Source: Suttonella sp. R2A3 (GTDB lineage: Bacteria > Pseudomonadota > Gammaproteobacteria > Cardiobacteriales > Cardiobacteriaceae). Taken from it: a stretch of DNA of 64,000 nucleotides. The notes under the pieces were generated by a model. That model was not told the origin of the DNA. It worked only from the letters and a program-made list of their open reading frames with translations, and made no database searches. Positions within the stretch are counted from its first letter, which is position 1, and every line of letters starts with the position of its first letter. Positions 1 through 64,000 of this stretch are shown here, piece after piece. The translations under genes were made by a program, and so were the position numbers. The stretch is from assembly GCF_021513215.1 (NCBI RefSeq), contig NZ_CP090975.1:1582001-1646000 (forward strand), written 5' to 3'.

Positions 1-1914
1 TTGTCTGATTACAGCGAAGCCGAATTTAATGAACTCAATGATTATATTGATCATTGGCGCGATATGAATTTTGCCTACGCAGCGGTTAAGCAACTCGAAG
101 GCAAATATTTGGTGCAAAACCGTGTCACTGGCGAAGTCTATGAAAGCCCACAGTTCCTGTATATGTTGGTCGGGATGTGCTTGTTTGCTGACTATCCACG
201 CGACACGCGCCTGGATTATGTGAAGCGCTTTTACGATGCAGCCTCAACGTTTAAGTTGTCGCTGCCGACACCGATTATGAGCGGTGTGCGCACGCCATCA
301 CGTCAGTTCAGTTCGTGTGTGCTGATTGAATGTGATGACAGTCTGGATTCGATTAATGCCACCAGTAGTGCGATTGTTCGCTATGTGTCGCAGCGTGCTG
401 GGATTGGTATCAACGCTGGGCGTATTCGCGCTGAGGGTAGCGAAATTCGCAGTGGCGAGGCGCGTCATACCGGGTGTATTCCGTTTTATAAACACTTCCA
501 AACCGCGGTGAAATGCTGCTCACAAGGTGGCGTGCGTGGTGGGGCGGCAACGCTGTTCTATCCTATGTGGCATCTGGAAGTGGAATCACTGCTGGTGTTG
601 AAAAATAACCGTGGGGTGGAAACCAACCGCGTGCGTCATATGGATTACGGCGTACAAATCAACCGCTTGCTCTATCAGCGCTTGTTGAAAAAACAACATA
701 TTACACTGTTTTCGCCATCAGACGTTCCGGGGTTATACGAAGCATTTTTTGCCGATCAAGACGAATTTGAGCGCTTATATACGAAGTATGAAGCCGATGA
801 GTCGATTCGTAAGCGTAGCGTGCCAGCGGTGGATCTGTTTTCATTGATGTTGCAAGAGCGTGCTGGTACGGGGCGGGTTTATGTGCAACACGTCGATCAC
901 TGCAACACCCACAGCCCGTTTGACCCTGCGGTAGCGCCGGTACGCCAGTCGAATCTGTGTATGGAAATTGCGCTGCCGACCAAACCGCTCAATGATCTTA
1001 ACGATGAAGACGGCGAGATTGCTTTGTGTACGTTGTCTGCGCTGAATTTGGGGGCGTTTGATGATTTGGCCGATATCGAGCCAGTGGCCGATTTGATTGT
1101 GCGCGCACTTGATGCGTTGCTCGATTATCAGGATTACCCGGTGCCAGCAGCGTATAACGCGACGATGAAGCGCCGTACGCTTGGGGTGGGTGTGATCAAC
1201 TACGCGTATTATTTGGCGAAAAACGGCACCAAATACAGCGACGGATCTGCATTAGGGCTCACCCACCGCGCGTTTGAAGCGATCCAGTATTATTTACTCA
1301 AAGCATCAAACACCTTGGCGAAAGAAAAAGGCGCGTGTCCGGCATTTGCCGATACGGTCTATAGTAAAGGCGTGCTGCCGATCGATACCTATAAAAAAGA
1401 GCTCGATAAAATTTGCGATGAACCGCTGCAGCTTGATTGGGAAGCGCTGCGCAAAGAAATTACCACCCATGGTTTGCGTAACTCAACCTTAAGTGCGCTG
1501 ATGCCGTCAGAAACCTCCAGCCAGATTGCTAATGCGACCAATGGTATTGAACCGCCACGTGGCTTTGTGTCGGTAAAAGCGTCAAAAGATGGCATTTTAA
1601 AACAAGTGGTACCGGAGTTTTTCAGGCTCAAAGGCCAGTATGAGCTGTTATGGCAAATGCCGGGTAACGAAGGGTATTTGCAGTTGGTGGCGGTGATGCA
1701 AAAATTCGTCGATCAAACGATTTCTGCAAACACCAGCTACGATCCACAGCGCTACCCGGGTGGGAAAGTGCCGATGAATCAACTTATTAAAGACCTATTG
1801 TTAACGTATAAACTGGGCGTTAAGACCTTGTACTATCACAATACGCGTGATGGGGCTGTTGATAACCAAGACGACCTTGCCGATGATTGTGCCGGCGGGG
1901 CGTGTAAAATTTAA
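1..1914 (+). CDS. nrdA: Ribonucleoside-diphosphate reductase class Ia, alpha subunit (5' end outside window)
   Basis: The large subunit reduces ribonucleoside diphosphates to deoxyribonucleotides using the radical made by NrdB. The frame is open at base 1 and the product lacks about 119 N-terminal residues (the ATP cone region) relative to E. coli NrdA, so the TTG at base 1 is not a start. Visible active-site residues are Cys106 (in SSCV), Cys320 (in SNLCMEI) and Cys343 (in ALCTLSALNLG), matching E. coli Cys225, Cys439 and Cys462 with a constant offset of 119. The radical-relay Tyr pair is in YYHNTRD. The C-terminal redox pair is kept as CAGGACKI. nrdB follows after 12 bases, so the two are co-transcribed. 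Confidence 0.97.
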   Translation: MSDYSEAEFNELNDYIDHWRDMNFAYAAVKQLEGKYLVQNRVTGEVYESPQFLYMLVGMCLFADYPRDTRLDYVKRFYDAASTFKLSLPTPIMSGVRTPSRQFSSCVLIECDDSLDSINATSSAIVRYVSQRAGIGINAGRIRAEGSEIRSGEARHTGCIPFYKHFQTAVKCCSQGGVRGGAATLFYPMWHLEVESLLVLKNNRGVETNRVRHMDYGVQINRLLYQRLLKKQHITLFSPSDVPGLYEAFFADQDEFERLYTKYEADESIRKRSVPAVDLFSLMLQERAGTGRVYVQHVDHCNTHSPFDPAVAPVRQSNLCMEIALPTKPLNDLNDEDGEIALCTLSALNLGAFDDLADIEPVADLIVRALDALLDYQDYPVPAAYNATMKRRTLGVGVINYAYYLAKNGTKYSDGSALGLTHRAFEAIQYYLLKASNTLAKEKGACPAFADTVYSKGVLPIDTYKKELDKICDEPLQLDWEALRKEITTHGLRNSTLSALMPSETSSQIANATNGIEPPRGFVSVKASKDGILKQVVPEFFRLKGQYELLWQMPGNEGYLQLVAVMQKFVDQTISANTSYDPQRYPGGKVPMNQLIKDLLLTYKLGVKTLYYHNTRDGAVDNQDDLADDCAGGACKI

Positions 1915-1926
1915 TCGGAGTGGATC

Positions 1927-3078
1927 ATGACTGAATCATGCCAGTATCGCTACAGTACGTTTTCGCAAAACAAAAATGACCAGCTAAAAGAGCCGATGTT
2001 TCTCGGTCAGCCGGTGAATGTGGCGCGCTATGACCAGCAAAAATATGAAGTGTTTGAGAAGCTGATTGAAAAGCAGTTGTCGTTTTTCTGGCGTCCTGAG
2101 GAAATTGATGTCTCACAAGACCGGATCGATTACCAAAATTTGCCAACACACGAACAGCATATTTTCATCAGCAATCTGAAATACCAGACCCTGCTTGATT
2201 CTATTCAGGGTCGTAGTCCAAACGTTGCTTTGCTGCCGCTGGTGTCGATCCCAGAGCTCGAAACCTGGATTGAAACGTGGTCGTTTTCTGAAACCATCCA
2301 CTCACGCTCGTATACGCATATTATTCGTAATATCGTCAACGATCCGAATGTGGTGTTCGATGATATTGTCGAGAATGAGTACATTAAAGCGCGTGCGCAA
2401 GATATTGCTAAATATTACGATGATCTGATCGAATACACCCAGCGCTACTTGATGGTTGGTTATGGTGAGCATGAAGTCAATGGCTGCAGCTTTACCGTGA
2501 GCAAGCGCGAGCTGAAGAAAAAGATTTACCTGTGCTTGATGTGCGTGAATGTGCTCGAAGCGATTCGTTTTTATGTCTCGTTTGCGTGCTCGTTTGCCTT
2601 CGCCGAGCGTGAATTGATGGAAGGGAATGCAAAAATCATCAAATTGATTGCGCGTGATGAAGCGTTGCATTTGACTAGTACCCAGCACATGATCAATATT
2701 CTGCGCAGCGGGCAAGACGATCCGGAGATGGCGGAAATCGCCAAAGAATGTGAGCAGGATGCGTTTGAAGTCTTCCGTGTGGCCGCTGAGCAAGAAAAAG
2801 AATGGGCGGAATATTTATTCAAAGATGGCTCGATGATTGGCTTGAATCGTGATATTTTGGCGCAATATGTCGAATACATCACCAATTTGCGCATGCAGGC
2901 GGTCGGGCTCGAACCGGCGTTCCCGCACGCCAAGCAGAACCCGATCCCGTGGATTAACGCGTGGTTGTCGTCAGACAATGTGCAAGTGGCGCCACAGGAA
3001 GTTGAAATCAGCTCGTATCTCATCGGGCAGATCGATTCTGAAGTCAATCTCGACGACTTGGATGACTTCGAGCTCTAA
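1927..3078 (+). CDS. nrdB: Ribonucleoside-diphosphate reductase class Ia, beta subunit
   Basis: The small subunit houses the di-iron centre and tyrosyl radical that NrdA needs. At 383 residues it is close to E. coli NrdB (376). The radical site is intact: SETIHSRSY places the iron ligands at Glu122 and His125 and the radical Tyr at residue 129, as in E. coli Glu115, His118 and Tyr122. The later helix motif ARDEALH carries further ligands. The C-terminal tail ending in DDLDDFEL is the usual NrdA docking segment. The ATG follows a purine-rich site in CGGAGTGG. The stop codon lies one base before the ferredoxin start, so translation is probably coupled. Confidence 0.97.
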
Positions 3079-3079
3079 T

Positions 3080-3349
3080 ATGGCGTTAATCACCACCAAT
3101 CAACACCGTTTTCGCCTTGAGGTGGGTGAGACCTTGCTTGATGGTCTGATCCGCACCGGGCACGCGGTGGAATATCAATGTCGCGAAGGGTACTGCGGGA
3201 GCTGCCGGGTACGCGCGCAGGGCGAGTTTAGCTACGTTCGCGCGCCACTGGCCTATACTGGGCCGGGCGAAGTGCTCGCTTGTTGCGCGGTGCCCAAAAC
3301 CGATATTTTTTTAGATATTGATCTGGCGGTATTGCGTCGTACGGGTTGA
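3080..3349 (+). CDS. yfaE: 2Fe-2S ferredoxin, YfaE type, for NrdB cofactor maintenance
   Basis: An 89-residue plant-type ferredoxin starting at the ATG one base after the nrdB stop. Cluster cysteines are Cys34, Cys39 and Cys42 (CREGYCGSC) and Cys68 or Cys69 near ACCAV. In E. coli, YfaE sits in the same place and supplies electrons for assembling and repairing the di-iron tyrosyl-radical centre of NrdB; position and length argue for the same job here. A longer frame begins inside nrdB at 2849, but the tight junction and family length favour 3080. A terminator follows 22 bases downstream. Confidence 0.9.
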   Translation: MALITTNQHRFRLEVGETLLDGLIRTGHAVEYQCREGYCGSCRVRAQGEFSYVRAPLAYTGPGEVLACCAVPKTDIFLDIDLAVLRRTG

Positions 3350-3371
3350 AATACACTTAAATCATCTCTCG

Positions 3372-3409
3372 AAACCCTAATTATCTCTCATAATTGGGGT
3401 TTTATTGTT
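3372..3409 (+). terminator. Rho-independent terminator after nrdA-nrdB-yfaE
   Basis: A 12-base-pair stem with one G-T pair: left arm 3372-3383, loop 3384-3390, right arm 3391-3402, followed by a T-rich stretch. It closes the ribonucleotide reductase operon. Confidence 0.8.
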
Positions 3410-3499
3410 TCTGCGGTTGATTTTTTAACCTGTTTTGATGCGTTGCGAATAAAATGGCATGACGTTTAATCTAATGATCGATTGATCTAGGAAGGAAAG

Positions 3500-4957
3500 A
3501 TGAGATTTATTGAGACTAAAGTCGGCGCTGAAGCTGGAGATGCTTACGCACAACATAATCTTGGTGTTATGTATGCTAAAGGACAAGGTGTCGCACGAGA
3601 TGATGAAGTAGCGGTGAATTGGTGGAGAAAAGCCGCAGAACAGGGGCTCGCTGCCGCACAATATAATCTTGGTCTTGCGTATGCTAATGGAAAAGGTGTC
3701 ACACAAGATGATGAAGCAGCAGTAAATTGGTATCGCAAAGCAGCAGAACAGGGGGATACTACCGCACAACATAATCTTGCTGTTATGTATGCTGAGGGAA
3801 GAGGCGTTGCGCAAGATGATGAAGCAGCGGTGAAATGGTATCGCAAAGCGGCAGAGCAGGGGGCTGCTGACGCACAAAACAATCTTGCTATTATGTATGC
3901 TAAAGGAAAAGGCGTCGCACGAGATGATGGGGCAGCGGTGAATTGGTGGAGGAAAGCCGCAGAGCAGGGGAATGCTGCTGCTCAATACCTTCTTGGTCTT
4001 GCGTATACTAAGGGAGAAGGCATCACGCAGGATTATGAAGTGGCGGTGAATTGGTTTAATAAAGCTGCGGAGCAGGGGATTGCTGATGCACAAGCCATTC
4101 TTGCTGTTATGTATACTAAGGGAGAAAGTGTCGCGCGAGATGATGAAGCAGCAGTGAATTGGTATCGCAAAGCCGCAGAGCAGGGGAATGCTGCTGCACA
4201 ATACTTTCTTGGTCTTGCGTATACTAAGGGAGAAGGTGTCGCACAAGATGATGAAGTCGCAGTGAATTGGTATCGCAAAGCCGCAGAGCAAGGGGATGCT
4301 GACGCACAAACCAATCTTGGTTGGATGTATGATATGGGAAGAGGTGTCGCGCGTGATGAAGAAGTAGCGGTGAAATGGTATCGTAAAGCGGCGGAGCAGG
4401 GATATGCTGGGGCACAAACCAAGCTTGGTATTATGTATTCTCTTGGAGAAGGTGTCGCGCAAGATTATAAAGAAGCGGTGGGGTGGTTGAGAAAAGCCGT
4501 GGAGCAGGGAAATGCTGATGCACAAGCCATCCTTGATGTTATATATCCTAAAGGACTAGTCGCCACACAAGATTATGTAGCCGCGGTGAATTGGTATCGC
4601 AAAGCCGCAGAGCAAGGGGATGCTGACGCACAATTCTCTCTTGGTGTTATGTATGCTAAAGGACGAGGCGTCGCGCAAAATGACGAAACGGCGGTGGATT
4701 GGTATCGTAAAGCGGCGGAGCAGGGGGTTGTTGAGGCACAATACAATCTTGGTCTTATGTATGCTAAGGGAGAAGGCGTCGCGCAAGATCATGAAGCAGC
4801 GGTGAATTGGTTTAGAAAAGCGGCGGAGCAGGGGCATGCTGATGCACAATATGCTCTTAGTGTTATGCATGCTAAAAGACAAGACGTCACACAAGCTGTT
4901 AAAACAACGGAGAAGTGGTATCACAAGCTCATTCAGCGTATCTTCCCTCGGAGATAG
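3500..4957 (+). CDS. Sel1-repeat protein with 13 repeats, no signal peptide
   Basis: A 485-residue protein made almost wholly of about 13 Sel1-like repeats of 36 residues, each following the pattern AQxxLGxMYxxGxGV...DxxxAVxWYRKAAEQG. Sel1 repeats form alpha-solenoids that bind other proteins; the partner is unknown. The ATG at 3500 follows a good ribosome site (AGGAAGGA) and an in-frame TAG lies at 3488-3490, so no signal peptide was missed. The N-terminus resembles the region just after the signal peptide in the three secreted paralogues at 52-54 kb (FSETKTRAEAGDA), so this copy looks like a version that lost its export signal. The last repeat ends in a basic tail, LIQRIFPRR. Confidence 0.85.
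   Translation: MRFIETKVGAEAGDAYAQHNLGVMYAKGQGVARDDEVAVNWWRKAAEQGLAAAQYNLGLAYANGKGVTQDDEAAVNWYRKAAEQGDTTAQHNLAVMYAEGRGVAQDDEAAVKWYRKAAEQGAADAQNNLAIMYAKGKGVARDDGAAVNWWRKAAEQGNAAAQYLLGLAYTKGEGITQDYEVAVNWFNKAAEQGIADAQAILAVMYTKGESVARDDEAAVNWYRKAAEQGNAAAQYFLGLAYTKGEGVAQDDEVAVNWYRKAAEQGDADAQTNLGWMYDMGRGVARDEEVAVKWYRKAAEQGYAGAQTKLGIMYSLGEGVAQDYKEAVGWLRKAVEQGNADAQAILDVIYPKGLVATQDYVAAVNWYRKAAEQGDADAQFSLGVMYAKGRGVAQNDETAVDWYRKAAEQGVVEAQYNLGLMYAKGEGVAQDHEAAVNWFRKAAEQGHADAQYALSVMHAKRQDVTQAVKTTEKWYHKLIQRIFPRR
3544..4900 (+). repeat. Tandem 108-base repeats within the Sel1 gene
   Basis: The coding repeats are also repeats at the DNA level, with a 108-base period. Units spaced 216 bases apart are closest: the stretch starting near 3961 is almost base-identical to that starting near 4177, which suggests recent two-unit duplication. 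The lack of minus-strand stops in the repeats creates long antisense frames that are not genes. Confidence 0.8.
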
Positions 4958-5140
4958 GGTTTCTCTATTTCATCTACCCATACGCTACTTTTAATGAAAT
5001 CTCTGCTAGATATATGACCTATTGATACGCCCTTTTTTATGATTATTACAATGGTTGTGCTTTGTTATGGGCTAATGAGTGATATAAGCACAAAGAATAC
5101 ATTTTATAAGCTGACGTGATGATAAAAGGGGGCGATAACT

Positions 5141-5169
5141 TTGTGTTCATCGTAGCCATGTCGTAAAAT
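5141..5169 (+). promoter_or_regulatory. Predicted sigma70 promoter of acnA
   Basis: TTGTGT at 5141-5146 and TAAAAT at 5164-5169 with a 17-base spacer, 44 bases before the acnA ATG. The remainder of the 256-base gap after the Sel1 gene shows no gene. Confidence 0.55.
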
Positions 5170-5213
5170 AGAGCGTTAGTGAATTTATTCTAAAATAGCA
5201 AAGTGAGGCAATC

Positions 5214-7847
5214 ATGACGACAAAAAAACAATCGTTGTCTGTGGGCGATAAACAGTACGCCTACTACCCTTTATCATCGGTGGTTGATGGTAATCATCTG
5301 GCAAAACTGCCATTTTCGATTAAAATTTTGCTCGAAAACTTGCTGCGTACCTGCGACGGTGAATCAGTTACTGAAGATGACGTTCAAGCATTAGCAACCT
5401 GGACACCAACCAGCCTGACTGAAAAAGAAATCGCTTTTAGTCCCAGTCGCGTCATTTTGCAGGATTTTACAGGCGTACCTTGTGTGGTCGATTTGGCCGC
5501 AATGCGCGATGCGATGGTTGCCTTAGGCGGTGATCCACAGAAAATTAACCCACAAGTGCCGGTTGATCTGGTTATTGACCATTCCGTGATGGTGGATTAT
5601 TTTGCCAGCGATGATGCAGTCGAGAAAAATGCTGCGATTGAGTTTGAACGCAATAATGAGCGTTATCAGTTTCTGCGTTGGGGGCAAAAAGCGTTTGATA
5701 AATTCCGTGTGGTACCACCAGATACTGGTATTGTTCACCAGGTCAACCTCGAGTACCTCGCACAAGTGGTTTTCCAGAATAACGACGGCGACGAAGCGCT
5801 TGTCTACCCAGATAGCCTGGTTGGTACCGACTCGCACACTACCATGATCAACGGCCTTGGTGTCCTTGGTTGGGGTGTTGGTGGGATCGAAGCCGAAGCG
5901 GCGATGCTTGGCCAACCGATCACCATGCTGGTGCCTGATGTTGTTGGGTTTGAATTAACCGGCAAATTGCAGCCAGGGGTTACCGCGACCGACTTAGTAT
6001 TAACCGTCACGCAAATGCTGCGTGAACTTGGTGTGGTGGGTAAATTTGTTGAATTTTTCGGCGATGGCCTGGTTGATCTGCCGTTGGCTGACCGTGCAAC
6101 GATTGCCAACATGGCACCAGAATACGGTGCGACGTGTGGCATCTTCCCAATTGATGAAGAAACGCTGAACTATATGCGTCTTTCTGGTCGTGATGAAGAT
6201 TTGATTGAGCTAACGCGTGAGTATGCCAAAGCTCAAGGCATGTGGCGTGAGCAAGGCGCACGTCCGCAATACACCACCACCTTAACCTTGGATATGGGGA
6301 CTGTAGTTCCATCGGTTGCTGGTCCTAAGCGTCCGCAAGACCGTATCGAGCTGACCGAACTGAGCAAGAAAGCTAATGAATTATTGCCCGCAGAGCCTAA
6401 ATCAGCGCAGGTGACGATGAATGGTGAAACCTTCACCCTTGAAGACGGCGCGGTGGTGATTAACGCGATCACCAGTTGTACCAACACCTCTAACCCATCT
6501 GTGATGCTGGCTGCTGGTTTGGTGGCGAAAAAAGCGGTTGAGAATGGTTTGGTTCGTAAGCCGTGGTGTAAAACCTCATTGGCTCCAGGCTCACAAGTGG
6601 TGACTGAATATCTCGAGAAAGCTGGGCTGATTCCGTATCTTGAAAAAGTTGGGTTCCATGTGGTCGGCTATGGCTGTACGACCTGTATTGGTAACTCTGG
6701 CCCATTACCGGATGAAGTAGGCGATGCGATCGATGAGCATGATCTAACCGTTGCATCCGTGCTTTCAGGTAACCGTAACTTCGAAGGCCGTGTGCATGCT
6801 AAAGTGAAAATGAATTTCCTGGCTTCACCACCGCTGGTGGTCGCTTATTCCTTGCTTGGTACGGTCTGTAAAGACATCACCTCAGATGTGATCGGTACCA
6901 ACGCTGAAGGTAAAGATATTTACTTGAAAGATATCTGGCCAACCTCTGAAGAAGTGCATGAGCAACTTTCAGCGATTGAGCGTGAAATGTATGTCAAAGG
7001 CTACGACGATGTCTTCAAAGGCTCTGAAATGTGGCAAAACATCCAGGTCGCTGAATCGAAAAGCTATGACTGGGATGAAAGTTCAACTTACATCAAGAAC
7101 CCACCATACTTTGAAGGTATGCCGAAACAAGCACCGAGTGAGTTGCCACAAATTAAGGGCGCTCGCGTTCTCGCACGCTTAGGTGATTCAATCACTACCG
7201 ACCATATCTCTCCTGCTGGCTCGTTCAAACCAGAAACGCCAGCTGGACGGTTTTTGGTTGGACGAGGCGTTGAACCAAAAGACTTTAACTCGTATGGTTC
7301 ACGTCGTGGTAACGATGATGTGATGGTGCGTGGGACCTTTGGTAACATCCGTCTGCGTAACGAACTCGCCCCAGGCACAGAAGGGGGTTGGACAACCAAC
7401 TTCTTAAATGGCGAAGTCGAAACCATCTACGATGCGTCTATGGCGTATCAAGAAAACAATATTCCATTGGTTGTGTTGGCCGGTAAAGAATATGGTACTG
7501 GCTCTTCACGTGACTGGGCGGCTAAAGGCACCATTTTGCTAGGTGTCCAAGCGGTTATCACTGAGAGCTTTGAACGTATTCACCGCTCGAACTTGGTTGG
7601 CATGGGCGTTCTGCCACTGCAATTCCAAGACGGTGAAACGCGCGAAACCTTAGGCTTAAAAGGCGATGAAACTTTCGATTTCGCCGAACTGACTAAGGGC
7701 GCAAAAATGCTTGATGTCACCGCAACCTCGCCTGAGGGTGAGGTGAAAAACTTCACCGTGCGTGTACGCATCGATACCCCGAAAGAGTGGGCGTACTACC
7801 AACACGGTGGTATCTTGCAATATGTGCTCCGTCAATTAGACAACTAA
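5214..7847 (+). CDS. acnA: Aconitate hydratase A
   Basis: Interconverts citrate and isocitrate in the TCA cycle. The 877-residue product matches the AcnA/IRP type in size (E. coli 891) and domain order, with the swivel domain at the C-terminus. The 4Fe-4S ligands are Cys422 (SCTNTSNP), Cys488 and Cys491 ([10 protein letters not shown]). The C-terminal substrate-binding motif [12 protein letters not shown] is present. The ATG follows GTGAGG. It is a single-gene transcript, with a predicted promoter upstream and a strong terminator 23 bases downstream. AcnA-type enzymes are usually the oxidant-stable form; whether acnB also exists cannot be seen here. Confidence 0.96.
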
Positions 7848-7870
7848 GCAAGAACCAACATCGTTGGATC

Positions 7871-7903
7871 AAAAAAGCAGGCTTTCGAGCCTGCTTTTTT
7901 ATT
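7871..7903 (+). terminator. Rho-independent terminator, acnA
   Basis: A perfect 13-base-pair stem (7871-7883 with 7888-7900) closed by a TTCG tetraloop and flanked by A and T runs, so it can work in both directions between the convergent acnA and dcuA. Confidence 0.92.
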
Positions 7904-7935
7904 ATCTGCCTTAGTGGCAATGGATCAAAAATGCC

Positions 7936-9240
7936 TTATAAGATCACGCTCCCCCAAGTAAAGCCTAAGATCACGCTCAGCGTAATGGCCAGCGTTCCCG
8001 GGATTAAAAATGGGTGGTTAAAGACTAATTTACCAATTTGGGTTGAGCCAGTATCATCCATTTCCACCGCCGCTAATAAGGTTGGGTAGGTGGGCAAAAC
8101 AAACAGGGCGCTGACTGCAGCAAATGAAGCGATTGCGGTAAGTGGCTCAACGCCAAGTACTAAAGCGGCTGGGAGTAATGCTTTTGCAGTCGCTGCTTGT
8201 GAATACAGCAGCATGCTCGCAAAAAAGAAGGTCACCGCGAGCATCCACGGATAATCATCAAGGATGCGGCTGGCGGTTTCTTTAATGTCCTCTAAGTGGG
8301 CGCTGACAAAGGTATCGCCAAGCCAAGCAACACCAAGTACACAAATACATGCGCTCATGCCCGATTTGAATGTTGAGGCATTGAGCACTCGGTTCGGATC
8401 AATTTTTGTCGCAAACACGATGAATGTTGCGGCTGCCAGCATAAAGGTCATAATCGCTTCGTTACGTGGCAAGGTTGGGTTTTCAATAATCCCCACCTTA
8501 TCGCTAATCAAAGTAGCGTAGGTCACAACAACCGCGATGGTGAGAAGAAAAATCAACACAGAACGTTTAGCGCCAGATTTGATATTAATCGCTTGCGCGC
8601 CACGTAAGCTGACCTGTCCGTTTTCTAACCGCCGCTGGTATTCTGGATCTTGATCGAGTTCTTTGCCCAGAAAATTAGCAACAACTGCGGTGAGCATACA
8701 GGCGAGAAAAGTCGTTGGGATACAGATGGCGAGTAGTTGCAGATAGCCCACACCAAGCGGTTCTAACACCCCGCTGACAAACACGACAGCTGCAGAAATG
8801 GGTGAGGCGGTGATGGCAATCTGTGAGGCGACCACTGCAATCGATAACGGGCGCGACGGGCGAATACCTTGTTCTTTAGCCACCTCTGCGATCACCGGAA
8901 GGGTTGAAAATGCGGTGTGTCCTGTGCCAGCCAGCAAGGTCATCACATACGTCACAACCGGCGCTAAAAAAGTAATGTGTTTGGGGTTGCGGCGCAAAAT
9001 CCGTTCGGCAATATGGACTAAATAATCCAAACCGCCGGCGACCTGCATGGCCGCAATCGCAGCGATAACCGACATAATGATGAGAATGACATCAATCGGA
9101 ATACTGCCAGGGCTCATGCCAAGTAATAAACACAAGACTGCAACACCGAGCCCACCAGCATAACCGATAGCGATAGAGCCAAGTCGTGCGCCAATAAAAA
9201 TGGCGCCAAGAACGACGATTAATTGCACGATCCACATCAT
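7936..9240 (-). CDS. dcuA: Anaerobic C4-dicarboxylate transporter, DcuA type
   Basis: An inner-membrane carrier of 434 residues (E. coli DcuA 433) that exchanges aspartate, fumarate, malate and succinate. The N-terminal run IGARLGSIAIGYAGGLG and the segment AAMQVAGGLDYLVHIAERIL follow DcuA rather than DcuB. At least ten hydrophobic segments are visible. It lies 8 bases after aspA on the same strand, the aspA-dcuA arrangement found in enteric bacteria, so aspartate taken up is deaminated to fumarate. The first of two adjacent ATG codons is used; AAAGGAG precedes both. Confidence 0.93.
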   Translation of the reverse strand: MMWIVQLIVVLGAIFIGARLGSIAIGYAGGLGVAVLCLLLGMSPGSIPIDVILIIMSVIAAIAAMQVAGGLDYLVHIAERILRRNPKHITFLAPVVTYVMTLLAGTGHTAFSTLPVIAEVAKEQGIRPSRPLSIAVVASQIAITASPISAAVVFVSGVLEPLGVGYLQLLAICIPTTFLACMLTAVVANFLGKELDQDPEYQRRLENGQVSLRGAQAINIKSGAKRSVLIFLLTIAVVVTYATLISDKVGIIENPTLPRNEAIMTFMLAAATFIVFATKIDPNRVLNASTFKSGMSACICVLGVAWLGDTFVSAHLEDIKETASRILDDYPWMLAVTFFFASMLLYSQAATAKALLPAALVLGVEPLTAIASFAAVSALFVLPTYPTLLAAVEMDDTGSTQIGKLVFNHPFLIPGTLAITLSVILGFTWGSVIL

Positions 9241-9248
9241 GTGCTCCT

Positions 9249-10655
9249 TTAGTGTTTCGGTTTAACTTGTGGGTAGACCATGTTTTGTGGCGCGATGATC
9301 TCATCGAGCTTATCTTGAGGGAGCATGCCTTCTTCAAGCACGATGTCGTAAACCCTGCGTCCGCTCTCAAGTGCTTTTTGTGCGACATAGGTGGCGTTGT
9401 CATAGCCAATATGCGGGTTAAGCGCAGTTACTAAGCCGATATTATTGAGTACTTCTTCACGGCAATGTTCGACATTGAGGCTGATGCCGTCGATGCATTT
9501 TTTAGCGAAGGTTTCGCAAATATGGGCGAGCATGGTGATGCCAGTAAAGAGGTTGAAGGTAATCACCGGCTCAAAGACATTGAGCTGTAATTGACCGCCT
9601 TCAGCGGCCATGACAATGGCGTGGTCAATGCCCATAATGTGGAATGCTGCCTGATTAACCACTTCTGGGATCACCGGGTTCACTTTCCCCGGCATAATCG
9701 AACTCCCTGGCTGCATCTCTGGTAGACGATAGTTCGCCAGACCGGCACGTGGCCCCGAGCTCAACAGACGCAAATCGTTAGCAATTTTTGAGAGCCTGGC
9801 AGCGATTAAGCGAATGTTACCGGAAAGTTGCACATAGGTGCTGGTGTCCTGGGTGGCTTGAATGAGATCTTCCGCAGTGTAGTAGGGTTTGTTGGTGAGT
9901 AAAGTGAGCGCATCAGCACAAGCCTCGGCATAGCCTGCTGGGGCGTTTAATCCGGTGCCAATCGCAGTTGCGCCCATGTTGATTTCATAGAGTTTGTGGC
10001 GGATGTCTTCGAGCCGCACCATCTCTTTTTTCATCGTCGTCGCAAAGGCGTTAAATTCCTGGCCAGCAGTCATTGGCACCGCGTCTTGAAGGTGCGTGCG
10101 GCCCATTTTTAAGTGCTCGCCAAATTCTTGGGATTTATGAATAAAGCTATCGCGTAGAATGGTCATCGAACGTAACAGGCGTTCAATATAATTATCAAGC
10201 GCGATATGCAGCGCGGTTGGGTAAGCGTCGTTGGTCGACTGCGAGCGGTTAACATGGTTGTTCGGGTGGCAGTATTGATACTCACCTTTATTATGCCCCA
10301 TGATTTCCAGCGCACGGTTGGCAATAACTTCATTGGCATTCATATTGGTTGAGGTGCCGGCGCCGCCTTGAAACATATCGACGATAAATTCTTCGTGCAT
10401 TTTCCCGGCAATCAGTTCATCGCACGCCGCACAAATCGCATTCTTGACTGGCTCGTCTAACACGCCAACTTGATGGTTAGCGATCGCTGCGGCTTTTTTA
10501 ACCGTCGCTAGCGCGCGAATAAAGGTGGAAAAGCGACTCAGGCGAACATCGGTGACTTTGAAGTTCTCAAAAGCTCTAAGCGTTTGAATGCCGTAATAGG
10601 CGTGAGAAGGGACTTCACGATAACCGAGGAGATCGTGTTCTTGACGAGTGGGCAT
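9249..10655 (-). CDS. aspA: Aspartate ammonia-lyase (aspartase)
   Basis: Converts aspartate reversibly to fumarate and ammonia in the cytoplasm. The 468-residue product carries the aspartase/fumarase signature GSSIMPGKVNP near residue 318, with the flexible catalytic serine loop, and the conserved GGAGTSTNMNANEV segment of the substrate pocket. It heads an aspA-dcuA operon, so fumarate made here can feed the TCA cycle or anaerobic respiration. The ATG follows AGAGGAAACCC. The 221-base divergent gap to thrS has no gene and no clear FNR or CRP site that I can identify. Confidence 0.95.
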   Translation of the reverse strand: MPTRQEHDLLGYREVPSHAYYGIQTLRAFENFKVTDVRLSRFSTFIRALATVKKAAAIANHQVGVLDEPVKNAICAACDELIAGKMHEEFIVDMFQGGAGTSTNMNANEVIANRALEIMGHNKGEYQYCHPNNHVNRSQSTNDAYPTALHIALDNYIERLLRSMTILRDSFIHKSQEFGEHLKMGRTHLQDAVPMTAGQEFNAFATTMKKEMVRLEDIRHKLYEINMGATAIGTGLNAPAGYAEACADALTLLTNKPYYTAEDLIQATQDTSTYVQLSGNIRLIAARLSKIANDLRLLSSGPRAGLANYRLPEMQPGSSIMPGKVNPVIPEVVNQAAFHIMGIDHAIVMAAEGGQLQLNVFEPVITFNLFTGITMLAHICETFAKKCIDGISLNVEHCREEVLNNIGLVTALNPHIGYDNATYVAQKALESGRRVYDIVLEEGMLPQDKLDEIIAPQNMVYPQVKPKH

Positions 10656-10876
10656 GGGTTTCCTCTAGGGTTTTTAGTTTGGGTTAATTTTATCATTTTT
10701 ACCTATAAAAAGATAAGAGTTGCCCTTATTTAACCGTAGCCAAGCGTTTGGCACCAGTTTGGCGTAATGCACGGTCTGATCTCTGGTATAAAAGCGATGG
10801 TCGCGGTACAATGGCGCGTTTTTACAAATATTTACTTGGCGTGTGGTAAGCGTCAACACTGAATTAAGGAGCGATT

Positions 10877-12796
10877 ATGGTCGATATTACCCTTCCCGAT
10901 GGCAGCGTTAAATCATTCGATGGCGCAACCACGGGCGCTGACGTGGCGGCCTCAATTGGCGCAGGCTTGGCTAAAGCGGCGCTGGCCGTGCGTGTGAATG
11001 ATCATTTGCAGGATTTAAGCGACCCAATCGCAGAAGATGCGCGGGTGGCGATTATTACCGCACGCGATGAAGAAGGGTTAGAAATTATCCGCCACTCCAC
11101 CGCGCATTTATTAGGCCATGCGCTCAAGCAGTTGTGGCCAGATGCGAAAATGGTGATTGGTCCGGTGATCGAAAATGGCTTCTATTATGACATTGCCGCG
11201 GAACATCGCTTCAATCCAGAAGACTTGCAAGCCTTAGAGGCGCGTATGCAAGAGCTGGCAAAAACCGGTTATGAGGTTGAAAAGGTGTGGACACCAGTTG
11301 CTAAGGCGCGTGAAACTTTTGCCGCGCGAGGTGAAGACTATAAAATTCGCTTGATCGATGATTTTGACGACGCTGTGCGCGAGGTTGGCCTCTATCATCA
11401 TCAGGAATACCTCGATATGTGTCGCGGGCCGCATGTACCGAATATGGGCCACATCAAAGCGTTCAAACTGACCAAGTTGGCGGGTTCTTATTGGCGAGGC
11501 GATGCCAGTGGCGAACCGTTACAGCGGATTTATGGCGTAGGTTTTCGCGATAAGAAAGCACTCAACGCCTACCTTGAACAGCTCGCAGAAGCAGAAAAAC
11601 GCGATCACCGTAAGATCGGCAAACAGCAAGGCCTGTTTCATTTCCAGGAAGAAGCGCCGGGGATGGTATTTTGGCATGCTCACGGTTGGACGATTTACCG
11701 TGAAATCGAAAACTATATGCGCACCAAATTGCAAAAATACGGCTATCAAGAGGTGATGGCGCCGCAGATTTTGGACCGCAGTTTGTGGGAAAAATCGGGG
11801 CACTGGGATAAGTTCGGCGGCAATATGTTTACCTGCTGCATCGATGAACATGACTATGCGGTCAAGCCAATGAACTGCCCAGGGCATGTGCAGATCTTTA
11901 ATCAAGGCTTGCGCAGCTACCGTGAGCTGCCGATCCGTATGGCAGAATTTGGCATTTGTCACCGCAATGAACCTTCCGGTACGCTGCACGGCCTGATGCG
12001 TGTGCGACGCTTTGTGCAAGATGATGGGCATATTTTCTGTACCCAAGCGCAAATTAAAAGTGAGATCGAGGCGTGCTGCAAGATGGTCTACGAAGTCTAT
12101 CAGGACTTCGGTTTTGAACACATTGAGCTCGCCTTATCAACCCGCCCTGAACAGCGTGTGGGTTCAGATGAAATCTGGGATAAAGCGGAGGCAGATTTGG
12201 AAGCCGCGCTTAAAGCGCAAGGCCTGGAGTATGTCATCCAGCCTGGCGAAGGCGCATTTTATGGGCCGAAAATTGAATTTACCCTCAAAGACAGTATTGG
12301 ACGTCGTTGGCAGTGTGGTACGGTGCAATTAGATTTCTCAATGCCGGGTCGCTTAGGTGCGCAATATATTGATGAGCATGGTGAGAAACAAACGCCAGTG
12401 ATGATTCACCGCGCGGTACTCGGTTCGCTCGAGCGCTTTATCGGGATTTTGATTGAGCAATATGCAGGCTGGATGCCGCTGTGGCTCTCGCCGGTTCAAG
12501 CGGTGGTGATGCCGATTACCGATGCGCAGTCTGATTATGTCGAAAAAGTGTGCGACAAATTAAGCGAAGCCGGGCTGCGGGTGGAAAAAGATTTGCGTAA
12601 TGAGAAAATTAGCTATAAAATCCGCGAGCACACTTTGGCACGCGTGCCGTATTTATTGGTGGCCGGTGATCGAGAAAAGAGCGCTGGCAACCTCGCAGTG
12701 CGCACACGTGACGGACGTGATCTTGGCGCTATAGATATGGACGCCTTGATTGAGCTTATGCGTGACAAGATTGATACGAAAGCACAGGAGATTTAG
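10877..12796 (+). CDS. thrS: Threonine-tRNA ligase
   Basis: Charges tRNA-Thr with threonine. The 639 residues follow the usual order: TGS domain (about 1-60), editing domain with the zinc-binding HSTAH motif (His73, His77), class II catalytic core (about 240-535) and anticodon-binding domain. The catalytic zinc ligand Cys334 in MNCPGH has the same number as in E. coli. The start follows AAGGAGCG. infC begins two bases after the stop, giving the thrS-infC-rpmI-rplT operon of many bacteria. Confidence 0.97.
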
Positions 12797-12801
12797 CAAT
12801 A
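12786..12801 (+). promoter_or_regulatory. Ribosome-binding site and AUA start codon of infC
   Basis: AGGAG at 12786-12790 lies 8 bases before ATA at 12799-12801. Reading from ATA gives [15 protein letters not shown], a normal IF3 N-terminus. No ATG, GTG or TTG lies between the in-frame stop at 12772 and the ATA. The only later choice, GTG at 12823, has no Shine-Dalgarno sequence. IF3 rejects non-canonical starts, so a poor start codon is the known autoregulatory device (AUU in E. coli). Confidence 0.75.
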
Positions 12802-13317
12802 GCTAAGCAACAAGAAACTCGGGTGAATGAAGACATCACCGATAAAGAAATTCGTTTGATTGATGCCGACGGCGAACAACGCGGCGTGGTGTCAATTGAT
12901 GAAGCTTTGGAAGCTGCTTATGAGCAGAATATGGACTTGGTGGAAGTGGCAGCGAATGCTAAGCCACCGGTTTGCCGAATCATGGATTACGGTAAATTCC
13001 GCTTTGAACAGCAGAAAAAGCAACAGGAAGCGCGCAAAAACCAGAAGCGCATCCAAGTAAAAGAGGTGAAATTCCGTCCTGGCACGGATGAGGGAGACTA
13101 CCAGGTCAAACTACGCAACCTGACCCGTTTCCTCAATGATGGTGATAAAGCTAAAGTCACGGTTCGCTTTCGCGGCCGCGAAATGGCTCACCAGAACCTC
13201 GGACGCGACTTACTCAACCGCATCGAAGCCGATTTGGCTGAAGTGGGCACGGTAGAGCAAAAAGCCGGTATGGAAGGCCGTCAAATGACGATGGTCATGG
13301 CACCGGTTAAAAAATAA
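12799..13317 (+). CDS. infC: Translation initiation factor IF-3, AUA start
   Basis: Binds the 30S subunit, keeps 50S off and proofreads the start codon. From the ATA at 12799 the product is 172 residues, in line with the family. It contains the N-domain motif [15 protein letters not shown], the lysine-rich linker and the C-domain motif [16 protein letters not shown] followed by [11 protein letters not shown] at 12823 would cut eight residues and lacks a ribosome site, so I prefer the AUA start. The gene sits between thrS and rpmI. Confidence 0.9.
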
Positions 13318-13328
13318 GTCGCAAATAT

Positions 13329-13376
13329 AAGCGCCGGGTGAGCACGCAAGTAATTGCGTGTTTTGGCGTTTTTAAA
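13329..13376 (+). promoter_or_regulatory. Hairpin in the infC-rpmI gap, possible attenuator or L20 control site
   Basis: A seven-base-pair stem (13343-13349 with 13354-13360, loop GTAA) is enclosed by an outer GCGCC/GGCGT pairing and followed by T runs. Ribosomal protein L20 represses rpmI-rplT through a leader structure at this place in E. coli. That this element does the same is inference; it could also be a partial terminator. Confidence 0.4.
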
Positions 13377-13434
13377 GGACTGACCCAGTGGGTTAGAAAA
13401 ATAAGGCTAAAAACACAATGCGGAGTTATTTAAT

Positions 13435-13623
13435 ATGCCTAAAATGAAAACACACCGAGGCGCAGCAAAGCGCTTCAAAAAAACCAAGACAGGTTACAAA
13501 CGCGGACACTCACACCTGCGTCATATCCTGACCAAGAAACCAACCAAACGTAAGCGCGATTTACGCGGTACAACGATGGTTCACGACAGCGACGTTAAAG
13601 CTGTCAAGCAAATGATTGGTTAA
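13435..13623 (+). CDS. rpmI: Large ribosomal subunit protein bL35
   Basis: A 62-residue, very basic protein beginning [13 protein letters not shown], the hallmark of bL35, and containing [15 protein letters not shown]. It lies 10 bases before rplT and shares its transcript. The ATG has a CGGAG site 11 bases upstream. Confidence 0.96.
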
Positions 13624-13633
13624 GGAGTAAACT

Positions 13634-13987
13634 ATGGCACGAGTAAAAAGAGGCGTCACAGCACGCGCCCGTCATAAAAAAGTATTGAAAGCAGCAAAAG
13701 GCTACTACAACGCGCGCCGTAAGGTTTATCGCGTTGCTAAGCAGTCTGTGATCAAAGCAGGACAGTATGCTTATCGCGACCGTCGCAACAAAAAGCGTCA
13801 GTTCCGTCAGCTATGGATCATCCGTATCAACGCGGGTGCACGCCAGCATGGATTGTCTTATAGCCGCTTTATCAATGGCTTGAAAAAAGCTGGTATCGCG
13901 ATTGACCGTAAGGTTTTAGCGGAATTAGCCGTTTACGATAAAGCCGTTTTTGAGGCCTTAGCAGAAAAAGCTAAAGCAGCCTTATAA
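13634..13987 (+). CDS. rplT: Large ribosomal subunit protein bL20
   Basis: A 117-residue protein needed for early 50S assembly, beginning [18 protein letters not shown] with the long basic N-terminal helix and the conserved [13 protein letters not shown] segment. In E. coli L20 also represses its own operon by binding the rpmI leader. It ends the thrS operon, with a strong terminator 21 bases downstream. Confidence 0.97.
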
Positions 13988-14008
13988 GCGCTATATTGAA
14001 GCCTAAAG

Positions 14009-14036
14009 CGCCCGGTTCTGCCGGGCGTTTTTTTTT
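14009..14036 (+). terminator. Rho-independent terminator of the thrS-infC-rpmI-rplT operon
   Basis: A seven-pair GC-rich stem (CGCCCGG 14009-14015, CCGGGCG 14021-14027, loop TTCTG) followed directly by nine T residues. Confidence 0.95.
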
Positions 14037-14041
14037 ATGCC

Positions 14042-15799
14042 TTAGCAAAGCACCGCGTCTAATACACCGCGCAGTGCGTTACAGATAACCATGCGCTCAG
14101 CGCGCGCTAAATCCGCACGGGTAAGGTGTGATTCATAGACGCGTTCTGTGTTGAGATAGCGCTGAGGGTTGGCAAGGATGACGCCGCGCATTACCCCAGG
14201 CAAGATATCAAGGGCAAGATCAGGGGTATGCCAGCGTCCATCAAGTAATAAAAATACACTGCTGCGCCCACCTTCGAGCAAGATACCTGCTTCATTGAAC
14301 ACCAAGCCATCAAACGCACCATGAGCCGCTGCCTGCTGCCAGGCGCGATCATAGACTGCGCGCTGTGAGGTTTTATAACGACGCAACGGATCGCGCCTGC
14401 TAAGCGTTTCCTCGTGAACGACTACGCCTACCTTGGTAGGTATACCAGCGTACTCATGCGCACGCACTTCTGTCGATCCATCTTGCGCGAGACTGATTTT
14501 GATCCGGTAGTCGCTTTGATTGAGGTTAGCCAAACAATTTTCTAACGCCTGGGTGACGCTGCGTGCATCAAAGCGAAAACCAAGCTCGTGTGCGCTGCGA
14601 CTCAGGCGTGCTAAATGCTCAGGCAAGAGGGCAATTTGGCGCTCTGTAGCATACAGGGTTTCAAAGAGGGTGAATGGTTGTGGTGGATGCTGCAGGAAGG
14701 CAATTTTCCAGTGGCACTCCTGGTATTCATCGTGCGCGGTGCTATCGATGGTGATACCGCTGCCGACCCCGATTCGCCCGCCATGTTCGCTTAGTTCTGC
14801 GCTACGGATCGCGATGTTAAAGCAGCTACTGCCATCAGGGTCTATATAGCCGATACTGCCGGTATACAGCCCGCGAGGAGTCCCTTCAAGCTGATCAATG
14901 AGTTGCATCGCCATGGCTTTAGGTGCCCCAGTAATCGAGCCACAAGGAAATAGGGCGCGAATAATGGCAGCAGCAGAGGTGTTCTCTTGCAGATCAGCGT
15001 GAACTTCGCTAGTCATTTGCCACACTTTACCATGGGCTTTTACCGCAAAAGGATTGACGACGTGGACGCTAAACGGTTTCGCTATTTTGCTGACATCGTT
15101 GCGCAGTAAATCAACGATCATTAAGTTTTCGGCGCGGTTCTTTTCATCTTTGGCTAAAGCAGCAGCGCGTGCGTCGTCTTGTCCGTCACCAACAATCGGT
15201 GCGGTACCTTTCATCGGTTCACTGACTAGATGTTGGTTCTCTACACTAAAAAAGCGCTCTGGGGATAATGAGAGCGTCCAATGATCCTCACCATGATAAA
15301 TGAGCGCGGCATACGGTGCTGGTTGTGCGCGACGCAGCGCGCGATAAAGCGCTATTGGGTGTCCGTAGTAGGCAAACTCACACTGGGTCGTGAAATTGAT
15401 TTGATAGGCATCCCCTGCACGAATGTGTTCATGAATTTGTGCAATGGCCTGATGATAGGCGGCCTCGCTAATCGTTAAATTTGGCGCGATAATGCCGGCA
15501 GGTGCATCATCAATCTGTTGCCTGGCGAGCAACGCAGCGACATCATCAATCTCGCTGCGTTGCGCGTACCACGCGCAGGTCATGGCCGCGTTTTGATCGC
15601 TGATTCCCATTAGGTCACGACCAAACTCATAGGGTAGGGAGAGTACATTGTGATGACCTTTTGCCCAGCCGTCAGCCAAGCAATCATCCAAACGATCGAG
15701 TTCGCTGGCGTGCAAATAATCTATGGAACGTAGGTCTTGATAGAGGCGACCACGGTTGGTATCGGCGCTGTCGAGTAGGACAAAAGGGGCAAGAGTCAT
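14042..15799 (-). CDS. pabB: Fused aminodeoxychorismate synthase component I and aminodeoxychorismate lyase (PabB-PabC)
   Basis: Makes 4-aminobenzoate for folate from chorismate. Residues 1 to about 350 are a chorismate-utilising PabB domain (LSPERFF, EPMKGT, FPCGSITGAPK, GVGSGITIDS). The rest is a class IV PLP lyase, PabC-like, starting near FTLFETLYA, with the probable PLP lysine at residue 476 (RYKTSQRAVYD). Such fusions occur in several bacteria and channel aminodeoxychorismate between sites. The start ATG overlaps the MFS stop by four bases, so the two are translationally coupled. The glutamine amidotransferase partner PabA is not in the window. Confidence 0.92.
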   Translation of the reverse strand: MTLAPFVLLDSADTNRGRLYQDLRSIDYLHASELDRLDDCLADGWAKGHHNVLSLPYEFGRDLMGISDQNAAMTCAWYAQRSEIDDVAALLARQQIDDAPAGIIAPNLTISEAAYHQAIAQIHEHIRAGDAYQINFTTQCEFAYYGHPIALYRALRRAQPAPYAALIYHGEDHWTLSLSPERFFSVENQHLVSEPMKGTAPIVGDGQDDARAAALAKDEKNRAENLMIVDLLRNDVSKIAKPFSVHVVNPFAVKAHGKVWQMTSEVHADLQENTSAAAIIRALFPCGSITGAPKAMAMQLIDQLEGTPRGLYTGSIGYIDPDGSSCFNIAIRSAELSEHGGRIGVGSGITIDSTAHDEYQECHWKIAFLQHPPQPFTLFETLYATERQIALLPEHLARLSRSAHELGFRFDARSVTQALENCLANLNQSDYRIKISLAQDGSTEVRAHEYAGIPTKVGVVVHEETLSRRDPLRRYKTSQRAVYDRAWQQAAAHGAFDGLVFNEAGILLEGGRSSVFLLLDGRWHTPDLALDILPGVMRGVILANPQRYLNTERVYESHLTRADLARAERMVICNALRGVLDAVLC

Positions 15800-16932
15800 T
15801 GATCTGAGGGTGTTCCGGTTAGGGAGAGAATGCCAATGAGGCCAAATGCGGCGGTTACCATCAGCATGATTAAGAATGCGCTCAAGCCATAGTGTTGATA
15901 CACCAAGCCTGGAATGAATGAGCCGTACACGCCACCCGCATAGTAAAATGCGGTGTAAAAGGCGTTAGTTAGCCCTTTATCGTAGCGGCTGTGTTTGTTG
16001 ACTTCGGCGATAGCAACGGTATGTAGTAAAAAAAGCGCGGCGCAGAATAAGAACAACACGATAAAGGTTAAGGTGATATTTTTTAACCACAACACACCGA
16101 TGGACAGAGTAAAGAGGATAATCGCGTTGGCGAGACTTTGCCGCACGCCAAAATGGCGTACAATGCGCTCGGCAAAAACGGCAACAATCGCGCCAGTAAT
16201 ATAGCCGCTGTACATCAAACCTGCGGTCAGAGAACTCGAATCTGGGAAAGCTTTTTTAAGGATAAACGGTAGGTAATTCAACAGGCCTACAAAGCAGGAA
16301 AAGACCGCGAATATCACCAGATAATAGGTTAATACGCTGCGTTGTTTGAGCAGGTTGATTAAATCGCTGAGGTGCGGCCGCTGGTAAGAGCTGCTGCTTT
16401 GATCAATGGTGGGTTTAGGCAGCATAAAAGCGATGGCAATCAAAAGGGCGGCAATAAGCCAGGGTAATACTTGCCAATAAAAATAGGTGTCGAATAAACC
16501 AGCGAAAAAGCGTCCTAAAAAGCCACCAATGATGGTAAAGGCGACATACAGCGAGAGTGTTTTTTGTACCCGTGGGTTATTGTGTAAGAGCAGGCTGATG
16601 ATCGCGGTGATGACAATCGGGATTAGTGCGCCTTGTATAAAGCGCACGCCGAGTAACCAATGAAAACCGTGGATACTGGCAAAAGCGATATTGCTAAGCC
16701 CTAAACCGATTAGAGCAAAGCGCAGCAGATGTGCAGGGTGCATACCGCCAAGCAGATAACCATAAAAAATCGGGGCAATCGCTAGAGGTGCTAGGGCAAC
16801 GGTGGTGAGCGCACCACCTTGAGCTGTGCTGCGACCATAAAGCTCGGCAAGCTGTGGCTGCAAAGGCTGCGGGATGTAGAGCGTGATAAACGTCAGTACG
16901 GTAGCGCTAAGCAGCAACACCAAACGTTGCAT
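15796..16932 (-). CDS. MFS transporter, YnfM-like
   Basis: A 378-residue inner-membrane protein with about twelve hydrophobic segments and the typical pseudo-symmetric halves around a short polar loop (near LPKPTIDQSSSSYQ). The N-terminal half resembles the YnfM/arabinose-efflux group of the major facilitator superfamily. The substrate cannot be read from the sequence. Its stop overlaps the start of the PabB-PabC fusion (ATGA), suggesting coordinated expression; a link with aminobenzoate or another chorismate product is only inference. A weak CGAGGG site precedes the ATG. Confidence 0.85.
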   Translation of the reverse strand: MQRLVLLLSATVLTFITLYIPQPLQPQLAELYGRSTAQGGALTTVALAPLAIAPIFYGYLLGGMHPAHLLRFALIGLGLSNIAFASIHGFHWLLGVRFIQGALIPIVITAIISLLLHNNPRVQKTLSLYVAFTIIGGFLGRFFAGLFDTYFYWQVLPWLIAALLIAIAFMLPKPTIDQSSSSYQRPHLSDLINLLKQRSVLTYYLVIFAVFSCFVGLLNYLPFILKKAFPDSSSLTAGLMYSGYITGAIVAVFAERIVRHFGVRQSLANAIILFTLSIGVLWLKNITLTFIVLFLFCAALFLLHTVAIAEVNKHSRYDKGLTNAFYTAFYYAGGVYGSFIPGLVYQHYGLSAFLIMLMVTAAFGLIGILSLTGTPSDQ

Positions 16933-16986
16933 AAAACCCTCGGGGCAAAAAGATTATGATAAATCTTATTGGCGTATTTGGCTATG

Positions 16987-17958
16987 TTAGAGGCGCACCA
17001 ACACACGGCCAAATCGATGCTTTGACCACTGCGCGCAATACTCGATCACCTCGTTAAGCTCGATTTCACCATGTGGTAATTGATCGATCTCTTCAGCGCT
17101 AAATTGCTCAGCCAGCAACGCCCATATGCGTTCGCGGCGTGCACGTGGACAATTGCTCGAGCTGATGCCAGTAAGGGTTACCCCGCGCAGGATAAATGGC
17201 ATCACTGTCATCTCAAGCTTGGGTGAAAAAGCCATGCCAATACTGGCCACACAGCCGAAGGATTGAGTTTGTGCCAAAAGGTTTGCGAGCACATCGCCAC
17301 CAAGCTGATCGATCGCCCCAGCAAAATGCATCTTATCGAGTGCACGTGGTTTGGTGGTTAAGGTTTCGCTGTCGTACACTTCATCGGCGCCATCTTTAAT
17401 CAGTTTGTCTCGGTGATCATCAGGACTGCGCACAAAAGCACACGTTTGAAAGCCGAGCCGAGATAAGAGTTTTACTGCCCATAGGCCGACACCACCGTTA
17501 GCACCGGTCACGGCAATGACACCATCTTTTGGGGTGATGCCGTGTTCGATGAGGGCATCGACCGCCATCGCGGCGGAAAATCCAGCGGTGCCTAACAGCA
17601 TTGCTGTTTTGCTTGTCCAGCCTTCTGGGAGTGGAATCACCCATTCCTGCGGCACACACACCCACTCGGCAAATCCGCCATCGTGGGCTTCGCCTAAGCC
17701 ACAGCCGGTAATCAAGACGTTATCGCCTGCCTGATATGGGCTACTGTCTTGTGCAACGACACCAGCAGCATCAATCCCCGCAGTCATCGGAAAATTACGC
17801 ATGATTTTGCCTGCGCCAGTGACCGCGAGCATGTCTTTATAGTTGATCGATGAATAGGCAACTTGAACAAGTACTTCACCTTCACCGGCCTCTGGTTGGG
17901 GCAGGTCGCTAACCTGACTATCGGCTTGTGGAAAACCGTGAACGCGAATAGCTTTCAT
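16987..17958 (-). CDS. acuI: NADPH:quinone-type oxidoreductase, YhdH/AcuI family (acrylyl-CoA reductase)
   Basis: A 323-residue zinc-free MDR enzyme. The N-terminal part has the AcuI/YhdH pattern SSINYKDMLAVTGAGKIMRNFPMTAGIDAAG (read here as separate motifs SSINYKD and TAGIDAAG). The Rossmann motif VTGANGGVG begins near residue 150. Family members reduce acrylyl-CoA to propionyl-CoA with NADPH or act as quinone oxidoreductases. It lies upstream of the MFS-pabBC pair on the same strand, with a 54-base gap. AGAGGATC precedes the ATG. Confidence 0.88.
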   Translation of the reverse strand: MKAIRVHGFPQADSQVSDLPQPEAGEGEVLVQVAYSSINYKDMLAVTGAGKIMRNFPMTAGIDAAGVVAQDSSPYQAGDNVLITGCGLGEAHDGGFAEWVCVPQEWVIPLPEGWTSKTAMLLGTAGFSAAMAVDALIEHGITPKDGVIAVTGANGGVGLWAVKLLSRLGFQTCAFVRSPDDHRDKLIKDGADEVYDSETLTTKPRALDKMHFAGAIDQLGGDVLANLLAQTQSFGCVASIGMAFSPKLEMTVMPFILRGVTLTGISSSNCPRARRERIWALLAEQFSAEEIDQLPHGEIELNEVIEYCAQWSKHRFGRVLVRL

Positions 17959-18079
17959 AACATGATCCTCTTAAATTCGATGGGTATTCGGCCATTTCTT
18001 GCAACATGGTGACCGCTATGCCTAGCGCACAACATCCTAAGTGTTGAGTATTATTAGCTATAATAGACTATAAATCATT

Positions 18080-18466
18080 TTAAGAAAATAACGCGCTGAT
18101 GGGTCCTGGGATTCTTGCCACACGATTGCTTTGTGCGTCGATCATACACCATTGGCTTTGCGCTTCTAAGAGCAGGGTGTCGCCACGTGTGATACGGTAA
18201 TGTCGCAGGCACAGAGCACCATGACACTCACTCACCCAGGTCTCACAAATCAACTGCTCATCAACAAAAGCAGGCTTTAGATAATCAATTTCATGGCGCT
18301 TGGCCACCCATAGATAACGTGCGCGTTGTATCTCTTCGGTAATATGCGTCCAATGCGCGATCGCGGCGTCTTGCATCCAGCTCACATAACGCGCGTTGTT
18401 AACATGCCCCATGACATCAATCGCGTCATTGCGCACTTTAATCGCATATCGATAGGTGTTAGCCAT
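18080..18466 (-). CDS. Acyl-CoA thioesterase, hotdog fold, YbgC/4-hydroxybenzoyl-CoA type
   Basis: A 128-residue single hotdog domain. The active-site region reads DVMGHVNNARYVSW, close to the DxxGHVNNxxY pattern of this family, followed by the usual EIDYLKPAFVDE strand. It would hydrolyse acyl- or aryl-CoA thioesters; the substrate is not evident. It overlaps the 3' end of cutA by eight bases and has no strong ribosome site of its own, so its translation is probably coupled to cutA. Confidence 0.85.
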   Translation of the reverse strand: MANTYRYAIKVRNDAIDVMGHVNNARYVSWMQDAAIAHWTHITEEIQRARYLWVAKRHEIDYLKPAFVDEQLICETWVSECHGALCLRHYRITRGDTLLLEAQSQWCMIDAQSNRVARIPGPISALFS

Positions 18467-18788
18467 CAGCGCACACCTCGCTTAGCCATTGATGATAATC
18501 AGGAGAAAGGGCATCAAGCTGCCACATCACCACCTCAGGACAATCATAGGGATGATGGGTGTTGATTAGCGCTTCGATTGCTGGGTAATGGCAAGCGAGC
18601 GTTTTGATGCTCAGGCGGATTTCTTGATCGCGACAGAGCTTATCTTGCCAGCTGTAGTGGCTGTGAACGCTTTCTTGCTGGATACACGCTGCCAGTTGTT
18701 GGTTTAATAAGGCAGCAATAAGCGCATCAGCTTGCGATTGATCAGCGAGGGTGGTTTGTATGATGCAAGCTGCGTGTAAAGACGTCAT
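18459..18788 (-). CDS. cutA: Divalent-cation tolerance protein CutA
   Basis: A 109-residue member of the trimeric CutA1 family, with the typical C-terminal YDCPEVVMWQ motif and an ACIQQESVHSHYSWQ segment. The family is linked to copper tolerance in E. coli, but its molecular role is unsettled. I use the ATG at 18788 because AAGGAGA lies eight bases before it; a further in-frame ATG 33 bases upstream has no such site. Confidence 0.9.
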   Translation of the reverse strand: MTSLHAACIIQTTLADQSQADALIAALLNQQLAACIQQESVHSHYSWQDKLCRDQEIRLSIKTLACHYPAIEALINTHHPYDCPEVVMWQLDALSPDYHQWLSEVCADG

Positions 18789-18821
18789 CTGATAGTCTCC
18801 TTCAATGATGGTTGTATCCAT

Positions 18822-19092
18822 ATTAGCGTGAAGCCGTATGCTCCATCAAACTAAGGCCTAAGCTGACCATAACTGTCAGTCATTTCATCAGCCATTACTG
18901 AACTGACTTTTTGCGGCAGTGGCGTCCTTTCTTGCTGATTTGTTAACGAATTTTTGAGAATAGAGAGATTGTTTAGCGGTATTTTTGACTATTGGTGACG
19001 CACTTGATCAATAACGTAAAAAAATTAATAGAATTAATCGGCTTAATTGGTGAGTCTAAAAATCTTAGTCATTGAAAACATTAAATTAATTA
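18822..19092. other. Intergenic stretch upstream of the predicted small RNA
   Basis: No open reading frame with a ribosome site, no tRNA and no clear repeat is visible. It is AT-rich towards 19092 and probably holds the cutA promoter on the minus strand. Confidence 0.5.
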
Positions 19093-19120
19093 TTTACAGG
19101 TATGAATATAGCAATAAAAT
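19093..19120 (+). promoter_or_regulatory. Predicted sigma70 promoter of an unassigned small RNA
   Basis: TTTACA at 19093-19098 and TAAAAT at 19115-19120, spacer 16 bases, in an AT-rich setting. Transcription would start near 19127. Confidence 0.5.
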
Positions 19121-19126
19121 CAGCGG

Positions 19127-19350
19127 ATTTAAGTACCGATGATGTAAGAAGTGTCGAGTGATCGACGACGTGTTACCGCTTATCTGCAAGCTTCATTGAT
19201 AAGAGTAGTCAGCAGAAGCGAGTAGCGATGCTAATATTGAAGTGCCAGATGTCTACTGGCGATGTGGTGCGAAATTCATAGAACCTAATCGTTCTATTTA
19301 ACAGCCCTCTTGAGGCGAGCCGGATGTGATAGACAGCATCCGGTATTTTT
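19127..19350 (+). ncRNA. Candidate small non-coding RNA, about 220 nt
   Basis: There is no coding frame, yet the stretch lies between a plausible promoter (19093-19120) and a clear plus-strand terminator. It contains a series of short perfect stems: GTCGA/TCGAC near 19158, CTTATC/GATAAG near 19180-19204, GCCAG/CTGGC near 19245-19262, AGAAC/GTTCT near 19280-19296 and CCTC/GAGG near 19306-19315. That is the look of a structured RNA. I do not recognise it as 6S, tmRNA, RNase P, 4.5S or CsrB. It is convergent with selU. The boundaries are predictions. Confidence 0.45.
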
Positions 19351-19352
19351 TT
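19320..19352 (+). terminator. Rho-independent terminator facing plus strand, upstream gene is not a CDS
   Basis: CCGGATG (19320-19326) pairs with CATCCGG (19337-19343), followed by TA and seven T residues. The T run is on the plus strand only, so it ends a plus-strand transcript, the nearest plus-strand CDS being many kilobases away. Confidence 0.8.
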
Positions 19353-19354
19353 GC

Positions 19355-20452
19355 CTAGAGATTGGTTTCCTGTAAATAAGCATGCACAGCCTCAGTGTTA
19401 CCACGGTAGAGTACGCGTGCACTTTTTTGCTCGAGCTGATGGGCATACATCGGATCATAATACTCACGTAACAAGGCTTCTATCCAAGTGTGGTGCTGCT
19501 CTGGGTTGCCGCGTCGGTGAGCGATTAGCGCGCTTTCAAGGGTTTTGGCTAATTGTTGGTAGCGCAGGCCGCCGAGACGCTTGCGCAAATTAGCTAAAGA
19601 CTGACGCAAATCGTCACTAAAAGCGTCAAATCCCGCTTCCTCACCCAGATGGGTCTGCCAGAGGTTGAGTTTATCGAGGATGTAATGGGTAAAACTATGC
19701 GCCACGCGGCTCGCTAAATCGGCCTCGACTAACACAATTGGCGCACGTTGCATGGTAGCACGCAGATCTGGTGGTACAGCGCAGCGGCCAATAAGGTGGC
19801 TCTCGTCTTCGAGTAATAATGGCTGATTTGGATAGTGATACTGCGCCTTGATTAAAGCGCAGGCGAGGCGATTTTCAAAATTGAGCTGCGTGGGTTGCCC
19901 GTCAGGATGTTTGCCAAAGGCACTGCCACGATGGTTAGCCAAGCCTTCTAAATCCAGCCATTTGGTCTGTTTTTTCAATAGGTCAGTTTTCCCGCTACCG
20001 GTGTAACCAGCAAGAATAATCATTGGCGTGTCGCGTAATATTGCCGTTTGCTGCTCAAGCAAAAACTGGCGCAGCGCTTTATAACCCCCGCAAATGCGTG
20101 GATAAGAGATGCCTGCTTCAGCAAGCCAGCTTTGCACAATTTGACTACGCAGTCCGCCGCGCCAGCAATAGAGATAGCCTTGAGGGTGGGTATGCGCAAA
20201 ATTGAGCCAGGCTTCAATACGTGTTGTTTTGCGCGTACCGCTGACTAATTGATGCCCTAAAGCAATGGCAGCGTGTTGTCCGTATTTTTTATAGCAGGTA
20301 CCCACTTGCGCACGCTCATTATCATCCATTAGCGGCAGGTTAGTGCTCATCGGCAAAGCACCTTTAGAGAACTCAGCCGGCGCACGGGTGTCGATTAATG
20401 GGATGTCGTTGAGGATCAGGCGCTGGTAATCCGCTTTATCGGCGTCTATCAT
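19355..20452 (-). CDS. selU: tRNA 2-selenouridine synthase
   Basis: Replaces sulfur by selenium in 2-thiouridine at the tRNA wobble position, using selenophosphate (also named MnmH or YbbB). The 365 residues (E. coli 364) comprise an N-terminal rhodanese domain with the catalytic Cys96 in CWRGG and a P-loop domain with GYTGSGKT at 149-156. Its start overlaps the selD stop by four bases, so the selenophosphate maker and its user are coupled. No selA, selB, tRNA-Sec or formate dehydrogenase is seen here. Confidence 0.95.
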
Positions 20453-21492
20453 GACATGACCGCGATACGATAATCCTCACGTGGCGTTACCAGTTCACCT
20501 ATCGGTTTATCATAAAGACCTGCTGCGTGTAGTTGCGCTGCAACGTGTTCAGCGTGTTCAGGGTCAACAGCGATTAACAACCCACCACTGGTTTGCGGAT
20601 CACAATAGAGTGCGCGTTGGCTATCATCAAGCGGGGTAATGTGCTGGCCATAGGCGGCGAAATTCCGTGTCGTCCCACCAGGAATACAACCTTGAGCGAG
20701 ATAGTCACGCACCGTATCGAGGATTGGAATCGCTGATTCATGTAACTCAGCGTTGACGTTACTGCCCTGACAAAGCTCAAGTAAATGACCGAGCAGGCCA
20801 AAGCCGGTGACGTCGGTCATAGCGCGTACACCTTCTAAGGCGGCGATTTCAGCACCAATATCATTGAGACGACACATGCTGTCACGCGCTATATGGGCGT
20901 GTGCTGCAGCGAGTTTGCCTTGCTTTTGTGCAGTACTCAAAATGCCGACGCCTAACGGCTTGCTTAAAAACAGCTTGCAACCAACTCGTGCGGTAGTGTT
21001 TTGTTGTAGGTGCGCTTTATCAACCAAACCAGTCACCGCCAAGCCAAAAATAGGTTCGGGTGCGTCAATGCTGTGGCCACCAGCAAGGGTTATGCCGGCA
21101 TCAGCGCAGACTTGTCGTCCACCATCGATCACTTGTTGCGCGACTTCTGGGCTGAGGGTGTTAATTGGCCATCCTAAAATAGCAATCGCCATCAGTGGTC
21201 GACCACCCATTGCATAAATATCACTGATCGCATTGGTGGCAGCGATCCGCCCAAAATCAAACGGATCATCGACAATTGGCATGAAAAAATCGGTGGTGCT
21301 GAGGATGACCTGTCCGTTGCCTAAATCATAGGCTGCCGCGTCGTCTTTGCTGGCGTGTCCCACCAGTAAATTCGGGTCTTGCGGCAGATTTAGCGACGAA
21401 GTAAGGATGGTTTCGAGGATCTGTGGGGCAATTTTGCAGCCGCAGCCTGCGCCGTGGCTGTATTGCGTCAGACGAATATCGGTGTCCATCAT
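20449..21492 (-). CDS. selD: Selenide, water dikinase (selenophosphate synthetase)
   Basis: Makes selenophosphate from selenide and ATP. With the ATG at 21492 the protein is 347 residues, as in E. coli, and the catalytic pair falls exactly at Cys17 and Lys20 ([10 protein letters not shown]). The active site uses cysteine, not selenocysteine. Longer in-frame extension into opgH is possible but has no better ribosome site; AGGATG lies just upstream of the chosen start. It is followed by selU with a four-base overlap, which points to tRNA selenation as the use of selenophosphate. Confidence 0.94.
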
Positions 21493-21500
21493 TGCGCATC

Positions 21501-23572
21501 CTATGGGTGGGTTTTGTGGTGCAGCGCCCACAATAGATCAGGTTGTCCTGCGGCGTACAGCGTTTCTTGCTGGCTAAGGAGTTCCAGCGCTTCGTCGAGG
21601 TCGTGCGCTGCCGCGATTTTTGCGGGCGCAGTGATGGCAAGCAGGCGAGTTTCGCGGTCTTGAGCTGAGGTGGGCGTGAGACCGCTCAGGTGTGCGTGCA
21701 GGCGGTTTTTTTCGCTCAACATGGCGGTAAAATTCAGCGCTGCCGCATCGTGAAACAACTGGCGGTGTGCTTCGGCCTGGCGCATGATGTTCGGTGTGCG
21801 CCATTCTTCAGGGGTGAGGAGTAACCCGTGTCGTTCAAGCCAGGTGCCAATGTGTGTATTGCCGCTGTGGCGGGTGAGCAGCGGTGACAAGCACAGTCCG
21901 GCGAGTACGGGCGAAAGCCAGATAATTTGATTCGGCGCAAGTGCGACGAGGACGAGCAGCGGCAACCAGCCGGAAAATAAATGCAGACGCGAACGCTGCA
22001 ATGCGTCACGCCATGGTAATACTGCGGCGTTGCGGCTTTGTGTGGCCCAGCCGGAGTCGCGTCCAAAGAGAATATCGAAGACATGGTGGGTTTGCATCAG
22101 CATCATTAATGGCGCGTACAATGCGGAAATCAGCAGTTCGGTGATAAAACTCATGCTTACTGCCCATGCGCCACCAAAGCGTCGACGTCGATGACGGTTG
22201 AACAAGGTGGTGCATAAGCCGATAAATTTGGGGAGCAGCAATAAGCCCATTGCGGCGAAAAAAGCAGACGCATGCGTTGGGCATCAAAGGTTGGCCAATT
22301 CGGGAAAAGCTGGTAATGGTCGCCGAAATATTGTGGGGTGACAAGCAGGGTTTGCGCGGTAATTAACCCGCCGACTAAGAGCATTGCCAGCCAGATAGGG
22401 CTCATCAAATAGCTGAGTATGCCGATGAGAAAATGCATTCGGTTCGGCCAGCGCAGGCCCTTTGCACCAATGACGCCGAGATGCTGCAAATTACCCTGCG
22501 CCCAGCGGCGCTCACGTCCGGCAAGGTCGCCAAGCGTGGGTGGAAGGCCTTCGTAGCTGCCGCTTAAGTCCGCGTCCATGCGAACCCCCCATCCGGCGCG
22601 ACGCATCAATGCGGCTTCGACAAAATCGTGACTCATGATGTGTCCGCCGATTGGGCTGCGGCCACGTAATGTGGGTAAAGCACAGCTTTGCGCAAAGGCG
22701 CGCGTTCGTATGATGGCGTTATGTCCCCAATAATTGCCGTCTTCACCCTGCCAGGCATCAACGCCACGCGCCACCACCGGACCATAAAGTGCGCCGGCGA
22801 ATTGGATGGTGCGTGCGAGTAAAGATTGTGCGCCGGTAAGTCTGGGCATGGTTTGCAGTAAGCCGAGCTCAGGGTCGGCATCCATGCGCGCGACCAAGGC
22901 GTTGATTGTCGCGGCGTCCATTAAACTATCGGCGTCGAGCATCACCATATAATCGTAGCGTGCGCCCCAGCGTGAAACAAAATCGGCGACATTGCCCACT
23001 TTGCGTGCGGTATTCTTGACCCGGCGGCGATACCATACCGGCAATGGTGAATGGCGGCGCAGCACATCAAATGCCGCGGTTTCCGTGCTCCATGCATCGG
23101 GATTCTGCGTATCGGAAATAATGAACAGTTCGCAACGTGTAGCCAGCGGTGTGCTGGCGAGTTGTTCGGCCATGGCGAGGAGTGCGGCGCCGGTCATGGA
23201 GGGGTCTTCACCATAAACCGGCATCACCAGCACCAAACGGCTGCGATTTTCGCCGCTGCGTGGTGCAATGTGGCGCGAGGTGGAAAACCATCCCGCCAGT
23301 GCCGTGGTGGTGGAAAAGGCGATCCAATAAAAAGTGAGCGAGAACAGAGCGAGCAAAGCGTATTGTAAGGCGTTCGCGTTGTGCCCAAAGGCGGCATAAA
23401 GCTGCCAACTGCCGAGCGAACCAATTATCAACGCACCAACGAAGGCGACAACGCGGGCGCAGCGGGTGCGAGTGCTGCTGCGCAGTGCCCTGCGGGCCGG
23501 CGCCTCGCGCAAAGATTGCACCGGCATCGGCAAAGGCGCCGACGGTGGGACAGCACTTAGCGTTTGATCCAT
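21501..23572 (-). pseudogene. opgH: Glucans biosynthesis glucosyltransferase H, frameshifted as read
   Basis: An inner-membrane family-2 glucosyltransferase that builds the backbone of osmoregulated periplasmic glucans. The gene is split into two frames: 23572 to about 22264 holds the N-terminal membrane region, LDADS and the ERRWAQGN (Q/R)xxRW-type motif; 22258 to 21501 holds the C-terminal membrane segments and tail. They join without loss if the A6 run at 22258-22263 (T6 in the sense) is read as seven, giving RMRLLFFAAMGLLLL and about 690 residues. The same kind of one-base loss occurs in rpsK, so sequencing error is likelier than true decay. The start overlaps opgG by 16 bases. Confidence 0.85.
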
Positions 23573-25098
23573 CGATACAGCCAGTGTTCGGCGATTTGTT
23601 CGTTGCCCGCATTGATGCTCAGGGACAATTCGGCCGGCTCTGTTGCCGTGGGGCGGAATTCAAAGCTGGCACGCAGCTTGCCATTGCCTTCCGGTGTGGT
23701 CAAATGTGCGGCGATAATTTCGCCTGTCGAGGCGCGAACATCAAGCTTGAGGGCGTTTGGATCCAGCCACGATTGTGCGTGGCTGGGGATGAAATCGACC
23801 GTAAAGCTGTATTGATCGCTGTGATTGACTGAACGACCCGAACGCGTGCCAGCAATGCGTGCGCGGCGTGAGAACGGGGAACCTTCCGCCGACCAAATGA
23901 GGTCATAGGCGAAATCATAGCGTTTGCCGGCCTGTAGCGCTGCTTTGGGTCTCCAAAAAGCGACGATATTGTCGTTGAATTCATTATTCACCGGAATTTC
24001 CACGAGCGATACCGCGCCATCGCCCCAACCGCCCCGTGGGACAATCCATGCCGAAGGACGCGCTTCATAGCGCGCTTCGCCGTCCTCATAATCGGTAAAA
24101 GCGCGGCTACGCTGAATCAGTCCGAAACCTTTGGGATTGAGGTCCTGAAAAGCGGAAAATTGCAGACGCGGCGGGTTGGTAAGCGGGCGCCACAAGCGCA
24201 CATCGGCGCCGGTCAACATCGCTAATCCTTCGCTGTCGTGCACTGCATTGCGATAGTCGTCGATGTGCGCGCGCTGCGCCGGAGAGAAATAATACATTGA
24301 GGTCAGTGGCGCGATGCCAAAATCTTCCAAGGCTTGCCGTGCAAATAGACTGGCCTGGACGACGAATACCGTTTCCGCTCCCGGGGTGATGTCAAAGGCA
24401 TAGGCACCGGTCAATGAGGTGCTTTCCAGTAGTGCTTCAACGCGAATGGTCCGTGCCCCCGGCATGGGTTGATGAATCCAAAAGCGGGTGAAGCGCGGAA
24501 ATTCCTCGCCCTTGGGACTGCCGGTGCCAATCGCCAGACCGCGCGCGGATAAACCGTAAAGTGTGTCGCGCGCTACTGCGCGGAAATAACTTGCGCCTTG
24601 GAAAATGGCGATTTCGTCGCTGACCTCCGCTGTGTTAATCGGATAGCGAATGCGAAAACCGGACCAGGTAAGTTTGGCCGCGTCTTCATCGCTGATTTGC
24701 GCCTGTTCGGGGCTAAACAGGTTATCGGCAAAATCGAGCGCCTGAGGGTCAAACGGCAATAGTTCAGCCTGACCATTGCGTACTAAATAAATCAAGATAC
24801 GGCTTTTGTACAACAATCCTGGTGGCAAGAGATCAACGGCGAAATCGCTGCCGCTGTCGGCAAGCGGATTGTACTCGCGGCGAAAGCGAATGCCGCGATA
24901 TTGATCGTAGCTCAAATCGCTGAATACGCCGGTTAAATCGAGCTGTTCCGGCGCATCAGCGCGCGTGGCGCGTTGTTTGGCAAGTTCAACAACTTGCGCA
25001 AAGCTGTGCTTGCTATCAGCTTCATCATCGGCACGTGCTGCGCCAACGCCGAGAAAAAGGCACATCACGCACACCAAGGACAAATACCGCACGATCAT
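23557..25098 (-). CDS. opgG: Glucan biosynthesis protein G, periplasmic
   Basis: Acts in the periplasm on osmoregulated periplasmic glucan chains made by OpgH, and is needed for their branching or release. The 513 residues begin with a clear Sec signal peptide (hydrophobic core to ARA near residue 23), then the MdoG beta-sandwich with motifs such as YDQYRGIRFR, YFRAVA and PRGGWGDGAVSLVEIP. The OpgD paralogue is similar, but the 16-base overlap with opgH favours opgG. opgG and opgH look richer in GC than their neighbours, while the 234-base gap upstream is very AT-rich with TATAAT-like boxes. Confidence 0.92.
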   Translation of the reverse strand: MIVRYLSLVCVMCLFLGVGAARADDEADSKHSFAQVVELAKQRATRADAPEQLDLTGVFSDLSYDQYRGIRFRREYNPLADSGSDFAVDLLPPGLLYKSRILIYLVRNGQAELLPFDPQALDFADNLFSPEQAQISDEDAAKLTWSGFRIRYPINTAEVSDEIAIFQGASYFRAVARDTLYGLSARGLAIGTGSPKGEEFPRFTRFWIHQPMPGARTIRVEALLESTSLTGAYAFDITPGAETVFVVQASLFARQALEDFGIAPLTSMYYFSPAQRAHIDDYRNAVHDSEGLAMLTGADVRLWRPLTNPPRLQFSAFQDLNPKGFGLIQRSRAFTDYEDGEARYEARPSAWIVPRGGWGDGAVSLVEIPVNNEFNDNIVAFWRPKAALQAGKRYDFAYDLIWSAEGSPFSRRARIAGTRSGRSVNHSDQYSFTVDFIPSHAQSWLDPNALKLDVRASTGEIIAAHLTTPEGNGKLRASFEFRPTATEPAELSLSINAGNEQIAEHWLYRWIKR

Positions 25099-25332
25099 CT
25101 ATCGAGAACCTATAAAATTTTTGAGTGAAAAATTATAGCATAGTGTTTTATTGCTGATATATAGCGGCTTTTGGCTATTTCCATTAAAAATGGGTAGTTG
25201 TTTGCCGCTGTGTTTCATAAAAAGTATAAAAAATAAATATATTAAAAATAAGCGATTAAAAAATAATTTGGCAAAGGTGGTGGTTGTTGATTACGGTATC
25301 TATAATGAAGGCGATCACTAATCGGGGGATCG

Positions 25333-25956
25333 ATGAATCTGGTTCTGGCATCGCAATCACCAAGGCGGCGTGATCTGTTGACGATGCTTGGCGTGTCATT
25401 TACCCAGTGCGCGGCTGAGGTTGATGAGACAGTCGCGCAAGGCGTATCGCTTGAAGACAGTGTTCGCCAACTGGCTGAGCGTAAAGCGTCCGCAGTCGCT
25501 GGGCGTTATTCTCAAGATCAGATCATTTTAGCAGCTGATACACTGGTTGGTTTAGATGACCGCTTATTCGGCAAACCCGCTGATGATGCTGAGGCGCTAT
25601 CGATGTTACGCTCTTTAGCCGGGCGTACCCATCGTGTGGCGACAGGATTCTGCCTGCGTCGTGGTGATGAAGTCTATCGTGAGGTAGTGTGTACACAGGT
25701 CACGATGATGCCGGCCGATGAGGCGTTATTTGCAGCGTATATAGCCAGCGGTGAACCGTTTGGTAAAGCCGGTGCTTATGCCGTGCAAGGGCGCGGCGCA
25801 GCGTTGATCGAAGCGATCAATGGAGATTTTTTCAATGTGGTAGGGCTACCGGTTCATGCACTGGTAAGACGCCTACGGCAGATGGATGAGATGATTTTTT
25901 TACAGGCTTTTTCGAGGCAACTTTATGGAGACGTTCAATACCGAAATTCTGATTAA
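25333..25956 (+). CDS. maf: Maf-family nucleoside triphosphate pyrophosphatase
   Basis: A 207-residue house-cleaning pyrophosphatase that hydrolyses dTTP, UTP or modified nucleotides. It starts LVLASQSPRRRDLL, the Maf signature, has the catalytic aspartate in ILAADTLV, and GKAGAYAVQGRGA near the C-terminus, the YhdE-type form. Its last 32 bases overlap rng. The maf-rng pair is a common gammaproteobacterial neighbour set. The ATG follows GGGGGATCG. Confidence 0.93.
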   Translation: MNLVLASQSPRRRDLLTMLGVSFTQCAAEVDETVAQGVSLEDSVRQLAERKASAVAGRYSQDQIILAADTLVGLDDRLFGKPADDAEALSMLRSLAGRTHRVATGFCLRRGDEVYREVVCTQVTMMPADEALFAAYIASGEPFGKAGAYAVQGRGAALIEAINGDFFNVVGLPVHALVRRLRQMDEMIFLQAFSRQLYGDVQYRNSD

Positions 25957-27379
25957 CCATACCCCTTACGAAACCCGTGTCGCGATTGTTGAAGATGGCA
26001 TTTTGCAAGATGTAATGGTTGAGCGCGAACGCCGACGGGGCATCGTTGGCAATATCTATAAAGGCAAAGTGCAGCGGGTTTTGCCAGGGATGGACGCAGC
26101 ATTTATTGATATTGGCTTAGAGCGCACGGGTTTTTTGCACCTCAAAAATATAGGACGCAAAGATGAGGATGCACCACAGCGTATTAGCGATGTGTTGCGT
26201 GAAGGGCAAACGCTGCTCGTGCAAGTGCTGAAAGATCCGATTGGCAGCAAAGGCGCGCGCTTGAGTACGGAAATTTCCATTCCTTCGCGGTTTCTGGTTT
26301 TCTTGCCTAACGCCGATGATATCGGGGTGTCGATTAAAATTGCTTCCGAGGCGCAGCGGCAATCGTTGCGCGATTTAATGGTCGGCTTTCATCGTGGGCA
26401 TCAAGGCGGGTTTATCGTGCGCACCGCGATTGAATCGGCTGATATGTGGGCGATGCGCGCCGATATGCAATACCTTCAGCGGGTGTGGGAGGCGATTTTA
26501 CAGGCGCAGCAGCAAGCTAAACCCGGCACGCTGATTTATCGCGACCTGCCGCTGTATCTGAAAGTGCTGCGTGATTATGTCTCACCGCAGGTTTCGCGAG
26601 TGGCGATTGATGATCATGATGCGTATCAGGAGATGTCGCGTTTTGTCGAAAATTTCCTGTTTGAAATGTCGGATCGCCTGCTGCATTACCGAGGCGAGAA
26701 AACGCTTTTTGCCCGCTTTGGGATTGACGATGAAATTGAACTCTCGCTTAAACGCCATGTGCCGTTGAAATCCGGTGGCCATTTGATTATTGATCAGACT
26801 GAAGCGATGACCACGATTGATGTCAATACTGGCGGTTATGTGGGTAAATTATCACAAGACGACACGATTTATCGTACCAACCTTGAGGCAGCACATGCCA
26901 TTGCTCGTCAGCTGCGCCTGCGCAACCTTGGGGGGATCATCATGCTCGATTTTATCGATATGGTGAACGCTGAGCATCAACAAGGGGTGATGGAAGCATT
27001 GATCTTGGCGCTCGGTGGCGATAAAAATAAATATACCATCAGCCCGATTTCCCCCTTAGGAATCATTGAGATGACGCGTAAACGTACGCGTGAAAGCCTG
27101 CGCCAGGTGATGTGTGAAACCTGCCCATCGTGCGAAGGGCGAGGGTATGTAAAAAGCACAGAAACCATCGTTTATGAATTATTTCGTGAATTGATGCGCG
27201 AAGCCCGTGAATTCAATCCAAAAATGCTCAGTGTGATTGGTTCACCTGAGCTGATTGATTTTATTCGTGAGGAAGAATCATTGAGCTTTTCTGACTTGCA
27301 AGCATTATTGAAAACGCCTATTCGCCTGCAAAGTGATACCAGCTATCATCACGGGCTTTATGAGATCGCGCTATCGTAG
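25925..27379 (+). CDS. rng: Ribonuclease G
   Basis: A single-strand endoribonuclease that trims the 5' end of 16S rRNA and some mRNAs. At 484 residues it is close to E. coli RNase G (489) and lacks the long RNase E tail. An S1-like domain spans about residues 38-120. The catalytic metal aspartates are Asp299 (TIDVNTGG) and Asp342 (MLDFIDM), with the same 43-residue spacing as RNase E Asp303/Asp346. The zinc-link motif CETCPSCEGRGY is present. The ATG at 25925 lies in the 3' end of maf behind TTTATGGAG-like purines. Confidence 0.96.
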   Translation: METFNTEILINHTPYETRVAIVEDGILQDVMVERERRRGIVGNIYKGKVQRVLPGMDAAFIDIGLERTGFLHLKNIGRKDEDAPQRISDVLREGQTLLVQVLKDPIGSKGARLSTEISIPSRFLVFLPNADDIGVSIKIASEAQRQSLRDLMVGFHRGHQGGFIVRTAIESADMWAMRADMQYLQRVWEAILQAQQQAKPGTLIYRDLPLYLKVLRDYVSPQVSRVAIDDHDAYQEMSRFVENFLFEMSDRLLHYRGEKTLFARFGIDDEIELSLKRHVPLKSGGHLIIDQTEAMTTIDVNTGGYVGKLSQDDTIYRTNLEAAHAIARQLRLRNLGGIIMLDFIDMVNAEHQQGVMEALILALGGDKNKYTISPISPLGIIEMTRKRTRESLRQVMCETCPSCEGRGYVKSTETIVYELFRELMREAREFNPKMLSVIGSPELIDFIREEESLSFSDLQALLKTPIRLQSDTSYHHGLYEIALS

Positions 27380-27388
27380 CGCGATCTC
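27362..27388. terminator. Perfect hairpin between convergent rng and maiA
   Basis: A 12-base arm at 27362-27373 (GAGATCGCGCTA) pairs perfectly with 27377-27388 around a TCG loop, and includes the rng stop codon. There is no long T run, so it may act as a barrier or processing site as well as a terminator for both strands. Confidence 0.6.
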
Positions 27389-27395
27389 ACAGTGA

Positions 27396-28051
27396 TTACT
27401 CTTTCGGTGCGTCAGGCTGGTTTTCGGGGTGTGCGGCAATAAACTCAGGAAGCTCGTTGCAAGCCGCGTCTAAAGCGAGCAACTGCGGATAATCGTCAGA
27501 GGGCAGTTAAAGCGGCGCGCGTTATACATTTGCGGGATGATAAAAGCCTCAAGGTAGCCGGGCTCGCGACCAAGAGAAAACGTCATGCCGCGCAATACAT
27601 TACCAATTTGCGCCTCAAGGGCCGTGAATCCTTCAGCAATCCAATGCTGATACCATGCGGTCTTCTGTTCGTCACTAATCCCGAACTCACTGGTTAAATA
27701 CGTCAGCACTTTGAGATTATCCAATGGATGAATCTCGCAGGCGATGATTTGTGCCAGTGCACGCACATGCGCCTGCTTTGCAGGGTCTTCAGGCAGTAGT
27801 GCCGGCTCAGGGTGGCGCAGCTCAAGGTAATCGATGATCGCTTGTGACTGGCTGAATACACCGTGTTCATCTTGATAAACCGGGATCAAACCTTGGGGAT
27901 TGATTTCGCGGAAGTGTTTTTGATGTTGTTCACCGCCACCACGCACTAAATGTACCGTTTGATAATGGTAGTCTATGCCTTTGAGCGCAAGTGCGATGCG
28001 TACCCGATACGATGCGCTCGATCGCCAATAGCCATAAAGTGCTGGACTCAT
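27396..28051 (-). CDS. maiA: Maleylacetoacetate isomerase (zeta-class GST), frameshift near C-terminus as read
   Basis: Isomerises maleylacetoacetate to fumarylacetoacetate with glutathione. The zeta-class active site SSASYRVRIAL (residues 11-21) is present. The open frame stops early at 27470, but the normal tail continues in the next frame: after NARRFNCP the residues DDYPQLLALDAACNELPEF run on to a stop at 27396. One extra base in the GGG run at 27501-27503 restores a 218-residue protein of normal family length. The loss of one base in a homopolymer looks like a sequencing error. The start overlaps the fumarylacetoacetase stop by four bases (ATGA), so both are one operon. Confidence 0.88.
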
Positions 28052-29037
28052 GAAGCCCCCGGATATTTGCTGACTTTTTGGTCAATCGCGCCAAAAATAC
28101 TCTCGCCTTCTTTGTTAAACATCTCAATACGTACGGTATCGCCAAAGCGCATAAATGGTGTGCTTGCGCTGCCATCAGTGACGATTTCTAGCATGCGTTT
28201 TTCTGCCAAGCATGATGAACCGGTTGAACGGTCATAATTCGAGATTGTCCCTGAGCCAATAATCGCGCCAGCACCAAGCGGACGGGTTTTAGCGGCATGG
28301 GCAATCAGTTGAGGGAAATTAAAAGTCATATCGATGCCGGCGTTGGGCTCACCAAATAGTTCGTCGTTGATGTGGCTGGTTAATGGCAAGTGAATTTTGC
28401 CATCACGCCAGGCGTCATCAAGCTCATCAAGGGTTACTGCGACCGGAGAAAAGCTCGACGAAGGTTTGGATTGGAAAAACCCAAAGCCTTTAGAGAGCTC
28501 GTTTGGAATCAGGTTGCGTAAAGAGACATCATTAACCAGCATCAGTAATTTGATGTGTTTCTCAGCAGCCAGTGGAGAAACGCCCATTGGAACATCATCG
28601 GTAATGACTGCGATTTCTGCTTCAAGATCAATGCCCCAGTCTTCGCTGGCCAGAGGAATGGGTGCACGTGGTGGAATAAAGCTGTCAGACCCGCCTTGAT
28701 ATATTAAAGGGTCATGCCAAAATGATTCTGGCATTTTGGCACCGCGTGCCTGACGCACCAGCTCAACGTGGTTAACGTACGCACTACCATCAGCCCATTG
28801 ATAAGCACGAGGTAGTGGTGAAGCGCAATCATTTTGTTCAAAATCAAAGGCATCGCTAACCTCGCCTGCGTTAAGCGCACGATAACGATCTTGCAGTTTA
28901 GGCTCAATTTCCGCCCAATTATCAAGCGCTGCTTGTAGGGTAGGGGCAATATCATTGACTAACGCCGCACGGGTTAAATCGCGAGAAACAACAACCAGCT
29001 TGCCGTCACGCCCTTCATTTAATGAAGCGAGTTTCAT
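28048..29037 (-). CDS. fahA: Fumarylacetoacetase (fumarylacetoacetate hydrolase family)
   Basis: Splits fumarylacetoacetate into fumarate and acetoacetate, the last step of homogentisate breakdown. The protein is 329 residues from the ATG at 29037, which has AGGAG eight bases upstream; a longer frame starts at 29097 without a ribosome site. FAH-domain features include DWGIDLEAEIAVI with metal-ligand acidic residues, PLGAGAIIGSGTISN and DTVRIEM. Pairing with maiA and, elsewhere in the island, acetoacetyl-CoA synthetase argues for fumarylacetoacetate rather than fumarylpyruvate as the substrate. Confidence 0.9.
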   Translation of the reverse strand: MKLASLNEGRDGKLVVVSRDLTRAALVNDIAPTLQAALDNWAEIEPKLQDRYRALNAGEVSDAFDFEQNDCASPLPRAYQWADGSAYVNHVELVRQARGAKMPESFWHDPLIYQGGSDSFIPPRAPIPLASEDWGIDLEAEIAVITDDVPMGVSPLAAEKHIKLLMLVNDVSLRNLIPNELSKGFGFFQSKPSSSFSPVAVTLDELDDAWRDGKIHLPLTSHINDELFGEPNAGIDMTFNFPQLIAHAAKTRPLGAGAIIGSGTISNYDRSTGSSCLAEKRMLEIVTDGSASTPFMRFGDTVRIEMFNKEGESIFGAIDQKVSKYPGAS

Positions 29038-29065
29038 CGTTTTATTCTCCTGTTTTAATAGTGTG

Positions 29066-29097
29066 TCTATAGTTGCATACGAAACAATCCTATGCAA
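29066..29097 (-). promoter_or_regulatory. Predicted fahA-maiA promoter with palindromic operator
   Basis: On the minus strand a -10 like TATAGA (29066-29071) is directly preceded by GTTTCGTATGCAAC (29072-29085). This matches, at 12 of 14 positions and in the same place relative to the -10, the operator of the promoter at 44558-44586. An outer inverted repeat TTGCATA/TATGCAA spans 29073-29097. A MarR-type repressor is encoded nearby. Confidence 0.6.
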
Positions 29098-29099
29098 TG

Positions 29100-29117
29100 A
29101 TAATCTGTATAGATTAT
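29100..29117. promoter_or_regulatory. Second perfect palindrome in the fahA-dctP divergent region
   Basis: ATAATCTGTATAGATTAT has seven-base arms around a four-base centre, typical of a dimeric regulator site. It lies between the fahA promoter and dctP. A related half-site, ATAATCTAC, occurs at 44592-44600, just upstream of the other island promoter. Confidence 0.55.
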
Positions 29118-29182
29118 CTTAATGTTGTAGTGATGGTTCGGCGATAGATAGTCTGTTATGACAACGATATAGAGGAAACACA

Positions 29183-30208
29183 ATGATGAAAAAAAATGTA
29201 CAGCACTTGTTGATTGGTGCAGCGATTAGTGCGACAACGTTAGCCGCATCAAGTGCATGGGCAAAAACGGTGCTCACTGTATCCACTTGGGGATCACCAA
29301 ACCATGGCATTAATACCACTGTTTGGCCTGAGTGGGGCGAGGCTATTGAGGAGGCTACCGAGGGTCGTGTCACACTCGATGTGGTTTATGATTTAGGTCC
29401 ACCACAGGCACAGATGGACTTGGTTGCTGATGGTGTGGGTGATGTCAGCTGGATTTTCCATGGGCATTATCCTGGACGTTTTAGCGCCACCCAACTGCCG
29501 GAGTTGCCGTATTTTGTGGATATCTCATCTGAAGATATGTCAAAGGCCTATTGGCGCGTGTATAGCGATTATTTAAGTAAAGCCAACGAACATCGTGGTG
29601 TGGAAGTGTTGGGTGTTGGGGTACACGGCCCGGGACAAGTCTTTACTAAAGAGCCAGTAACTGGCTGGGCTGATCTTGATGGACAGCGGATGCGTGTTGG
29701 TGGTGGGATTATGAATACCATTGCCGAAGATCTGGGAATCGCTGGGGTTGCGCTGCCTCCAACAGGTACTTTTGAAGCAGCTTCACAAGGTGTGATTAGT
29801 GGGGCGTTATTGACCCTGGAAGCGTTAAAATCGTTCCGTTTGGCTGATGTGTTCCCGTACACCTATCAGGTGCCAGGTGGTTTATATCGTGGTAGCTTTT
29901 CAATCGTGGTTAACCCCGATCGCTGGGCGCAAATTGACGCAGCTGATCAAGAAGCGATCAAAGCAGTCTCAGGTGAGCAGCTTTCTGCACTATTTGGTCG
30001 CATGATGGATGAGCAAGATGCGATTGCCGTGGAGTATGCGAAAGGGATCGGTCATACCTTTAATCATGTGGATGACGCAGCTTTGGCTGAAATTAAAGAG
30101 CTGACTGCCAAACTTCCAGAGCAATGGGTGGCAGGAAATGAAGGTAACGGCTACGACGCACAAGCGGCGCTAGATGCGTTTCAAAAGGATATTGGTGTTG
30201 ATCAATAA
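29183..30208 (+). CDS. TRAP transporter substrate-binding protein, DctP family
   Basis: A periplasmic solute receptor of 341 residues with a Sec signal peptide ending near SSAWA (residues 1-28). It has the DctP fold features, including the conserved arginine region GQRMRVGGG that contacts substrate carboxylates. It is followed by the DctQ- and DctM-type membrane subunits after 17 bases. In the context of aromatic degradation genes the ligand is probably an aromatic carboxylate such as an arylacetate or arylpyruvate; this is inference. A GAGGAAACACA site precedes the ATG pair. Confidence 0.9.
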   Translation: MMKKNVQHLLIGAAISATTLAASSAWAKTVLTVSTWGSPNHGINTTVWPEWGEAIEEATEGRVTLDVVYDLGPPQAQMDLVADGVGDVSWIFHGHYPGRFSATQLPELPYFVDISSEDMSKAYWRVYSDYLSKANEHRGVEVLGVGVHGPGQVFTKEPVTGWADLDGQRMRVGGGIMNTIAEDLGIAGVALPPTGTFEAASQGVISGALLTLEALKSFRLADVFPYTYQVPGGLYRGSFSIVVNPDRWAQIDAADQEAIKAVSGEQLSALFGRMMDEQDAIAVEYAKGIGHTFNHVDDAALAEIKELTAKLPEQWVAGNEGNGYDAQAALDAFQKDIGVDQ

Positions 30209-30225
30209 TCTGCGAGGAGCGCTTT

Positions 30226-30720
30226 ATGACACGCCTTAGCCAATGGATAGAGCGGATTTTTCTGCCTTTTCTCACCTGGCCCGCGATGTTCATGCTGATG
30301 GCGATGATGCTGATTACTGTGGTTGATGTGTTGGGCGTTAAACTCTTTAGCGCCCCCATAAAGAGCAGTATTGAGCTGACTCAACTGGCATTGGCGGTAA
30401 TGACTTTTTGTATCTTTCCGTTAGTCTGTTGGGATGAGTCGCATATTAGCGTGGATTTACTGGATCAATTTACCCCTTCTTGGTTGCATCGCGCCCGGCG
30501 AGTGCTTATTCATATTGGTGCGAGTATTGCGCTGGCCTTGCTGGGTTGGAAACTGCTCGAATTTGCCCAACGCTCGGTAAGTTATGGCGATGTAACAGAA
30601 TTTTTGCGTATCCCGATTAGCTATTTGATTACTGTAATGGCGGTGATGGGGTGGCTTTCTGCGTTGATTTCATTGCTTAAAGCGATGGTGGTTGCTTTGG
30701 GCAAAAAGGATAAAGTATGA
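30226..30720 (+). CDS. TRAP transporter small membrane subunit, DctQ family
   Basis: A 164-residue protein with four hydrophobic segments and the conserved FCIFPLVCWDESHISVDL-type loop between segments two and three. It bridges the solute receptor and the large permease. It starts 17 bases after the receptor gene behind GAGGAG and overlaps the next gene by four bases. Confidence 0.9.
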   Translation: MTRLSQWIERIFLPFLTWPAMFMLMAMMLITVVDVLGVKLFSAPIKSSIELTQLALAVMTFCIFPLVCWDESHISVDLLDQFTPSWLHRARRVLIHIGASIALALLGWKLLEFAQRSVSYGDVTEFLRIPISYLITVMAVMGWLSALISLLKAMVVALGKKDKV

Positions 30721-32027
30721 CAGAGTCGTTGTTTGGTATTGGCGCGCTGATGGTATTGTTGTTTGCGCGTGTACCACTGGCATTTGCTATGGCATTCATA
30801 GGGTTTGCTGGCTATTATTTTTTACTCGGCGGAAACTATAACGCAGCAATGGCGATGACCACCCGTCGTATTGTTGATACCGCGATGGAATACAATTTAT
30901 CGATTGTTCCGTTGTTTATCTTGATGGGTAATTTTGTTAATAAAGCCGGGCTTTCAGATGCGATCTATCGAGCGTCGAATGCCTTTATTGGGCACTTCCG
31001 TGGTGGGCAGGCGATGGCGACGATTCTTGCCTGTGGTGGCTTTAGTGCGATCAGTGGTTCGAGTCTGGCGACTGCTGCAACGATGGCTAAAGTGGCGATG
31101 CCGCAAATGCGGCAATATGGCTACGATGATAGTCTGGCTTCAGCGTCAATAGCCGCTGGTGGAACGCTAGGGATTTTGATCCCTCCGAGTATTATTCTAG
31201 TGATTTACGGGATTATTACGGAACAGAACATTATCGATCTATTTGCTGCAGGGCTGATTCCGGGGATCCTCGGCGTGATCCTGTATTTATTAGCTGTCGT
31301 TTATTCGGTTCGTCGACGCGAAGGCTGTACGCGTTCTGATAAATCTTCTTGGTATGAGCGCTGGCAGAGTTTGCTCGGTGTGAGCCATACGATGCTGTTG
31401 TTCTTTCTGGTTATTGGTGGGATTTATGCGGGATGGTTTACCCCTACCCAAGCAGCTGCAATCGGCGCCTTTGGGGCAATGATTTTAGCTCTGGCTAATC
31501 GTAAACTGAGTTGGGGTGATTTGCGTGAGGTGCTGATTGATAGTGCACGCACGAGCTGTATGCTGTTCTCGATTATCATTGCGGCGCTGATTTTTTCCAA
31601 TTTTGTTAATCGTGCCGGACTACCAAACGCCTTGCTGGGCATGATCAGTGCGGCTGAGCTTTCACCGATTATGGTGATCATGTTGATTATTGTCATCTAT
31701 TTTGTGCTCGGCTGTATGCTTGAAAGTATGTCGATGCTGTTACTGACCGTACCACTGTTTTTCCCGATTGTTGCGGGATTAGGCTTTGACTTGGTGTGGT
31801 TTGGCGTTTTAGTGGTGGTTGCGATTGAAATCAGCTTGATCACACCACCAGTTGGTATGAATGTCTTTGTTTTGCAAGGGGTGTTGCCCGATGTCACTGC
31901 AGGCACTATTTTCCGCGGGATTATGCCGTTTCTCGTGGCCGATATTATACGTATACTGCTTATCGCGCTGATACCAGGGCTTTCCCTCTGGCTACCGACG
32001 CTGATTAATCAATGGACAGGAGGATGA
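30717..32027 (+). CDS. TRAP transporter large permease, DctM family
   Basis: A 436-residue permease with about a dozen hydrophobic segments and family motifs including AAGGTLGILIPPSI and EISLITPPVGMNVF. It moves the substrate with sodium or proton symport across the inner membrane. It overlaps dctQ by four bases, and its stop lies just before the marR start, so the regulator is part of the same transcript. Confidence 0.93.
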   Translation: MTESLFGIGALMVLLFARVPLAFAMAFIGFAGYYFLLGGNYNAAMAMTTRRIVDTAMEYNLSIVPLFILMGNFVNKAGLSDAIYRASNAFIGHFRGGQAMATILACGGFSAISGSSLATAATMAKVAMPQMRQYGYDDSLASASIAAGGTLGILIPPSIILVIYGIITEQNIIDLFAAGLIPGILGVILYLLAVVYSVRRREGCTRSDKSSWYERWQSLLGVSHTMLLFFLVIGGIYAGWFTPTQAAAIGAFGAMILALANRKLSWGDLREVLIDSARTSCMLFSIIIAALIFSNFVNRAGLPNALLGMISAAELSPIMVIMLIIVIYFVLGCMLESMSMLLLTVPLFFPIVAGLGFDLVWFGVLVVVAIEISLITPPVGMNVFVLQGVLPDVTAGTIFRGIMPFLVADIIRILLIALIPGLSLWLPTLINQWTGG

Positions 32028-32029
32028 CG

Positions 32030-32479
32030 ATGGGTGAGGGAAGTTCGTTTGCTTTGGTGCAATTTTTACCCTATCAACTCAATATGCTCGCCGATAAAGC
32101 CTCATGCGAACTTTCACGAATTTATCACGAAGATTTTGGCATTAGTGTGCCGCAGTGGCGGGTGTTGGTGTGGTTGCAAGCAGAAGAAGATGTTACCGCG
32201 CAATTTATCGCTGATGCGACCCGTATGGATAAAACTAAAACCTCACGCGCTATCGCCGGCCTGGTTGATCGTGGCTATGTGTTGCGTGAGGCTGATCAAC
32301 GTGATTTACGACAAAATCGCTTACGTCTAACCGAACAAGGTGACGCGCTGCTGGCCGTGTTATTGCCGCTCGCTCAAGCTTGGGAAAACCAATGGCTTGA
32401 GGTGTTAAGTGAAGACGAACAGCAGCAATTTAATAACTTATTATCGCGCCTAGAAGCGCGACTTGGCACCATAATATAA
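32030..32479 (+). CDS. MarR-family transcriptional regulator of the island
   Basis: A 149-residue winged-helix protein: recognition region DVTAQFIADATRMDKTKTSRAIAGLVDRGYV and wing DQRDLRQNRLRLTEQG follow the MarR pattern. I choose the ATG at 32030 because AGGAGG (32018-32023) is correctly spaced for it; ATGs at 32012 and 32024 are too close or upstream of that site. MarR proteins bind short palindromes and often release DNA on binding phenolic ligands, so it is the best candidate to bind the shared operators at 29072-29085 and 44564-44577. Being inside the TRAP-aacS operon suggests autoregulation. Confidence 0.87.
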   Translation: MGEGSSFALVQFLPYQLNMLADKASCELSRIYHEDFGISVPQWRVLVWLQAEEDVTAQFIADATRMDKTKTSRAIAGLVDRGYVLREADQRDLRQNRLRLTEQGDALLAVLLPLAQAWENQWLEVLSEDEQQQFNNLLSRLEARLGTII

Positions 32480-32498
32480 CGATTAGAGAGGGGCGCTG

Positions 32499-34451
32499 AT
32501 GGCTAATGTATTGCTTTGGCAACCAGATCATTCGCGTATTGAACAAGCGAATGTATCTTTATTGATTCAATCACTGCACAACGATTATCCTGAGGTTAGC
32601 GACTATGCGAGTCTGCATGCGTTTAGTCTCAAACATCAGGCGGCATTTTGGCGGCATTTGGTTGAATTTTGTCAACTCCGTGGCGATTTTCCTGATCCGG
32701 TGATCGAGCAACCAGAAAGCGCTGAGCATGCGCAATTCTTCCCCAATGCTCGGCTCAATTTCGCTGAAAACATGCTTCAATACGGTGAGCATCACCCTGA
32801 TGAGGTGGCGATCCTTTATAAAGTGGAAGAAAACAGCATTGGCTCGTTAAGTTGGTGCGATCTGCGTGCGCAAGTGAGTCAATTGCAGCAGGTGTTACAG
32901 GCGCGAGGGGTAGGTTCAGGGGATGTGGTTGCAGGTTATTTGCCAAATTTCCCGCAAACCGTAATCGCCATGCTCGCCACCACATCGTTGGGTGCGGTGT
33001 GGAGCTCGACTTCGCCAGATTTTGGTAGTGAAGGGGCGATTGACCGTTTTGGCCAAACACGCCCGAAAGTGCTCTTTAGCGTTGATGGCTATACCTATAA
33101 CGGTAAAGTGCATACCTGCCGTGATAAGGCACAAGCCGTGGTCTCAGCGGTGGATAGCATCGAATGCTGGATAGAAATCAGCAATATTGGCGCTGAGGCA
33201 GCGCGTTTAACCTGTGCAGAGTCTTGGGATGAGGTGCTCGCGGCTTACTCGGCTAAGCCGCTAACCTTTGTGCCTTGTGAGTTTAATGACCCGCTGTATA
33301 TTCTCTATTCATCAGGGACTACCGGTAAACCTAAATGCATCATTCATAGTGTGGGCGGGATGCTACTGAATAATCTCAAAGAGCATCGCCTACATTGTGA
33401 TGTTCATCCTGGAGATCGGGTGTTTTATTTCACTACCTGTGGTTGGATGATGTGGAATTGGCTGGTAGGCAGCCTGGCCAGTGGCGCGACGATTTGCTTA
33501 TACGAAGGTTCCCCGTTTTACCCAAATGGTGAGGTGCTTTGGGATTACGCTGAAACCGCTAAATTTAGTTTGTTTGGAACGGCTGCGAAATATTTGGCCA
33601 CCCTTGAAGAGCAGCAGATTACACCAGTAACCAGCCATGATTTGCGTGCTTTACGCACATTGTGTTCAACCGGTTCTGTGTTGGCGCCTGAGCAATTTGA
33701 TTATGTCTATCAGTCGATTAAAAGCGATATTCACCTCACCAGTATCGCGGGCGGTACTGATATTTGTGGGTGTTTTGCGATCGGTAATCCGCTGACGCCG
33801 GTTTATCGAGGTGAAACACAGGGTAGTGGTTTAGCGCTTGATGTACAAGTGTTTGACGAACAGGGACAGTCGGTGCGTGAACAGCGGGGTGAATTGGTGT
33901 GTTGTAATGCGTTTCCAAACCGCCCACTAGGGTTTTATGGTGATGAGGATGGCAGTCGCTATCATCAGGCGTATTGGGCGCGTTTTCCAGGTGTTTGGCA
34001 CCATGGTGATTTTGTCGCGCGTAGTGCTCATGATGGGCTGGTGTTCTATGGACGTTCGGATGCGGTGTTAAACCCTGGTGGTGTACGTATTGGTACGGCA
34101 GAGATTTATAACCAGGTGAATGCCATGGAAGCGATTAGCGATAGCGTGGTGATTGGTCAAGATTGGGATAACGACTGTCGGGTGATTTTATTTGTGGTGC
34201 TCAAAGAGGGCTACACACTCGACGATACGCTGGTGAGCGCAATTAAAAAGCATATTCGTGAGCAATGTACGCCACGACATGTACCGGCAAAAATCTTAGC
34301 AGTTGCTGATATCCCACGAACAAAATCGGGCAAAATTGTTGAGCTCGCGGTGCGTGATGTGGTTCATGGTCGTGAGGTTCAGCAGCTCAGTGCGCTTGCG
34401 AACCCACAGGCATTAAGCTATTTTGCTGAACGAGAAGAATTAGCTGATTGA
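32499..34451 (+). CDS. aacS: Acetoacetate-CoA ligase (acetoacetyl-CoA synthetase)
   Basis: Activates acetoacetate with ATP and CoA. The 650 residues show the adenylate-forming P-loop YSSGTTGKPK, the AacS-type segment GRSDAVLNPGGVRIGTAEIYN and the C-terminal catalytic lysine in PRTKSGK. The N-terminal FPNARLNFAENML motif is typical of AacS rather than acetyl-CoA synthetase. Since acetoacetate is a product of fumarylacetoacetase, this gene links the ring-cleavage pathway to thiolase and acetyl-CoA. It starts 20 bases after marR. Confidence 0.93.
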   Translation: MANVLLWQPDHSRIEQANVSLLIQSLHNDYPEVSDYASLHAFSLKHQAAFWRHLVEFCQLRGDFPDPVIEQPESAEHAQFFPNARLNFAENMLQYGEHHPDEVAILYKVEENSIGSLSWCDLRAQVSQLQQVLQARGVGSGDVVAGYLPNFPQTVIAMLATTSLGAVWSSTSPDFGSEGAIDRFGQTRPKVLFSVDGYTYNGKVHTCRDKAQAVVSAVDSIECWIEISNIGAEAARLTCAESWDEVLAAYSAKPLTFVPCEFNDPLYILYSSGTTGKPKCIIHSVGGMLLNNLKEHRLHCDVHPGDRVFYFTTCGWMMWNWLVGSLASGATICLYEGSPFYPNGEVLWDYAETAKFSLFGTAAKYLATLEEQQITPVTSHDLRALRTLCSTGSVLAPEQFDYVYQSIKSDIHLTSIAGGTDICGCFAIGNPLTPVYRGETQGSGLALDVQVFDEQGQSVREQRGELVCCNAFPNRPLGFYGDEDGSRYHQAYWARFPGVWHHGDFVARSAHDGLVFYGRSDAVLNPGGVRIGTAEIYNQVNAMEAISDSVVIGQDWDNDCRVILFVVLKEGYTLDDTLVSAIKKHIREQCTPRHVPAKILAVADIPRTKSGKIVELAVRDVVHGREVQQLSALANPQALSYFAEREELAD

Positions 34452-34477
34452 AGCATTCATTAAATGAAGGAACAACG

Positions 34478-36109
34478 ATGACTTTAGCAGAAGTCTTATT
34501 AGATGCGCTAAAAGCGCGCGGTGTGGCAGAAATCTTTGGGATTCCTGGTGATTTCGCTTTGCCATTGTTTAAAGCGATTGAAGAAAGCCAGATCTTGCCG
34601 TGCTATTACCTCAGTCACGAACCTGCGGTAGGGTTTGCTGCGGATGCGGCCGCACGCATGCGTTGCGCGCCTTCTGTGGCAGCAGTTACTTATGGCGCAG
34701 GTGGCTTTAATATGGTTAACCCGATTGCTGCGGCTTATGCAGAAAAATCACCAGTGATTGTGCTTTCAGGGGGCCCGGGGGATACGGACAAACAAACCGG
34801 ATTATTGGTCCACCATCAGGCAAAAGACCTTAATTCACAGCTTGCGGTGTACCGTGAGGTCACTTGTGATCAAGCGATTTTAGATGACCTATCAACCGCG
34901 CCACAAACGATTGCACGGGTGTTGGATAATTGCCTGCGCTATTCAAGACCGGTGTATTTAGAAATCCCACGCGATAAAGTCTTTCAACCGTGTGAGGCCG
35001 TGCCGGCACCAGTGGATGATTTATGGCCACACCAGCAAGCAGCGCTCGATGCGTGTGCTGATGCGGTCTTATCTCGGCTACAAAATGCAGAACAGCCGAT
35101 CTTGGTGGTTGGGGTGGAAGTGCGGCGTTTTGATCTTGAAGCTCAAGTGGCGGAACTCGCGAAACGCTTAGATATCCCGGTAGTGACCACCTTGATGGGG
35201 CGTGGCATGCTGGCCAACGATCCTGATATTGCCTTGTTAGGCACATATCTTGGTTCTGGAGGTGACGCGGATTTAAGCGCTCGGGTTGAAGATGCCGATG
35301 CGATGTTTTTGCTCGGGGTGATTTTGACGGATAATAACTTCGGTTTATCCGGACAACGGGTTGATTTTCGCCGCGTGATGCACGCCGCCGATGGTCAATG
35401 CTCGATGGGCTATCATATTTATCCTAATATTGGCTTGAAGCCGTTATTAAACGCGTTACTCGAACGCTTACCTGCTTGTGACGTACCTAAAAAGCAACGT
35501 CAACTACCAAGCTATCCACAAGGCTTTGTCGCCGATGACGCAGTGTCTACGCCAACCGATGTTGCCACGCTGATCAATGATCATTTTCATCGTCACGAAA
35601 AAATGCCGTTAGCGGCAGATATGGGGGATTGTTTTTTCACCACCCTTGATATTGAATCTACTGAATTGGTCGCTCCAGGGTTCTACGCGACGATGGGCTA
35701 TGGAATTCCGGCGGGGCTAGGGTTGCAGGCCGCTGATGGTCGTCGTCCGATTATCTTGGTTGGTGATGGCGCGTTTCAGATGACCGGTTGGGAGTTGTTG
35801 AATGCCCCTCGTTATGGCTTTAACCCGATTGTCTTGGTGTTTAATAATGCCAGCTGGGAGATGCTACGTACCTTTCAGCCTGAGTCGGCCTTTAACGATT
35901 TGCCTCGGCTTGATTTTGCCGCGATCGGTGAAAGCTTAGGAGGAAAAGGTCATCGCGCACCAACACGCGCAGCGCTTGCAAACAGTTTTGCTGAAGCGCT
36001 GGCTGATGAAGCGCATTTTCATATTATCGACATTCAGATTGAGCGCGAAATCTTATCCAATACGCTGGCGCGTTTTGTCGCCGGCTTTAAAAAGATGCGC
36101 GAAGGTTAA
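34478..36109 (+). CDS. Thiamine diphosphate-dependent arylpyruvate (indolepyruvate/phenylpyruvate) decarboxylase
   Basis: A 543-residue ThDP enzyme of the 2-keto-acid decarboxylase group. The cofactor glutamate is Glu48 (LSHEPAVGFAADAAAR). The adjacent His112-His113 pair (LLVHHQAKD) marks non-oxidative decarboxylases such as pyruvate, phenylpyruvate and indolepyruvate decarboxylases. The ThDP-magnesium motif runs from GDGAFQM to FNNASWEM. It would turn arylpyruvates from Phe, Tyr or Trp into arylacetaldehydes, the same products as the amine dehydrogenase. I use ATG 34478 (AAGGA upstream) over a TTG at 34448 that overlaps aacS. Substrate choice is inferred from context. Confidence 0.85.
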   Translation: MTLAEVLLDALKARGVAEIFGIPGDFALPLFKAIEESQILPCYYLSHEPAVGFAADAAARMRCAPSVAAVTYGAGGFNMVNPIAAAYAEKSPVIVLSGGPGDTDKQTGLLVHHQAKDLNSQLAVYREVTCDQAILDDLSTAPQTIARVLDNCLRYSRPVYLEIPRDKVFQPCEAVPAPVDDLWPHQQAALDACADAVLSRLQNAEQPILVVGVEVRRFDLEAQVAELAKRLDIPVVTTLMGRGMLANDPDIALLGTYLGSGGDADLSARVEDADAMFLLGVILTDNNFGLSGQRVDFRRVMHAADGQCSMGYHIYPNIGLKPLLNALLERLPACDVPKKQRQLPSYPQGFVADDAVSTPTDVATLINDHFHRHEKMPLAADMGDCFFTTLDIESTELVAPGFYATMGYGIPAGLGLQAADGRRPIILVGDGAFQMTGWELLNAPRYGFNPIVLVFNNASWEMLRTFQPESAFNDLPRLDFAAIGESLGGKGHRAPTRAALANSFAEALADEAHFHIIDIQIEREILSNTLARFVAGFKKMREG

Positions 36110-36130
36110 TCGGTCTATAAGCAATAATAA

Positions 36131-36160
36131 AAAAGCCTCGCTTAAGCGAGGCTTTTGTTT
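36131..36160. terminator. Bidirectional terminator between the two converging halves of the island
   Basis: A perfect 26-base palindrome from 36131 to 36156, with arms AAAAGCCTCGCTT, flanked by A and T runs. It ends the plus-strand TRAP-marR-aacS-decarboxylase operon and the minus-strand amine dehydrogenase operon. Confidence 0.9.
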
Positions 36161-36173
36161 TTAGCTTGAGAGC

Positions 36174-37595
36174 CTATGGGTAAACATGCAAGGTTTGGAT
36201 GCTGGTGAATTCTTTTAATCCAGCTTCGCTAAACTCGACCCCAAAACCAGACTGTTTTATTCCACCAAATGGTGCGTGAGGTTGGATAACCGCATGGTGG
36301 TTAATCCATACTGAGCCGCACTCAAGTCGGCTGGCGATTTCTCGTGCTCGTTCGATGTCTTGTGACCAAACCGATCCACCCAGACCATTTGGACTATTGT
36401 TTGCATGGACAATCGCCTCCTCAACGTCAGAGAAGCGGATAATTGGCAGGATTGGGCCAAACTGTTCTTCATCAACCAAGCGGGCACCATCTTTGATATC
36501 GGCGACCAAGGTAATTGGGTAATAGTAACCATTGGTGTTGGTTTGTTCGCCACCGGTTAAAAAGCGTGCGCCGCGCTCTTTAGCATCCGCGGCTAAATCC
36601 ATAACCAGTTGGAGCTGGTCTGGGTTCTGTAATGGGCCAAAATCGCTATCTGGGTTCATGCCATTACCAGTGATCACACTGTTAGCAATTTCGGTCAGGC
36701 CTTCACAAATCGCATCATAAACGCCATCTTGGACATACAGGCGCTTGAGTGCGGCACAAGTTTGCCCATTATTGATAAACGCGGTGGCAAAAATTTTACC
36801 AACCGCTGAGGCTACATCAACATCATCCAACACAATCGCCGCATCGTTACCACCAAGCTCAAGGGTAAGGCGCTTGAGGTTGCCGGCAGCGCTTTTCATA
36901 ATGTGACGACCAGTTGGCGTTGAACCGGTAAACACGATTTTTGAAATATCTTCGTGGGCGGTGATCATTCGACCGATGCCACCATCACCACTCACGACAT
37001 TAAGAACGCCAGCTGGGAGAATTTCGTTGGCGAGTTCAGCAAAGCGTAGGGTGGTAAGTGGGGTGAGTGACGAAGGCTTCATCACCACTGTATTACCTGC
37101 AAGCATCGCTGGAATGATATGCCAGATACCAATTAATAATGGATAGTTCCATGGGGTGATCGAACCCACCACACCTAACGGCTTACGGTGAACTTCAATC
37201 GTTAAATCATCGCCTTCTTGAATGGTTTCAACCGGTAAGGTTAGGCCCGCGGTTGCGCGAATCCATGCCAAAGTTCCGCCCGTTTCAAAGCCAGCCCCCA
37301 TATCAGCAAAGCCATTTTGTGGTTTGCCTTGTTCTTTGGTGAGTAGCTCGGAGAGTTCGACCATATTGGCTTCAACCGCATCAGCGAGTTTCAACATTAA
37401 ATCGCTACGTTCTTGCCAAGGTTTTTCCGCCCAGGCTGGGAAGGCTTCTTTTGCTGCCGCAACAGCATTTTCGAGGTCTTGTTCTGAGGCTTGAGGACAA
37501 GCTGCGACCACAGATTTATCCGCGGGGTTGATAACGTCAAAGGTGTTAGCGGTGGAGACGGCTTTACCGTTAATCCATAAAGAAAAGGTTGTCAT
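36174..37595 (-). CDS. NAD(P)-dependent aldehyde dehydrogenase, probable arylacetaldehyde dehydrogenase
   Basis: A 473-residue ALDH with catalytic Cys280 in NNGQTCAAL, the general-base glutamate in LELGGND, the Asn of the oxyanion hole in TPWNYP and the coenzyme loop FTGSTPTGR. It is the last gene of the minus-strand operon with the amine dehydrogenase and should oxidise the arylacetaldehyde from amine oxidation or arylpyruvate decarboxylation to an arylacetate. Substrate specificity is inferred from context; sequence alone gives a general ALDH. It lies 145 bases downstream of the metallo-beta-lactamase-fold gene, with an inverted repeat in between. Confidence 0.88.
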   Translation of the reverse strand: MTTFSLWINGKAVSTANTFDVINPADKSVVAACPQASEQDLENAVAAAKEAFPAWAEKPWQERSDLMLKLADAVEANMVELSELLTKEQGKPQNGFADMGAGFETGGTLAWIRATAGLTLPVETIQEGDDLTIEVHRKPLGVVGSITPWNYPLLIGIWHIIPAMLAGNTVVMKPSSLTPLTTLRFAELANEILPAGVLNVVSGDGGIGRMITAHEDISKIVFTGSTPTGRHIMKSAAGNLKRLTLELGGNDAAIVLDDVDVASAVGKIFATAFINNGQTCAALKRLYVQDGVYDAICEGLTEIANSVITGNGMNPDSDFGPLQNPDQLQLVMDLAADAKERGARFLTGGEQTNTNGYYYPITLVADIKDGARLVDEEQFGPILPIIRFSDVEEAIVHANNSPNGLGGSVWSQDIERAREIASRLECGSVWINHHAVIQPHAPFGGIKQSGFGVEFSEAGLKEFTSIQTLHVYP

Positions 37596-37689
37596 GATTG
37601 ATGCTCCTCGTTTTATTGATGCATCAGCAGCAGAAGTTCGCGCTTAAAGAACGAAAATCAACTGCTGTTACTGATAGTTAGCATAGGAA

Positions 37690-37726
37690 ATATAAGCCTG
37701 TGGCGCAATATGGCCATAGCTTATAT
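37690..37726 (-). promoter_or_regulatory. Inverted repeat between the MBL-fold gene and the aldehyde dehydrogenase
   Basis: ATATAAGC (37690-37697) and GCTTATAT (37719-37726) form an eight-pair stem, with an inner TGGC/GCCA pairing. No T run follows, so it is more likely an mRNA processing or regulatory hairpin than a full terminator. Confidence 0.4.
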
Positions 37727-37740
37727 AACTTGGTTGTCAT

Positions 37741-38703
37741 TTAGTCTTGCAGTTGATCCCATACTTCACGATCGCGCTCTTCGGTCCAAATACGCGGCCA
37801 ATCGATACCATCGTATTCATCCCATAGACGCTGCACATCAAAGGGTAAGCAATGTTCAAAAATTGGCCAGGCGCCAAAGGTCGGTGCAAGGTGCTCGTGA
37901 GTAGCTAAAAATGCTTCTTTGAGCGAACCGCCACGACCATGAACTTCACCAACCTTATCAATCATGCCTTGAAGGAAGCTGCGGGTTTGTTCGATCGCGG
38001 CATCAACATTATCGCGTCCTTTAACCACTGGGCCACGGCCACCAATGAGGTATTCAGCTCCAAGTGCTTTGAGGTTATCGAGCGTGCCACGTGCCCAATC
38101 AAAGTGAAAGGCGTCACCTGTGTAGAGTGCGGCTTCAGCTTCAACCAAATCGCCCGCAAATAAGACTTTATGTTTTGGCAGCCAACCAATGATATCGCTG
38201 GCCGTATGACCACGGCCATAGAATGATAAATACAGGCTGCCACGGTCGCCACCAAGTGGAATTTCTAAACGATCATTGAATGTGATGTCAGGGTGAGTAA
38301 GTCCGGGGATGGTTTGCGGTTCGCGGAACAAACGTGGCATGCGACCAAACTCACTATCCCAATCTTGCTTACCACGTTCTTCAATCAATTTTTTGGTGGT
38401 CTCATGCATGATGATGCTTTCGGCCTCAAACGCTGATGCGCCTAATACACGCACGGCATGGTAATGGGTAAGCACTAAATATTTGACCGGTTTGTCGGTA
38501 TGTTCACGAAGTCGCGCTAACCATTCTTTTGCGGCTGCCGGCGTGGCGAGTGCTTCTAAACAAACGACAAAATCTTCACCTTCTACAGCGCCAACGTTGG
38601 GGTCACCTTCGGCCGTTTGTGCATATACGCCATCAGCGATGACTTCGACTGTCGCTTTCTTTTCGCCGAGATCAGCAGATGATGCAAAAGGTTTCTTACT
38701 CAT
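37741..38703 (-). CDS. Metallo-beta-lactamase-fold protein with altered metal site
   Basis: A 320-residue MBL-fold protein, 13 bases beyond the cytochrome gene. The canonical HxHxDH motif reads His80-Tyr-His82-Ala-Val84-Arg85 (THYHAVRVLG), so the Asp and His ligands of the second metal site are replaced. The later GHTAS and FAGD motifs are kept, so one metal site may remain. MBL-fold proteins recur next to quinoprotein dehydrogenases and next to DUF2783/FAD-hydroxylase genes; their role is unknown. It might hydrolyse an intermediate, or serve in cofactor maturation. No signal peptide is seen, so it is cytoplasmic. Confidence 0.8.
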   Translation of the reverse strand: MSKKPFASSADLGEKKATVEVIADGVYAQTAEGDPNVGAVEGEDFVVCLEALATPAAAKEWLARLREHTDKPVKYLVLTHYHAVRVLGASAFEAESIIMHETTKKLIEERGKQDWDSEFGRMPRLFREPQTIPGLTHPDITFNDRLEIPLGGDRGSLYLSFYGRGHTASDIIGWLPKHKVLFAGDLVEAEAALYTGDAFHFDWARGTLDNLKALGAEYLIGGRGPVVKGRDNVDAAIEQTRSFLQGMIDKVGEVHGRGGSLKEAFLATHEHLAPTFGAWPIFEHCLPFDVQRLWDEYDGIDWPRIWTEERDREVWDQLQD

Positions 38704-38718
38704 AATTCCTCTATATTA

Positions 38719-39189
38719 TTATTGGGTTGAATCGGGATAGTTGCCGGCTGCTTTGAGCGCGTCAACCAGTTCTTCTCGTTTGGCGAGGATATCGCCATCA
38801 TAAGCCTTGCGCAGGCGACTAACCTCTTCAGCCGTGAAAGGCTTAAAGGTTTCATCGACGGTATTCGGGCTAAAGGTATAAATCATCCAATTAGTGATTT
38901 CTGCTAAGTCTTGATTATCAATGGGGGCGCCAAAAGAACCGGGCACTTGGATTAAATAACGGCGCCCCTCTTCTAAGCGGGCGAAGTGGCCCAATGTGTC
39001 GGTCATTCGCGGCACATCATGTTCAGGGAAACCTTCACCTCCAGGTAGATGGCAGCCCTGACAATGCAGCTGATACAAGCTTTCCATACGCGCAGGATCG
39101 CTCACGCCTGGCATGGTGCCAGTAGTAGCAAATACAGCAGTAATCGCGATGGCGGTCACCGTTGTGGTCATGAGCGTTTTACGGATCAT
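38719..39189 (-). CDS. Periplasmic mono-haem cytochrome c of the amine dehydrogenase cluster
   Basis: A 156-residue protein with an N-terminal signal or anchor segment (residues 8-26) and one haem motif, Cys43-Gln-Gly-Cys46-His47. It follows the amine dehydrogenase small-subunit gene with a four-base overlap, the place where the Alcaligenes faecalis aau cluster has a small mono-haem cytochrome. It probably carries electrons from the tryptophan tryptophylquinone enzyme, directly or via a copper protein, to the respiratory chain. Confidence 0.88.
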   Translation of the reverse strand: MIRKTLMTTTVTAIAITAVFATTGTMPGVSDPARMESLYQLHCQGCHLPGGEGFPEHDVPRMTDTLGHFARLEEGRRYLIQVPGSFGAPIDNQDLAEITNWMIYTFSPNTVDETFKPFTAEEVSRLRKAYDGDILAKREELVDALKAAGNYPDSTQ

Positions 39190-39704
39190 TTTTCTACTTC
39201 TATACCAACCACAACCGCGGTTGAGCAGTTATAGATTGCACTGCTTGTACCCAAGCACCAGTTGATATCGTTTGATTTTCCTTGGAAGTACATCGGGCGA
39301 TCGCTTTCGTTGCGCGTACACAAGCAATTACCACAGCTGCTTTTACCGCAACAATCGTTATACGAAATGATGTAGTTTTTGCCATCAACTGGGTTATTAC
39401 ACGTACCAATCCAGGTGATGGGGGACATTTCTGTGCCGGGTGGGCAGGTATTTGCACTACCGCCGCAGCAGCCGCAAAGGAAGCCGTCGATGGCACAAAA
39501 ACGCCAGTAATCACAGCTGTTTGGATCGCCTTCCTCACCAGGGAATTTGGGTTGATTGCTTTCAGAAGCGCGTGCGACCGGTAAGAGTGGGGTTGCGCCC
39601 ACACCAACCAAGGCAGCGCCAAGGCCAGTGAGTACACTGCGTCGAGAGGTAGATTGTGCTACGCGACGCACGGTTTTTTCAGTAAATTTATCTAACCATT
39701 TCAT
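39186..39704 (-). CDS. aauA: Aralkylamine (aromatic amine) dehydrogenase light chain, TTQ subunit
   Basis: The small catalytic subunit bearing tryptophan tryptophylquinone made from two of its own Trp residues. The 172-residue precursor has a twin-arginine-like leader (TSRRSVLTGLGAAL). The cysteine-rich body has CDYWRFCAIDGFLCGCCGG, CPPGT and YNDCCG segments typical of MauA/AauA. The predicted TTQ pair is Trp98 (ITWIGTC) and Trp149 (DINWCLG), 51 residues apart as in methylamine and aromatic amine dehydrogenases. The catalytic Asp is Asp117, 19 after the first Trp, as in known enzymes. It oxidises tyramine, phenylethylamine or similar amines in the periplasm. Confidence 0.93.
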   Translation of the reverse strand: MKWLDKFTEKTVRRVAQSTSRRSVLTGLGAALVGVGATPLLPVARASESNQPKFPGEEGDPNSCDYWRFCAIDGFLCGCCGGSANTCPPGTEMSPITWIGTCNNPVDGKNYIISYNDCCGKSSCGNCLCTRNESDRPMYFQGKSNDINWCLGTSSAIYNCSTAVVVGIEVEK

Positions 39705-39719
39705 AAGATTCTCCTCGAA

Positions 39720-40337
39720 TTACGCCATTTTTGGGTCACTGGTGGATTTGCTGGATAAATAGCTTTGGATATCGCTGAAGCCACGTTCTTTGGCCTCAAA
39801 CAGGCTTTCTAAGTGTTCACGAGAGTTGATGATGCCAAGCGCAACAATCTGTTGCTGTTCATCAATTAACACACCATAAGGTAGTTTAGACACACCATAG
39901 GTCTTGCCGAGCGCCTCAGACAATACATACGGGTAGGCTTCTAAGGACTCACGCTCGATAAACGCGCGGTGCTCGCCGAGGTTATCACCATCACTGGCTA
40001 AAATCACATCGAGCCAGCCGCTTTCGGCTTTAGCCGCAGATTTAAGCGGTTTGAGTATTTGCTTACAAATAGGGCAATCGGGGGAGAGAAAAAACATCAA
40101 CGTCGCACGATTGCCCGCAGCGCCAATGCTCAGCACTTCTTCATCAATGGTTTTGACGCTGATCGCGGGGGCTTGTTCGCCAGCCTTAACGCTTTTATTA
40201 ACGGCTAGGGCGCCTGCTGGGGCGATACGCTCGTATAACACACCGATTTGTCGTGCCAGCGAAAAGACTAAGACGCCTAGTGCGATGACGGCAACAAATA
40301 AGATGATGACAGCAGTGGTTAAAATCGTTTGACTCAT
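39720..40337 (-). CDS. mauD: Methylamine/aralkylamine utilisation protein MauD, thioredoxin-like
   Basis: A 205-residue membrane-anchored thioredoxin-fold protein. A single N-terminal hydrophobic segment (residues 6-27) is followed by a periplasmic domain with redox motif Cys88-Pro-Ile-Cys91. MauD helps form the six disulfides of the small subunit in the periplasm. The ATG at 40337 overlaps the mauE stop by four bases; an upstream in-frame ATG lies inside mauE and is unlikely. The aauA start follows 15 bases after its stop. Confidence 0.92.
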   Translation of the reverse strand: MSQTILTTAVIILFVAVIALGVLVFSLARQIGVLYERIAPAGALAVNKSVKAGEQAPAISVKTIDEEVLSIGAAGNRATLMFFLSPDCPICKQILKPLKSAAKAESGWLDVILASDGDNLGEHRAFIERESLEAYPYVLSEALGKTYGVSKLPYGVLIDEQQQIVALGIINSREHLESLFEAKERGFSDIQSYLSSKSTSDPKMA

Positions 40338-40846
40338 GCGAAGGTTCCTTTTTGACTGATCCAATAACTCCGATTGGCCAGTAGTTGATTAACAGTGAAA
40401 TAGGTGAGTAATAATGACAGCGCCGCTAAAATTGTCATGACCGCGCTGCTGATACTCATCGGTACGGGTGCACTGAAAGCTGCAACAAGCGCGAGCGCAA
40501 TCAATGCCGCGTTGCGCAGCAATAAATGCCAGCTGATGTGGATAGGCACACCACCACAACCACAGTCTATATCGCTACGCCCACGGGCGAGATTGATGCC
40601 CATCGCCAGTGCGTAAGCCGCAAAAATTGCCGCTGCTAAAAGTGCACCGATGGGGCTTAGCCATAATAGTAATGCTGTGAGCGCTTCTAAGCCCATAATC
40701 ACAAACGCGGTTGCACGCACAGCATCTAAGGGCAGCAGGCGGTAAGCCGCTAGTGCTGATTGAAAATCGGCATTGTGCTGCCATTTATGCCATGCCGCAC
40801 CAGCAAGCAAGGCGCTAAGAGTGAGGGTTGCAATCCAATAAAGCAT
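40334..40846 (-). CDS. mauE: Methylamine/aralkylamine utilisation protein MauE
   Basis: A 170-residue inner-membrane protein with four to five hydrophobic segments and the MauE motif DIDCGCGG, resembling the membrane parts of DsbB/VKOR-like redox relays. It is thought to work with MauD in disulfide formation for the TTQ subunit. It starts two bases after the large-subunit gene ends and overlaps mauD. Confidence 0.92.
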   Translation of the reverse strand: MLYWIATLTLSALLAGAAWHKWQHNADFQSALAAYRLLPLDAVRATAFVIMGLEALTALLLWLSPIGALLAAAIFAAYALAMGINLARGRSDIDCGCGGVPIHISWHLLLRNAALIALALVAAFSAPVPMSISSAVMTILAALSLLLTYFTVNQLLANRSYWISQKGTFA

Positions 40847-40848
40847 GA

Positions 40849-42006
40849 TTACATCTCGTTTGCGTGAATGATAAACGGCGTTTCTTGACCAAATGGTGCC
40901 AAGGTGCGGACGTATTTACCGTCTTGATACACGTCAACCTGCATTTCAGCATTAGTCACTAACAAATAAGGGTTTTCACCATGGGTTGCTGCGACTGAGA
41001 CCCCCCAGGTTTCCAAGGTGATTTTATTGACGCGCTCTTGTTTGTTTGCATCATAAACCCATAACTCTGGACCACCATCTTTGTGGCTGCCTTCGTAGCC
41101 TTCTGGATGCATCAACACATAAAACAGGCCATTATCATCTTGAGCATTGAGTTGCCAGCCGCCTGGACGATAACCGGCTGCTTTGTCTTCTTCGTTCAGT
41201 AGTGACCAGGTTTCACCAAGAACAGCTGCCTCACCGCTCAAATCAACGTTATAGACTTTCCCATCGAAGGCGATGAAATAAGCCTGACTGCCAATAATGA
41301 CCGGTTTTTCAAAAATGGGATTATCCATCGGACTGAAGAATGAATCGCCTTGCGATACTGCGCTCGCTTTCCCTTGATCATCAACATGGTAGCTGGCAAA
41401 TGAACCATTGACACACAGACTGGAGAAGTTGCTCCTTCCAGTTGGGTAGTTGAGTACACAGCCTGGTGTTGGCTGTACATCGGTTACACTCCGTGCTTCA
41501 ACGTCCACTACCGTCACAGACGTTGCTGGTGACATATTGGTGATCACAAGATGTTTGTCATCGTTGACTAATAATGCGCTGTAGCGCTCCGGCATCGAAT
41601 TCATGCGCAATTTGTCTTCAGGTAAGACTATTTCACCTTTAGGGGAAAGGGTGGCTGGGTCGTAGATGGTGACGACATCCGTACGCTCACCACGAGAGCC
41701 GCGGCTATAAAACGTTTCGATCACATAAAATTCATTGCGTTTATTTGATTGCGCAAAGGATGAAATAAACGAGGCATCAACCATACCTTTGTATTGTTCA
41801 GGGCCAGTTTCTGCTGCCGGATCTAGCACCATATAATGCCCGTTACTCATGTGAAAGAATGCGCCATCGTGAGCAAATACCCATTGCTCAGGGTAGTCTG
41901 CAGGCAATGTTTGCACAACCTTGAGCTTTTCCGGGGCGATTTCGGCTTGCGCAAATGCTGCACTCAGTATGGCGAGTACAGCAAGCGGTTGAGTGAATCG
42001 TTTCAT
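40849..42006 (-). CDS. aauB: Aralkylamine (aromatic amine) dehydrogenase heavy chain
   Basis: The large periplasmic subunit, a seven-bladed beta-propeller of the MauB/AauB family that packs around the TTQ subunit. From the ATG at 42006 (GAGGAG upstream) the protein is 385 residues with a Sec signal peptide ending at AFAQA (about residue 21). Blade motifs include EFYVIETFYSRGSRGERTD-like and LFYVLMHPEGYEGSHKDGG-like segments, seen here at about residues 100 and 295, the latter being a strong family hallmark. Gene order aauB-mauE-mauD-aauA-cytochrome c equals the known aau cluster. Confidence 0.92.
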   Translation of the reverse strand: MKRFTQPLAVLAILSAAFAQAEIAPEKLKVVQTLPADYPEQWVFAHDGAFFHMSNGHYMVLDPAAETGPEQYKGMVDASFISSFAQSNKRNEFYVIETFYSRGSRGERTDVVTIYDPATLSPKGEIVLPEDKLRMNSMPERYSALLVNDDKHLVITNMSPATSVTVVDVEARSVTDVQPTPGCVLNYPTGRSNFSSLCVNGSFASYHVDDQGKASAVSQGDSFFSPMDNPIFEKPVIIGSQAYFIAFDGKVYNVDLSGEAAVLGETWSLLNEEDKAAGYRPGGWQLNAQDDNGLFYVLMHPEGYEGSHKDGGPELWVYDANKQERVNKITLETWGVSVAATHGENPYLLVTNAEMQVDVYQDGKYVRTLAPFGQETPFIIHANEM

Positions 42007-42010
42007 AAAG

Positions 42011-42211
42011 TTACTCCTCGAGGGTATGAGATTTAGCAATAGTAAAGGCTTCTTCAATCACTGATACATCGCCGATATGATTGGCGAGGAGCAGCAATGC
42101 CTTGCTATAAAGCGCCGGAATGTCAGCAAAGTCGACGCCTTCTTGTAAATGAACAAACGCAGCGTACAGGTCGTCAGGGTTGGCGCTGTTATTCGTGGTT
42201 TTCAGTGGCAT
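42011..42211 (-). CDS. Small DUF2783-like protein
   Basis: A 66-residue protein with the pattern NPDDLYAAF...LLLLANHIGD, which I recognise as the DUF2783 family, usually found beside MhpA-like FAD hydroxylases and MBL-fold proteins. Function is unknown. There is no signal peptide or cysteine. It has a good ribosome site (GAGGAT) and stops four bases before the amine dehydrogenase heavy-chain start, so it is translated with the aau genes. The overlap of an alternative aauB start with this gene is rejected. Confidence 0.75.
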   Translation of the reverse strand: MPLKTTNNSANPDDLYAAFVHLQEGVDFADIPALYSKALLLLANHIGDVSVIEEAFTIAKSHTLEE

Positions 42212-42231
42212 AGTATCCTCATGTGATGGTT

Positions 42232-42259
42232 ATTATTTATTGTGCAGCGAGTGTGCCAA
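42232..42259 (-). promoter_or_regulatory. Possible internal promoter ahead of DUF2783-aauB
   Basis: On the minus strand, TTGGCA (42254-42259) and AATAAT (42232-42237) are 16 bases apart. Just upstream, 42274-42289 is the perfect palindrome AAAAATAGCTATTTTT. The 134-base gap after the hydroxylase gene makes a second promoter plausible. Confidence 0.35.
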
Positions 42260-42345
42260 ACGTTAATGCAATGAAAAATAGCTATTTTTTATAATGCGTA
42301 TCGCTGCTCTGCACTCATTTGTATCATATTGCACTGCATTTTTTA

Positions 42346-43953
42346 TCAAGTATGGGCAGTGGCACGATGTACGGCATCGATGACTGCTTCGCGGTTGTAT
42401 TTTTTCCAGCGTGCGGCAATATGCTGGTCAGGGCGAATCAAATATACACTGCCTGGTTTCATGCTATAACGATCGGCAATGACGCCATCGCTGTCTTCGA
42501 TATCACGACCAATCACTAATGCTTTTACGGGAATACCATCGACATCGAGGTCTTCGACATTTGAGCTTTGATCAGCGAGTAACACAAATCCCTTGCCCAG
42601 ATGACGTAATAAAAAGCTCGGTTTACCGTTAACACGAATCGGGGCATCAGGACAAAATGCACCTGGGGCACAGCGTGCACGAAAACCAATCGTATCAGGG
42701 CTATTGAGCGGGGATTCATGATAATTGGTGGCGGTAGACAGGCGGCCACTATTAACTAAAGGACGCGCAAACTCGTACGTTTTCGCAAGCTCGAGCACAC
42801 TATCGCGCAAAATCTGACTCGCCTGACTTTTTGGGGTGATGAAATCGGTGGCACGGCTGGAATGTTGGATGTTTTCATCGGCTGCGTAATGTCGCTCAGC
42901 CATATAGCTGTCGAGTAAACGCTCTGGCGCCTTACCATCCAGGACTAATTTTAGCTTCCAGATCAAGTTATCAACATCCGCAACGCCTGTGTTGGCACCA
43001 CGTGCACCAAATGGAGAGACCTGATGTGCCGCATCGCCGGCAAATAACACCCGCTGATGGCGGAATTCACCTATGCGACGACAGGCAAAGCGATAAACAG
43101 AAACCCATTCCAGGGCGAACTCGCGATCACCGAGCATTTTTTTCAACAGTGGGAGGACATTCTCTGGCTTTTTCCATTCCTCAGCATCAGCTTCGTTGCC
43201 GAGCTGGAAATCGATCCGCCAAATGTTATCAGACTGCCGATGTAATAAAACCGATTGGCCAGGATGGAAGGGTGGGTCGAACCAGAACCAGCGTTCGCTC
43301 GGATAATCCCCGTGCATCACAATATCGGCAATGAGGAACTGGTCGTCGAACACTCGGCCTTCGAAATCTGCACCCACTTTGCGACGGATGCTGCTGCTCG
43401 CACCATCACAGGCAATAACCCACTGCGCTTCACTAGAAAAAGACCCATCAGGCGTTTTTACGGTGAGCACAACATGATTATCGTGTTGCTCTAAGTCTTC
43501 CACACGATGCTTCCAGCGTAGATCAATCAACGGATGTTTGTCACAAGCCTCAACAAGATACTCTTCTAAATAATATTGTTGCAAGTTGATCATCGCGGGT
43601 AGTTCATGACCACTTTCTGGTAATAAATCAAATTGATAGGCAAGTTCTTCATGAAAAAAAGTTTTGCCAATTTTCCATTTCACCCCTTGTTTTAACATCG
43701 GCTCGGCAACGCCTAAGCGTTGCCATATTTCTAAAGCCCGTTTGGCATAACAAACGGCACGTGAACCAACACTTACGGTATTGTTATCGTCAAAAATCAC
43801 ACATTTGATGCCACGTGCCGCACAGTCTAGTGCGGCAGTTAGCCCAATGGGACCTGCGCCAATAATGGCAACGTCATGACGTTGTGCAACACCGCTTTGT
43901 TGTTCTTCAGAGCAGCGATAAGCAAACTCTGGATATGTGTAGGTTGACATCAT
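42346..43953 (-). CDS. FAD-dependent aromatic hydroxylase, MhpA-like (group A flavin monooxygenase)
   Basis: A 535-residue flavoprotein monooxygenase. It shows the FAD Rossmann motif GAGPIG (residues 32-37), the DG motif ACDGASS and the GD motif GDAAHQVSPFGARGANTG, plus the C-terminal thioredoxin-like domain of 3-(3-hydroxyphenyl)propionate hydroxylases. In this island the likely reaction is hydroxylation of an arylacetate (for example 4-hydroxyphenylacetate 1-hydroxylation to homogentisate). Another possibility is hydroxylation of a Trp of the amine dehydrogenase small subunit, as a flavin enzyme does for the related CTQ enzymes. It is 29 bases downstream of the VOC gene. Confidence 0.85.
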   Translation of the reverse strand: MMSTYTYPEFAYRCSEEQQSGVAQRHDVAIIGAGPIGLTAALDCAARGIKCVIFDDNNTVSVGSRAVCYAKRALEIWQRLGVAEPMLKQGVKWKIGKTFFHEELAYQFDLLPESGHELPAMINLQQYYLEEYLVEACDKHPLIDLRWKHRVEDLEQHDNHVVLTVKTPDGSFSSEAQWVIACDGASSSIRRKVGADFEGRVFDDQFLIADIVMHGDYPSERWFWFDPPFHPGQSVLLHRQSDNIWRIDFQLGNEADAEEWKKPENVLPLLKKMLGDREFALEWVSVYRFACRRIGEFRHQRVLFAGDAAHQVSPFGARGANTGVADVDNLIWKLKLVLDGKAPERLLDSYMAERHYAADENIQHSSRATDFITPKSQASQILRDSVLELAKTYEFARPLVNSGRLSTATNYHESPLNSPDTIGFRARCAPGAFCPDAPIRVNGKPSFLLRHLGKGFVLLADQSSNVEDLDVDGIPVKALVIGRDIEDSDGVIADRYSMKPGSVYLIRPDQHIAARWKKYNREAVIDAVHRATAHT

Positions 43954-43982
43954 GGTGTGTAATCCTTTCGCTGACAGCTAAT

Positions 43983-44528
43983 TTAGCTATTAGCGAACTC
44001 ATTTTCATGAATCCACGCGGCATGTTTTGGTGCTTTTTTGGTTTTTGCCCATTCTTCGATCATCGGCACAGCAACCTCATTGAGCTTTTCAAGTTCACCA
44101 GGCTTATCGGTGCGAACGGTGAGTTCCATACGGTGACCATTAGGGTCAAAGAAATAGATCGATTTAATAATGCCATGATCGGTTACACCAAGCACATCAA
44201 GCCCTTTGCTTTCGAGATCAGCTTTGGCTTCTAATAGCTCTTCCATACTGCCTAATTCGAAGGCGATATGCTGTACCCATTCTGGGGTATTGCGGTCACG
44301 GTCCATTTTAGGGTGTGTTGGAATTTCAAAAAACGCCAAAATGTTGCCATTACCCGCATCCATAAATAAATGCATATAAGGATCGGGGGCTTTGGTCGAA
44401 GGAACCTGGTCTTCTGCAATCGCTAAGAGGAATTTCATATTCAACTTGTCGCGGTAAAACTCCATAGTTTCTTTAGCGTCATGACAGCGATAAGCCACGT
44501 GGTGGATTTGTTTGATATTAATACTCAT
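43983..44528 (-). CDS. VOC-superfamily protein, candidate ring-cleavage dioxygenase
   Basis: A 181-residue protein with one vicinal-oxygen-chelate domain. Possible metal ligands are His9 (IHHVAY), a central His in MHLFMD or VQHIAFEL and the Glu of GHRMELT. Type I extradiol dioxygenases and glyoxalases share this fold. It is the first gene of the minus-strand operon and no cupin-type homogentisate dioxygenase lies in the island, so it may open the ring made by the downstream hydroxylase; a glyoxalase-like role cannot be excluded. The ATG at 44528 follows AAGGAGA; the longer frame from 44570 starts inside the promoter. Confidence 0.8.
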   Translation of the reverse strand: MSINIKQIHHVAYRCHDAKETMEFYRDKLNMKFLLAIAEDQVPSTKAPDPYMHLFMDAGNGNILAFFEIPTHPKMDRDRNTPEWVQHIAFELGSMEELLEAKADLESKGLDVLGVTDHGIIKSIYFFDPNGHRMELTVRTDKPGELEKLNEVAVPMIEEWAKTKKAPKHAAWIHENEFANS

Positions 44529-44557
44529 GTTTATCTCCTTGTTTTGATTATGGCCCC

Positions 44558-44586
44558 AATATAGTTTCATCCGAAACAGTTGTCAA
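44558..44586 (-). promoter_or_regulatory. Promoter of the VOC-hydroxylase-aau operon with embedded palindromic operator
   Basis: On the minus strand TTGACA (44581-44586) and TATATT (44558-44563) are 17 bases apart. The spacer contains GTTTCGGATGAAAC (44564-44577), a perfect inverted repeat with GTTTC/GAAAC arms. A repressor there would block RNA polymerase directly. The same element precedes fahA. The transcript would begin near 44551, about 23 bases before the VOC start. Confidence 0.75.
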
Positions 44587-44874
44587 TGAAAATAATCTAC
44601 ATATACTATAAATTATAGTCCAGGCGAGAAGGAATGGCTTAGTAGAGGGTCTAATGAGCATTTTCTCGTGTTAAAAAAACTACACTTTGCGACATTTTGG
44701 TATGCAGAGGGTTGTTGGTGGTAGAGGGTGATTGTGGTGACAAGCATTAATTTGTCGGTTTTCTGGATGCTCGTTAAGTTATCTCATGAGTATCGATTGG
44801 GCCGTTAAACGAAGTGTTTGATTCAGTAATTCGTCATAAAAGAGATTTATTTGTCACAATAAGGCTTTAGGGCG
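44587..44874. other. Intergenic stretch between the catabolic island and rpsH promoter
   Basis: No coding frame with a ribosome site, tRNA or ribosomal gene remnant is recognised. ATAATCTAC at 44592-44600 resembles half of the palindrome at 29100-29117. This is where the rest of the spc operon (rplN-rplX-rplE-rpsN) would normally lead into rpsH. Confidence 0.5.
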
Positions 44875-44902
44875 TTGACAATGCTTGATTGGGCGGTATA
44901 AT
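44875..44902 (+). promoter_or_regulatory. Perfect-consensus sigma70 promoter of the rpsH operon
   Basis: TTGACA (44875-44880) and TATAAT (44897-44902) with a 16-base spacer, both full consensus. The predicted transcript starts near 44909 and has a leader of about 165 bases before rpsH, which could hold a regulatory site for a ribosomal protein such as S8. Confidence 0.85.
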
Positions 44903-45075
44903 ACTGCCCCCTTGCGGTAAGGAGATTTCGCACCAAGCGGTTCTCTTTTTCGGCAAAGAATCCTATTTGTACTGCTTTGCTCTGGCTCTTGCTGGTTAGC
45001 GGTGCGTTTAGGTGTTTAAGTTCCAGGGTCATTGGTTGCCAATAGACCTGATACTGAATCCAAGAGGAATTAACT

Positions 45076-45465
45076 ATGTTATCTGATCCAGTTGCAGATA
45101 TGTTAACGCGCATCCGCAATGCGCAGCGTATCGGCCGTTCACTGGTTACTATGCCTGCCTCTAAGCACAAAGCAGCGATTGCTCAAGTGTTGCAAGATGA
45201 AGGCTATATCCAGTCGTTTGAAGTTAAAGGCGATGAAAAGCCTGAGTTAACCGTTCACTTGAAATATCATCAAGGTGAGCCGGTCATCGAATTAATTAAG
45301 CGCGTGAGTCGTCCTGGTTTGCGTATTTTTAAAGGTAAAGATGAGCTGCCACGTGTGCAGGGTGGTTTGGGCGTTGCGATTGTTTCAACGTCTAAAGGCG
45401 TCATGAGCGACCACAAAGCACGCGAACAAGGTATCGGCGGCGAAATTCTTTGCTACGTCGCTTAA
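45076..45465 (+). CDS. rpsH: Small ribosomal subunit protein uS8
   Basis: A 129-residue 16S-rRNA-binding protein, beginning [16 protein letters not shown] and ending with [22 protein letters not shown], both diagnostic. In E. coli S8 also represses the spc operon. Here it is the first gene after a strong promoter, not preceded by rpsN. AAGAGGAA lies upstream of the ATG. Confidence 0.98.
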
Positions 45466-45475
45466 GGAGGTAAGT

Positions 45476-46009
45476 ATGTCACGTATAGGTAAACAACCAG
45501 TACAGCTGCCTTCAGGCGTTAATGTTGCGATTAATGGCAGCGAAGTTAAGGTTAAAGGCGCTAAAGGCGAGTTGAACCTTAACTTGCACCCGTATATTAC
45601 GGCAGAAGAAAACGACGGCGTGATTAACGTCAAGCCGGTTAAAGAAACCACTGATCATTGGGCGATGTGTGGCACGATGCGCACCTTAGTCAACAATATG
45701 GTGATCGGGGTTAGCGAAGGTTTTGAAAAGAAATTGCAATTGGTCGGTGTCGGTTATCGTGCACAAGTTCAAGGCAATAAGCTTAACCTGGCGTTGGGTT
45801 TCTCGCATCCTGTTGAATATGCGATCCCACAAGGCATCACAATTGAAGCGCCAAGCGCAACAGAATTGTTGGTTAAAGGTTCAGACAAGCAGCTTGTTGG
45901 CGAAGTCGCGGCGAAAATCCGTGCTTATCGTCCACCAGAGCCTTATAAAGGCAAGGGTGTGCGCTATGCAGATGAGCGCGTTGTGATGAAAGAAGCGAAG
46001 AAAAAATAA
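45476..46009 (+). CDS. rplF: Large ribosomal subunit protein uL6
   Basis: A 177-residue protein beginning SRIGKQPVQLPSGV, with the C-terminal PPEPYKGKGVRYADERV signature. It lies 10 bases after rpsH with a GGAGG site. Confidence 0.98.
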   Translation: MSRIGKQPVQLPSGVNVAINGSEVKVKGAKGELNLNLHPYITAEENDGVINVKPVKETTDHWAMCGTMRTLVNNMVIGVSEGFEKKLQLVGVGYRAQVQGNKLNLALGFSHPVEYAIPQGITIEAPSATELLVKGSDKQLVGEVAAKIRAYRPPEPYKGKGVRYADERVVMKEAKKK

Positions 46010-46021
46010 CGGGGTGAGATC

Positions 46022-46378
46022 ATGAATCAAAAGAAAATTAATCGCATCCGCCGTGGTAAACGTACCCGCGCTAAAATCCGCGAAATGGGTAAGCCAAGTT
46101 TGGTGGTAAATAAAACCCCGCGTCACATGTACGCGCAAATCATTAGCGGCAGCGGTGATAAAGTGTTGGCGAGTGCGTCAACGGTACAAGCCGGATTACG
46201 TGAAGGCTTAAAAAGCACTGGTAACGTCGAAGCAGCAGCAAAAGTTGGTGCCGCAATCGGTGAGCAGGCTAAGTCTTTAGGCCTTGAAGACATTGCTTTT
46301 GACCGCAGTGGCTTCCGTTATCACGGTCGCGTGAAAGCATTAGCAGATGCTGCACGTGAAGCCGGATTGAAGTTTTAA
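46022..46378 (+). CDS. rplR: Large ribosomal subunit protein uL18
   Basis: A 118-residue 5S-rRNA-binding protein with [12 protein letters not shown] near the N-terminus and [24 protein letters not shown] at the C-terminus (given as two parts of the usual L18 end). It follows rplF after 12 bases. Confidence 0.97.
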
Positions 46379-46387
46379 GGGGGAGTT

Positions 46388-46903
46388 ATGGCGCAACAAA
46401 GAGAACGTCAACAAGACAGCGAATTTCTCGAGAAATTAGTCGCGGTTAACCGCGTCACGAAAGTGGTTAAAGGTGGCCGTCAGTTTGCCTTTACCGCATT
46501 AGTCGTGGTTGGTGATGGTCAAGGCCGTGTTGGCTATGGCTATGGCAAAGCGAAAGAAGTACCTGTGGCGATTCAAAAAGCCATGGATCAAGCGAAAAAA
46601 GGCTTGGTACGTATTGATTTGCACAAAGATACCTTGCAGCATCCGCTGGTTGGTAAGCACGGTGCGGCGAAAGTATACATGCAGCCTGCCTCTGAAGGTA
46701 CCGGTGTGATCGCTGGTGGTGCGATGCGTGCAGTATTTGAAGTGGCTGGTGTGAAGGATGTTTTGGCAAAATGTATGGGCACACGTAATCCAGGTAACGT
46801 GGTACGTGCAACCATTAACGGTTTGCAGAATATGAAGAGCCCGCAGCAAATCGCCGCTAAGCGTGGTAAATCAGTTCAAGAGGTGCTCGCAAATGTCGAA
46901 TAA
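46388..46903 (+). CDS. rpsE: Small ribosomal subunit protein uS5
   Basis: A 171-residue protein with the S5 N-terminal motif [20 protein letters not shown] and [14 protein letters not shown], important for decoding fidelity. Its 3' end overlaps the rpmD start. Confidence 0.98.
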
Positions 46904-47078
46904 ACAATTACGGGTCACGCTGGTTAAAAGCAAGCATGGCCGTTTGGAAAATCATAAGCAATGCGTTGCTGGATTGGGCTTGCGTCGCATGCATCAATCA
47001 CGCATCGTACTCGATACACCGGAGAACCGAGGCATGATTAATAAAGTGTCTTATCTCCTTAAAGTTGAAGAGGTGTAA
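46893..47078 (+). CDS. rpmD: Large ribosomal subunit protein uL30
   Basis: A 61-residue protein: [12 protein letters not shown] and [17 protein letters not shown] are typical of L30. The ATG at 46893 overlaps the rpsE stop and follows GAGGTG. Confidence 0.96.
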
Positions 47079-47081
47079 GTC

Positions 47082-47519
47082 ATGCAATTAAATGAATTGA
47101 AACCTGCAGAAGGTTCGCGTCCATCAGCAAAACGCTTAGGTCGTGGTATCGGTTCTGGCTTAGGTAAAACCAGTGGTAAAGGCCATAAAGGGCAAAAAGC
47201 GCGTTCTGGCGGTTATCACAAGGTTGGGTTTGAAGGCGGTCAGATGCCTTTGCAACGTCGTTTGCCTAAGCGTGGCTTCCGTAGTCGCAGCAAAACCAAT
47301 ATCGCTCAGTTGCGCACCGAGCAGTTGAACAAGCTTGCTGGTGATGAAGTGATCACTTTAGATGTGCTCAAGCAGCAAGGCTTGGTTCCAGTACACACAC
47401 TGGGTGCTAAAGTCTTTTTGCAAGGCGATGTGACTGCAGCGGTTAAGCTGCAAGGCATCGGCGTGAGCAAAGGTGCGCGGGCGGCGATTGAAGCTGCCGG
47501 TGGTTCGATCGAAGAGTAA
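47082..47519 (+). CDS. rplO: Large ribosomal subunit protein uL15
   Basis: A 145-residue protein with the glycine-rich N-terminal signature [19 protein letters not shown] and [18 protein letters not shown]. It starts three bases after rpmD, before secY as usual. Confidence 0.98.
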
Positions 47520-47533
47520 GAAGGGGTCGCATT

Positions 47534-48856
47534 ATGGCAAAGAAGCCAACGGCAAATCCGTATAAAGAGTTAACCTCGCGTCTGTGGTATCTCGTGCTTG
47601 CACTGATTATTTATCGTGTGGGTGCGCATATTCCGGTGCCTGGTGTGGATCTTGACCGTATTCGCCAGATGTTTGAGCAGGGGGAGGGTTCGATCTTCCA
47701 GTTGTTCAATATGTTCTCTGGTGGGGCTTTGAGTAATGCATCGTTGCTTGCCCTTGGGGTGGCGCCTTACATTTCGGCATCGATTGTTATGCAGTTGATG
47801 TCGCATATGTATGGCCCACTTAAGGAATTGCGTCAGCAAGGCAGTACTGGGCAGAAGAAAATCACCCAGTACACCCGCTACCTCACCTTGGCGCTCGCCT
47901 TGGTGCAAGGATTCGCGATTAGCCGTACCGTGATGGCGCAAGGGATGTCGCTGATGAGCGGTCCCGGCTTCTTGCTGGTTGGAACGATTGCTTTGGCAGC
48001 CGGTGCGCTATTTATGATGTGGCTTGGTGAACAAATCACTGAACGCGGCATTGGCAACGGCATTTCGATGCTGATCTTTGCGGGTATCGCGGTGAATATG
48101 CCAGCGGGTATCGGTAGCCTGATCGCACAAACCAAAGAGAACGATCAATATGCTCAGTTCTTTTTGATTATGTTGGTGATTATTGGTTTGTTTGCGTTGA
48201 TTGTGGTGGTAGAACGCGCGCAGCGTCGTATCGCTATCCACTATTCAAACCGCCGTGGTAATCAACAAGCGATGGGCCAGCGCTCGCATTTGCCGTTAAA
48301 GGTCAATATGGGTGGCGTTATCCCGGCGATCTTCGCCTCAGCGATCATTACCTTGTTGGTTTCGGGCTTTTCGTTTTTGGGTAATATGCAAAGCACCGCT
48401 GGTCGCTACCTTTCTGATTTGATTGGTGCGTTTCAGCCAGGCAGCTGGTTATACATTGCAACCTTTAGTTTGTTGATCATTTTGTTCTCGTTTTTCTACA
48501 CTGCGATGATGTTTGAAAACCGCGAACTGGCTGATAACCTGAAAAAGTCTAATGGCTTTATTCAAGGCTTCCGCCCAGGTCGTCAAACGGCTGACTACAT
48601 CGATATGATCCAAGAGCGTTTAACGCTGGTTGGTGCAATCTATGTTGCCTTTGTCTGTGTGTTGCCATCGATTATGAACTTAGGGTCCGCGCAAGGGCAA
48701 ATTATGTTCCTCTTCGGCGGGACATCTTTGTTGATCGCAGTGGTTGTGGCGATGGATTTCGTCTCACAAGTGCAATCGCATGTGATGTCTAAGCAATATG
48801 AATCGCTGATGAAAAAAGCAAATTTATCTGGTTTTGGCGGGCAATATCGCCGCTAA
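47534..48856 (+). CDS. secY: Protein translocase subunit SecY
   Basis: The channel subunit of the Sec translocon, 440 residues with ten membrane segments. It has the plug-region signature GVAPYISASIVMQL and cytoplasmic loop motif GNGISMLIFAGI. The product inserts membrane proteins and exports Sec substrates, including several predicted in this window (AauB, OpgG, the Sel1 proteins). Confidence 0.98.
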   Translation: MAKKPTANPYKELTSRLWYLVLALIIYRVGAHIPVPGVDLDRIRQMFEQGEGSIFQLFNMFSGGALSNASLLALGVAPYISASIVMQLMSHMYGPLKELRQQGSTGQKKITQYTRYLTLALALVQGFAISRTVMAQGMSLMSGPGFLLVGTIALAAGALFMMWLGEQITERGIGNGISMLIFAGIAVNMPAGIGSLIAQTKENDQYAQFFLIMLVIIGLFALIVVVERAQRRIAIHYSNRRGNQQAMGQRSHLPLKVNMGGVIPAIFASAIITLLVSGFSFLGNMQSTAGRYLSDLIGAFQPGSWLYIATFSLLIILFSFFYTAMMFENRELADNLKKSNGFIQGFRPGRQTADYIDMIQERLTLVGAIYVAFVCVLPSIMNLGSAQGQIMFLFGGTSLLIAVVVAMDFVSQVQSHVMSKQYESLMKKANLSGFGGQYRR

Positions 48857-48874
48857 ACCGTTTAGGAGTAAAAC

Positions 48875-48988
48875 ATGAAAGTAAGTGCTTCAGTTAAAAA
48901 AATGTGCCGTCACTGTCGAGTGATTCGTCGTAACGGTAGTGTACGTATTATTTGTTCTGATAAGCGTCACAAGCAGCGTCAGGGTTAA
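48875..48988 (+). CDS. rpmJ: Large ribosomal subunit protein bL36
   Basis: A 37-residue protein starting [19 protein letters not shown]. The zinc-binding set Cys11, Cys14, Cys27 and His32 is complete, the zinc-containing form of bL36. It lies 18 bases after secY behind AGGAG and closes the spc block. Confidence 0.95.
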
Positions 48989-49007
48989 TCCTCTGACGCG
49001 GCTGTTT

Positions 49008-49049
49008 GTAAGGTTTGTTTCCTTAAACACTTAAGTAAACAAACCTTAC
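49008..49049 (+). other. Long perfect hairpin between rpmJ and rpsM
   Basis: A 13-pair arm (49008-49020 with 49037-49049), one mismatch, then five more pairs (CTTAA/TTAAG) around an ACAC loop. No T run follows on either strand, so it is not a standard terminator; it could be an RNase III site, attenuator or transcript-end stabiliser. Confidence 0.75.
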
Positions 49050-49161
49050 CGCTAAAACCGCTCGATCTTCAGAGTCTTTGTCGCGAACTGGCCTAGAGCT
49101 AAAAACGAATAAAAACCTCTGAACAGAAAAAAGATGGTTTAGCACTAAGGTGTGGAAGTGT

Positions 49162-49190
49162 TTGACATTTCCGCGCTATTTAAGTAGAAT
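49162..49190 (+). promoter_or_regulatory. Predicted sigma70 promoter of the alpha operon
   Basis: TTGACA (49162-49167) and TAGAAT (49185-49190) with a 17-base spacer. The transcript would begin near 49197, leaving only about 23 bases before rpsM. Confidence 0.7.
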
Positions 49191-49219
49191 TTCGCCCCTT
49201 TATTTTAGGAGTAAACGAC

Positions 49220-49576
49220 ATGGCTCGTATTGCTGGTATTAATGTCCCAACGCATAAACATGCGGTAGTGGCATTGACCTCTATTTATGGCGTTGGTCCT
49301 GCTCGTGCCCGCGATATTTGCGCGGCTGCCGAAGTAGAACCATCGAAAAAAATTCGCGATCTGTCGGACGCTGAAGTGGAAGCTTTGCGCTCGGCTGTTG
49401 GTGAATATCAGGTGGAAGGGGATCTGCGTCGTCAGGTTTCCATGAACATCAAACGTTTAATGGACTTAGGTTGTTTCCGTGGTCTGCGTCACCGTCGCTC
49501 TTTGCCGGTTCGTGGTCAACGTACTAAAACCAACGCACGTACCCGTAAGGGCCCACGTCGTCCAATTAAACGCTAA
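49220..49576 (+). CDS. rpsM: Small ribosomal subunit protein uS13
   Basis: A 118-residue protein with ARIAGINVP at the start and [22 protein letters not shown] at the C-terminus (overlapping the S13 signature). First gene of the alpha operon, with TAGGAG upstream of the ATG. Confidence 0.98.
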
Positions 49577-49593
49577 TCTAAGAGAGAGAATTT

Positions 49594-49991
49594 ATGGCTA
49601 AGGCTGCTGGTAAACAAAAAAACGTTAGAAAAAAGCAAAGCGTGTTGTGGTGGACGCCGTTGCGCACGTCCACGCGTCATTTAACAACACAATCGTGACC
49701 ATTACTGATGGTCAGGGTAACACGCTTTCTTGGGCAACTGCCGGTGGTTCTGGTTTTCGCGGTTCAAGAAAAAGTACTCCGTTTGCAGCGCAGGTTGCAG
49801 CAGAGCGCGCTGGCACTGCCGCCAAAGAATATGGCGTGCAGAACCTTGACGTGAATATTAAAGGACCAGGACCGGGGCGTGAATCCGCTGTGCGTGCATT
49901 AAACGCAACAGGATTCAACATCCATTCAATTACGGATGTTACCCCTATCCCACATAATGGTTGTCGTCCGCCGAAAAAGCGTCGCGTGTAA
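49594..49991 (+). CDS. rpsK: Small ribosomal subunit protein uS11, frameshifted as read
   Basis: The gene starts at ATG 49594 ([14 protein letters not shown]) behind AGAGAGA, but the frame breaks after the A6 run at 49629-49634. Adding one A gives [21 protein letters not shown] and a normal 132-residue S11 ending [11 protein letters not shown]. The part from 49647 reads cleanly in one frame, but its GTG is internal, not a start. S11 is essential, so the single-base loss in a homopolymer is most simply a base-calling error. It lies between rpsM and rpsD in the alpha operon. Confidence 0.93.
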
Positions 49992-50010
49992 GGAATATTC
50001 GGAGTAATTT

Positions 50011-50631
50011 ATGGCTAGATATATTGGACCTAAGTGCCGTCTGGCGCGTCGTGAAGGCGTGGATTTAGAACTAAAATCAGGCGTTCGCCCGGTTGAATCA
50101 AAATGTAATATGAGTGCAGCGCCTGGTCAGCACGGCGCGCGTCGTACGCGTTTGTCTGACTACGGTGGTCAGTTGCGTGAAAAACAAAAGCTCAAGCGTA
50201 CCTATGGCGTACTTGAGCGTCAGTTCCGCAACTACTACAAAAAAGCAGCGAAGCAAAAAGGCTCAACGGGTGAAAACTTGCTCAAAATGCTCGAGCAGCG
50301 TTTGGACAATGTGGTTTATCGCATGGGCTACGGCGTAACGCGTGCAGAATCACGTCAGCTGGTTTCTCATGGTGCGATTGAAGTCAATGGTCAACGTGTG
50401 ACGATTGCTTCTTATCAAGTTAAAGCGGAAGATGTGGTTTCAGTGTGTGAAAAATCACGCAAACAAGTTCGCATCCAAAGCGCCTTGGAAATTGCTGCAC
50501 AACGTGGGTTTGTTGAATGGGTTGAAGTGGACACTGCAAAAATGAGCGGCGAGTTCAAGCGCGTTCCTGAGCGTATCGACTTATCTGCAGACATTAACGA
50601 ATCATTGGTGGTTGAGCTTTACTCCAAGTAA
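50011..50631 (+). CDS. rpsD: Small ribosomal subunit protein uS4
   Basis: A 206-residue primary 16S-rRNA binder. It has [16 protein letters not shown], the APGQHGAR motif and the S4 RNA-binding domain ([22 protein letters not shown]). In E. coli S4 represses the alpha operon. Starts 19 bases after rpsK. Confidence 0.98.
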
Positions 50632-50672
50632 GGTTTACTGGCATTAACAGCATTTACTGGAGGCGTTAGACG

Positions 50673-51632
50673 ATGGCTTTAACAGAACTTTTGACCCCGC
50701 GTATCGTACAGATCAAGGAAGTCGCGCCGAATACGTCGCGGGTTACCATGGAGCCTTTAGAGCGTGGCTTTGGCTATACGCTCGGCACGGCATTGCGCCG
50801 TGTGCTCCTGTCTTCAATCGAAGGCGCGGCAGTAACAGAGTGTGAAATCGAAGGGGTTTTACACGAATATTCCGGCATCAACGGTGTGCGTGAGGACGTC
50901 ATCGATGTGTTGCTTAATTTGAAAGGCTTAGCGCTGATTATGCACGAAGGCGAACACGCCGAAATGCGTTTGTCTGTCAACAAAGCAGGCGAAGTGAAAG
51001 CGAAAGACTTCAAAGCACCATCGAATATCGAAATCTGCAACCCTGAGCATGTCATTGCACATTTAACCAGCGATACCCCGTTTAATATGACGGTTTCGGT
51101 TGAAAAAGGCCGTGGTTATCGAGTGGTTAATTTAGAAAGCGATGAAGAAAGCAGCTCACCGAATGTATTGCGCTTGGATGCGTCTTTCTCACCGGTTAAG
51201 CGCATTGCGTTCCGCGTTGAAGCGGCCCGTGTTGAGCAGCGTACTGACCTCGATAAGTTGATTATCGACATTGAGTCAAATGGTACGCTTGATCCTGAGC
51301 AGGCTATTCGTGATGCAGCAACCATTCTGCACAAGCAGATCGAAGTATTCGTGGATCTTGAATCGACTGAGATTGAAGAGGAAGAAGCGGAAGAAATTCA
51401 GGTTGATCCGGTGTTGTTACGTCCGGTTGATGATTTGGAATTGACCGTGCGCAGCGCGAATTGCTTGAAAGCAGAGAACATCAATAACATTGGTGATTTG
51501 GTACGCCGCAGTGAAGTCGAGTTGCTGAAAACCCCGAACTTGGGTAAGAAATCACTCAACGAAATTAAAGAAGTTCTTGCCAGCCATGGTTTGGAACTGG
51601 GTATGGATATTGAACACTGGCCGGTTGACTAA
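50673..51632 (+). CDS. rpoA: RNA polymerase alpha subunit
   Basis: A 319-residue protein: N-terminal dimerisation domain (about 1-230) with [17 protein letters not shown], acidic linker ([10 protein letters not shown]) and C-terminal domain (about 250-319) that binds UP elements and activators ([14 protein letters not shown]). Located before rplQ as usual. Confidence 0.98.
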
Positions 51633-51665
51633 GCCAACTAGCGAGTAAGGATTTGGAGCAAAAAA

Positions 51666-52049
51666 ATGAGACATAAACTAGCCGGGCGTAAACTAAGCCG
51701 GACCAGCGCACACCGCAAAGCGATGTTTAAAAACATGACGGTATCGCTGATTGAACATGAATTGATTAAAACCACTTTGCCAAAAGCAAAAGATCTGCGT
51801 CGTGTGATCGAGCCAATCATCACTCACGCTAAAAACAACGACACTGTTGCAGCACGTCGTTTGGCTTTTGCGCGTTTGGGTAACCGTGATGCAGTACAAA
51901 AGTTATTCAACGAACTTGCCCCACGTTACCAAGGCCGTCCAGGCGGTTACGTTCGCATCTTAAAATGCGGCTTCCGTCCAGGGGACAACGCACCTATGGC
52001 ATACGTTGAACTCGTTGATCGTCCACAGCCAGAAGTTGAAGAAGCTTAA
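51666..52049 (+). CDS. rplQ: Large ribosomal subunit protein bL17
   Basis: A 127-residue protein starting [20 protein letters not shown], diagnostic for L17. It ends the alpha operon; a terminator follows 24 bases downstream. Confidence 0.98.
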
Positions 52050-52073
52050 ATCTCAACCTTTGTGATGATCACT

Positions 52074-52103
52074 AAAAACCGCCACTTTGTTGGCGGTTTT
52101 TTT
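52074..52103 (+). terminator. Rho-independent terminator of the alpha operon
   Basis: An eleven-pair stem (52074-52084 with 52091-52101, CCGCCA/TGGCGG core) and a run of T residues. Confidence 0.92.
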
Positions 52104-52174
52104 ATGTTTTGCCGATCTGGCTGTGTCGCAGTAGAATAAAAGTCACGGATTTTCCCTTAGTTAAGGAACTTACG

Positions 52175-52870
52175 ATGAGACACATAAAGGCAATAGCCAT
52201 TGGTTTAGCGATGTATGTTGTGAGTATCACCGTACTGGCTGACTTCTTTTCTGAAACGAAAATCAAGGCTGAGGAAGGTAATGCGGCCGCGCAATTTAAC
52301 TTAGGCCTATTCTATGCTCAAGGTAAAGAGATCGGGCAAGACTTCGATAAAGCGCGTTACTGGTATCAAAAGGCTGCCGATCAAGGCCTGGCAGCAGCAC
52401 AAAATAATCTTGGTGGACTCTATGATCATGGCATTGGTGTTGCTCAAGATCAAAGCAAGGCGGTAGGCTTGTACACCCAGGCTGCAGAACAAGGTGATGC
52501 TCAGGCGCAATACAATCTCGCGCTGATGTATGAGCAAGGTTATGGGGTTGCGCAAGATTATAGCAAGGCCAAGTATTGGTATGAGCAATCCGCCGAACAA
52601 GGTATTGCTGAATCACTCTATAATCTTGGCGTTATCTATTACAACGGCTACGGTGTTGATCAAGATTACGCAAAAGCGTTTGAACTTTACCAACAAGCTG
52701 CAGAAAAAGGGCTGCCGGATGCGCAAAATAATTTGGCGTTGATGTATTTTGAAGGCCAAGGTGTGGCGCAGGATGTCACAAAAGCTAAGGCATGGTTTAA
52801 AAAATCGTGCGATAGTGGTGATGGGTTAGGCTGTGGTAACTATCGTATTATTGATGAAGCCGGCCTTTAA
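52175..52870 (+). CDS. Secreted Sel1-repeat protein 1
   Basis: A 231-residue protein with a Sec signal peptide (residues 1 to about 24, ending TVLA) and five full Sel1 repeats, each with AQxNLGxxYxxGxGVxQD and KAxxWYxxAAEQG. The C-terminal cap has two cysteines (SCDSGDGLGCGNYR) that could form a disulfide in the periplasm. I choose ATG 52175, which has AAGGAA upstream and a signal peptide; a longer frame from 52109 lacks both. Sel1 proteins serve as binding scaffolds. It is first of three similar adjacent genes. Confidence 0.85.
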   Translation: MRHIKAIAIGLAMYVVSITVLADFFSETKIKAEEGNAAAQFNLGLFYAQGKEIGQDFDKARYWYQKAADQGLAAAQNNLGGLYDHGIGVAQDQSKAVGLYTQAAEQGDAQAQYNLALMYEQGYGVAQDYSKAKYWYEQSAEQGIAESLYNLGVIYYNGYGVDQDYAKAFELYQQAAEKGLPDAQNNLALMYFEGQGVAQDVTKAKAWFKKSCDSGDGLGCGNYRIIDEAGL

Positions 52871-52906
52871 TGGGTGCGCGCTTACTTAACGCCTCTAGTA
52901 AACGGC

Positions 52907-52934
52907 ACTGTCGCGCATGGTGCGACAGTTTTCC
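52907..52934 (+). terminator. Hairpin terminator between Sel1 genes 1 and 2
   Basis: ACTGTCGC (52907-52914) pairs with GCGACAGT (52922-52929), followed by TTTT. The short T run suggests partial termination. Confidence 0.6.
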
Positions 52935-52952
52935 AATTTTTAGGATTGAATC

Positions 52953-53651
52953 ATGAATCAAACGATGAACAAGTGGTTTTTATCGTCTGCCTTGTGTGTT
53001 GTGCCAGCACTCAGCCACGCCGATAGCTTTTCTGAAACTAAAACCCGCGCAGAAGCAGGTGATGCGGTAGCGCAAGATGCACTCGGGACCATGTATGCTC
53101 ACGGTGATAACGTCGCGCGGGATTATGACGAGGCGTTGCGTTGGTATAAACAGGCGGTTGCGCAAGGAAATGCTAGTGCACAAAGCCATCTTGGTGATCT
53201 TTATCGCTATGGTTATGGGGTTGAGGAAGATGATCGTGAGGCCGTTCGCTGGTATCAAAAATCCGCTGATCAAGGGTATGCTGAAGGTCAACATAAGCTT
53301 GGTGTGATGTATTCCTTCGGTAGTGGTGTTGATCAGGATTATAGTGCCTCACTACTTTGGGAGACAAAAGCTGCGGAACAAGGTCATAGCGAGGCGCAAT
53401 TTAATATTGGTACCATGTATCACTATGGTGACGGGGTGGAGAAAGATTATGTGCAAGCTGTGCATTGGTATCAACAAGCAGCCGAACAAGACCACGGACC
53501 CGCGCAATATAACCTTGCATCATTGTATTACGCAGGGCAAGGCGTTGAGCAGAACGCAACGCTTGCGAAACAATGGTTAGGAAAATCGTGTGATAATGGT
53601 TTTCGCGAAGCGTGCTTTACCTACCGTCAGCTTGAAGAGCAGGGTTATTGA
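52953..53651 (+). CDS. Secreted Sel1-repeat protein 2
   Basis: A 232-residue paralogue of its neighbours, with a signal peptide ending near ALSHA (residue 23) and about five Sel1 repeats. The start of the mature part, DSFSETKTRAEAGDAVAQ, closely resembles the N-terminus of the cytosolic 13-repeat protein at 3500. The C-terminal cap SCDNGFREACFTYR keeps the cysteine pair. Partner unknown; probably periplasmic. Confidence 0.85.
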   Translation: MNQTMNKWFLSSALCVVPALSHADSFSETKTRAEAGDAVAQDALGTMYAHGDNVARDYDEALRWYKQAVAQGNASAQSHLGDLYRYGYGVEEDDREAVRWYQKSADQGYAEGQHKLGVMYSFGSGVDQDYSASLLWETKAAEQGHSEAQFNIGTMYHYGDGVEKDYVQAVHWYQQAAEQDHGPAQYNLASLYYAGQGVEQNATLAKQWLGKSCDNGFREACFTYRQLEEQGY

Positions 53652-53696
53652 TGCTCAGGGTAAAAATTGGCTTAACTACCTCCGATAAGGAAAAAT

Positions 53697-54350
53697 ATGG
53701 TACAAATTAAAAAAATAGCGGCGTTTGTCTTAATGATATGCCTTGCAGGAACGCTCTGGGCACATACCGAAGCTAGGCTTCCGATGCAAACAGATTCTGA
53801 AGAGATTCTGAGTGAGGCTGAGCTTGAGCAGATGGTCGAAGGGTTCAAAGCATTAGCTGATGAGGGACAGGCTGAAGCACAACTCAATCTCGGTTTGCTG
53901 TATGAGGTTGGTTTTGTGGTGGAACAGGATTATAGCGAAGCTGCAGACTGGTATCAAAAAGCGGCCGAGCAGGGTAATGCTGATGCGCAAAATAACCTTG
54001 GTGTGCTCTATAGCGATGGGCAGGGCGTTGAACAAGATGAAGATCATGCTGTTCGCTTGTATCAGCAAGCGGCAGAGCAAGGTCATCCTAGTGCGCAAAA
54101 TAATTTAGCGGGTATGTATTTGAGTGGTCGTGGCGTTGCACAAGACGCGCAACAAGCGGTGCAGTGGTATCAAAAAGCGGCAGAACAAAATGAGCCACAG
54201 GCGCAATTTAATTTAGCGGTGATGCTTTACCAGGGCCAAGGCGTTGAACGAGATGTTGATCAGGCGATTAAGTGGTTTGGCGAGGCGTGTCAATATGGCG
54301 ACCAAAGAGCCTGTGGCAATTACCGCCTGCTGAATAAAGAAGCTGAATAA
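53697..54350 (+). CDS. Secreted Sel1-repeat protein 3
   Basis: A 217-residue paralogue with a signal peptide ending near LWAHT (about residue 22), a short acidic segment (residues 30-52) and four to five Sel1 repeats. The terminal cap ACQYGDQRACGNYRLL keeps the cysteine pair. It starts 45 bases after the second copy, behind AAGGAAAAA. The trio probably arose by tandem duplication. Confidence 0.85.
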   Translation: MVQIKKIAAFVLMICLAGTLWAHTEARLPMQTDSEEILSEAELEQMVEGFKALADEGQAEAQLNLGLLYEVGFVVEQDYSEAADWYQKAAEQGNADAQNNLGVLYSDGQGVEQDEDHAVRLYQQAAEQGHPSAQNNLAGMYLSGRGVAQDAQQAVQWYQKAAEQNEPQAQFNLAVMLYQGQGVERDVDQAIKWFGEACQYGDQRACGNYRLLNKEAE

Positions 54351-54459
54351 AGCGACTGTCTTGTCTCGTTAATCAGGTATCAGTAAACCCAAAAAGCGGG
54401 CTATTCAGCTTGGCACGGGTGTATGATAACCCTTTGTAGGCGTGCTTTGAGGAGTGGTT

Positions 54460-55134
54460 ATGCTTTTTGCCGTCATTGGTTTGGGTGTATTTGGGCGCAG
54501 CGCAGCTATCGAGCTACAGTCGATGGGCAATACGGTGATTGGCGTAGATATCGACGCACAAGAAGTCGATCGGTTGAGCGATGCGTTAACGCACTGTGTG
54601 ATCGCTGATGCAACCGATCGTAGTACGCTGGAAGAGCTTAATCTCACGCAATGTGATGGGGTGTTGGTGAGTATTGGTGATAATTTAGAAGCCAGTGTGC
54701 TTTGCACGCTTAATCTGCGCGATATGGGGGTGCACAATGTGTGGGTAAAGGCGAAAAGCGATGCCCATCATGCTATTTTATCCGCGCTCAATGTACGACG
54801 CATTGTGCATCCGGAGCAAGATATGGGCAAACGTATCGCGCAGGCGATGAATTACCCGATGGTGCTCGATCATATGGCGTTAGGTGATGGCCTGTATGTG
54901 ATTCATGTGCTGGCGAAAGCGTATTTTCATGGCCGTAACGTACGAGAAGCGTTTGCTGATTTACATGATATTGATGTGTTCATGGTGAAACGTGGTACGG
55001 AAGTGCTGCCTTGTCACGATGAGGATTTCATTATCAAAGCCGGCGATCATTTGCTACTCGGTGGGACGCTTGATGCGCTGCGCGAGTTGAGTAAAACCAT
55101 GAAATCTTATGACCGTGCGCACGACAAATTATGA
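54460..55134 (+). CDS. ktrA: Potassium uptake regulator KtrA (TrkA-N/TrkA-C)
   Basis: A 224-residue cytoplasmic RCK protein that gates KtrB on binding ATP/ADP or NAD(H). The N-terminal Rossmann motif is VIGLGVFGRS, with the acidic end of strand two in GVDID. A TrkA-C domain follows from about residue 140. I use ATG 54460, five bases after GAGGAG; a GTG six bases earlier overlaps that site. It overlaps ktrB by four bases. Confidence 0.92.
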   Translation: MLFAVIGLGVFGRSAAIELQSMGNTVIGVDIDAQEVDRLSDALTHCVIADATDRSTLEELNLTQCDGVLVSIGDNLEASVLCTLNLRDMGVHNVWVKAKSDAHHAILSALNVRRIVHPEQDMGKRIAQAMNYPMVLDHMALGDGLYVIHVLAKAYFHGRNVREAFADLHDIDVFMVKRGTEVLPCHDEDFIIKAGDHLLLGGTLDALRELSKTMKSYDRAHDKL

Positions 55135-56450
55135 TGTCTCGCTTTTTATTTAAGCACCCCCCGCTGATTCTCACCGTAGGTTTTTTGCTGTTGATCGCGC
55201 TCGGTGCGGTCTTGCTCTCGCTGCCCTTTGCCGCAAAAGAAGATATTGGCGCAACGCATGCGCTTTTTACCGCGACTTCAGCGGTCACAGTCACCGGTTT
55301 GGCAGTGGTTGATACCGCGCAATTTACCCTGTTTGGGCAAATCGTGATTATGTTGCTGATTCAATTTGGCGGTTTGGGCTTTATGACCTTTGCGGTGTTG
55401 GCGATGCTCAGCTTGCAGCGTCAGTTGAGTATGGCTGGGCAAATGGCGGCGCAAGAAGCATTTGGACAAGTGAGCTTGAATAAGATCACTTCCACCGCAG
55501 TGTCTGTGGTGAAAATCGCGCTGTTCTTTGAAGGCCTGGCTTTTGTGGTGCTGAGTATTTATTGGGGACGTGAGCTTGGCTGGGTGCAGGGGATGTATCA
55601 AGGCCTGTTTTACACCATTTCGGCATTTAATAACGCCGGGTTTGCGCTTAGTGCGGATAGTTTGATGCCTTATGTGGATAGTGTGGTGGTGAACCTGACG
55701 ATCACCACCTTAATTATGGTTGGTGGCTTAGGGTTTCTTGTGCTGATGGATATCCGTGCGCAGCAACGCTGGCAGCGTTTTAGTGTCAATACCAAGGTGG
55801 TGCTGATTGCTACCGTGGTGCTGAATATACTTGCGTTTGTGCTGCTATGGGTGTTGGAATACGATAATGCTAATACGCTTGGTGGGTTGAGCGTTGGTGA
55901 TCAAGCTTTAGCGGCGTGGTTCCAGACAATCACACCGCGCACTGCAGGGTTTAATACATTAAATACCGCTGAGCTCACCGACGGCAGCACGTTTTTAACG
56001 ATTGTGCTGATGTTTATCGGTGGTGGCTCGCTATCGACCGCAAGTGGGTTAAAATTAGGCACATTTGTTGTATTATTACTCACCACGCGCGCGTATTTGC
56101 GACAGCAAAATCAAGTAACGGTATTTGCGCGTAGTGTTCCCGAGCGGCAAGTAAAAAAAGCGCTGGCGATGACTATCATCACCGGCATTATGATTATGGT
56201 GAGTGTGTTTATCTTGTTGGTTATTGAAGAGCGGCATAGTTTTTTGGATGTGGTGTTTGAAGTGGTTTCTGCATTGAGTACGGTGGGTTTATCTCGAGGG
56301 TTAACCTCACAGCTTTCGTCATTAGGCGAATGGGTGTTGATGGCGATGATGTTTGCCGGGCGAATTGGACCACTAACCTTGGCCTATTTTATTGCGTTGC
56401 CCAAAAAATCACGTGTGCAATACGCGCAAACCTCCATTCAGGTGGGCTAA
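55131..56450 (+). CDS. ktrB: Potassium transporter subunit KtrB (Trk family)
   Basis: A 439-residue inner-membrane potassium channel-like transporter with four P-loop repeats. Selectivity-filter glycines are in TVTGLAV, NNAGFAL, PRTAGFNT and STVGLSRG. It works with KtrA in sodium-dependent potassium uptake, useful for osmoadaptation. The start overlaps ktrA and the stop abuts the MATE gene, so all three form one operon. Confidence 0.93.
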   Translation: MMSRFLFKHPPLILTVGFLLLIALGAVLLSLPFAAKEDIGATHALFTATSAVTVTGLAVVDTAQFTLFGQIVIMLLIQFGGLGFMTFAVLAMLSLQRQLSMAGQMAAQEAFGQVSLNKITSTAVSVVKIALFFEGLAFVVLSIYWGRELGWVQGMYQGLFYTISAFNNAGFALSADSLMPYVDSVVVNLTITTLIMVGGLGFLVLMDIRAQQRWQRFSVNTKVVLIATVVLNILAFVLLWVLEYDNANTLGGLSVGDQALAAWFQTITPRTAGFNTLNTAELTDGSTFLTIVLMFIGGGSLSTASGLKLGTFVVLLLTTRAYLRQQNQVTVFARSVPERQVKKALAMTIITGIMIMVSVFILLVIEERHSFLDVVFEVVSALSTVGLSRGLTSQLSSLGEWVLMAMMFAGRIGPLTLAYFIALPKKSRVQYAQTSIQVG

Positions 56451-57797
56451 ATGCGCAACCAATCCACACTATTTAGCCAGCTATGGCGCAGCATCACGCT
56501 TGGCATTCCACTGATTGCGACACAGCTGCTTGGCTATGCGCCAACGGTTATCGATACAATCATGGCCGGCGATGATAGTCCGCTGACTCAGGCAAGCGTT
56601 GGCTTGGCCGGGCAAATTTATTCGATGATTTTCTTATTCATGCTTGGGACCACGATTGCGATCTCGGCAACGGTATCGCATTATCACGGCAACGGCGACG
56701 CGCGGCGTATTCGGCGTAGTTTCCAGCAAGGGCTGTGGTTGAGTATCTTGCTCGGCGTGCTGACCTTTTTCCTCGTTTTATTGGCCTCGAATGTGCCGTA
56801 TTGGATTGGTACAGTACCCAACGTTGCCCGCGAAGCTAATCATTATCTGCTGGTGATGGCGCCGGGTGCGGCGATTTTTGTTGTTGCGTTAAGCGGACGA
56901 TTTTTCCTAGAAGGCATGGCGCATCCGCGCAGCAATATTATTATTCAGGTGTCGCTGTTGCCGGTGAATATCATCGGTAACTATGTGTTTCTTACCGGCT
57001 GGTGGATTTTCCCAAAACTCGGCGTTCCTGGAATGGCGCTTGCCACGATTACCACCTTTATCCTCTATGCGTTGTTGCTGTTTTATGGGATTTACCGCAA
57101 TCCGCGTTGGCGCAATTTACGTCTATTTCAATCATTTGCACCGATTGATTGGCTGCAAATTCGTCTGTTGCTCAAGGTCGGGGTGCCGATTGCGGTGGCG
57201 ATTGTCATGGAAGCCGGGTTATTTAATGTGATTGGTTTGATCGTCAGTCGCGATGGTGAGTTGATCACTGCAGCGAATCAGATTGCGCTGAATTTATCCG
57301 GCATGATGTTTATGCTGCCTTTGGGCTTATCGTCAGCGATGACCATTCGTGCGGCTAATGAGCAAGGGCGCGGCGATTATCGCGCGGTTTATCATGTGGC
57401 GCTTGGTGGGATTATTCTCGGAGTGCTCTTGATGTGTGTGTCGGCAAGTGTATTGATCAGTTTGCGTGAATCAATTGCTGCACTCTATACCGATAATGCT
57501 GAGATTATCGGTATAGTCAGCAGTGTGCTGGCGATTATTGCCATTTTTCAGATCGCCGATGGTACACAAGTAATCGCCGCCGGGATTCTACGTGGATTGC
57601 AAGATACCCGTGTGGCGATGTACTTCGCGATTCTCGGGTATTGGATTTTAGGCTTTCCGGCCGGGTTAACCTTTGCTTATGTGTTTGACTTTGGGCTCTA
57701 CGGCTTGTGGGGCGGGCTTGCTGTTGGACTGGCGATTAATGCCGTGCTGGGTTCATGGCGGGTGTTTTCTCTGATTAAACACAAGCAATCGACTTAA
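56451..57797 (+). CDS. MATE-family multidrug/sodium exporter, NorM-like
   Basis: A 448-residue membrane protein with twelve hydrophobic segments in two related halves (PLIATQLLGYAPTVIDTIMAG starts the first; the second begins near GVPIAVAIVMEAG). NorM-type MATE proteins expel cationic drugs using sodium or proton gradients. The ATG follows the ktrB stop with no gap. Placement with a sodium-coupled potassium transporter hints at shared ion physiology, but that is inference. Confidence 0.9.
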   Translation: MRNQSTLFSQLWRSITLGIPLIATQLLGYAPTVIDTIMAGDDSPLTQASVGLAGQIYSMIFLFMLGTTIAISATVSHYHGNGDARRIRRSFQQGLWLSILLGVLTFFLVLLASNVPYWIGTVPNVAREANHYLLVMAPGAAIFVVALSGRFFLEGMAHPRSNIIIQVSLLPVNIIGNYVFLTGWWIFPKLGVPGMALATITTFILYALLLFYGIYRNPRWRNLRLFQSFAPIDWLQIRLLLKVGVPIAVAIVMEAGLFNVIGLIVSRDGELITAANQIALNLSGMMFMLPLGLSSAMTIRAANEQGRGDYRAVYHVALGGIILGVLLMCVSASVLISLRESIAALYTDNAEIIGIVSSVLAIIAIFQIADGTQVIAAGILRGLQDTRVAMYFAILGYWILGFPAGLTFAYVFDFGLYGLWGGLAVGLAINAVLGSWRVFSLIKHKQST

Positions 57798-57850
57798 ATT
57801 GCTTTGTCTTAACATTAACGCAGCTGCGGATTAAGAAAAGACAACGCAAT
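57798..57850 (+). other. Extended inverted repeat after the MATE gene
   Basis: ATTGCTTTGTCTT (57798-57810) pairs with 57838-57850 at 12 of 13 positions, enclosing the perfect palindrome CGCAGCTGCG. It starts in the MATE stop codon region and lacks a T run, so it is a terminator-like or mRNA-stabilising hairpin. Confidence 0.6.
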
Positions 57851-57919
57851 AATATCGATGCATGAATTAACGTAGTGGCGTATCAAGTACTTAAGCTGAC
57901 GAACTTTAGGAGGTAGGTT

Positions 57920-59371
57920 ATGCTCCATTTATCTGATAAATCATTATTAAAATCAAAATGTTTGATCGAAGACGGCTGGTATGGCGCAACAGATCAGGCT
58001 GAGATTGCAGTCACCAATCCTTTTAATGGCGATGTGCTTTCTCATGTGCCGCAGCTGAGCGCTGAACAAATCACCTCGGTGATTCAGTTCGCGAGTAAAA
58101 CACAAAAATCCTGGGCGCGGCGAACCGCTGAGGATCGTGCGCAGTTGATGCACTGCTGGGCGGATTTAATTGATGAACACACCCAGGACCTTGCCGCGAT
58201 CATGACCGCAGAACAAGGTAAGCCGCTTAAAGAATCACTCGGCGAAATACGTTATGCGAACAGCTTTATTCGCTGGTTTGCTGAAGAAGGAAAACGCGTC
58301 TATGGTGATACGATTCCGGCGAAATCGCCCGATTTGCGTTATGTGGTGATCAAGCAGCCTGTTGGTGTATGTGCAGCGATTACGCCATGGAATTTCCCGG
58401 CTGCGATGATTACGCGCAAAGTCGCGCCAGCTATGGCAGTGGGTTGTACCAGTATTGTCAAACCGGCAACCGAAACCCCATTAACCGCGCTAGCGATAGG
58501 TGAACTGGCGCTGCGCGCAGGGATTCCAGCCGGTGTGCTGCAAATTGTTACCGGTAAATCCTCAGAGATTGGCGGGGTGCTTACCTCAAGCGTTGAGGTG
58601 CAGAAATTATCGTTTACCGGCTCAACCGAGGTTGGGCGAACGCTGATGGCACAATGCGCACCCACCTTGAAAAAACTCTCCATGGAACTCGGTGGCAATG
58701 CACCATTTATTGTTTTTGCGGATGCGGATATTGATGCAGCAGTCGATGGTCTTATCGCCTCGAAATACCGTAACGCCGGACAAACGTGTATCTGTGCGAA
58801 CCGTATTTACATCGAGCAGAGCATTGCTGAAGCATGTATCGCTAAGTTAAGCGACAAAGTGCGTGCGTTGCGCGTTGGCGATGGAGCACAAGAGCAAACC
58901 GATATTGGGCCGCTGATTAATAAAGATGCGCTTGATAAAAATAAAGCGCTGGTCGCTGATGCGCTGGAAAAAGGCGCACAATGTGTGCTTGGTGGTCATC
59001 CTCACGAAGCCTCAGCATTGAGTTTCGAGCCAACCATCTTAACCGGTATCACGCAAGAAATGCGGATCGCCCATGAAGAAATCTTTGGCCCGATTGCCGT
59101 GATTAATACCTTTACTAGCGAAGAAGCAGTGATTGCTGCAGCTAATGATACGGAGTTTGGATTGGCGGCTTATTTTTATACCAACGATGCCGCAAGGTCC
59201 TGGCGGGTTATGGAGCGGCTTGACTATGGTATGGTGGGTCATAATACCGGGTTGATTTCAACTGAAGTAGCGCCATTTGGTGGGGTCAAACAATCTGGGT
59301 TTGGCCGTGAAGGCTCAAAATATGGCATCGAAGAATATCTCAACATCAAATATTGGTGCACCAGCGTCTAG
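57920..59371 (+). CDS. gabD: NAD(P)-dependent succinate-semialdehyde dehydrogenase
   Basis: Oxidises succinate semialdehyde to succinate. The 483-residue protein has catalytic Cys290 in NAGQTCICANR, the usual GabD form, the general base in MELGGNAPF, and ITPWNFPAAMITRK. It ends in IEEYLNIKYWCTSV. It is apparently a single gene, with AGGAGG upstream of the ATG; no gabT is next to it. Putrescine or 4-aminobutyrate from arginine breakdown could feed it. Confidence 0.88.
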   Translation: MLHLSDKSLLKSKCLIEDGWYGATDQAEIAVTNPFNGDVLSHVPQLSAEQITSVIQFASKTQKSWARRTAEDRAQLMHCWADLIDEHTQDLAAIMTAEQGKPLKESLGEIRYANSFIRWFAEEGKRVYGDTIPAKSPDLRYVVIKQPVGVCAAITPWNFPAAMITRKVAPAMAVGCTSIVKPATETPLTALAIGELALRAGIPAGVLQIVTGKSSEIGGVLTSSVEVQKLSFTGSTEVGRTLMAQCAPTLKKLSMELGGNAPFIVFADADIDAAVDGLIASKYRNAGQTCICANRIYIEQSIAEACIAKLSDKVRALRVGDGAQEQTDIGPLINKDALDKNKALVADALEKGAQCVLGGHPHEASALSFEPTILTGITQEMRIAHEEIFGPIAVINTFTSEEAVIAAANDTEFGLAAYFYTNDAARSWRVMERLDYGMVGHNTGLISTEVAPFGGVKQSGFGREGSKYGIEEYLNIKYWCTSV

Positions 59372-59527
59372 TTTACTTAAACTCAAATCTGATCGTTGTG
59401 CTAAAACCAAGGTGGTTCACCATTTCTTAATGGCGTCTTAGACTGCTTTGTTGTACGTTAAGAGGCGTCAAAGGCGCGTTAGGTAAGTGGCTCTTTGCAT
59501 AGCGTTTTTTAACTAATGGAGGTTGAT

Positions 59528-59779
59528 ATGAGTATTATTGCTTGGTTAGTTGTTGGATTGGTTGCTGGTTGGCTTGCAGGTTTGGTTGTTAAAGGCGGCG
59601 GTTTCGGGCTGATTGGCGATATTATTGTTGGCGTGATTGGTGCGTTTATTGGTGGTTGGCTCGGTGGCGTGCTGGGTTTTGCCACTCAAACATCCGGCAT
59701 TAATTTGCCGACGATTGGTACGGCCTTTTTAGGCGCCGTTGTTTTGTTGGCGATTTTAAAAATGATTAAACGTGCCTAG
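59528..59779 (+). CDS. GlsB/YeaQ/YmgE-family small membrane protein
   Basis: An 83-residue protein with three hydrophobic glycine-rich segments (WLVVGLVAGWLAGLVVKGGG, then GDIIVGVIGAFIGGWLGG). The family is called transglycosylase-associated and is often stress-induced, but its molecular role is unclear. The ATG at 59528 is correctly spaced from GGAGG (59518-59522); the ATG at 59516 overlaps that site. Confidence 0.85.
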   Translation: MSIIAWLVVGLVAGWLAGLVVKGGGFGLIGDIIVGVIGAFIGGWLGGVLGFATQTSGINLPTIGTAFLGAVVLLAILKMIKRA

Positions 59780-59799
59780 TTTTAAGCGTAAAACGTTGC

Positions 59800-59832
59800 A
59801 AAGGGTGGTCTGTGATAGGCCACCCTTTTTTT
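59800..59832. terminator. Rho-independent terminator between the small membrane protein gene and astB
   Basis: AAAGGGTGG (59800-59808) pairs with CCACCCTTT (59820-59828), with a T run on the plus strand. It serves the plus-strand gene and may also stop the convergent ast transcript. Confidence 0.85.
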
Positions 59833-61147
59833 AGGCGTATAAGTCGGGTAATTGCAAAATATCGCTAAGTTCAGTGAGTGCGGCGTGTGTTTCGCTTAAA
59901 AGTGCAGAGTCGCCGAGTTCTTCAGGATTGAGTTGATCGCGATAATGGCGCGTTACCCAATCGCACAATGTGGCGTATAAATCTTCAGTGAGTAACACAT
60001 TACCTGAAAGGGCGGCTATCTCACGCTCAGTAAGCACCACCCGCAAACGCAAACACGCAGGCCCGCCGCCATTAGCCATCGATTGGCGCACGTCGAAATA
60101 GCGCACGTCAGCAATCGAAGGATGTTGGCGCAGAGTATGCTCTAGGTAGCGTTGTACGCTGGGATAATCTTGGCAGTTGCTCGGGGCGATGAGTACCTGC
60201 TGATCGCCTAAGCTGACCAGTTGTGAATTAAATAAATAACTCCCCACAGCATCAGAGACCGGAACAGCATCACGTGGCACTTCAATCACGCTAAAATCAG
60301 CACCACAACGCGCTTGTAGCGCGTTATAAACTGCCGCTTGATCGACAAAGGCATCCTGGTGAGTGAATAAAACCTGACGATTACCCACAGAAATCACATC
60401 GTTATGAAACACGCCGGCATCAATCACCGCAGGATTTTGCTGGGCAAACACGCATTGATCTTCGGCAAGACCATGCAGGCGTGCGATCGCTTCAAAGCTT
60501 TCACGGGTTTGGCGAGCAGGAAAGTTCTTAGGCGCAGCGCCACCACTAAATACCGATTTACCGTACACAAAAAAGTGCACCCCAGCATCGCCATACTCAC
60601 GACAAAAGCGGGTGTGATTCGCTGCACCTTCATCGCTGTGAATGCCATCAGGTAGCGCCTGATGATGAGCAAAATGCTCAGGGTTAGCAAAAATCGCTTT
60701 TAAGCTACGTGCCGTTTGTGCAACTTCCATCGCACGGTGCGGCATAGAGAGTAAGTTTGCCGGCGTGAAATGAACGCGACCATCAGCGGTATCGGCCGAA
60801 GGTGCAATCGTTGCCGCATTGGCGACCCACATATTCGACGCCGAATGGCAAATATTGCGGTATTCACGATGGTCTTTGAGGCTGTTTAACACAGCGCTAT
60901 CGTTACCAGTAAACCCTAGCGCGCGTAAATAAGGCATATACGGACGCACATGCGGCGGCAAAACGCCTTGTTTTAGCCCGCTGTCAGCAAGCGCTTTCAT
61001 CTTAGCGAGTCCTTGCAGGGCGGCTTGTTTGGGCGATGACGCCTGGCCTTTATTGTTCGCTGAGGCAACGTTGCCAAATGATAAGCCGGCATAGTTGTGC
61101 GTGTTACCAACCAGGCCATCAAAATTAATTTCGTGAGCCGTACTCAT
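59831..61147 (-). CDS. astB: N-succinylarginine dihydrolase
   Basis: Second step of the arginine succinyltransferase pathway: succinylarginine to succinylornithine, ammonia and CO2. The 438-residue product starts EINFDGLVGNTHNYAGLSFGN, typical of AstB. The catalytic Cys lies in NGGGPACLRLRV and the conserved His in GVFHNDVISVG. It is the third ast gene here, 73 bases after astD. astC and astE are not in the window. Confidence 0.95.
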   Translation of the reverse strand: MSTAHEINFDGLVGNTHNYAGLSFGNVASANNKGQASSPKQAALQGLAKMKALADSGLKQGVLPPHVRPYMPYLRALGFTGNDSAVLNSLKDHREYRNICHSASNMWVANAATIAPSADTADGRVHFTPANLLSMPHRAMEVAQTARSLKAIFANPEHFAHHQALPDGIHSDEGAANHTRFCREYGDAGVHFFVYGKSVFSGGAAPKNFPARQTRESFEAIARLHGLAEDQCVFAQQNPAVIDAGVFHNDVISVGNRQVLFTHQDAFVDQAAVYNALQARCGADFSVIEVPRDAVPVSDAVGSYLFNSQLVSLGDQQVLIAPSNCQDYPSVQRYLEHTLRQHPSIADVRYFDVRQSMANGGGPACLRLRVVLTEREIAALSGNVLLTEDLYATLCDWVTRHYRDQLNPEELGDSALLSETHAALTELSDILQLPDLYA

Positions 61148-61220
61148 GCTATTCCTCTATTCGTTATCGTGCGCTTACGTATCAGTAGCGCGTGTTCGTG
61201 TGTTTTGATTGTCGTAATGA

Positions 61221-62690
61221 TTAGCGGCTGTTGCTCATACCCGGCGGTTGTTCGCTTGGGATGTGTAAGTGATCGCTACTCACGCTCGCCACCGGATAGG
61301 CACAATAATCTGCTGCGTAATACGCACCCGGGCGATGGTTACCTGAACAACCTGTGCCACCAAATGGCGCATTACCGCTCGCGCCAGTAATCGGCTTGTT
61401 GCGGTTAACAATGCCTGCTTGTGAGAGGGTATAGAAGCGTTGCCAAGCCTCATCATCTTCGGTAAAAATACCTGCAGAGAGGCCGTACTGGGTGGCATTG
61501 GCCAGTGCGATCGCTGCATCCAAATCGGACACGCGATAGACTTTCAGTAAAGGGCCAAAATGCTCTTCATCAGGCACATCTTTTGCCTCGGTTAGATCTA
61601 TAATCGCCGGGCTGAGATAAGGCTTATCTTCTTCTAAGCGCTGCATGGTGAGCAGCGCTTTGCCGCCGAGCGCGATTAAATCTTCCTGGGCGTTGAGAAG
61701 ATGATTCGCAGTCGTGTTGTTGATCACCGTTGCATAAAATGGCGCAGGATCAGCATCGGGTGCGGCAATATGCAAGGCTTTGCTCGCCTCAACCAGCGCG
61801 GCAATAAAGCGATCGCCTGCTTCCCCATGCGGGACAATGAGACGACGTGCGCAGGTACAGCGCTGGCCGGCGGTGATAAACGCCGATTGAATGGTGTGAT
61901 AGACAGCCGCATCGGTCGGCGCATCATCGAGCACCACTAAAGGATTGTTACCCCCCATTTCAAGGGCGAGAATTTTTTCCGGCTGTCCGGCGAACTGCTC
62001 ATGGATGAGCTTGCCAACCTGAGAACTGCCAGTAAAAAAGAAACCACGCAGCAGAGGATGTGCGGTGATGGCTTTTGCGGTATCGAGCTCACCTGGAAGG
62101 AAATTGATTACCCCCGCTGGAACACCTGCTTCAGCGAGTAGTGCCACCATGCGCTCACCACTGCGTGGGGTTTGTTCACTAGGCTTAAACACAAGCGTAT
62201 TGCCGGCAATCAGTGCTGGAATAATATGGCCATTGGGTAGGTGGCCTGGGAAATTATACGGGCCGAATACGGCACACACGCCATGTGGGCGGTGCTCTAA
62301 ACGGGTACGCATTGATGCGTCACCGCTGCTTTTCTCGCCCGTGCGCTCTTGGTAAGCGGTGATCGACAAAGCCACTTTACCAATCATTGATCCGGCTTCT
62401 GTACGACATTCCCACAGCGGCTTACCGGTGTCGAGCATGATATCGCGAGCCATAGTTTCTTTGTGTGCTTCGAGCAATGCTTGATAACGCTTGACGATCG
62501 AGATTCGCTCTTCCAGTGGTCGCAGCGCCCAGGCGCCAAACGCATCGGCAGCAGCTTGAAACGCACGATCAACATCTTCGCTGCTTGCGCTGTGTCCTTG
62601 CCAGACAACTTCGCCAGTGGCGGGGTTGGTTGCAGTGAGTTCATCGCCCTGACCAGGAGACCATTGACCGTTAATAAAACATTGTTGCAT
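61221..62690 (-). CDS. astD: N-succinylglutamate 5-semialdehyde dehydrogenase
   Basis: Fourth step of the arginine succinyltransferase pathway. The 489-residue ALDH has catalytic Cys in TAGQRCTCARR, MGGNNPLVV and the C-terminal GNHRPGAYYAADYCAYP segment typical of AstD. Two ATG codons, 62696 and 62690, are possible; the second is better spaced from GGTGGAG. The upstream astA stop overlaps the first ATG. Confidence 0.93.
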   Translation of the reverse strand: MQQCFINGQWSPGQGDELTATNPATGEVVWQGHSASSEDVDRAFQAAADAFGAWALRPLEERISIVKRYQALLEAHKETMARDIMLDTGKPLWECRTEAGSMIGKVALSITAYQERTGEKSSGDASMRTRLEHRPHGVCAVFGPYNFPGHLPNGHIIPALIAGNTLVFKPSEQTPRSGERMVALLAEAGVPAGVINFLPGELDTAKAITAHPLLRGFFFTGSSQVGKLIHEQFAGQPEKILALEMGGNNPLVVLDDAPTDAAVYHTIQSAFITAGQRCTCARRLIVPHGEAGDRFIAALVEASKALHIAAPDADPAPFYATVINNTTANHLLNAQEDLIALGGKALLTMQRLEEDKPYLSPAIIDLTEAKDVPDEEHFGPLLKVYRVSDLDAAIALANATQYGLSAGIFTEDDEAWQRFYTLSQAGIVNRNKPITGASGNAPFGGTGCSGNHRPGAYYAADYCAYPVASVSSDHLHIPSEQPPGMSNSR

Positions 62691-62695
62691 GATCA

Positions 62696-63718
62696 TTACT
62701 CCACCATTTGAATCGATTGCACTGAGTCACCAGCTTGTACACCAAGCACAGTGGCGGCTTCCTGAGAAAGTGTGATGGTCGTGTTACTGACTTCTGCCGC
62801 GCAGACGGTCACACGGTAGCGGCTGATGTTGCCGTTACTGATGATGTGTCGTGGGGCATCGTTGGGTTCACCAATCACCACTTCACGTGGCTGGGCTTCT
62901 TCAACCGATTTAATTAACGAGCGGTGGCATTGTACGGTGGGGCCGCCATCGAACACATCAACATAACCATCGTGGCGGAAGCCTTCTTTTTCGAGCATAT
63001 AAATCGCTTTGATCGACACATCGTGCGGCTTACCAATACATTCAGCAGCATCTTTGGGTAATAAATTCACATATACCGGATATTTCGGCATCAAATCTTG
63101 AATAAACTGACTGCCGTGAGTCGCTGAAATGCGGTCGGCGTTTTCAAACGGCAGATCAAAGAATTTCTTGCCTAACGCCTGCCAAAACGGTGAATGCCCT
63201 TCTTTGCTTTGCCAGCCGCGCATCTCTGCGATAATCGTTTCAGAAAAACGCTTAGGGAAATCCGCGAACATCAAATAGCGTGCACGCGAGAGGAATTGTC
63301 CGGTGTGGTTTATGCGATAGGGTTCGCGCAAAAACAGTGAGCCGATTTCGGTGGCGCGGGTGAAATCGTTGACTAAATTGAGTACGCGAATTTCGAATAA
63401 TTTATTCAGCGTTTCAGAGTATTTAACCAGCAGCGATTGTTTGTAAGAATAAAAGGGTGTGGTGGTGCCGATGCCGACATAAATCGCAGTAGTGCCGACC
63501 ACATGCCCGGTTTCGCTATCCTCGGCGACCATAAAATAGACGCCGTGATCAGAAAAAAGCGTTTCGTCGTTATTGCTAAAGGTATCTTTTGATAGACGTA
63601 CGCGTTCCATCCAGGTGTTGAGGTCGCTAGGCATGGAGGTCATGCCTGTGCCGACTTCCTCCGACATCTGTAGCAAATCGTCTAGATCGCGCTCCTCAAC
63701 GGGGCGTAAAAACAGCAT
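62696..63718 (-). CDS. astA: Arginine N-succinyltransferase
   Basis: First step of the pathway: arginine plus succinyl-CoA. The 340-residue product (E. coli 344) starts MLFLRPVEERDLDDLL and has GTTAIYVGIG, SLFLREPYR, MRGW and FDGGPTVQCH motifs. ATG 63718 has AGAGGAG upstream; a longer frame from 63763 overlaps the preceding gene's stop. Confidence 0.94.
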   Translation of the reverse strand: MLFLRPVEERDLDDLLQMSEEVGTGMTSMPSDLNTWMERVRLSKDTFSNNDETLFSDHGVYFMVAEDSETGHVVGTTAIYVGIGTTTPFYSYKQSLLVKYSETLNKLFEIRVLNLVNDFTRATEIGSLFLREPYRINHTGQFLSRARYLMFADFPKRFSETIIAEMRGWQSKEGHSPFWQALGKKFFDLPFENADRISATHGSQFIQDLMPKYPVYVNLLPKDAAECIGKPHDVSIKAIYMLEKEGFRHDGYVDVFDGGPTVQCHRSLIKSVEEAQPREVVIGEPNDAPRHIISNGNISRYRVTVCAAEVSNTTITLSQEAATVLGVQAGDSVQSIQMVE

Positions 63719-63734
63719 AAAATCTCCTCTAAGC

Positions 63735-64000
63735 TTATTCGAGAATGATGTCGCCACTGGCAAAGCCGAGCAACATCAATGCAGAAAGTTTGGCGCGCTC
63801 GCTGAGCGAGTCGAGCAACACAAATTCATCAGCGCTATGGATATTACCACCCCGCACGCCGAGGGTGTCGATATTGGCCATGCCCAGCGCTTTGAGGTTA
63901 TTACCATCGCAGCAACCACCAGTGGCAATGATTTCTGTGGGTAAACCTAATTCGTTGTTGACCCGTTCTAGCGCGGCAAATAGCGCTTTTTGTGTGTTAT
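63735..64000 (-). CDS. M20-family metallohydrolase, C-terminal part (continues beyond window)
   Basis: An open minus-strand frame from the window end to a TAA at 63735-63737, too short to have been obvious. It reads TGGCCDGNNLKALGMANID, then LGVRGGNIHSADEFVLL, which match the M20 carboxypeptidase/deacylase C-terminal domain (TGG.SDGN and G..HS.DE, with the metal-ligand His). It ends 17 bases before astA, so it heads or precedes astA in the same operon. Substrate unknown; an acylated amino acid would fit. Confidence 0.8.
   Translation of the reverse strand, partial: NTQKALFAALERVNNELGLPTEIIATGGCCDGNNLKALGMANIDTLGVRGGNIHSADEFVLLDSLSERAKLSALMLLGFASGDIILE

Follow-up and report, generated by a model that had tools for sequence, protein, structure and literature searches.

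Characterised AauAB enzymes of Alcaligenes faecalis act on tyramine and phenylethylamine. The aau cluster of this organism is ordered aauB-E-D-A-cytochrome c and is not known to contain mha or ring-cleavage genes. For the hydroxylated arylacetates, PMC3053370 describes MhaAB as a two-component 3-hydroxyphenylacetate 6-hydroxylase that converts 3-hydroxyphenylacetate into homogentisate.

We analyzed a 64,000-nucleotide stretch of Suttonella sp. R2A3 (contig NZ_CP090975.1, positions 1,582,001 to 1,646,000; hereafter the window, whose coordinates are used throughout). The genome is a single contig of 1.99 Mb. An island at 27396-44586 of the window combines amine dehydrogenase and mha genes, and quite probably represents a catabolic unit for hydroxylated aryl compounds that proceeds via homogentisate, with a VOC protein replacing HmgA.

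Layout and regulation of the island

The left end of the island carries two minus-strand genes, a maiA-type maleylacetoacetate isomerase (27470..28051; TIGR01262, 233 bits, above cut-off) and a short-type fumarylacetoacetate hydrolase, FAH (28048..29037, open frame from 29097; PF01557 and PF18288, relative 3lzk). Close to the 3' terminus of maiA the reading frame is broken. The open frame closes at 27470, beyond which conserved-looking sequence can be followed in a different frame as far as a TAA (27396-27398); this may reflect either a mutation or an assembly error. This TAA is where the earlier note on this DNA had begun the island.

The plus strand encodes the TRAP solute-binding protein DctP (29183..30208; PF03480, best solved relative 4p56), DctQ (30226..30720; PF04290), DctM (30717..32027; PF06808), a MarR-family regulator, HmgR-like by context (32012..32479; PF12802), acetoacetate-CoA ligase, AacS (32499..34451; TIGR01217, 817 bits), and a ThDP-dependent indolepyruvate/phenylpyruvate decarboxylase (34448..36109; TIGR03394, 766 bits; related to the phenylpyruvate decarboxylase 2nxw). 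A two-way terminator (36131..36156; 11-pair stem, T-rich tails on both strands) separates these genes from the convergent half of the island, which is described below. The VOC, MarR, DctPQM and aldehyde dehydrogenase products passed their Pfam cut-offs.

Apart from details, every gene named in the earlier note is present at its place; the DUF2783 gene and the MBL-fold gene had been overlooked. The proposed fumarylacetoacetase belongs to the FAH family, but it is of the shorter FAH type and not the full type (26.5 bits against the TIGR01266 cut-off of 375). The island can be called self-contained as regards its catabolic route. A MauG-type gene, however, is missing among the island genes scanned; two CCP/MauG-family genes lie ~1 Mb away.

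The VOC-mha-aau unit is preceded by a promoter-like site on the minus strand (44558..44586; TTGACA-17-TATATT, 11 of 12 consensus positions). An element overlapping this site recurs before the FAH gene (29068..29085, minus strand), so that the FAH and VOC upstream regions have a promoter/operator-like element in common. Since the promoter scan returned 27 sites against 26.1 expected, only the two near-perfect promoter sites are quoted. The 18-base shared element was derived from its own two sites, and 10 of 100 shuffles also gave at least two matches; thus, its search count is no independent test. An exact search for its 14-base core in 159 loci found it only in copies of the window. MarR relatives occur near 33 of 80 related loci, and we infer joint control of the island by the MarR regulator.

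Amine dehydrogenase module

The amine dehydrogenase genes, all on the minus strand, comprise the heavy chain aauB (40849..42006, open frame from 42057; PF06433, 128 bits), mauE/aauE (40334..40846; PF07291, 88 bits), mauD/aauD (39720..40364; TIGR02661, 166 bits, below the cut-off of 189), the light chain or TTQ subunit aauA (39186..39704; PF02975, 168 bits), and a cytochrome c (38719..39189). The latter, identified by its position and its CxxCH motif at residue 43 (PF13442, E 2.4e-4, under cut-off), is the presumed electron acceptor. Both chains score higher against aromatic amine dehydrogenase (AADH) than against methylamine dehydrogenase (light chain, 161 versus 138 bits; heavy chain, 175 versus 106 bits), and neither reaches the methylamine dehydrogenase cut-offs. 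Their best solved matches are likewise aromatic amine dehydrogenases (2agl for the light chain, 2h3x for the heavy chain), and the TTQ tryptophans of the light chain, W98 and W149, 51 residues apart, align with those of this enzyme. The dehydrogenase is therefore presumed, from these matches, to be of the aromatic (aralkylamine) type, with predicted activity on arylethylamines.

The aldehyde dehydrogenase (ALDH; 36174..37595, minus strand; PF00171, 506 bits) is presumed to act on arylacetaldehydes. No displayed NCBIfam model scores it above cut-off, the best being aminobutyraldehyde (460 bits) and phenylacetaldehyde StyD (412 bits) dehydrogenases, and a 73% identical relative adjoins aau genes in one genome of the same family.

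MhaAB-like hydroxylase and its likely substrate

The FAD hydroxylase (42346..43953, minus strand) is a member of NF006002 (795 bits against a cut-off of 416), and the adjoining small coupling protein (42011..42211, minus strand; 66 aa) is a member of DUF2783 (PF10932, 53.5 bits). MhaA itself is presumably of the NF006002 type, and MhaB appears to be a DUF2783 protein, judging from its size (60 aa) and position. In other genomes the FAD and DUF2783 pair is found with hmgA or a VOC gene, often with FAH and maiA genes as well, and 78 of the 80 named FAD loci have an mhaB relative nearby. The match of both proteins to MhaAB supports a homogentisate route and points to meta-hydroxylated compounds as the likeliest substrates, predicted here to be 3-hydroxyphenylacetate together with its amine and keto-acid precursors, and not tyramine or phenylethylamine.

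These last two amines, proposed earlier as natural substrates, belong to the rival reading that survives best, although we consider it unlikely: tyramine or phenylethylamine would yield 4-hydroxyphenylacetate or phenylacetate, and a 1-hydroxylase acting with a side-chain shift would form homogentisate. This reading agrees with the substrates of the known Alcaligenes AauAB enzymes. It is also favored by P. xenovorans LB400, whose MhaA was higher on 3- and 4-hydroxyphenylacetate, a difference that is not statistically significant, and whose investigators suppose that MhaAB takes the 4-isomer too (PMC10983741). However, the same source reports that 4-hydroxyphenylacetate is not recognized by the MhaAB of P. 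putida, which speaks against the earlier proposal. Phenylacetate, for its part, would require a second hydroxylase, and none was found among the island genes scanned; its conversion to a dihydroxylated acid by one flavin hydroxylase is unlikely. Meta-hydroxylated substrates thus remain the preferred choice.

The MBL-fold gene (37741..38703, minus strand; 8d2z match) encodes an altered metal motif, HYHAVR, that is conserved in 56 of 56 aligned relatives. It is present in 40 of the 80 mha loci, and its product belongs with the mhaAB set. The MBL model matched 8d2z, known by its title, as well as ordinary beta-lactamases, from which no function follows. A role in TTQ maturation, suggested by weak 'quinoprotein relay' matches, was rejected because MBL genes accompany mhaAB in loci that lack the amine dehydrogenase and because no signal peptide was evident by eye in the translation. 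A role as ring opener was rejected as well, since the gene also adjoins hmgA, and the seven stretches fetched around a close VOC in the class sample introduced below yielded no MBL gene.

Union of the amine dehydrogenase and mha genes

Within the mha unit, the aau genes occupy the interval from mhaB to the MBL gene, all on a single strand, and 4 bases separate the end of mhaB from the likely start of aauB. The earlier note knew of no description of its joint layout of two entry routes. Among the 80 named mha loci fetched, none contains aauA and none has amine dehydrogenase genes within the mha operon. This placement looks new.

The two modules could instead be neighbors through a chance insertion and serve different substrates. 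The lack of aauA in the 80 loci fits this reading, as do a genome of the same family in which aauA, cytochrome c and ALDH genes occur together without MBL, and another genome that holds both modules on separate contigs. Yet the single-strand arrangement with its 4-base gap argues against insertion by chance, and so does a Sphaerotilus plasmid with a decayed aauA-cytochrome c stretch ~2 kb from MBL-mhaAB-VOC-fahA genes. Moreover, Acidocella and two MAGs pair mha genes with a 57-58% identical ALDH; Acidocella and one of these MAGs also have an amino acid permease with mha, and Acidocella a DAO-type oxidase. We therefore regard chance neighborhood as improbable and favor a functional union of the two modules.

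VOC protein as candidate ring-opening enzyme

The first gene of the mha unit encodes a VOC protein (43983..44528, open frame from 44570, minus strand), which had been listed earlier without a role. Whole-genome searches found neither HmgA (no member of TIGR01015 or PF04209) nor 4-hydroxyphenylpyruvate dioxygenase (HPPD) in the island's own genome. Because no HmgA was found, the VOC protein becomes the key step, and we consider it a candidate homogentisate ring-opening enzyme substituting for HmgA. Across 48 sequences, seven of its residues are fully conserved (H23, H24, H67, H101, H132, Y139 and E149); H132 and Y139 fit the ring-cleaving pattern of catechol dioxygenases, while the counterpart of one active-site histidine of catechol 2,3-dioxygenase is not a histidine. 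Family matches are weak and mixed, all below cut-off (39 bits to catechol 2,3-dioxygenase, and at most 39 bits to Fos-type thiol transferases).

The nearest solved structure is 9u42 from Acinetobacter, a homogentisate 1,2-dioxygenase by its title, which is 62-64% identical over the whole domain and related in both sequence and fold over the full length (Z 19.6, 64% identity, 167 aligned). This title agrees with our assignment, and it also means that the dioxygenase type itself is not new. In 2020, however, the Acinetobacter protein in this position was considered probably inactive (PMC7646211). Our literature search, made in listings that cover few subscription journals, returned no paper describing a VOC-type homogentisate dioxygenase, and a text search of the GapMind paper (PMC9007349) gave no mention of homogentisate.

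Relatives of the VOC protein occur in a homogentisate-pathway gene context. Among 46 mha genomes, hand-picked from loci near the island's own FAD protein, a close VOC is present in 39, of which 23 are without HmgA; of the 7 genomes without a close VOC, two have HmgA and four a distant form, and one (G433) has neither close VOC nor HmgA (VOC versus HmgA, Fisher p 0.043). Among the 369 genomes of a class sample, HmgA is absent from all 8 with a close VOC, the island's own included, but present in 12 of 16 mha genomes without it (p 0.0013), one of these 12 having the distant form. The two groups of this sample differ in pathway. The VOC gene is a neighbor of hpd in six of the seven remaining close-VOC genomes, with an FAH gene in 6/6 and MaiA in 4/6; none of these seven yielded an mhaA match at E 1e-60, with at most 3 candidates scored per genome. 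The seventh (G170) has no pathway gene in the 18.5 kb fetched with its VOC. As to the four HmgA-less mha genomes without a close VOC, a 43% VOC is found in two, the third has a completeness of 58%, and G091 is without explanation.

Against a simple replacement, HmgA is also present in 16 of the 39 close-VOC genomes, and both genes are local in 8 of 80 loci, so the VOC protein may have another role there. Strict mutual exclusion was dropped on account of these 8 loci. That the VOC protein is merely accessory or detoxifying (glyoxalase- or thiol-transferase-like) while another, unrecognised enzyme opens the ring is the least probable of the rivals, for although the joint loci and the weak, mixed family matches would suit it, the HmgA-free close-VOC genomes of the class sample, the hpd and FAH neighbors, the title of 9u42 and the fit of H132 and Y139 all speak against it.

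Proposed pathway and its meaning

The route proposed earlier, from amine and keto acid through arylacetaldehyde and arylacetate to homogentisate and its cleavage, gains support from the MhaAB match and the conserved neighborhoods; the broken maiA frame counts against it. Its activities and substrate are predictions drawn from the genes, their families and neighborhoods, and the HmgA and HPPD searches. The periplasmic aromatic amine dehydrogenase (AauBEDA and cytochrome c) would oxidize a hydroxyarylethylamine, the cytoplasmic decarboxylase would act on the corresponding arylpyruvate, and arylacetate itself could enter through the TRAP carrier. The aldehyde dehydrogenase would form arylacetate, most likely 3-hydroxyphenylacetate, which MhaAB would convert to homogentisate and the VOC protein, in HmgA's place, to maleylacetoacetate. 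MaiA and FAH would release fumarate and acetoacetate, the latter being activated to acetoacetyl-CoA by AacS; these end steps, also suggested earlier, agree with the TIGR01262, PF01557 and TIGR01217 matches.

A broader reading, toward which we lean, is that a VOC-fold dioxygenase replaced HmgA in many proteobacteria, in both hpd and mhaAB pathways, that the island feeds meta-hydroxylated arylethylamines and arylpyruvates into such a pathway, and that the MBL-fold protein is a third mha component. If so, genomes that seemingly lack homogentisate dioxygenase may carry one annotated as 'VOC family protein' or 'glyoxalase', and pathway predictions that score homogentisate cleavage as missing would need correction. 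Meta-hydroxylated aromatic amines would be growth substrates for a small-genome bacterium, the MBL-fold protein accompanying mhaAB would merit attention, and the 'probably inactive' verdict of PMC7646211 would deserve re-examination.

Comparison with known systems

The island decarboxylase is of the same family as 2nxw (618 bits, full length) from Azospirillum, but differs in forming an operon with a TRAP carrier, a MarR regulator and AacS. The amine dehydrogenase module resembles the A. faecalis aauBEDA cluster in its gene order, which is identical, and in that AADH is the solved structure that both subunits match best; a Cupriavidus plasmid, by comparison, has aau genes with two cytochromes and an ALDH. 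The A. baumannii counterpart of the VOC protein belongs to a pathway set for tyrosine (hpd, hmgB, hmgC; PMC7646211), whereas the island protein would serve the predicted MhaAB route in a genome in which no HPPD was found. The MhaAB route of Pseudomonas putida U and Paraburkholderia xenovorans LB400, as outlined in PMC3053370, shares with the island the FAD hydroxylase with a coupling protein of ~60 aa and the passage through homogentisate to MaiA and FAH. It differs in using HmgA, in whose place the island has the candidate VOC dioxygenase, and the island further differs from it in having amine dehydrogenase genes inside its mha operon.

Organization of the island

The island extends from approximately 27396 to 44586, flanked by the RNase G gene (25925-27379) and the ribosomal gene rpsH (45076), and consists of two convergent halves separated by a strong two-way terminator (36131-36156). 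In the left half, the minus strand encodes maiA and the FAH gene; the plus strand carries dctPQM, marR, aacS and the ThDP decarboxylase gene. The right half lies entirely on the minus strand, in the order, from 44586 down, VOC (43983-44528), mhaA, mhaB, aauB, mauE, mauD, aauA, cytochrome c, a metallo-beta-lactamase-fold (MBL) gene and ALDH. The gene content listed in the earlier note was confirmed, but two genes had been overlooked: the mhaB-like DUF2783 gene (42011-42211, minus strand; 66 aa; PF10932, 53.5 bits), which ends 4 bases from the likely aauB start (42006), and the MBL gene (37741-38703, minus strand).

The MBL protein carries an HYHAVR motif found in 56 of 56 aligned relatives. R223 is likewise conserved (56/56) in this family, which is tied to mhaAB, and both features replace the usual metal motif and ligands. 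Matching to the solved structure 8d2z of the family revealed no function. The maiA frame is broken close to its 3' end (27396-27500), where conserved-looking sequence continues in a different frame. Two CCP/MauG-family genes lie at genome positions 584236 and 601061, distant from the island; either could conceivably serve in TTQ cofactor maturation.

The hydroxylase and its substrate

MhaA (566 aa) and MhaB (60 aa) form a 3-hydroxyphenylacetate 6-hydroxylase that yields homogentisate, as described in PMC3053370. The FAD enzyme and DUF2783 protein of the island correspond to this pair in both size and arrangement; by family, size and context they are probably MhaAB, and the genomic context for this identity is strong. 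Relatives of the FAD protein were collected as 80 named loci, the best of at least 591, with flanks no longer than 10 kb and in many cases shorter. The neighbors in these loci include mhaB (78/80), VOC (63/80), MBL (40/80), FAH (34/80) and MarR (33/80) genes, as well as an HmgA relative in 13, of which 3 are distant (24-25% identity); aauA was found in none of the 80. FAD-protein relatives also occur in 53 plasmid records, five of which were examined in detail. The MBL, FAD and DUF2783 genes are accompanied by hmgA and the FAH gene on Dinoroseobacter, Sinorhizobium, Tropicibacter and Roseomonas plasmids, with maiA also present in Sinorhizobium and Roseomonas and an acetoacetate-CoA ligase gene in Sinorhizobium, and by VOC and fahA on a Sphaerotilus plasmid.

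The earlier note's reading, degradation of aromatic amines and arylpyruvates through a homogentisate-type route, is mostly right, although its substrate needed correcting and it assigned no role to VOC. According to PMC10983741, MhaAB of P. putida reportedly does not recognize 4-hydroxyphenylacetate, and MhaA of LB400 was higher on 3- and 4-hydroxyphenylacetate without statistical significance, the authors supposing action on both. On these specificity data, 3-hydroxyphenylacetate, together with the amines and keto acids that lead to it, would by analogy be the first choice as island substrates; 4-hydroxy compounds are possible. Phenylethylamine would require a second hydroxylase, which the scan of the island genes did not find. 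In Marinospirillum (locus L046) and one other genome (L039), mha is adjoined by TRAP genes that share 54-69% identity with the island's, which suggests that the island carrier may import the acid. A solved relative of the TRAP protein is 4p56, a mandelate binder.

VOC as a candidate homogentisate dioxygenase

The window's genome (1.99 Mb, single contig, completeness rated 100%) contains no HmgA match to TIGR01015 or PF04209, and no HPPD was found in it. We asked in two genome sets whether VOC replaces HmgA. The first comprised 46 hand-picked mha genomes (43 from the 80 named loci, together with G105, G115 and the genome of the window). A close VOC is present in 39, with HmgA absent from 23 and present in 16 of these; among the seven others, HmgA occurs in two, a distant HmgA-like protein in four (one of which, G435, also has a 35% VOC) and neither in one, G433 (p 0.043 for the contrast).

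The second set comprised 369 genomes of the class, drawn evenly, with a close VOC defined as E below 1e-60. Eight genomes, including the window's, possess a close VOC, and none of them has HmgA, vs. 12 of the 16 genomes that have mha but no close VOC, one of the 12 (G115) having a distant form (p 0.0013); since the two groups differ in pathway, this compares the company each enzyme keeps rather than one pathway with two dioxygenases. The four mha genomes lacking both include two with a 43% identical VOC, one that is 58% complete and one without explanation.

In an unplanned test, VOC was found to adjoin hpd in six of the seven close-VOC genomes of this set other than the window's; the seventh, G170, has no pathway gene within the fetched stretch. 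Five of the six hpd genes score above the TIGR01263 cut-off, and the sixth carries the HPPD N-terminal domain. The clusters contain a local FAH gene (6/6), MaiA (4/6) and acetoacetate-CoA ligase (1/6). They should produce homogentisate from tyrosine, and as their host genomes lack HmgA, VOC is the remaining candidate for the cleavage step.

Four mha loci (L033, L090, L096, L098) encode the distant HmgA-like protein, at 24-25% identity to the HmgA queries, locally without a nearer HmgA or close VOC; whole-genome searches for L033, L090 and L098 agree, the L090 genome having only a 35% VOC. This HmgA-like protein may represent a third type of homogentisate dioxygenase.

The dioxygenase reading of VOC came from gene context, ahead of structure comparison. 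The top match of its AlphaFold model (pLDDT 82.5) is 9u42 (Z 19.6, rmsd 2.1, 167 residues, 64% identity; Foldseek agrees), released in July 2025 as 'Crystal Structure of Homogentisate 1,2-Dioxygenase from Acinetobacter in Complex with Zn ion'; the next-ranked structure has Z 15.5 and 16% identity. The modeled fold thus agrees with VOC as a homogentisate dioxygenase, and by the 9u42 title this is not a new type. Literature searches on VOC-type homogentisate dioxygenase and 9U42 found no relevant publication. In a 2020 report (PMC7646211), no hmgA was found in Acinetobacter baumannii, and a type I ring-cleaving dioxygenase gene between hmgC and hmgR was judged probably inactive. Our data argue against inactivity of the VOC family as a whole and say nothing on that strain.

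Regulation and the island edge

The FAH and VOC upstream regions share GTTTCGNATGNAACTATA, located about 30 bases ahead of each likely start; upstream of VOC it overlaps the promoter span that reaches from the -35 through the -10 box. The MarR protein of the island as controller is a guess. The spc ribosomal operon is split at the island edge: rpsH, rplF, rplR, rpsE, rplO and secY follow the island (45076-48856), and the S10 genes through rplE and rpsN lie 517 kb off on the opposite strand (genome position 1109501, locus L132). rpsN immediately precedes rpsH in 13 of 13 relatives checked, and rpsH has its own promoter (44875-44902, consensus 12/12). The split is either a real rearrangement or an assembly fault.

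Amine genes and comparison with known systems

In the window, the aau genes are bracketed by mhaAB-VOC and MBL. In a same-family genome, aau is grouped with cytochrome c and an ALDH of 73% identity, without MBL; a Cupriavidus plasmid carries aau with two cytochromes and ALDH; and G037 has aau and mha on separate contigs. On the Sphaerotilus plasmid, a truncated aauA runs into cytochrome c approximately 2 kb from MBL-mhaAB-VOC-fahA, and this decayed gene indicates that the aau-mha pairing has existed elsewhere. The mha-VOC loci of Acidocella (L065, which also has hmgA) and two MAGs (L069, L078) include a 57-58% identical ALDH. An amino acid permease is also present in L065 and L069, and a DAO-type oxidase in L065; this set could be another amine entry. 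On plasmid pNL2 of Novosphingobium aromaticivorans (L155), amine dehydrogenase genes are flanked by Rieske dioxygenase genes on one side and catechol ortho-cleavage genes on the other, which may point to a further aromatic amine substrate.

The gene kinds of the island are all known; what looks new is their arrangement, with VOC in the place of HmgA.

Follow-up and report, generated by a model that had tools for sequence, protein, structure and literature searches.

Gene content of the island

The window, by which we mean the whole 64,000-nucleotide stretch of the Suttonella sp. R2A3 genome analysed here, carries an island of aromatic catabolic genes together with putative regulatory sites, as follows.

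43983-44528, reverse strand: predicted VOC-type homogentisate 1,2-dioxygenase, 181 aa, single domain (from PF00903, orthology to PDB 9u42, operon slot and exclusion with HmgA)
44558-44586, reverse strand: promoter-like site of the VOC-hydroxylase operon, TTGACA, 17 nt spacer, TATATT; 11/12 consensus bases in a consensus scan whose sites were overall no more numerous than in shuffles
44562-44578, reverse strand: operator-like palindrome TGTTTCGGATGAAACTA, between the VOC promoter hexamers; also upstream of FAH
42346-43953, reverse strand: FAD-dependent aromatic hydroxylase (NF006002/PRK08132, 795 bits), of a kind that adjoins classic HmgA-FAH-MAI in halomonads
40849-42057, reverse strand: TTQ amine dehydrogenase large subunit, putatively of the aromatic amine dehydrogenase type (PF06433)
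39186-40846, reverse strand: MauE- and MauD-like maturation proteins and TTQ amine dehydrogenase small subunit (PF07291, TIGR02661, PF02975)
38719-39189, reverse strand: small cytochrome c, probable electron acceptor (PF13442, under the gathering score)
37741-38703, reverse strand: MBL-fold hydrolase (PF00753)
36174-37595, reverse strand: aldehyde dehydrogenase, probably arylacetaldehyde to arylacetate (PF00171)
34448-36109, forward strand: indolepyruvate/phenylpyruvate decarboxylase (TIGR03394, 766 bits, above cut-off)
32499-34451, forward strand: acetoacetate-CoA ligase, taking the FAH product (TIGR01217, 817 bits, above cut-off)
32012-32479, forward strand: MarR-family regulator (PF12802)
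29183-32027, forward strand: TRAP transporter binding protein, small and large permease (PF03480, TIGR00786 for the binding protein and large permease)
29070-29086, reverse strand: operator-like palindrome, second copy, 5' of FAH
28048-29037, reverse strand: fumarylacetoacetate hydrolase (FAH), ATG at 29037 (PF01557, PF18288)
27470-28051, reverse strand: maleylacetoacetate isomerase (MAI; TIGR01262, 233 bits, above cut-off)

An AAGGAG ribosome binding site lies 7 nt 5' of the ATG of the VOC gene, and the hydroxylase ORF begins 29 bp 3' of the gene on the same strand. This arrangement, with the promoter-like site on the 5' side, agrees with the first-pass annotation of this DNA, which placed the VOC gene at the head of an operon with the hydroxylase. 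The same annotation described an island with the steps on either side of ring cleavage but without hmgA, and model matches (TIGR01262 above cut-off for MAI, PF01557 for FAH, none for hmgA) confirmed this for the window. The hydroxylase probably converts 4-hydroxyphenylacetate to homogentisate; its best match among solved structures is PnpA, a para-nitrophenol monooxygenase. An MBL-fold hydrolase gene recurs beside the hydroxylase in other loci (L017, L020, L044, L067, L070, L072, L099 and L101), with either VOC or cupin HmgA, and we speculate that this protein might hydrolyse a lactone arising after ring hydroxylation.

The regions upstream of the VOC and FAH genes have TGTTTCG(G/T)ATG(A/C)AACTA in common, at a similar distance from the start codon, and within three mismatches the palindrome occurs at only two places in the window (0.24 expected). 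The shared palindrome suggests that the two genes are under joint control, with the palindrome as a possible operator of one regulator. It did not turn up in front of 15 related VOC genes, and is therefore lineage-specific at best.

The 3' end of maiA (27470-27510) seems to carry a one-base frameshift: the ORF of 193 aa closes with IIRSCSL, and another frame continues with a normal MAI C-terminus DDYPQLLALDAACNELPEFIAAHPENQPDAPKE. Either a sequencing error or a genuine lesion could account for this. Next to the island, the S10-spc ribosomal operon is split at 44875-45076, where a perfect-consensus promoter precedes rpsH; rpsN is some 518 kb away (G000:C1:1109184), and the two genes are adjacent in another genome from this genus. 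Three tandem Sel1-like repeat proteins with VAQDYSKA-type repeats are encoded downstream of the ribosomal genes, at 52109-54350.

Fold and predicted metal site of the VOC protein

Most type I extradiol enzymes carry two VOC domains. The window protein, in which the Pfam Glyoxalase model PF00903 covers residues 7-136, is modelled by AlphaFold (mean pLDDT 87) as one VOC domain made of two beta-alpha-beta-beta-beta motifs and a C-terminal helix. The first-pass description of a single-module protein holds as to the one domain and needs amending in that this domain already comprises two such motifs. With 181 aa and one domain, against about 300 aa and two domains, we rejected a two-domain type I extradiol enzyme (C23O, HpaD) as its identity; scores were 39 bits against a cut-off of 320 for TIGR03211 and 26 against 321 for HpaD. 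Also rejected were cupin HmgA, as Glyoxalase/VOC models match the protein and the HmgA family is not among the matches, and glyoxalase I or fosfomycin thiol transferase, for which the protein falls below the cut-offs (glyox_I, 22 against 120 bits; FosF, 39 against 280).

The residues H10, H87, H118, Y125 and E135 are invariant in 42 VOC orthologues. Alignment to XylE pairs H87 with H214, H118 with H246, Y125 with Y255 and E135 with E265; in XylE, H214 and E265 are iron ligands, and H246 and Y255 are catalytic. By this comparison H10, H87 and E135 are the likely iron ligands of the VOC protein, H10 appearing from aligned ranges to sit at the place expected of the third ligand. The first-pass annotation had allowed for a metal site incompatible with ring cleavage; the site predicted here is instead an extradiol 2-His-1-Glu site in which the second-sphere His and Tyr are conserved. 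The weak matches to Fos and glyoxalase models would fit an accessory or detoxifying glyoxalase- or Fos-like pathway protein with no dioxygenase activity, a role that the invariance of the extradiol residues H118 and Y125 makes very improbable.

Known VOC enzymes provide partial parallels. Catechol 2,3-dioxygenase and BphC share the fold, and both their metal ligands (His, Glu) and their second-sphere residues (His, Tyr) align with those of the window protein, but they have two VOC domains, about 300 aa and catechol substrates. L-DOPA dioxygenase (PDB 6on1) is a single-domain VOC ring cleaver and thus a precedent as to size, although it acts on a catechol in a biosynthetic role and its identity is low (18%). 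The AlphaFold model is closest to methylmalonyl-CoA epimerase, HPPD and the catalytic domain of extradiol dioxygenases, and is also similar to PcpA, a 2,6-dichlorohydroquinone 1,2-dioxygenase (PDB 4huz; Z 9.9, rmsd 3.6 over 152 residues). PcpA has 317 residues and other substrates, yet it is a VOC enzyme that opens a para-hydroquinone, and because homogentisate is a substituted hydroquinone, PcpA-type chemistry may be a reasonable model for the VOC protein.

Ring-cleavage genes in the genome and among relatives

The genome consists of one contig of 1,989,117 bp and is 100% complete. Targeted model searches found no match to hmgA (TIGR01015) anywhere in it, which removes the possibility, left standing by the first-pass annotation, that a classic hmgA lies elsewhere. 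LigB (PF02900) and gentisate dioxygenase (TIGR02272) likewise had no match in the complete genome, HPPD was not found in it, and PF00903 matches, besides the VOC protein, just two ORFs of 127 aa, both outside the window. The VOC gene is the only candidate ring cleaver among the families searched (hmgA, LigB, gentisate dioxygenase and PF00903), so that its initial designation as sole candidate is borne out to that extent. With no hmgA in the genome and an extradiol-type metal site predicted, the initial reading of the VOC protein as the ring-cleaving enzyme is supported.

A scan of bacterial and archaeal genomes yielded at least 590 confirmed VOC relatives, the best 80 of which are 64-74% identical to the window protein over nearly full length. 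Orthologues (61-74% identity) either take the place of hmgA in the HPPD-VOC-FAH-MAI operons of many Proteobacteria or adjoin the same hydroxylase. Among the loci of the best 80 of the at least 590 relatives, 42 have HPPD within 5 kb of the VOC gene, 45 have FAH (one or other of two types), 24 have MAI and 16 have the FAD hydroxylase; the 13 loci with no pathway gene within 5 kb count against the proposed role of VOC. A frequent gene order is MarR regulator, HPPD, VOC, FAH, MAI, and the A. baumannii genes run fahA-maiA-VOC-IclR, facing hppD. The neighbouring operon orders indicate that three kinds of enzyme fill one slot, since HPPD-divergent cupin-FAH-MAI operons occur in L100 and L103, and halomonad operons (L099, L101) read MBL-hydroxylase-classic HmgA-FAH-MAI, with a hydroxylase 51% identical to that of the window. 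An Ideonella cluster (L059) that has VOC and classic hmgA together counts against such replacement.

The divergent HmgA, about 380 aa long, lies between HPPD and FAH (L100:3322-4461, and L103) and scores 56 bits with PF20510. Genomes with this divergent cupin, which make up 12 of 58 HPPD-positive genomes, score 77-88 bits to TIGR01015, far under the hmgA cut-off.

Co-occurrence was assessed in an even draw of 352 gammaproteobacterial genomes, with a VOC orthologue defined by a score above 300 bits (the next score was 174). VOC orthologues were present in 8 of these genomes, classic cupin HmgA in 45 and the divergent cupin in 13, and in none of the 352 did a VOC orthologue and a cupin of either type occur together. 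The 58 HPPD-positive genomes divided into 34 with classic HmgA, 12 with the divergent cupin, 7 with VOC and 5 with none. Treating genomes as independent, which they are not fully, Fisher tests gave p 1.7e-5 for VOC with HPPD and p 2.6e-6 for VOC against cupin HmgA among HPPD-positive genomes. When genomes were instead chosen for VOC (n=28), 24 lacked both cupins and one had the divergent cupin; the remaining 3 of 28 also had classic hmgA, and these count against the proposed role of VOC.

On the tree, five switches between HPPD and hydroxylase contexts are needed, of which supported branches force only one, and we therefore do not claim repeated recruitment into these contexts. VOC was not found in any of 11 further genomes from the family that were searched (one of the same genus, several incomplete), and for this reason the window copy may have been acquired horizontally.

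Probable homogentisate cleavage and the Acinetobacter orthologue

PDB entry 9u42 was released on 23 July 2025 under the title 'Crystal Structure of Homogentisate 1,2-Dioxygenase from Acinetobacter in Complex with Zn ion'. Its chain is named Glyoxalase and is 182 aa long, and 172 of 180 positions match the A. baumannii VOC protein. It is a full-length orthologue of the window protein (E 3e-73, residues 1-178, 62-65% identity), with the same length and the same invariant residues. The two differ in how their pathways are fed, by HPPD in Acinetobacter and by the FAD hydroxylase in the window; the window gene has the genomic location expected of the family, with the hydroxylase in its operon and FAH and MAI in the window. 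Two points count against relying on this entry: its title is the depositor's statement, and the crystal contains Zn, not Fe. In Foldseek, the window model superimposes on 9u42 with an rmsd of 17.8 A despite 62% identity, which implies that the halves are arranged differently in the Zn-bound crystal and the monomer model, possibly by half-swapping between two chains.

From the operon-slot substitution, the mutual exclusion between VOC and cupin HmgA and the title that 9u42 bears, we infer, with a probability of roughly 0.93, that the VOC protein acts as a single-domain dioxygenase of the extradiol type, uses Fe(II) and cleaves the ring of homogentisate, with metal, substrate and product all predicted. 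Homogentisate (2,5-dihydroxyphenylacetate) would be opened between C1 and C2, yielding maleylacetoacetate, a step that cupin HmgA carries out elsewhere; the cupin (TIGR01015) has the same place in pathway and operon and the same presumed reaction, but another fold, an unrelated sequence and about 430 aa. Judging from the families of the island genes, the TTQ dehydrogenase would convert aromatic amines, and the decarboxylase aryl pyruvates, to arylacetaldehyde, from which the aldehyde dehydrogenase would produce 4-hydroxyphenylacetate and the FAD hydroxylase then homogentisate. After ring opening, MAI and FAH would yield fumarate and acetoacetate, the latter being activated by the acetoacetate-CoA ligase. 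The frameshifted look of the window maiA 3' end counts against this route.

VOC dioxygenases differ in substrate, and distant homologues (41-47% identity), left out of our orthologue set for their mixed contexts, keep the His, Tyr and Glu residues in other aromatic clusters. The window enzyme might accordingly open a related para-diol or catechol, such as another dihydroxyphenylacetate or a hydroquinone, leaving homogentisate to an unrecognised enzyme. We consider this improbable: homogentisate is the product of HPPD, the usual neighbour, and compounds derived from homogentisate are the substrates of MAI and FAH; moreover, the exclusion is specifically with HmgA, and the orthologue 9u42 carries the name of homogentisate dioxygenase. 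The mutual exclusion with HmgA would also be left unexplained by an accessory, glyoxalase-like role, the less probable of these alternatives.

The first-pass annotation called homogentisate cleavage by such a protein unusual, which is fair with respect to textbooks and less so given that the family is widespread in Proteobacteria and a structure has been deposited. The enzyme kind is already known from that one PDB title; we found no published description of 9u42, no description in the literature of a VOC- or glyoxalase-type homogentisate dioxygenase, and no open paper describing the class. Homogentisate cleavage by the VOC family would be a clean non-orthologous replacement, with classic cupin, divergent cupin and VOC in the same operon slot. 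The broader proposal, that single-domain VOC proteins form an undescribed non-cupin class of homogentisate 1,2-dioxygenases, widespread in Proteobacteria, that explains both missing-hmgA gaps and Acinetobacter pyomelanin mutants, is tentative, and we think it somewhat more apt to fail than to hold. If true, a class annotated merely as 'VOC family protein' or 'glyoxalase' would account for gaps in tyrosine and hydroxyphenylacetate catabolism; genomes lacking hmgA would often have no real gap, the name 'glyoxalase' concealing a core catabolic enzyme.

Homogentisate dioxygenase is a textbook enzyme: people who lose it have alkaptonuria, and bacteria that lose it form brown pigment. In pigmented A. 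baumannii without hmgA, a 'type I ring-cleaving dioxygenase' gene between hmgC and hmgR was judged probably inactive (Fonseca 2020, PMC7646211), a judgement that favours an accessory role for the VOC protein. The argument rests, however, on the missing classic hmgA and the pigment, and cupin hmgA is absent from both A. baumannii chromosomes that we tested (n=2). In another pigmented strain, Tn2006 lay within 'hmgA' with the target duplication CATTTTTTT, and overexpression of 'hmgA' removed the pigment (Zhao 2022, PMC9431530). The 9-mer CATTTTTTT occurs once in the fah-mai-VOC-IclR-hppD cluster, within the VOC gene, and at the same place in a second strain; the chance of its falling in a gene of VOC length is about 0.05 (scaled). 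Given a target duplication inside VOC and no cupin hmgA, the gene complemented in PMC9431530 was most likely the VOC gene. Reference coordinates for 'hmgA' in a further study of pigmented A. baumannii span 633 bp (PMC11945678), and because 633 bp is the length of maiA in locus L083, that study probably examined maiA under the hmgA name. The Acinetobacter pyomelanin literature may thus need correcting, the homologue having been called inactive or probably studied as hmgA with its fold unremarked.
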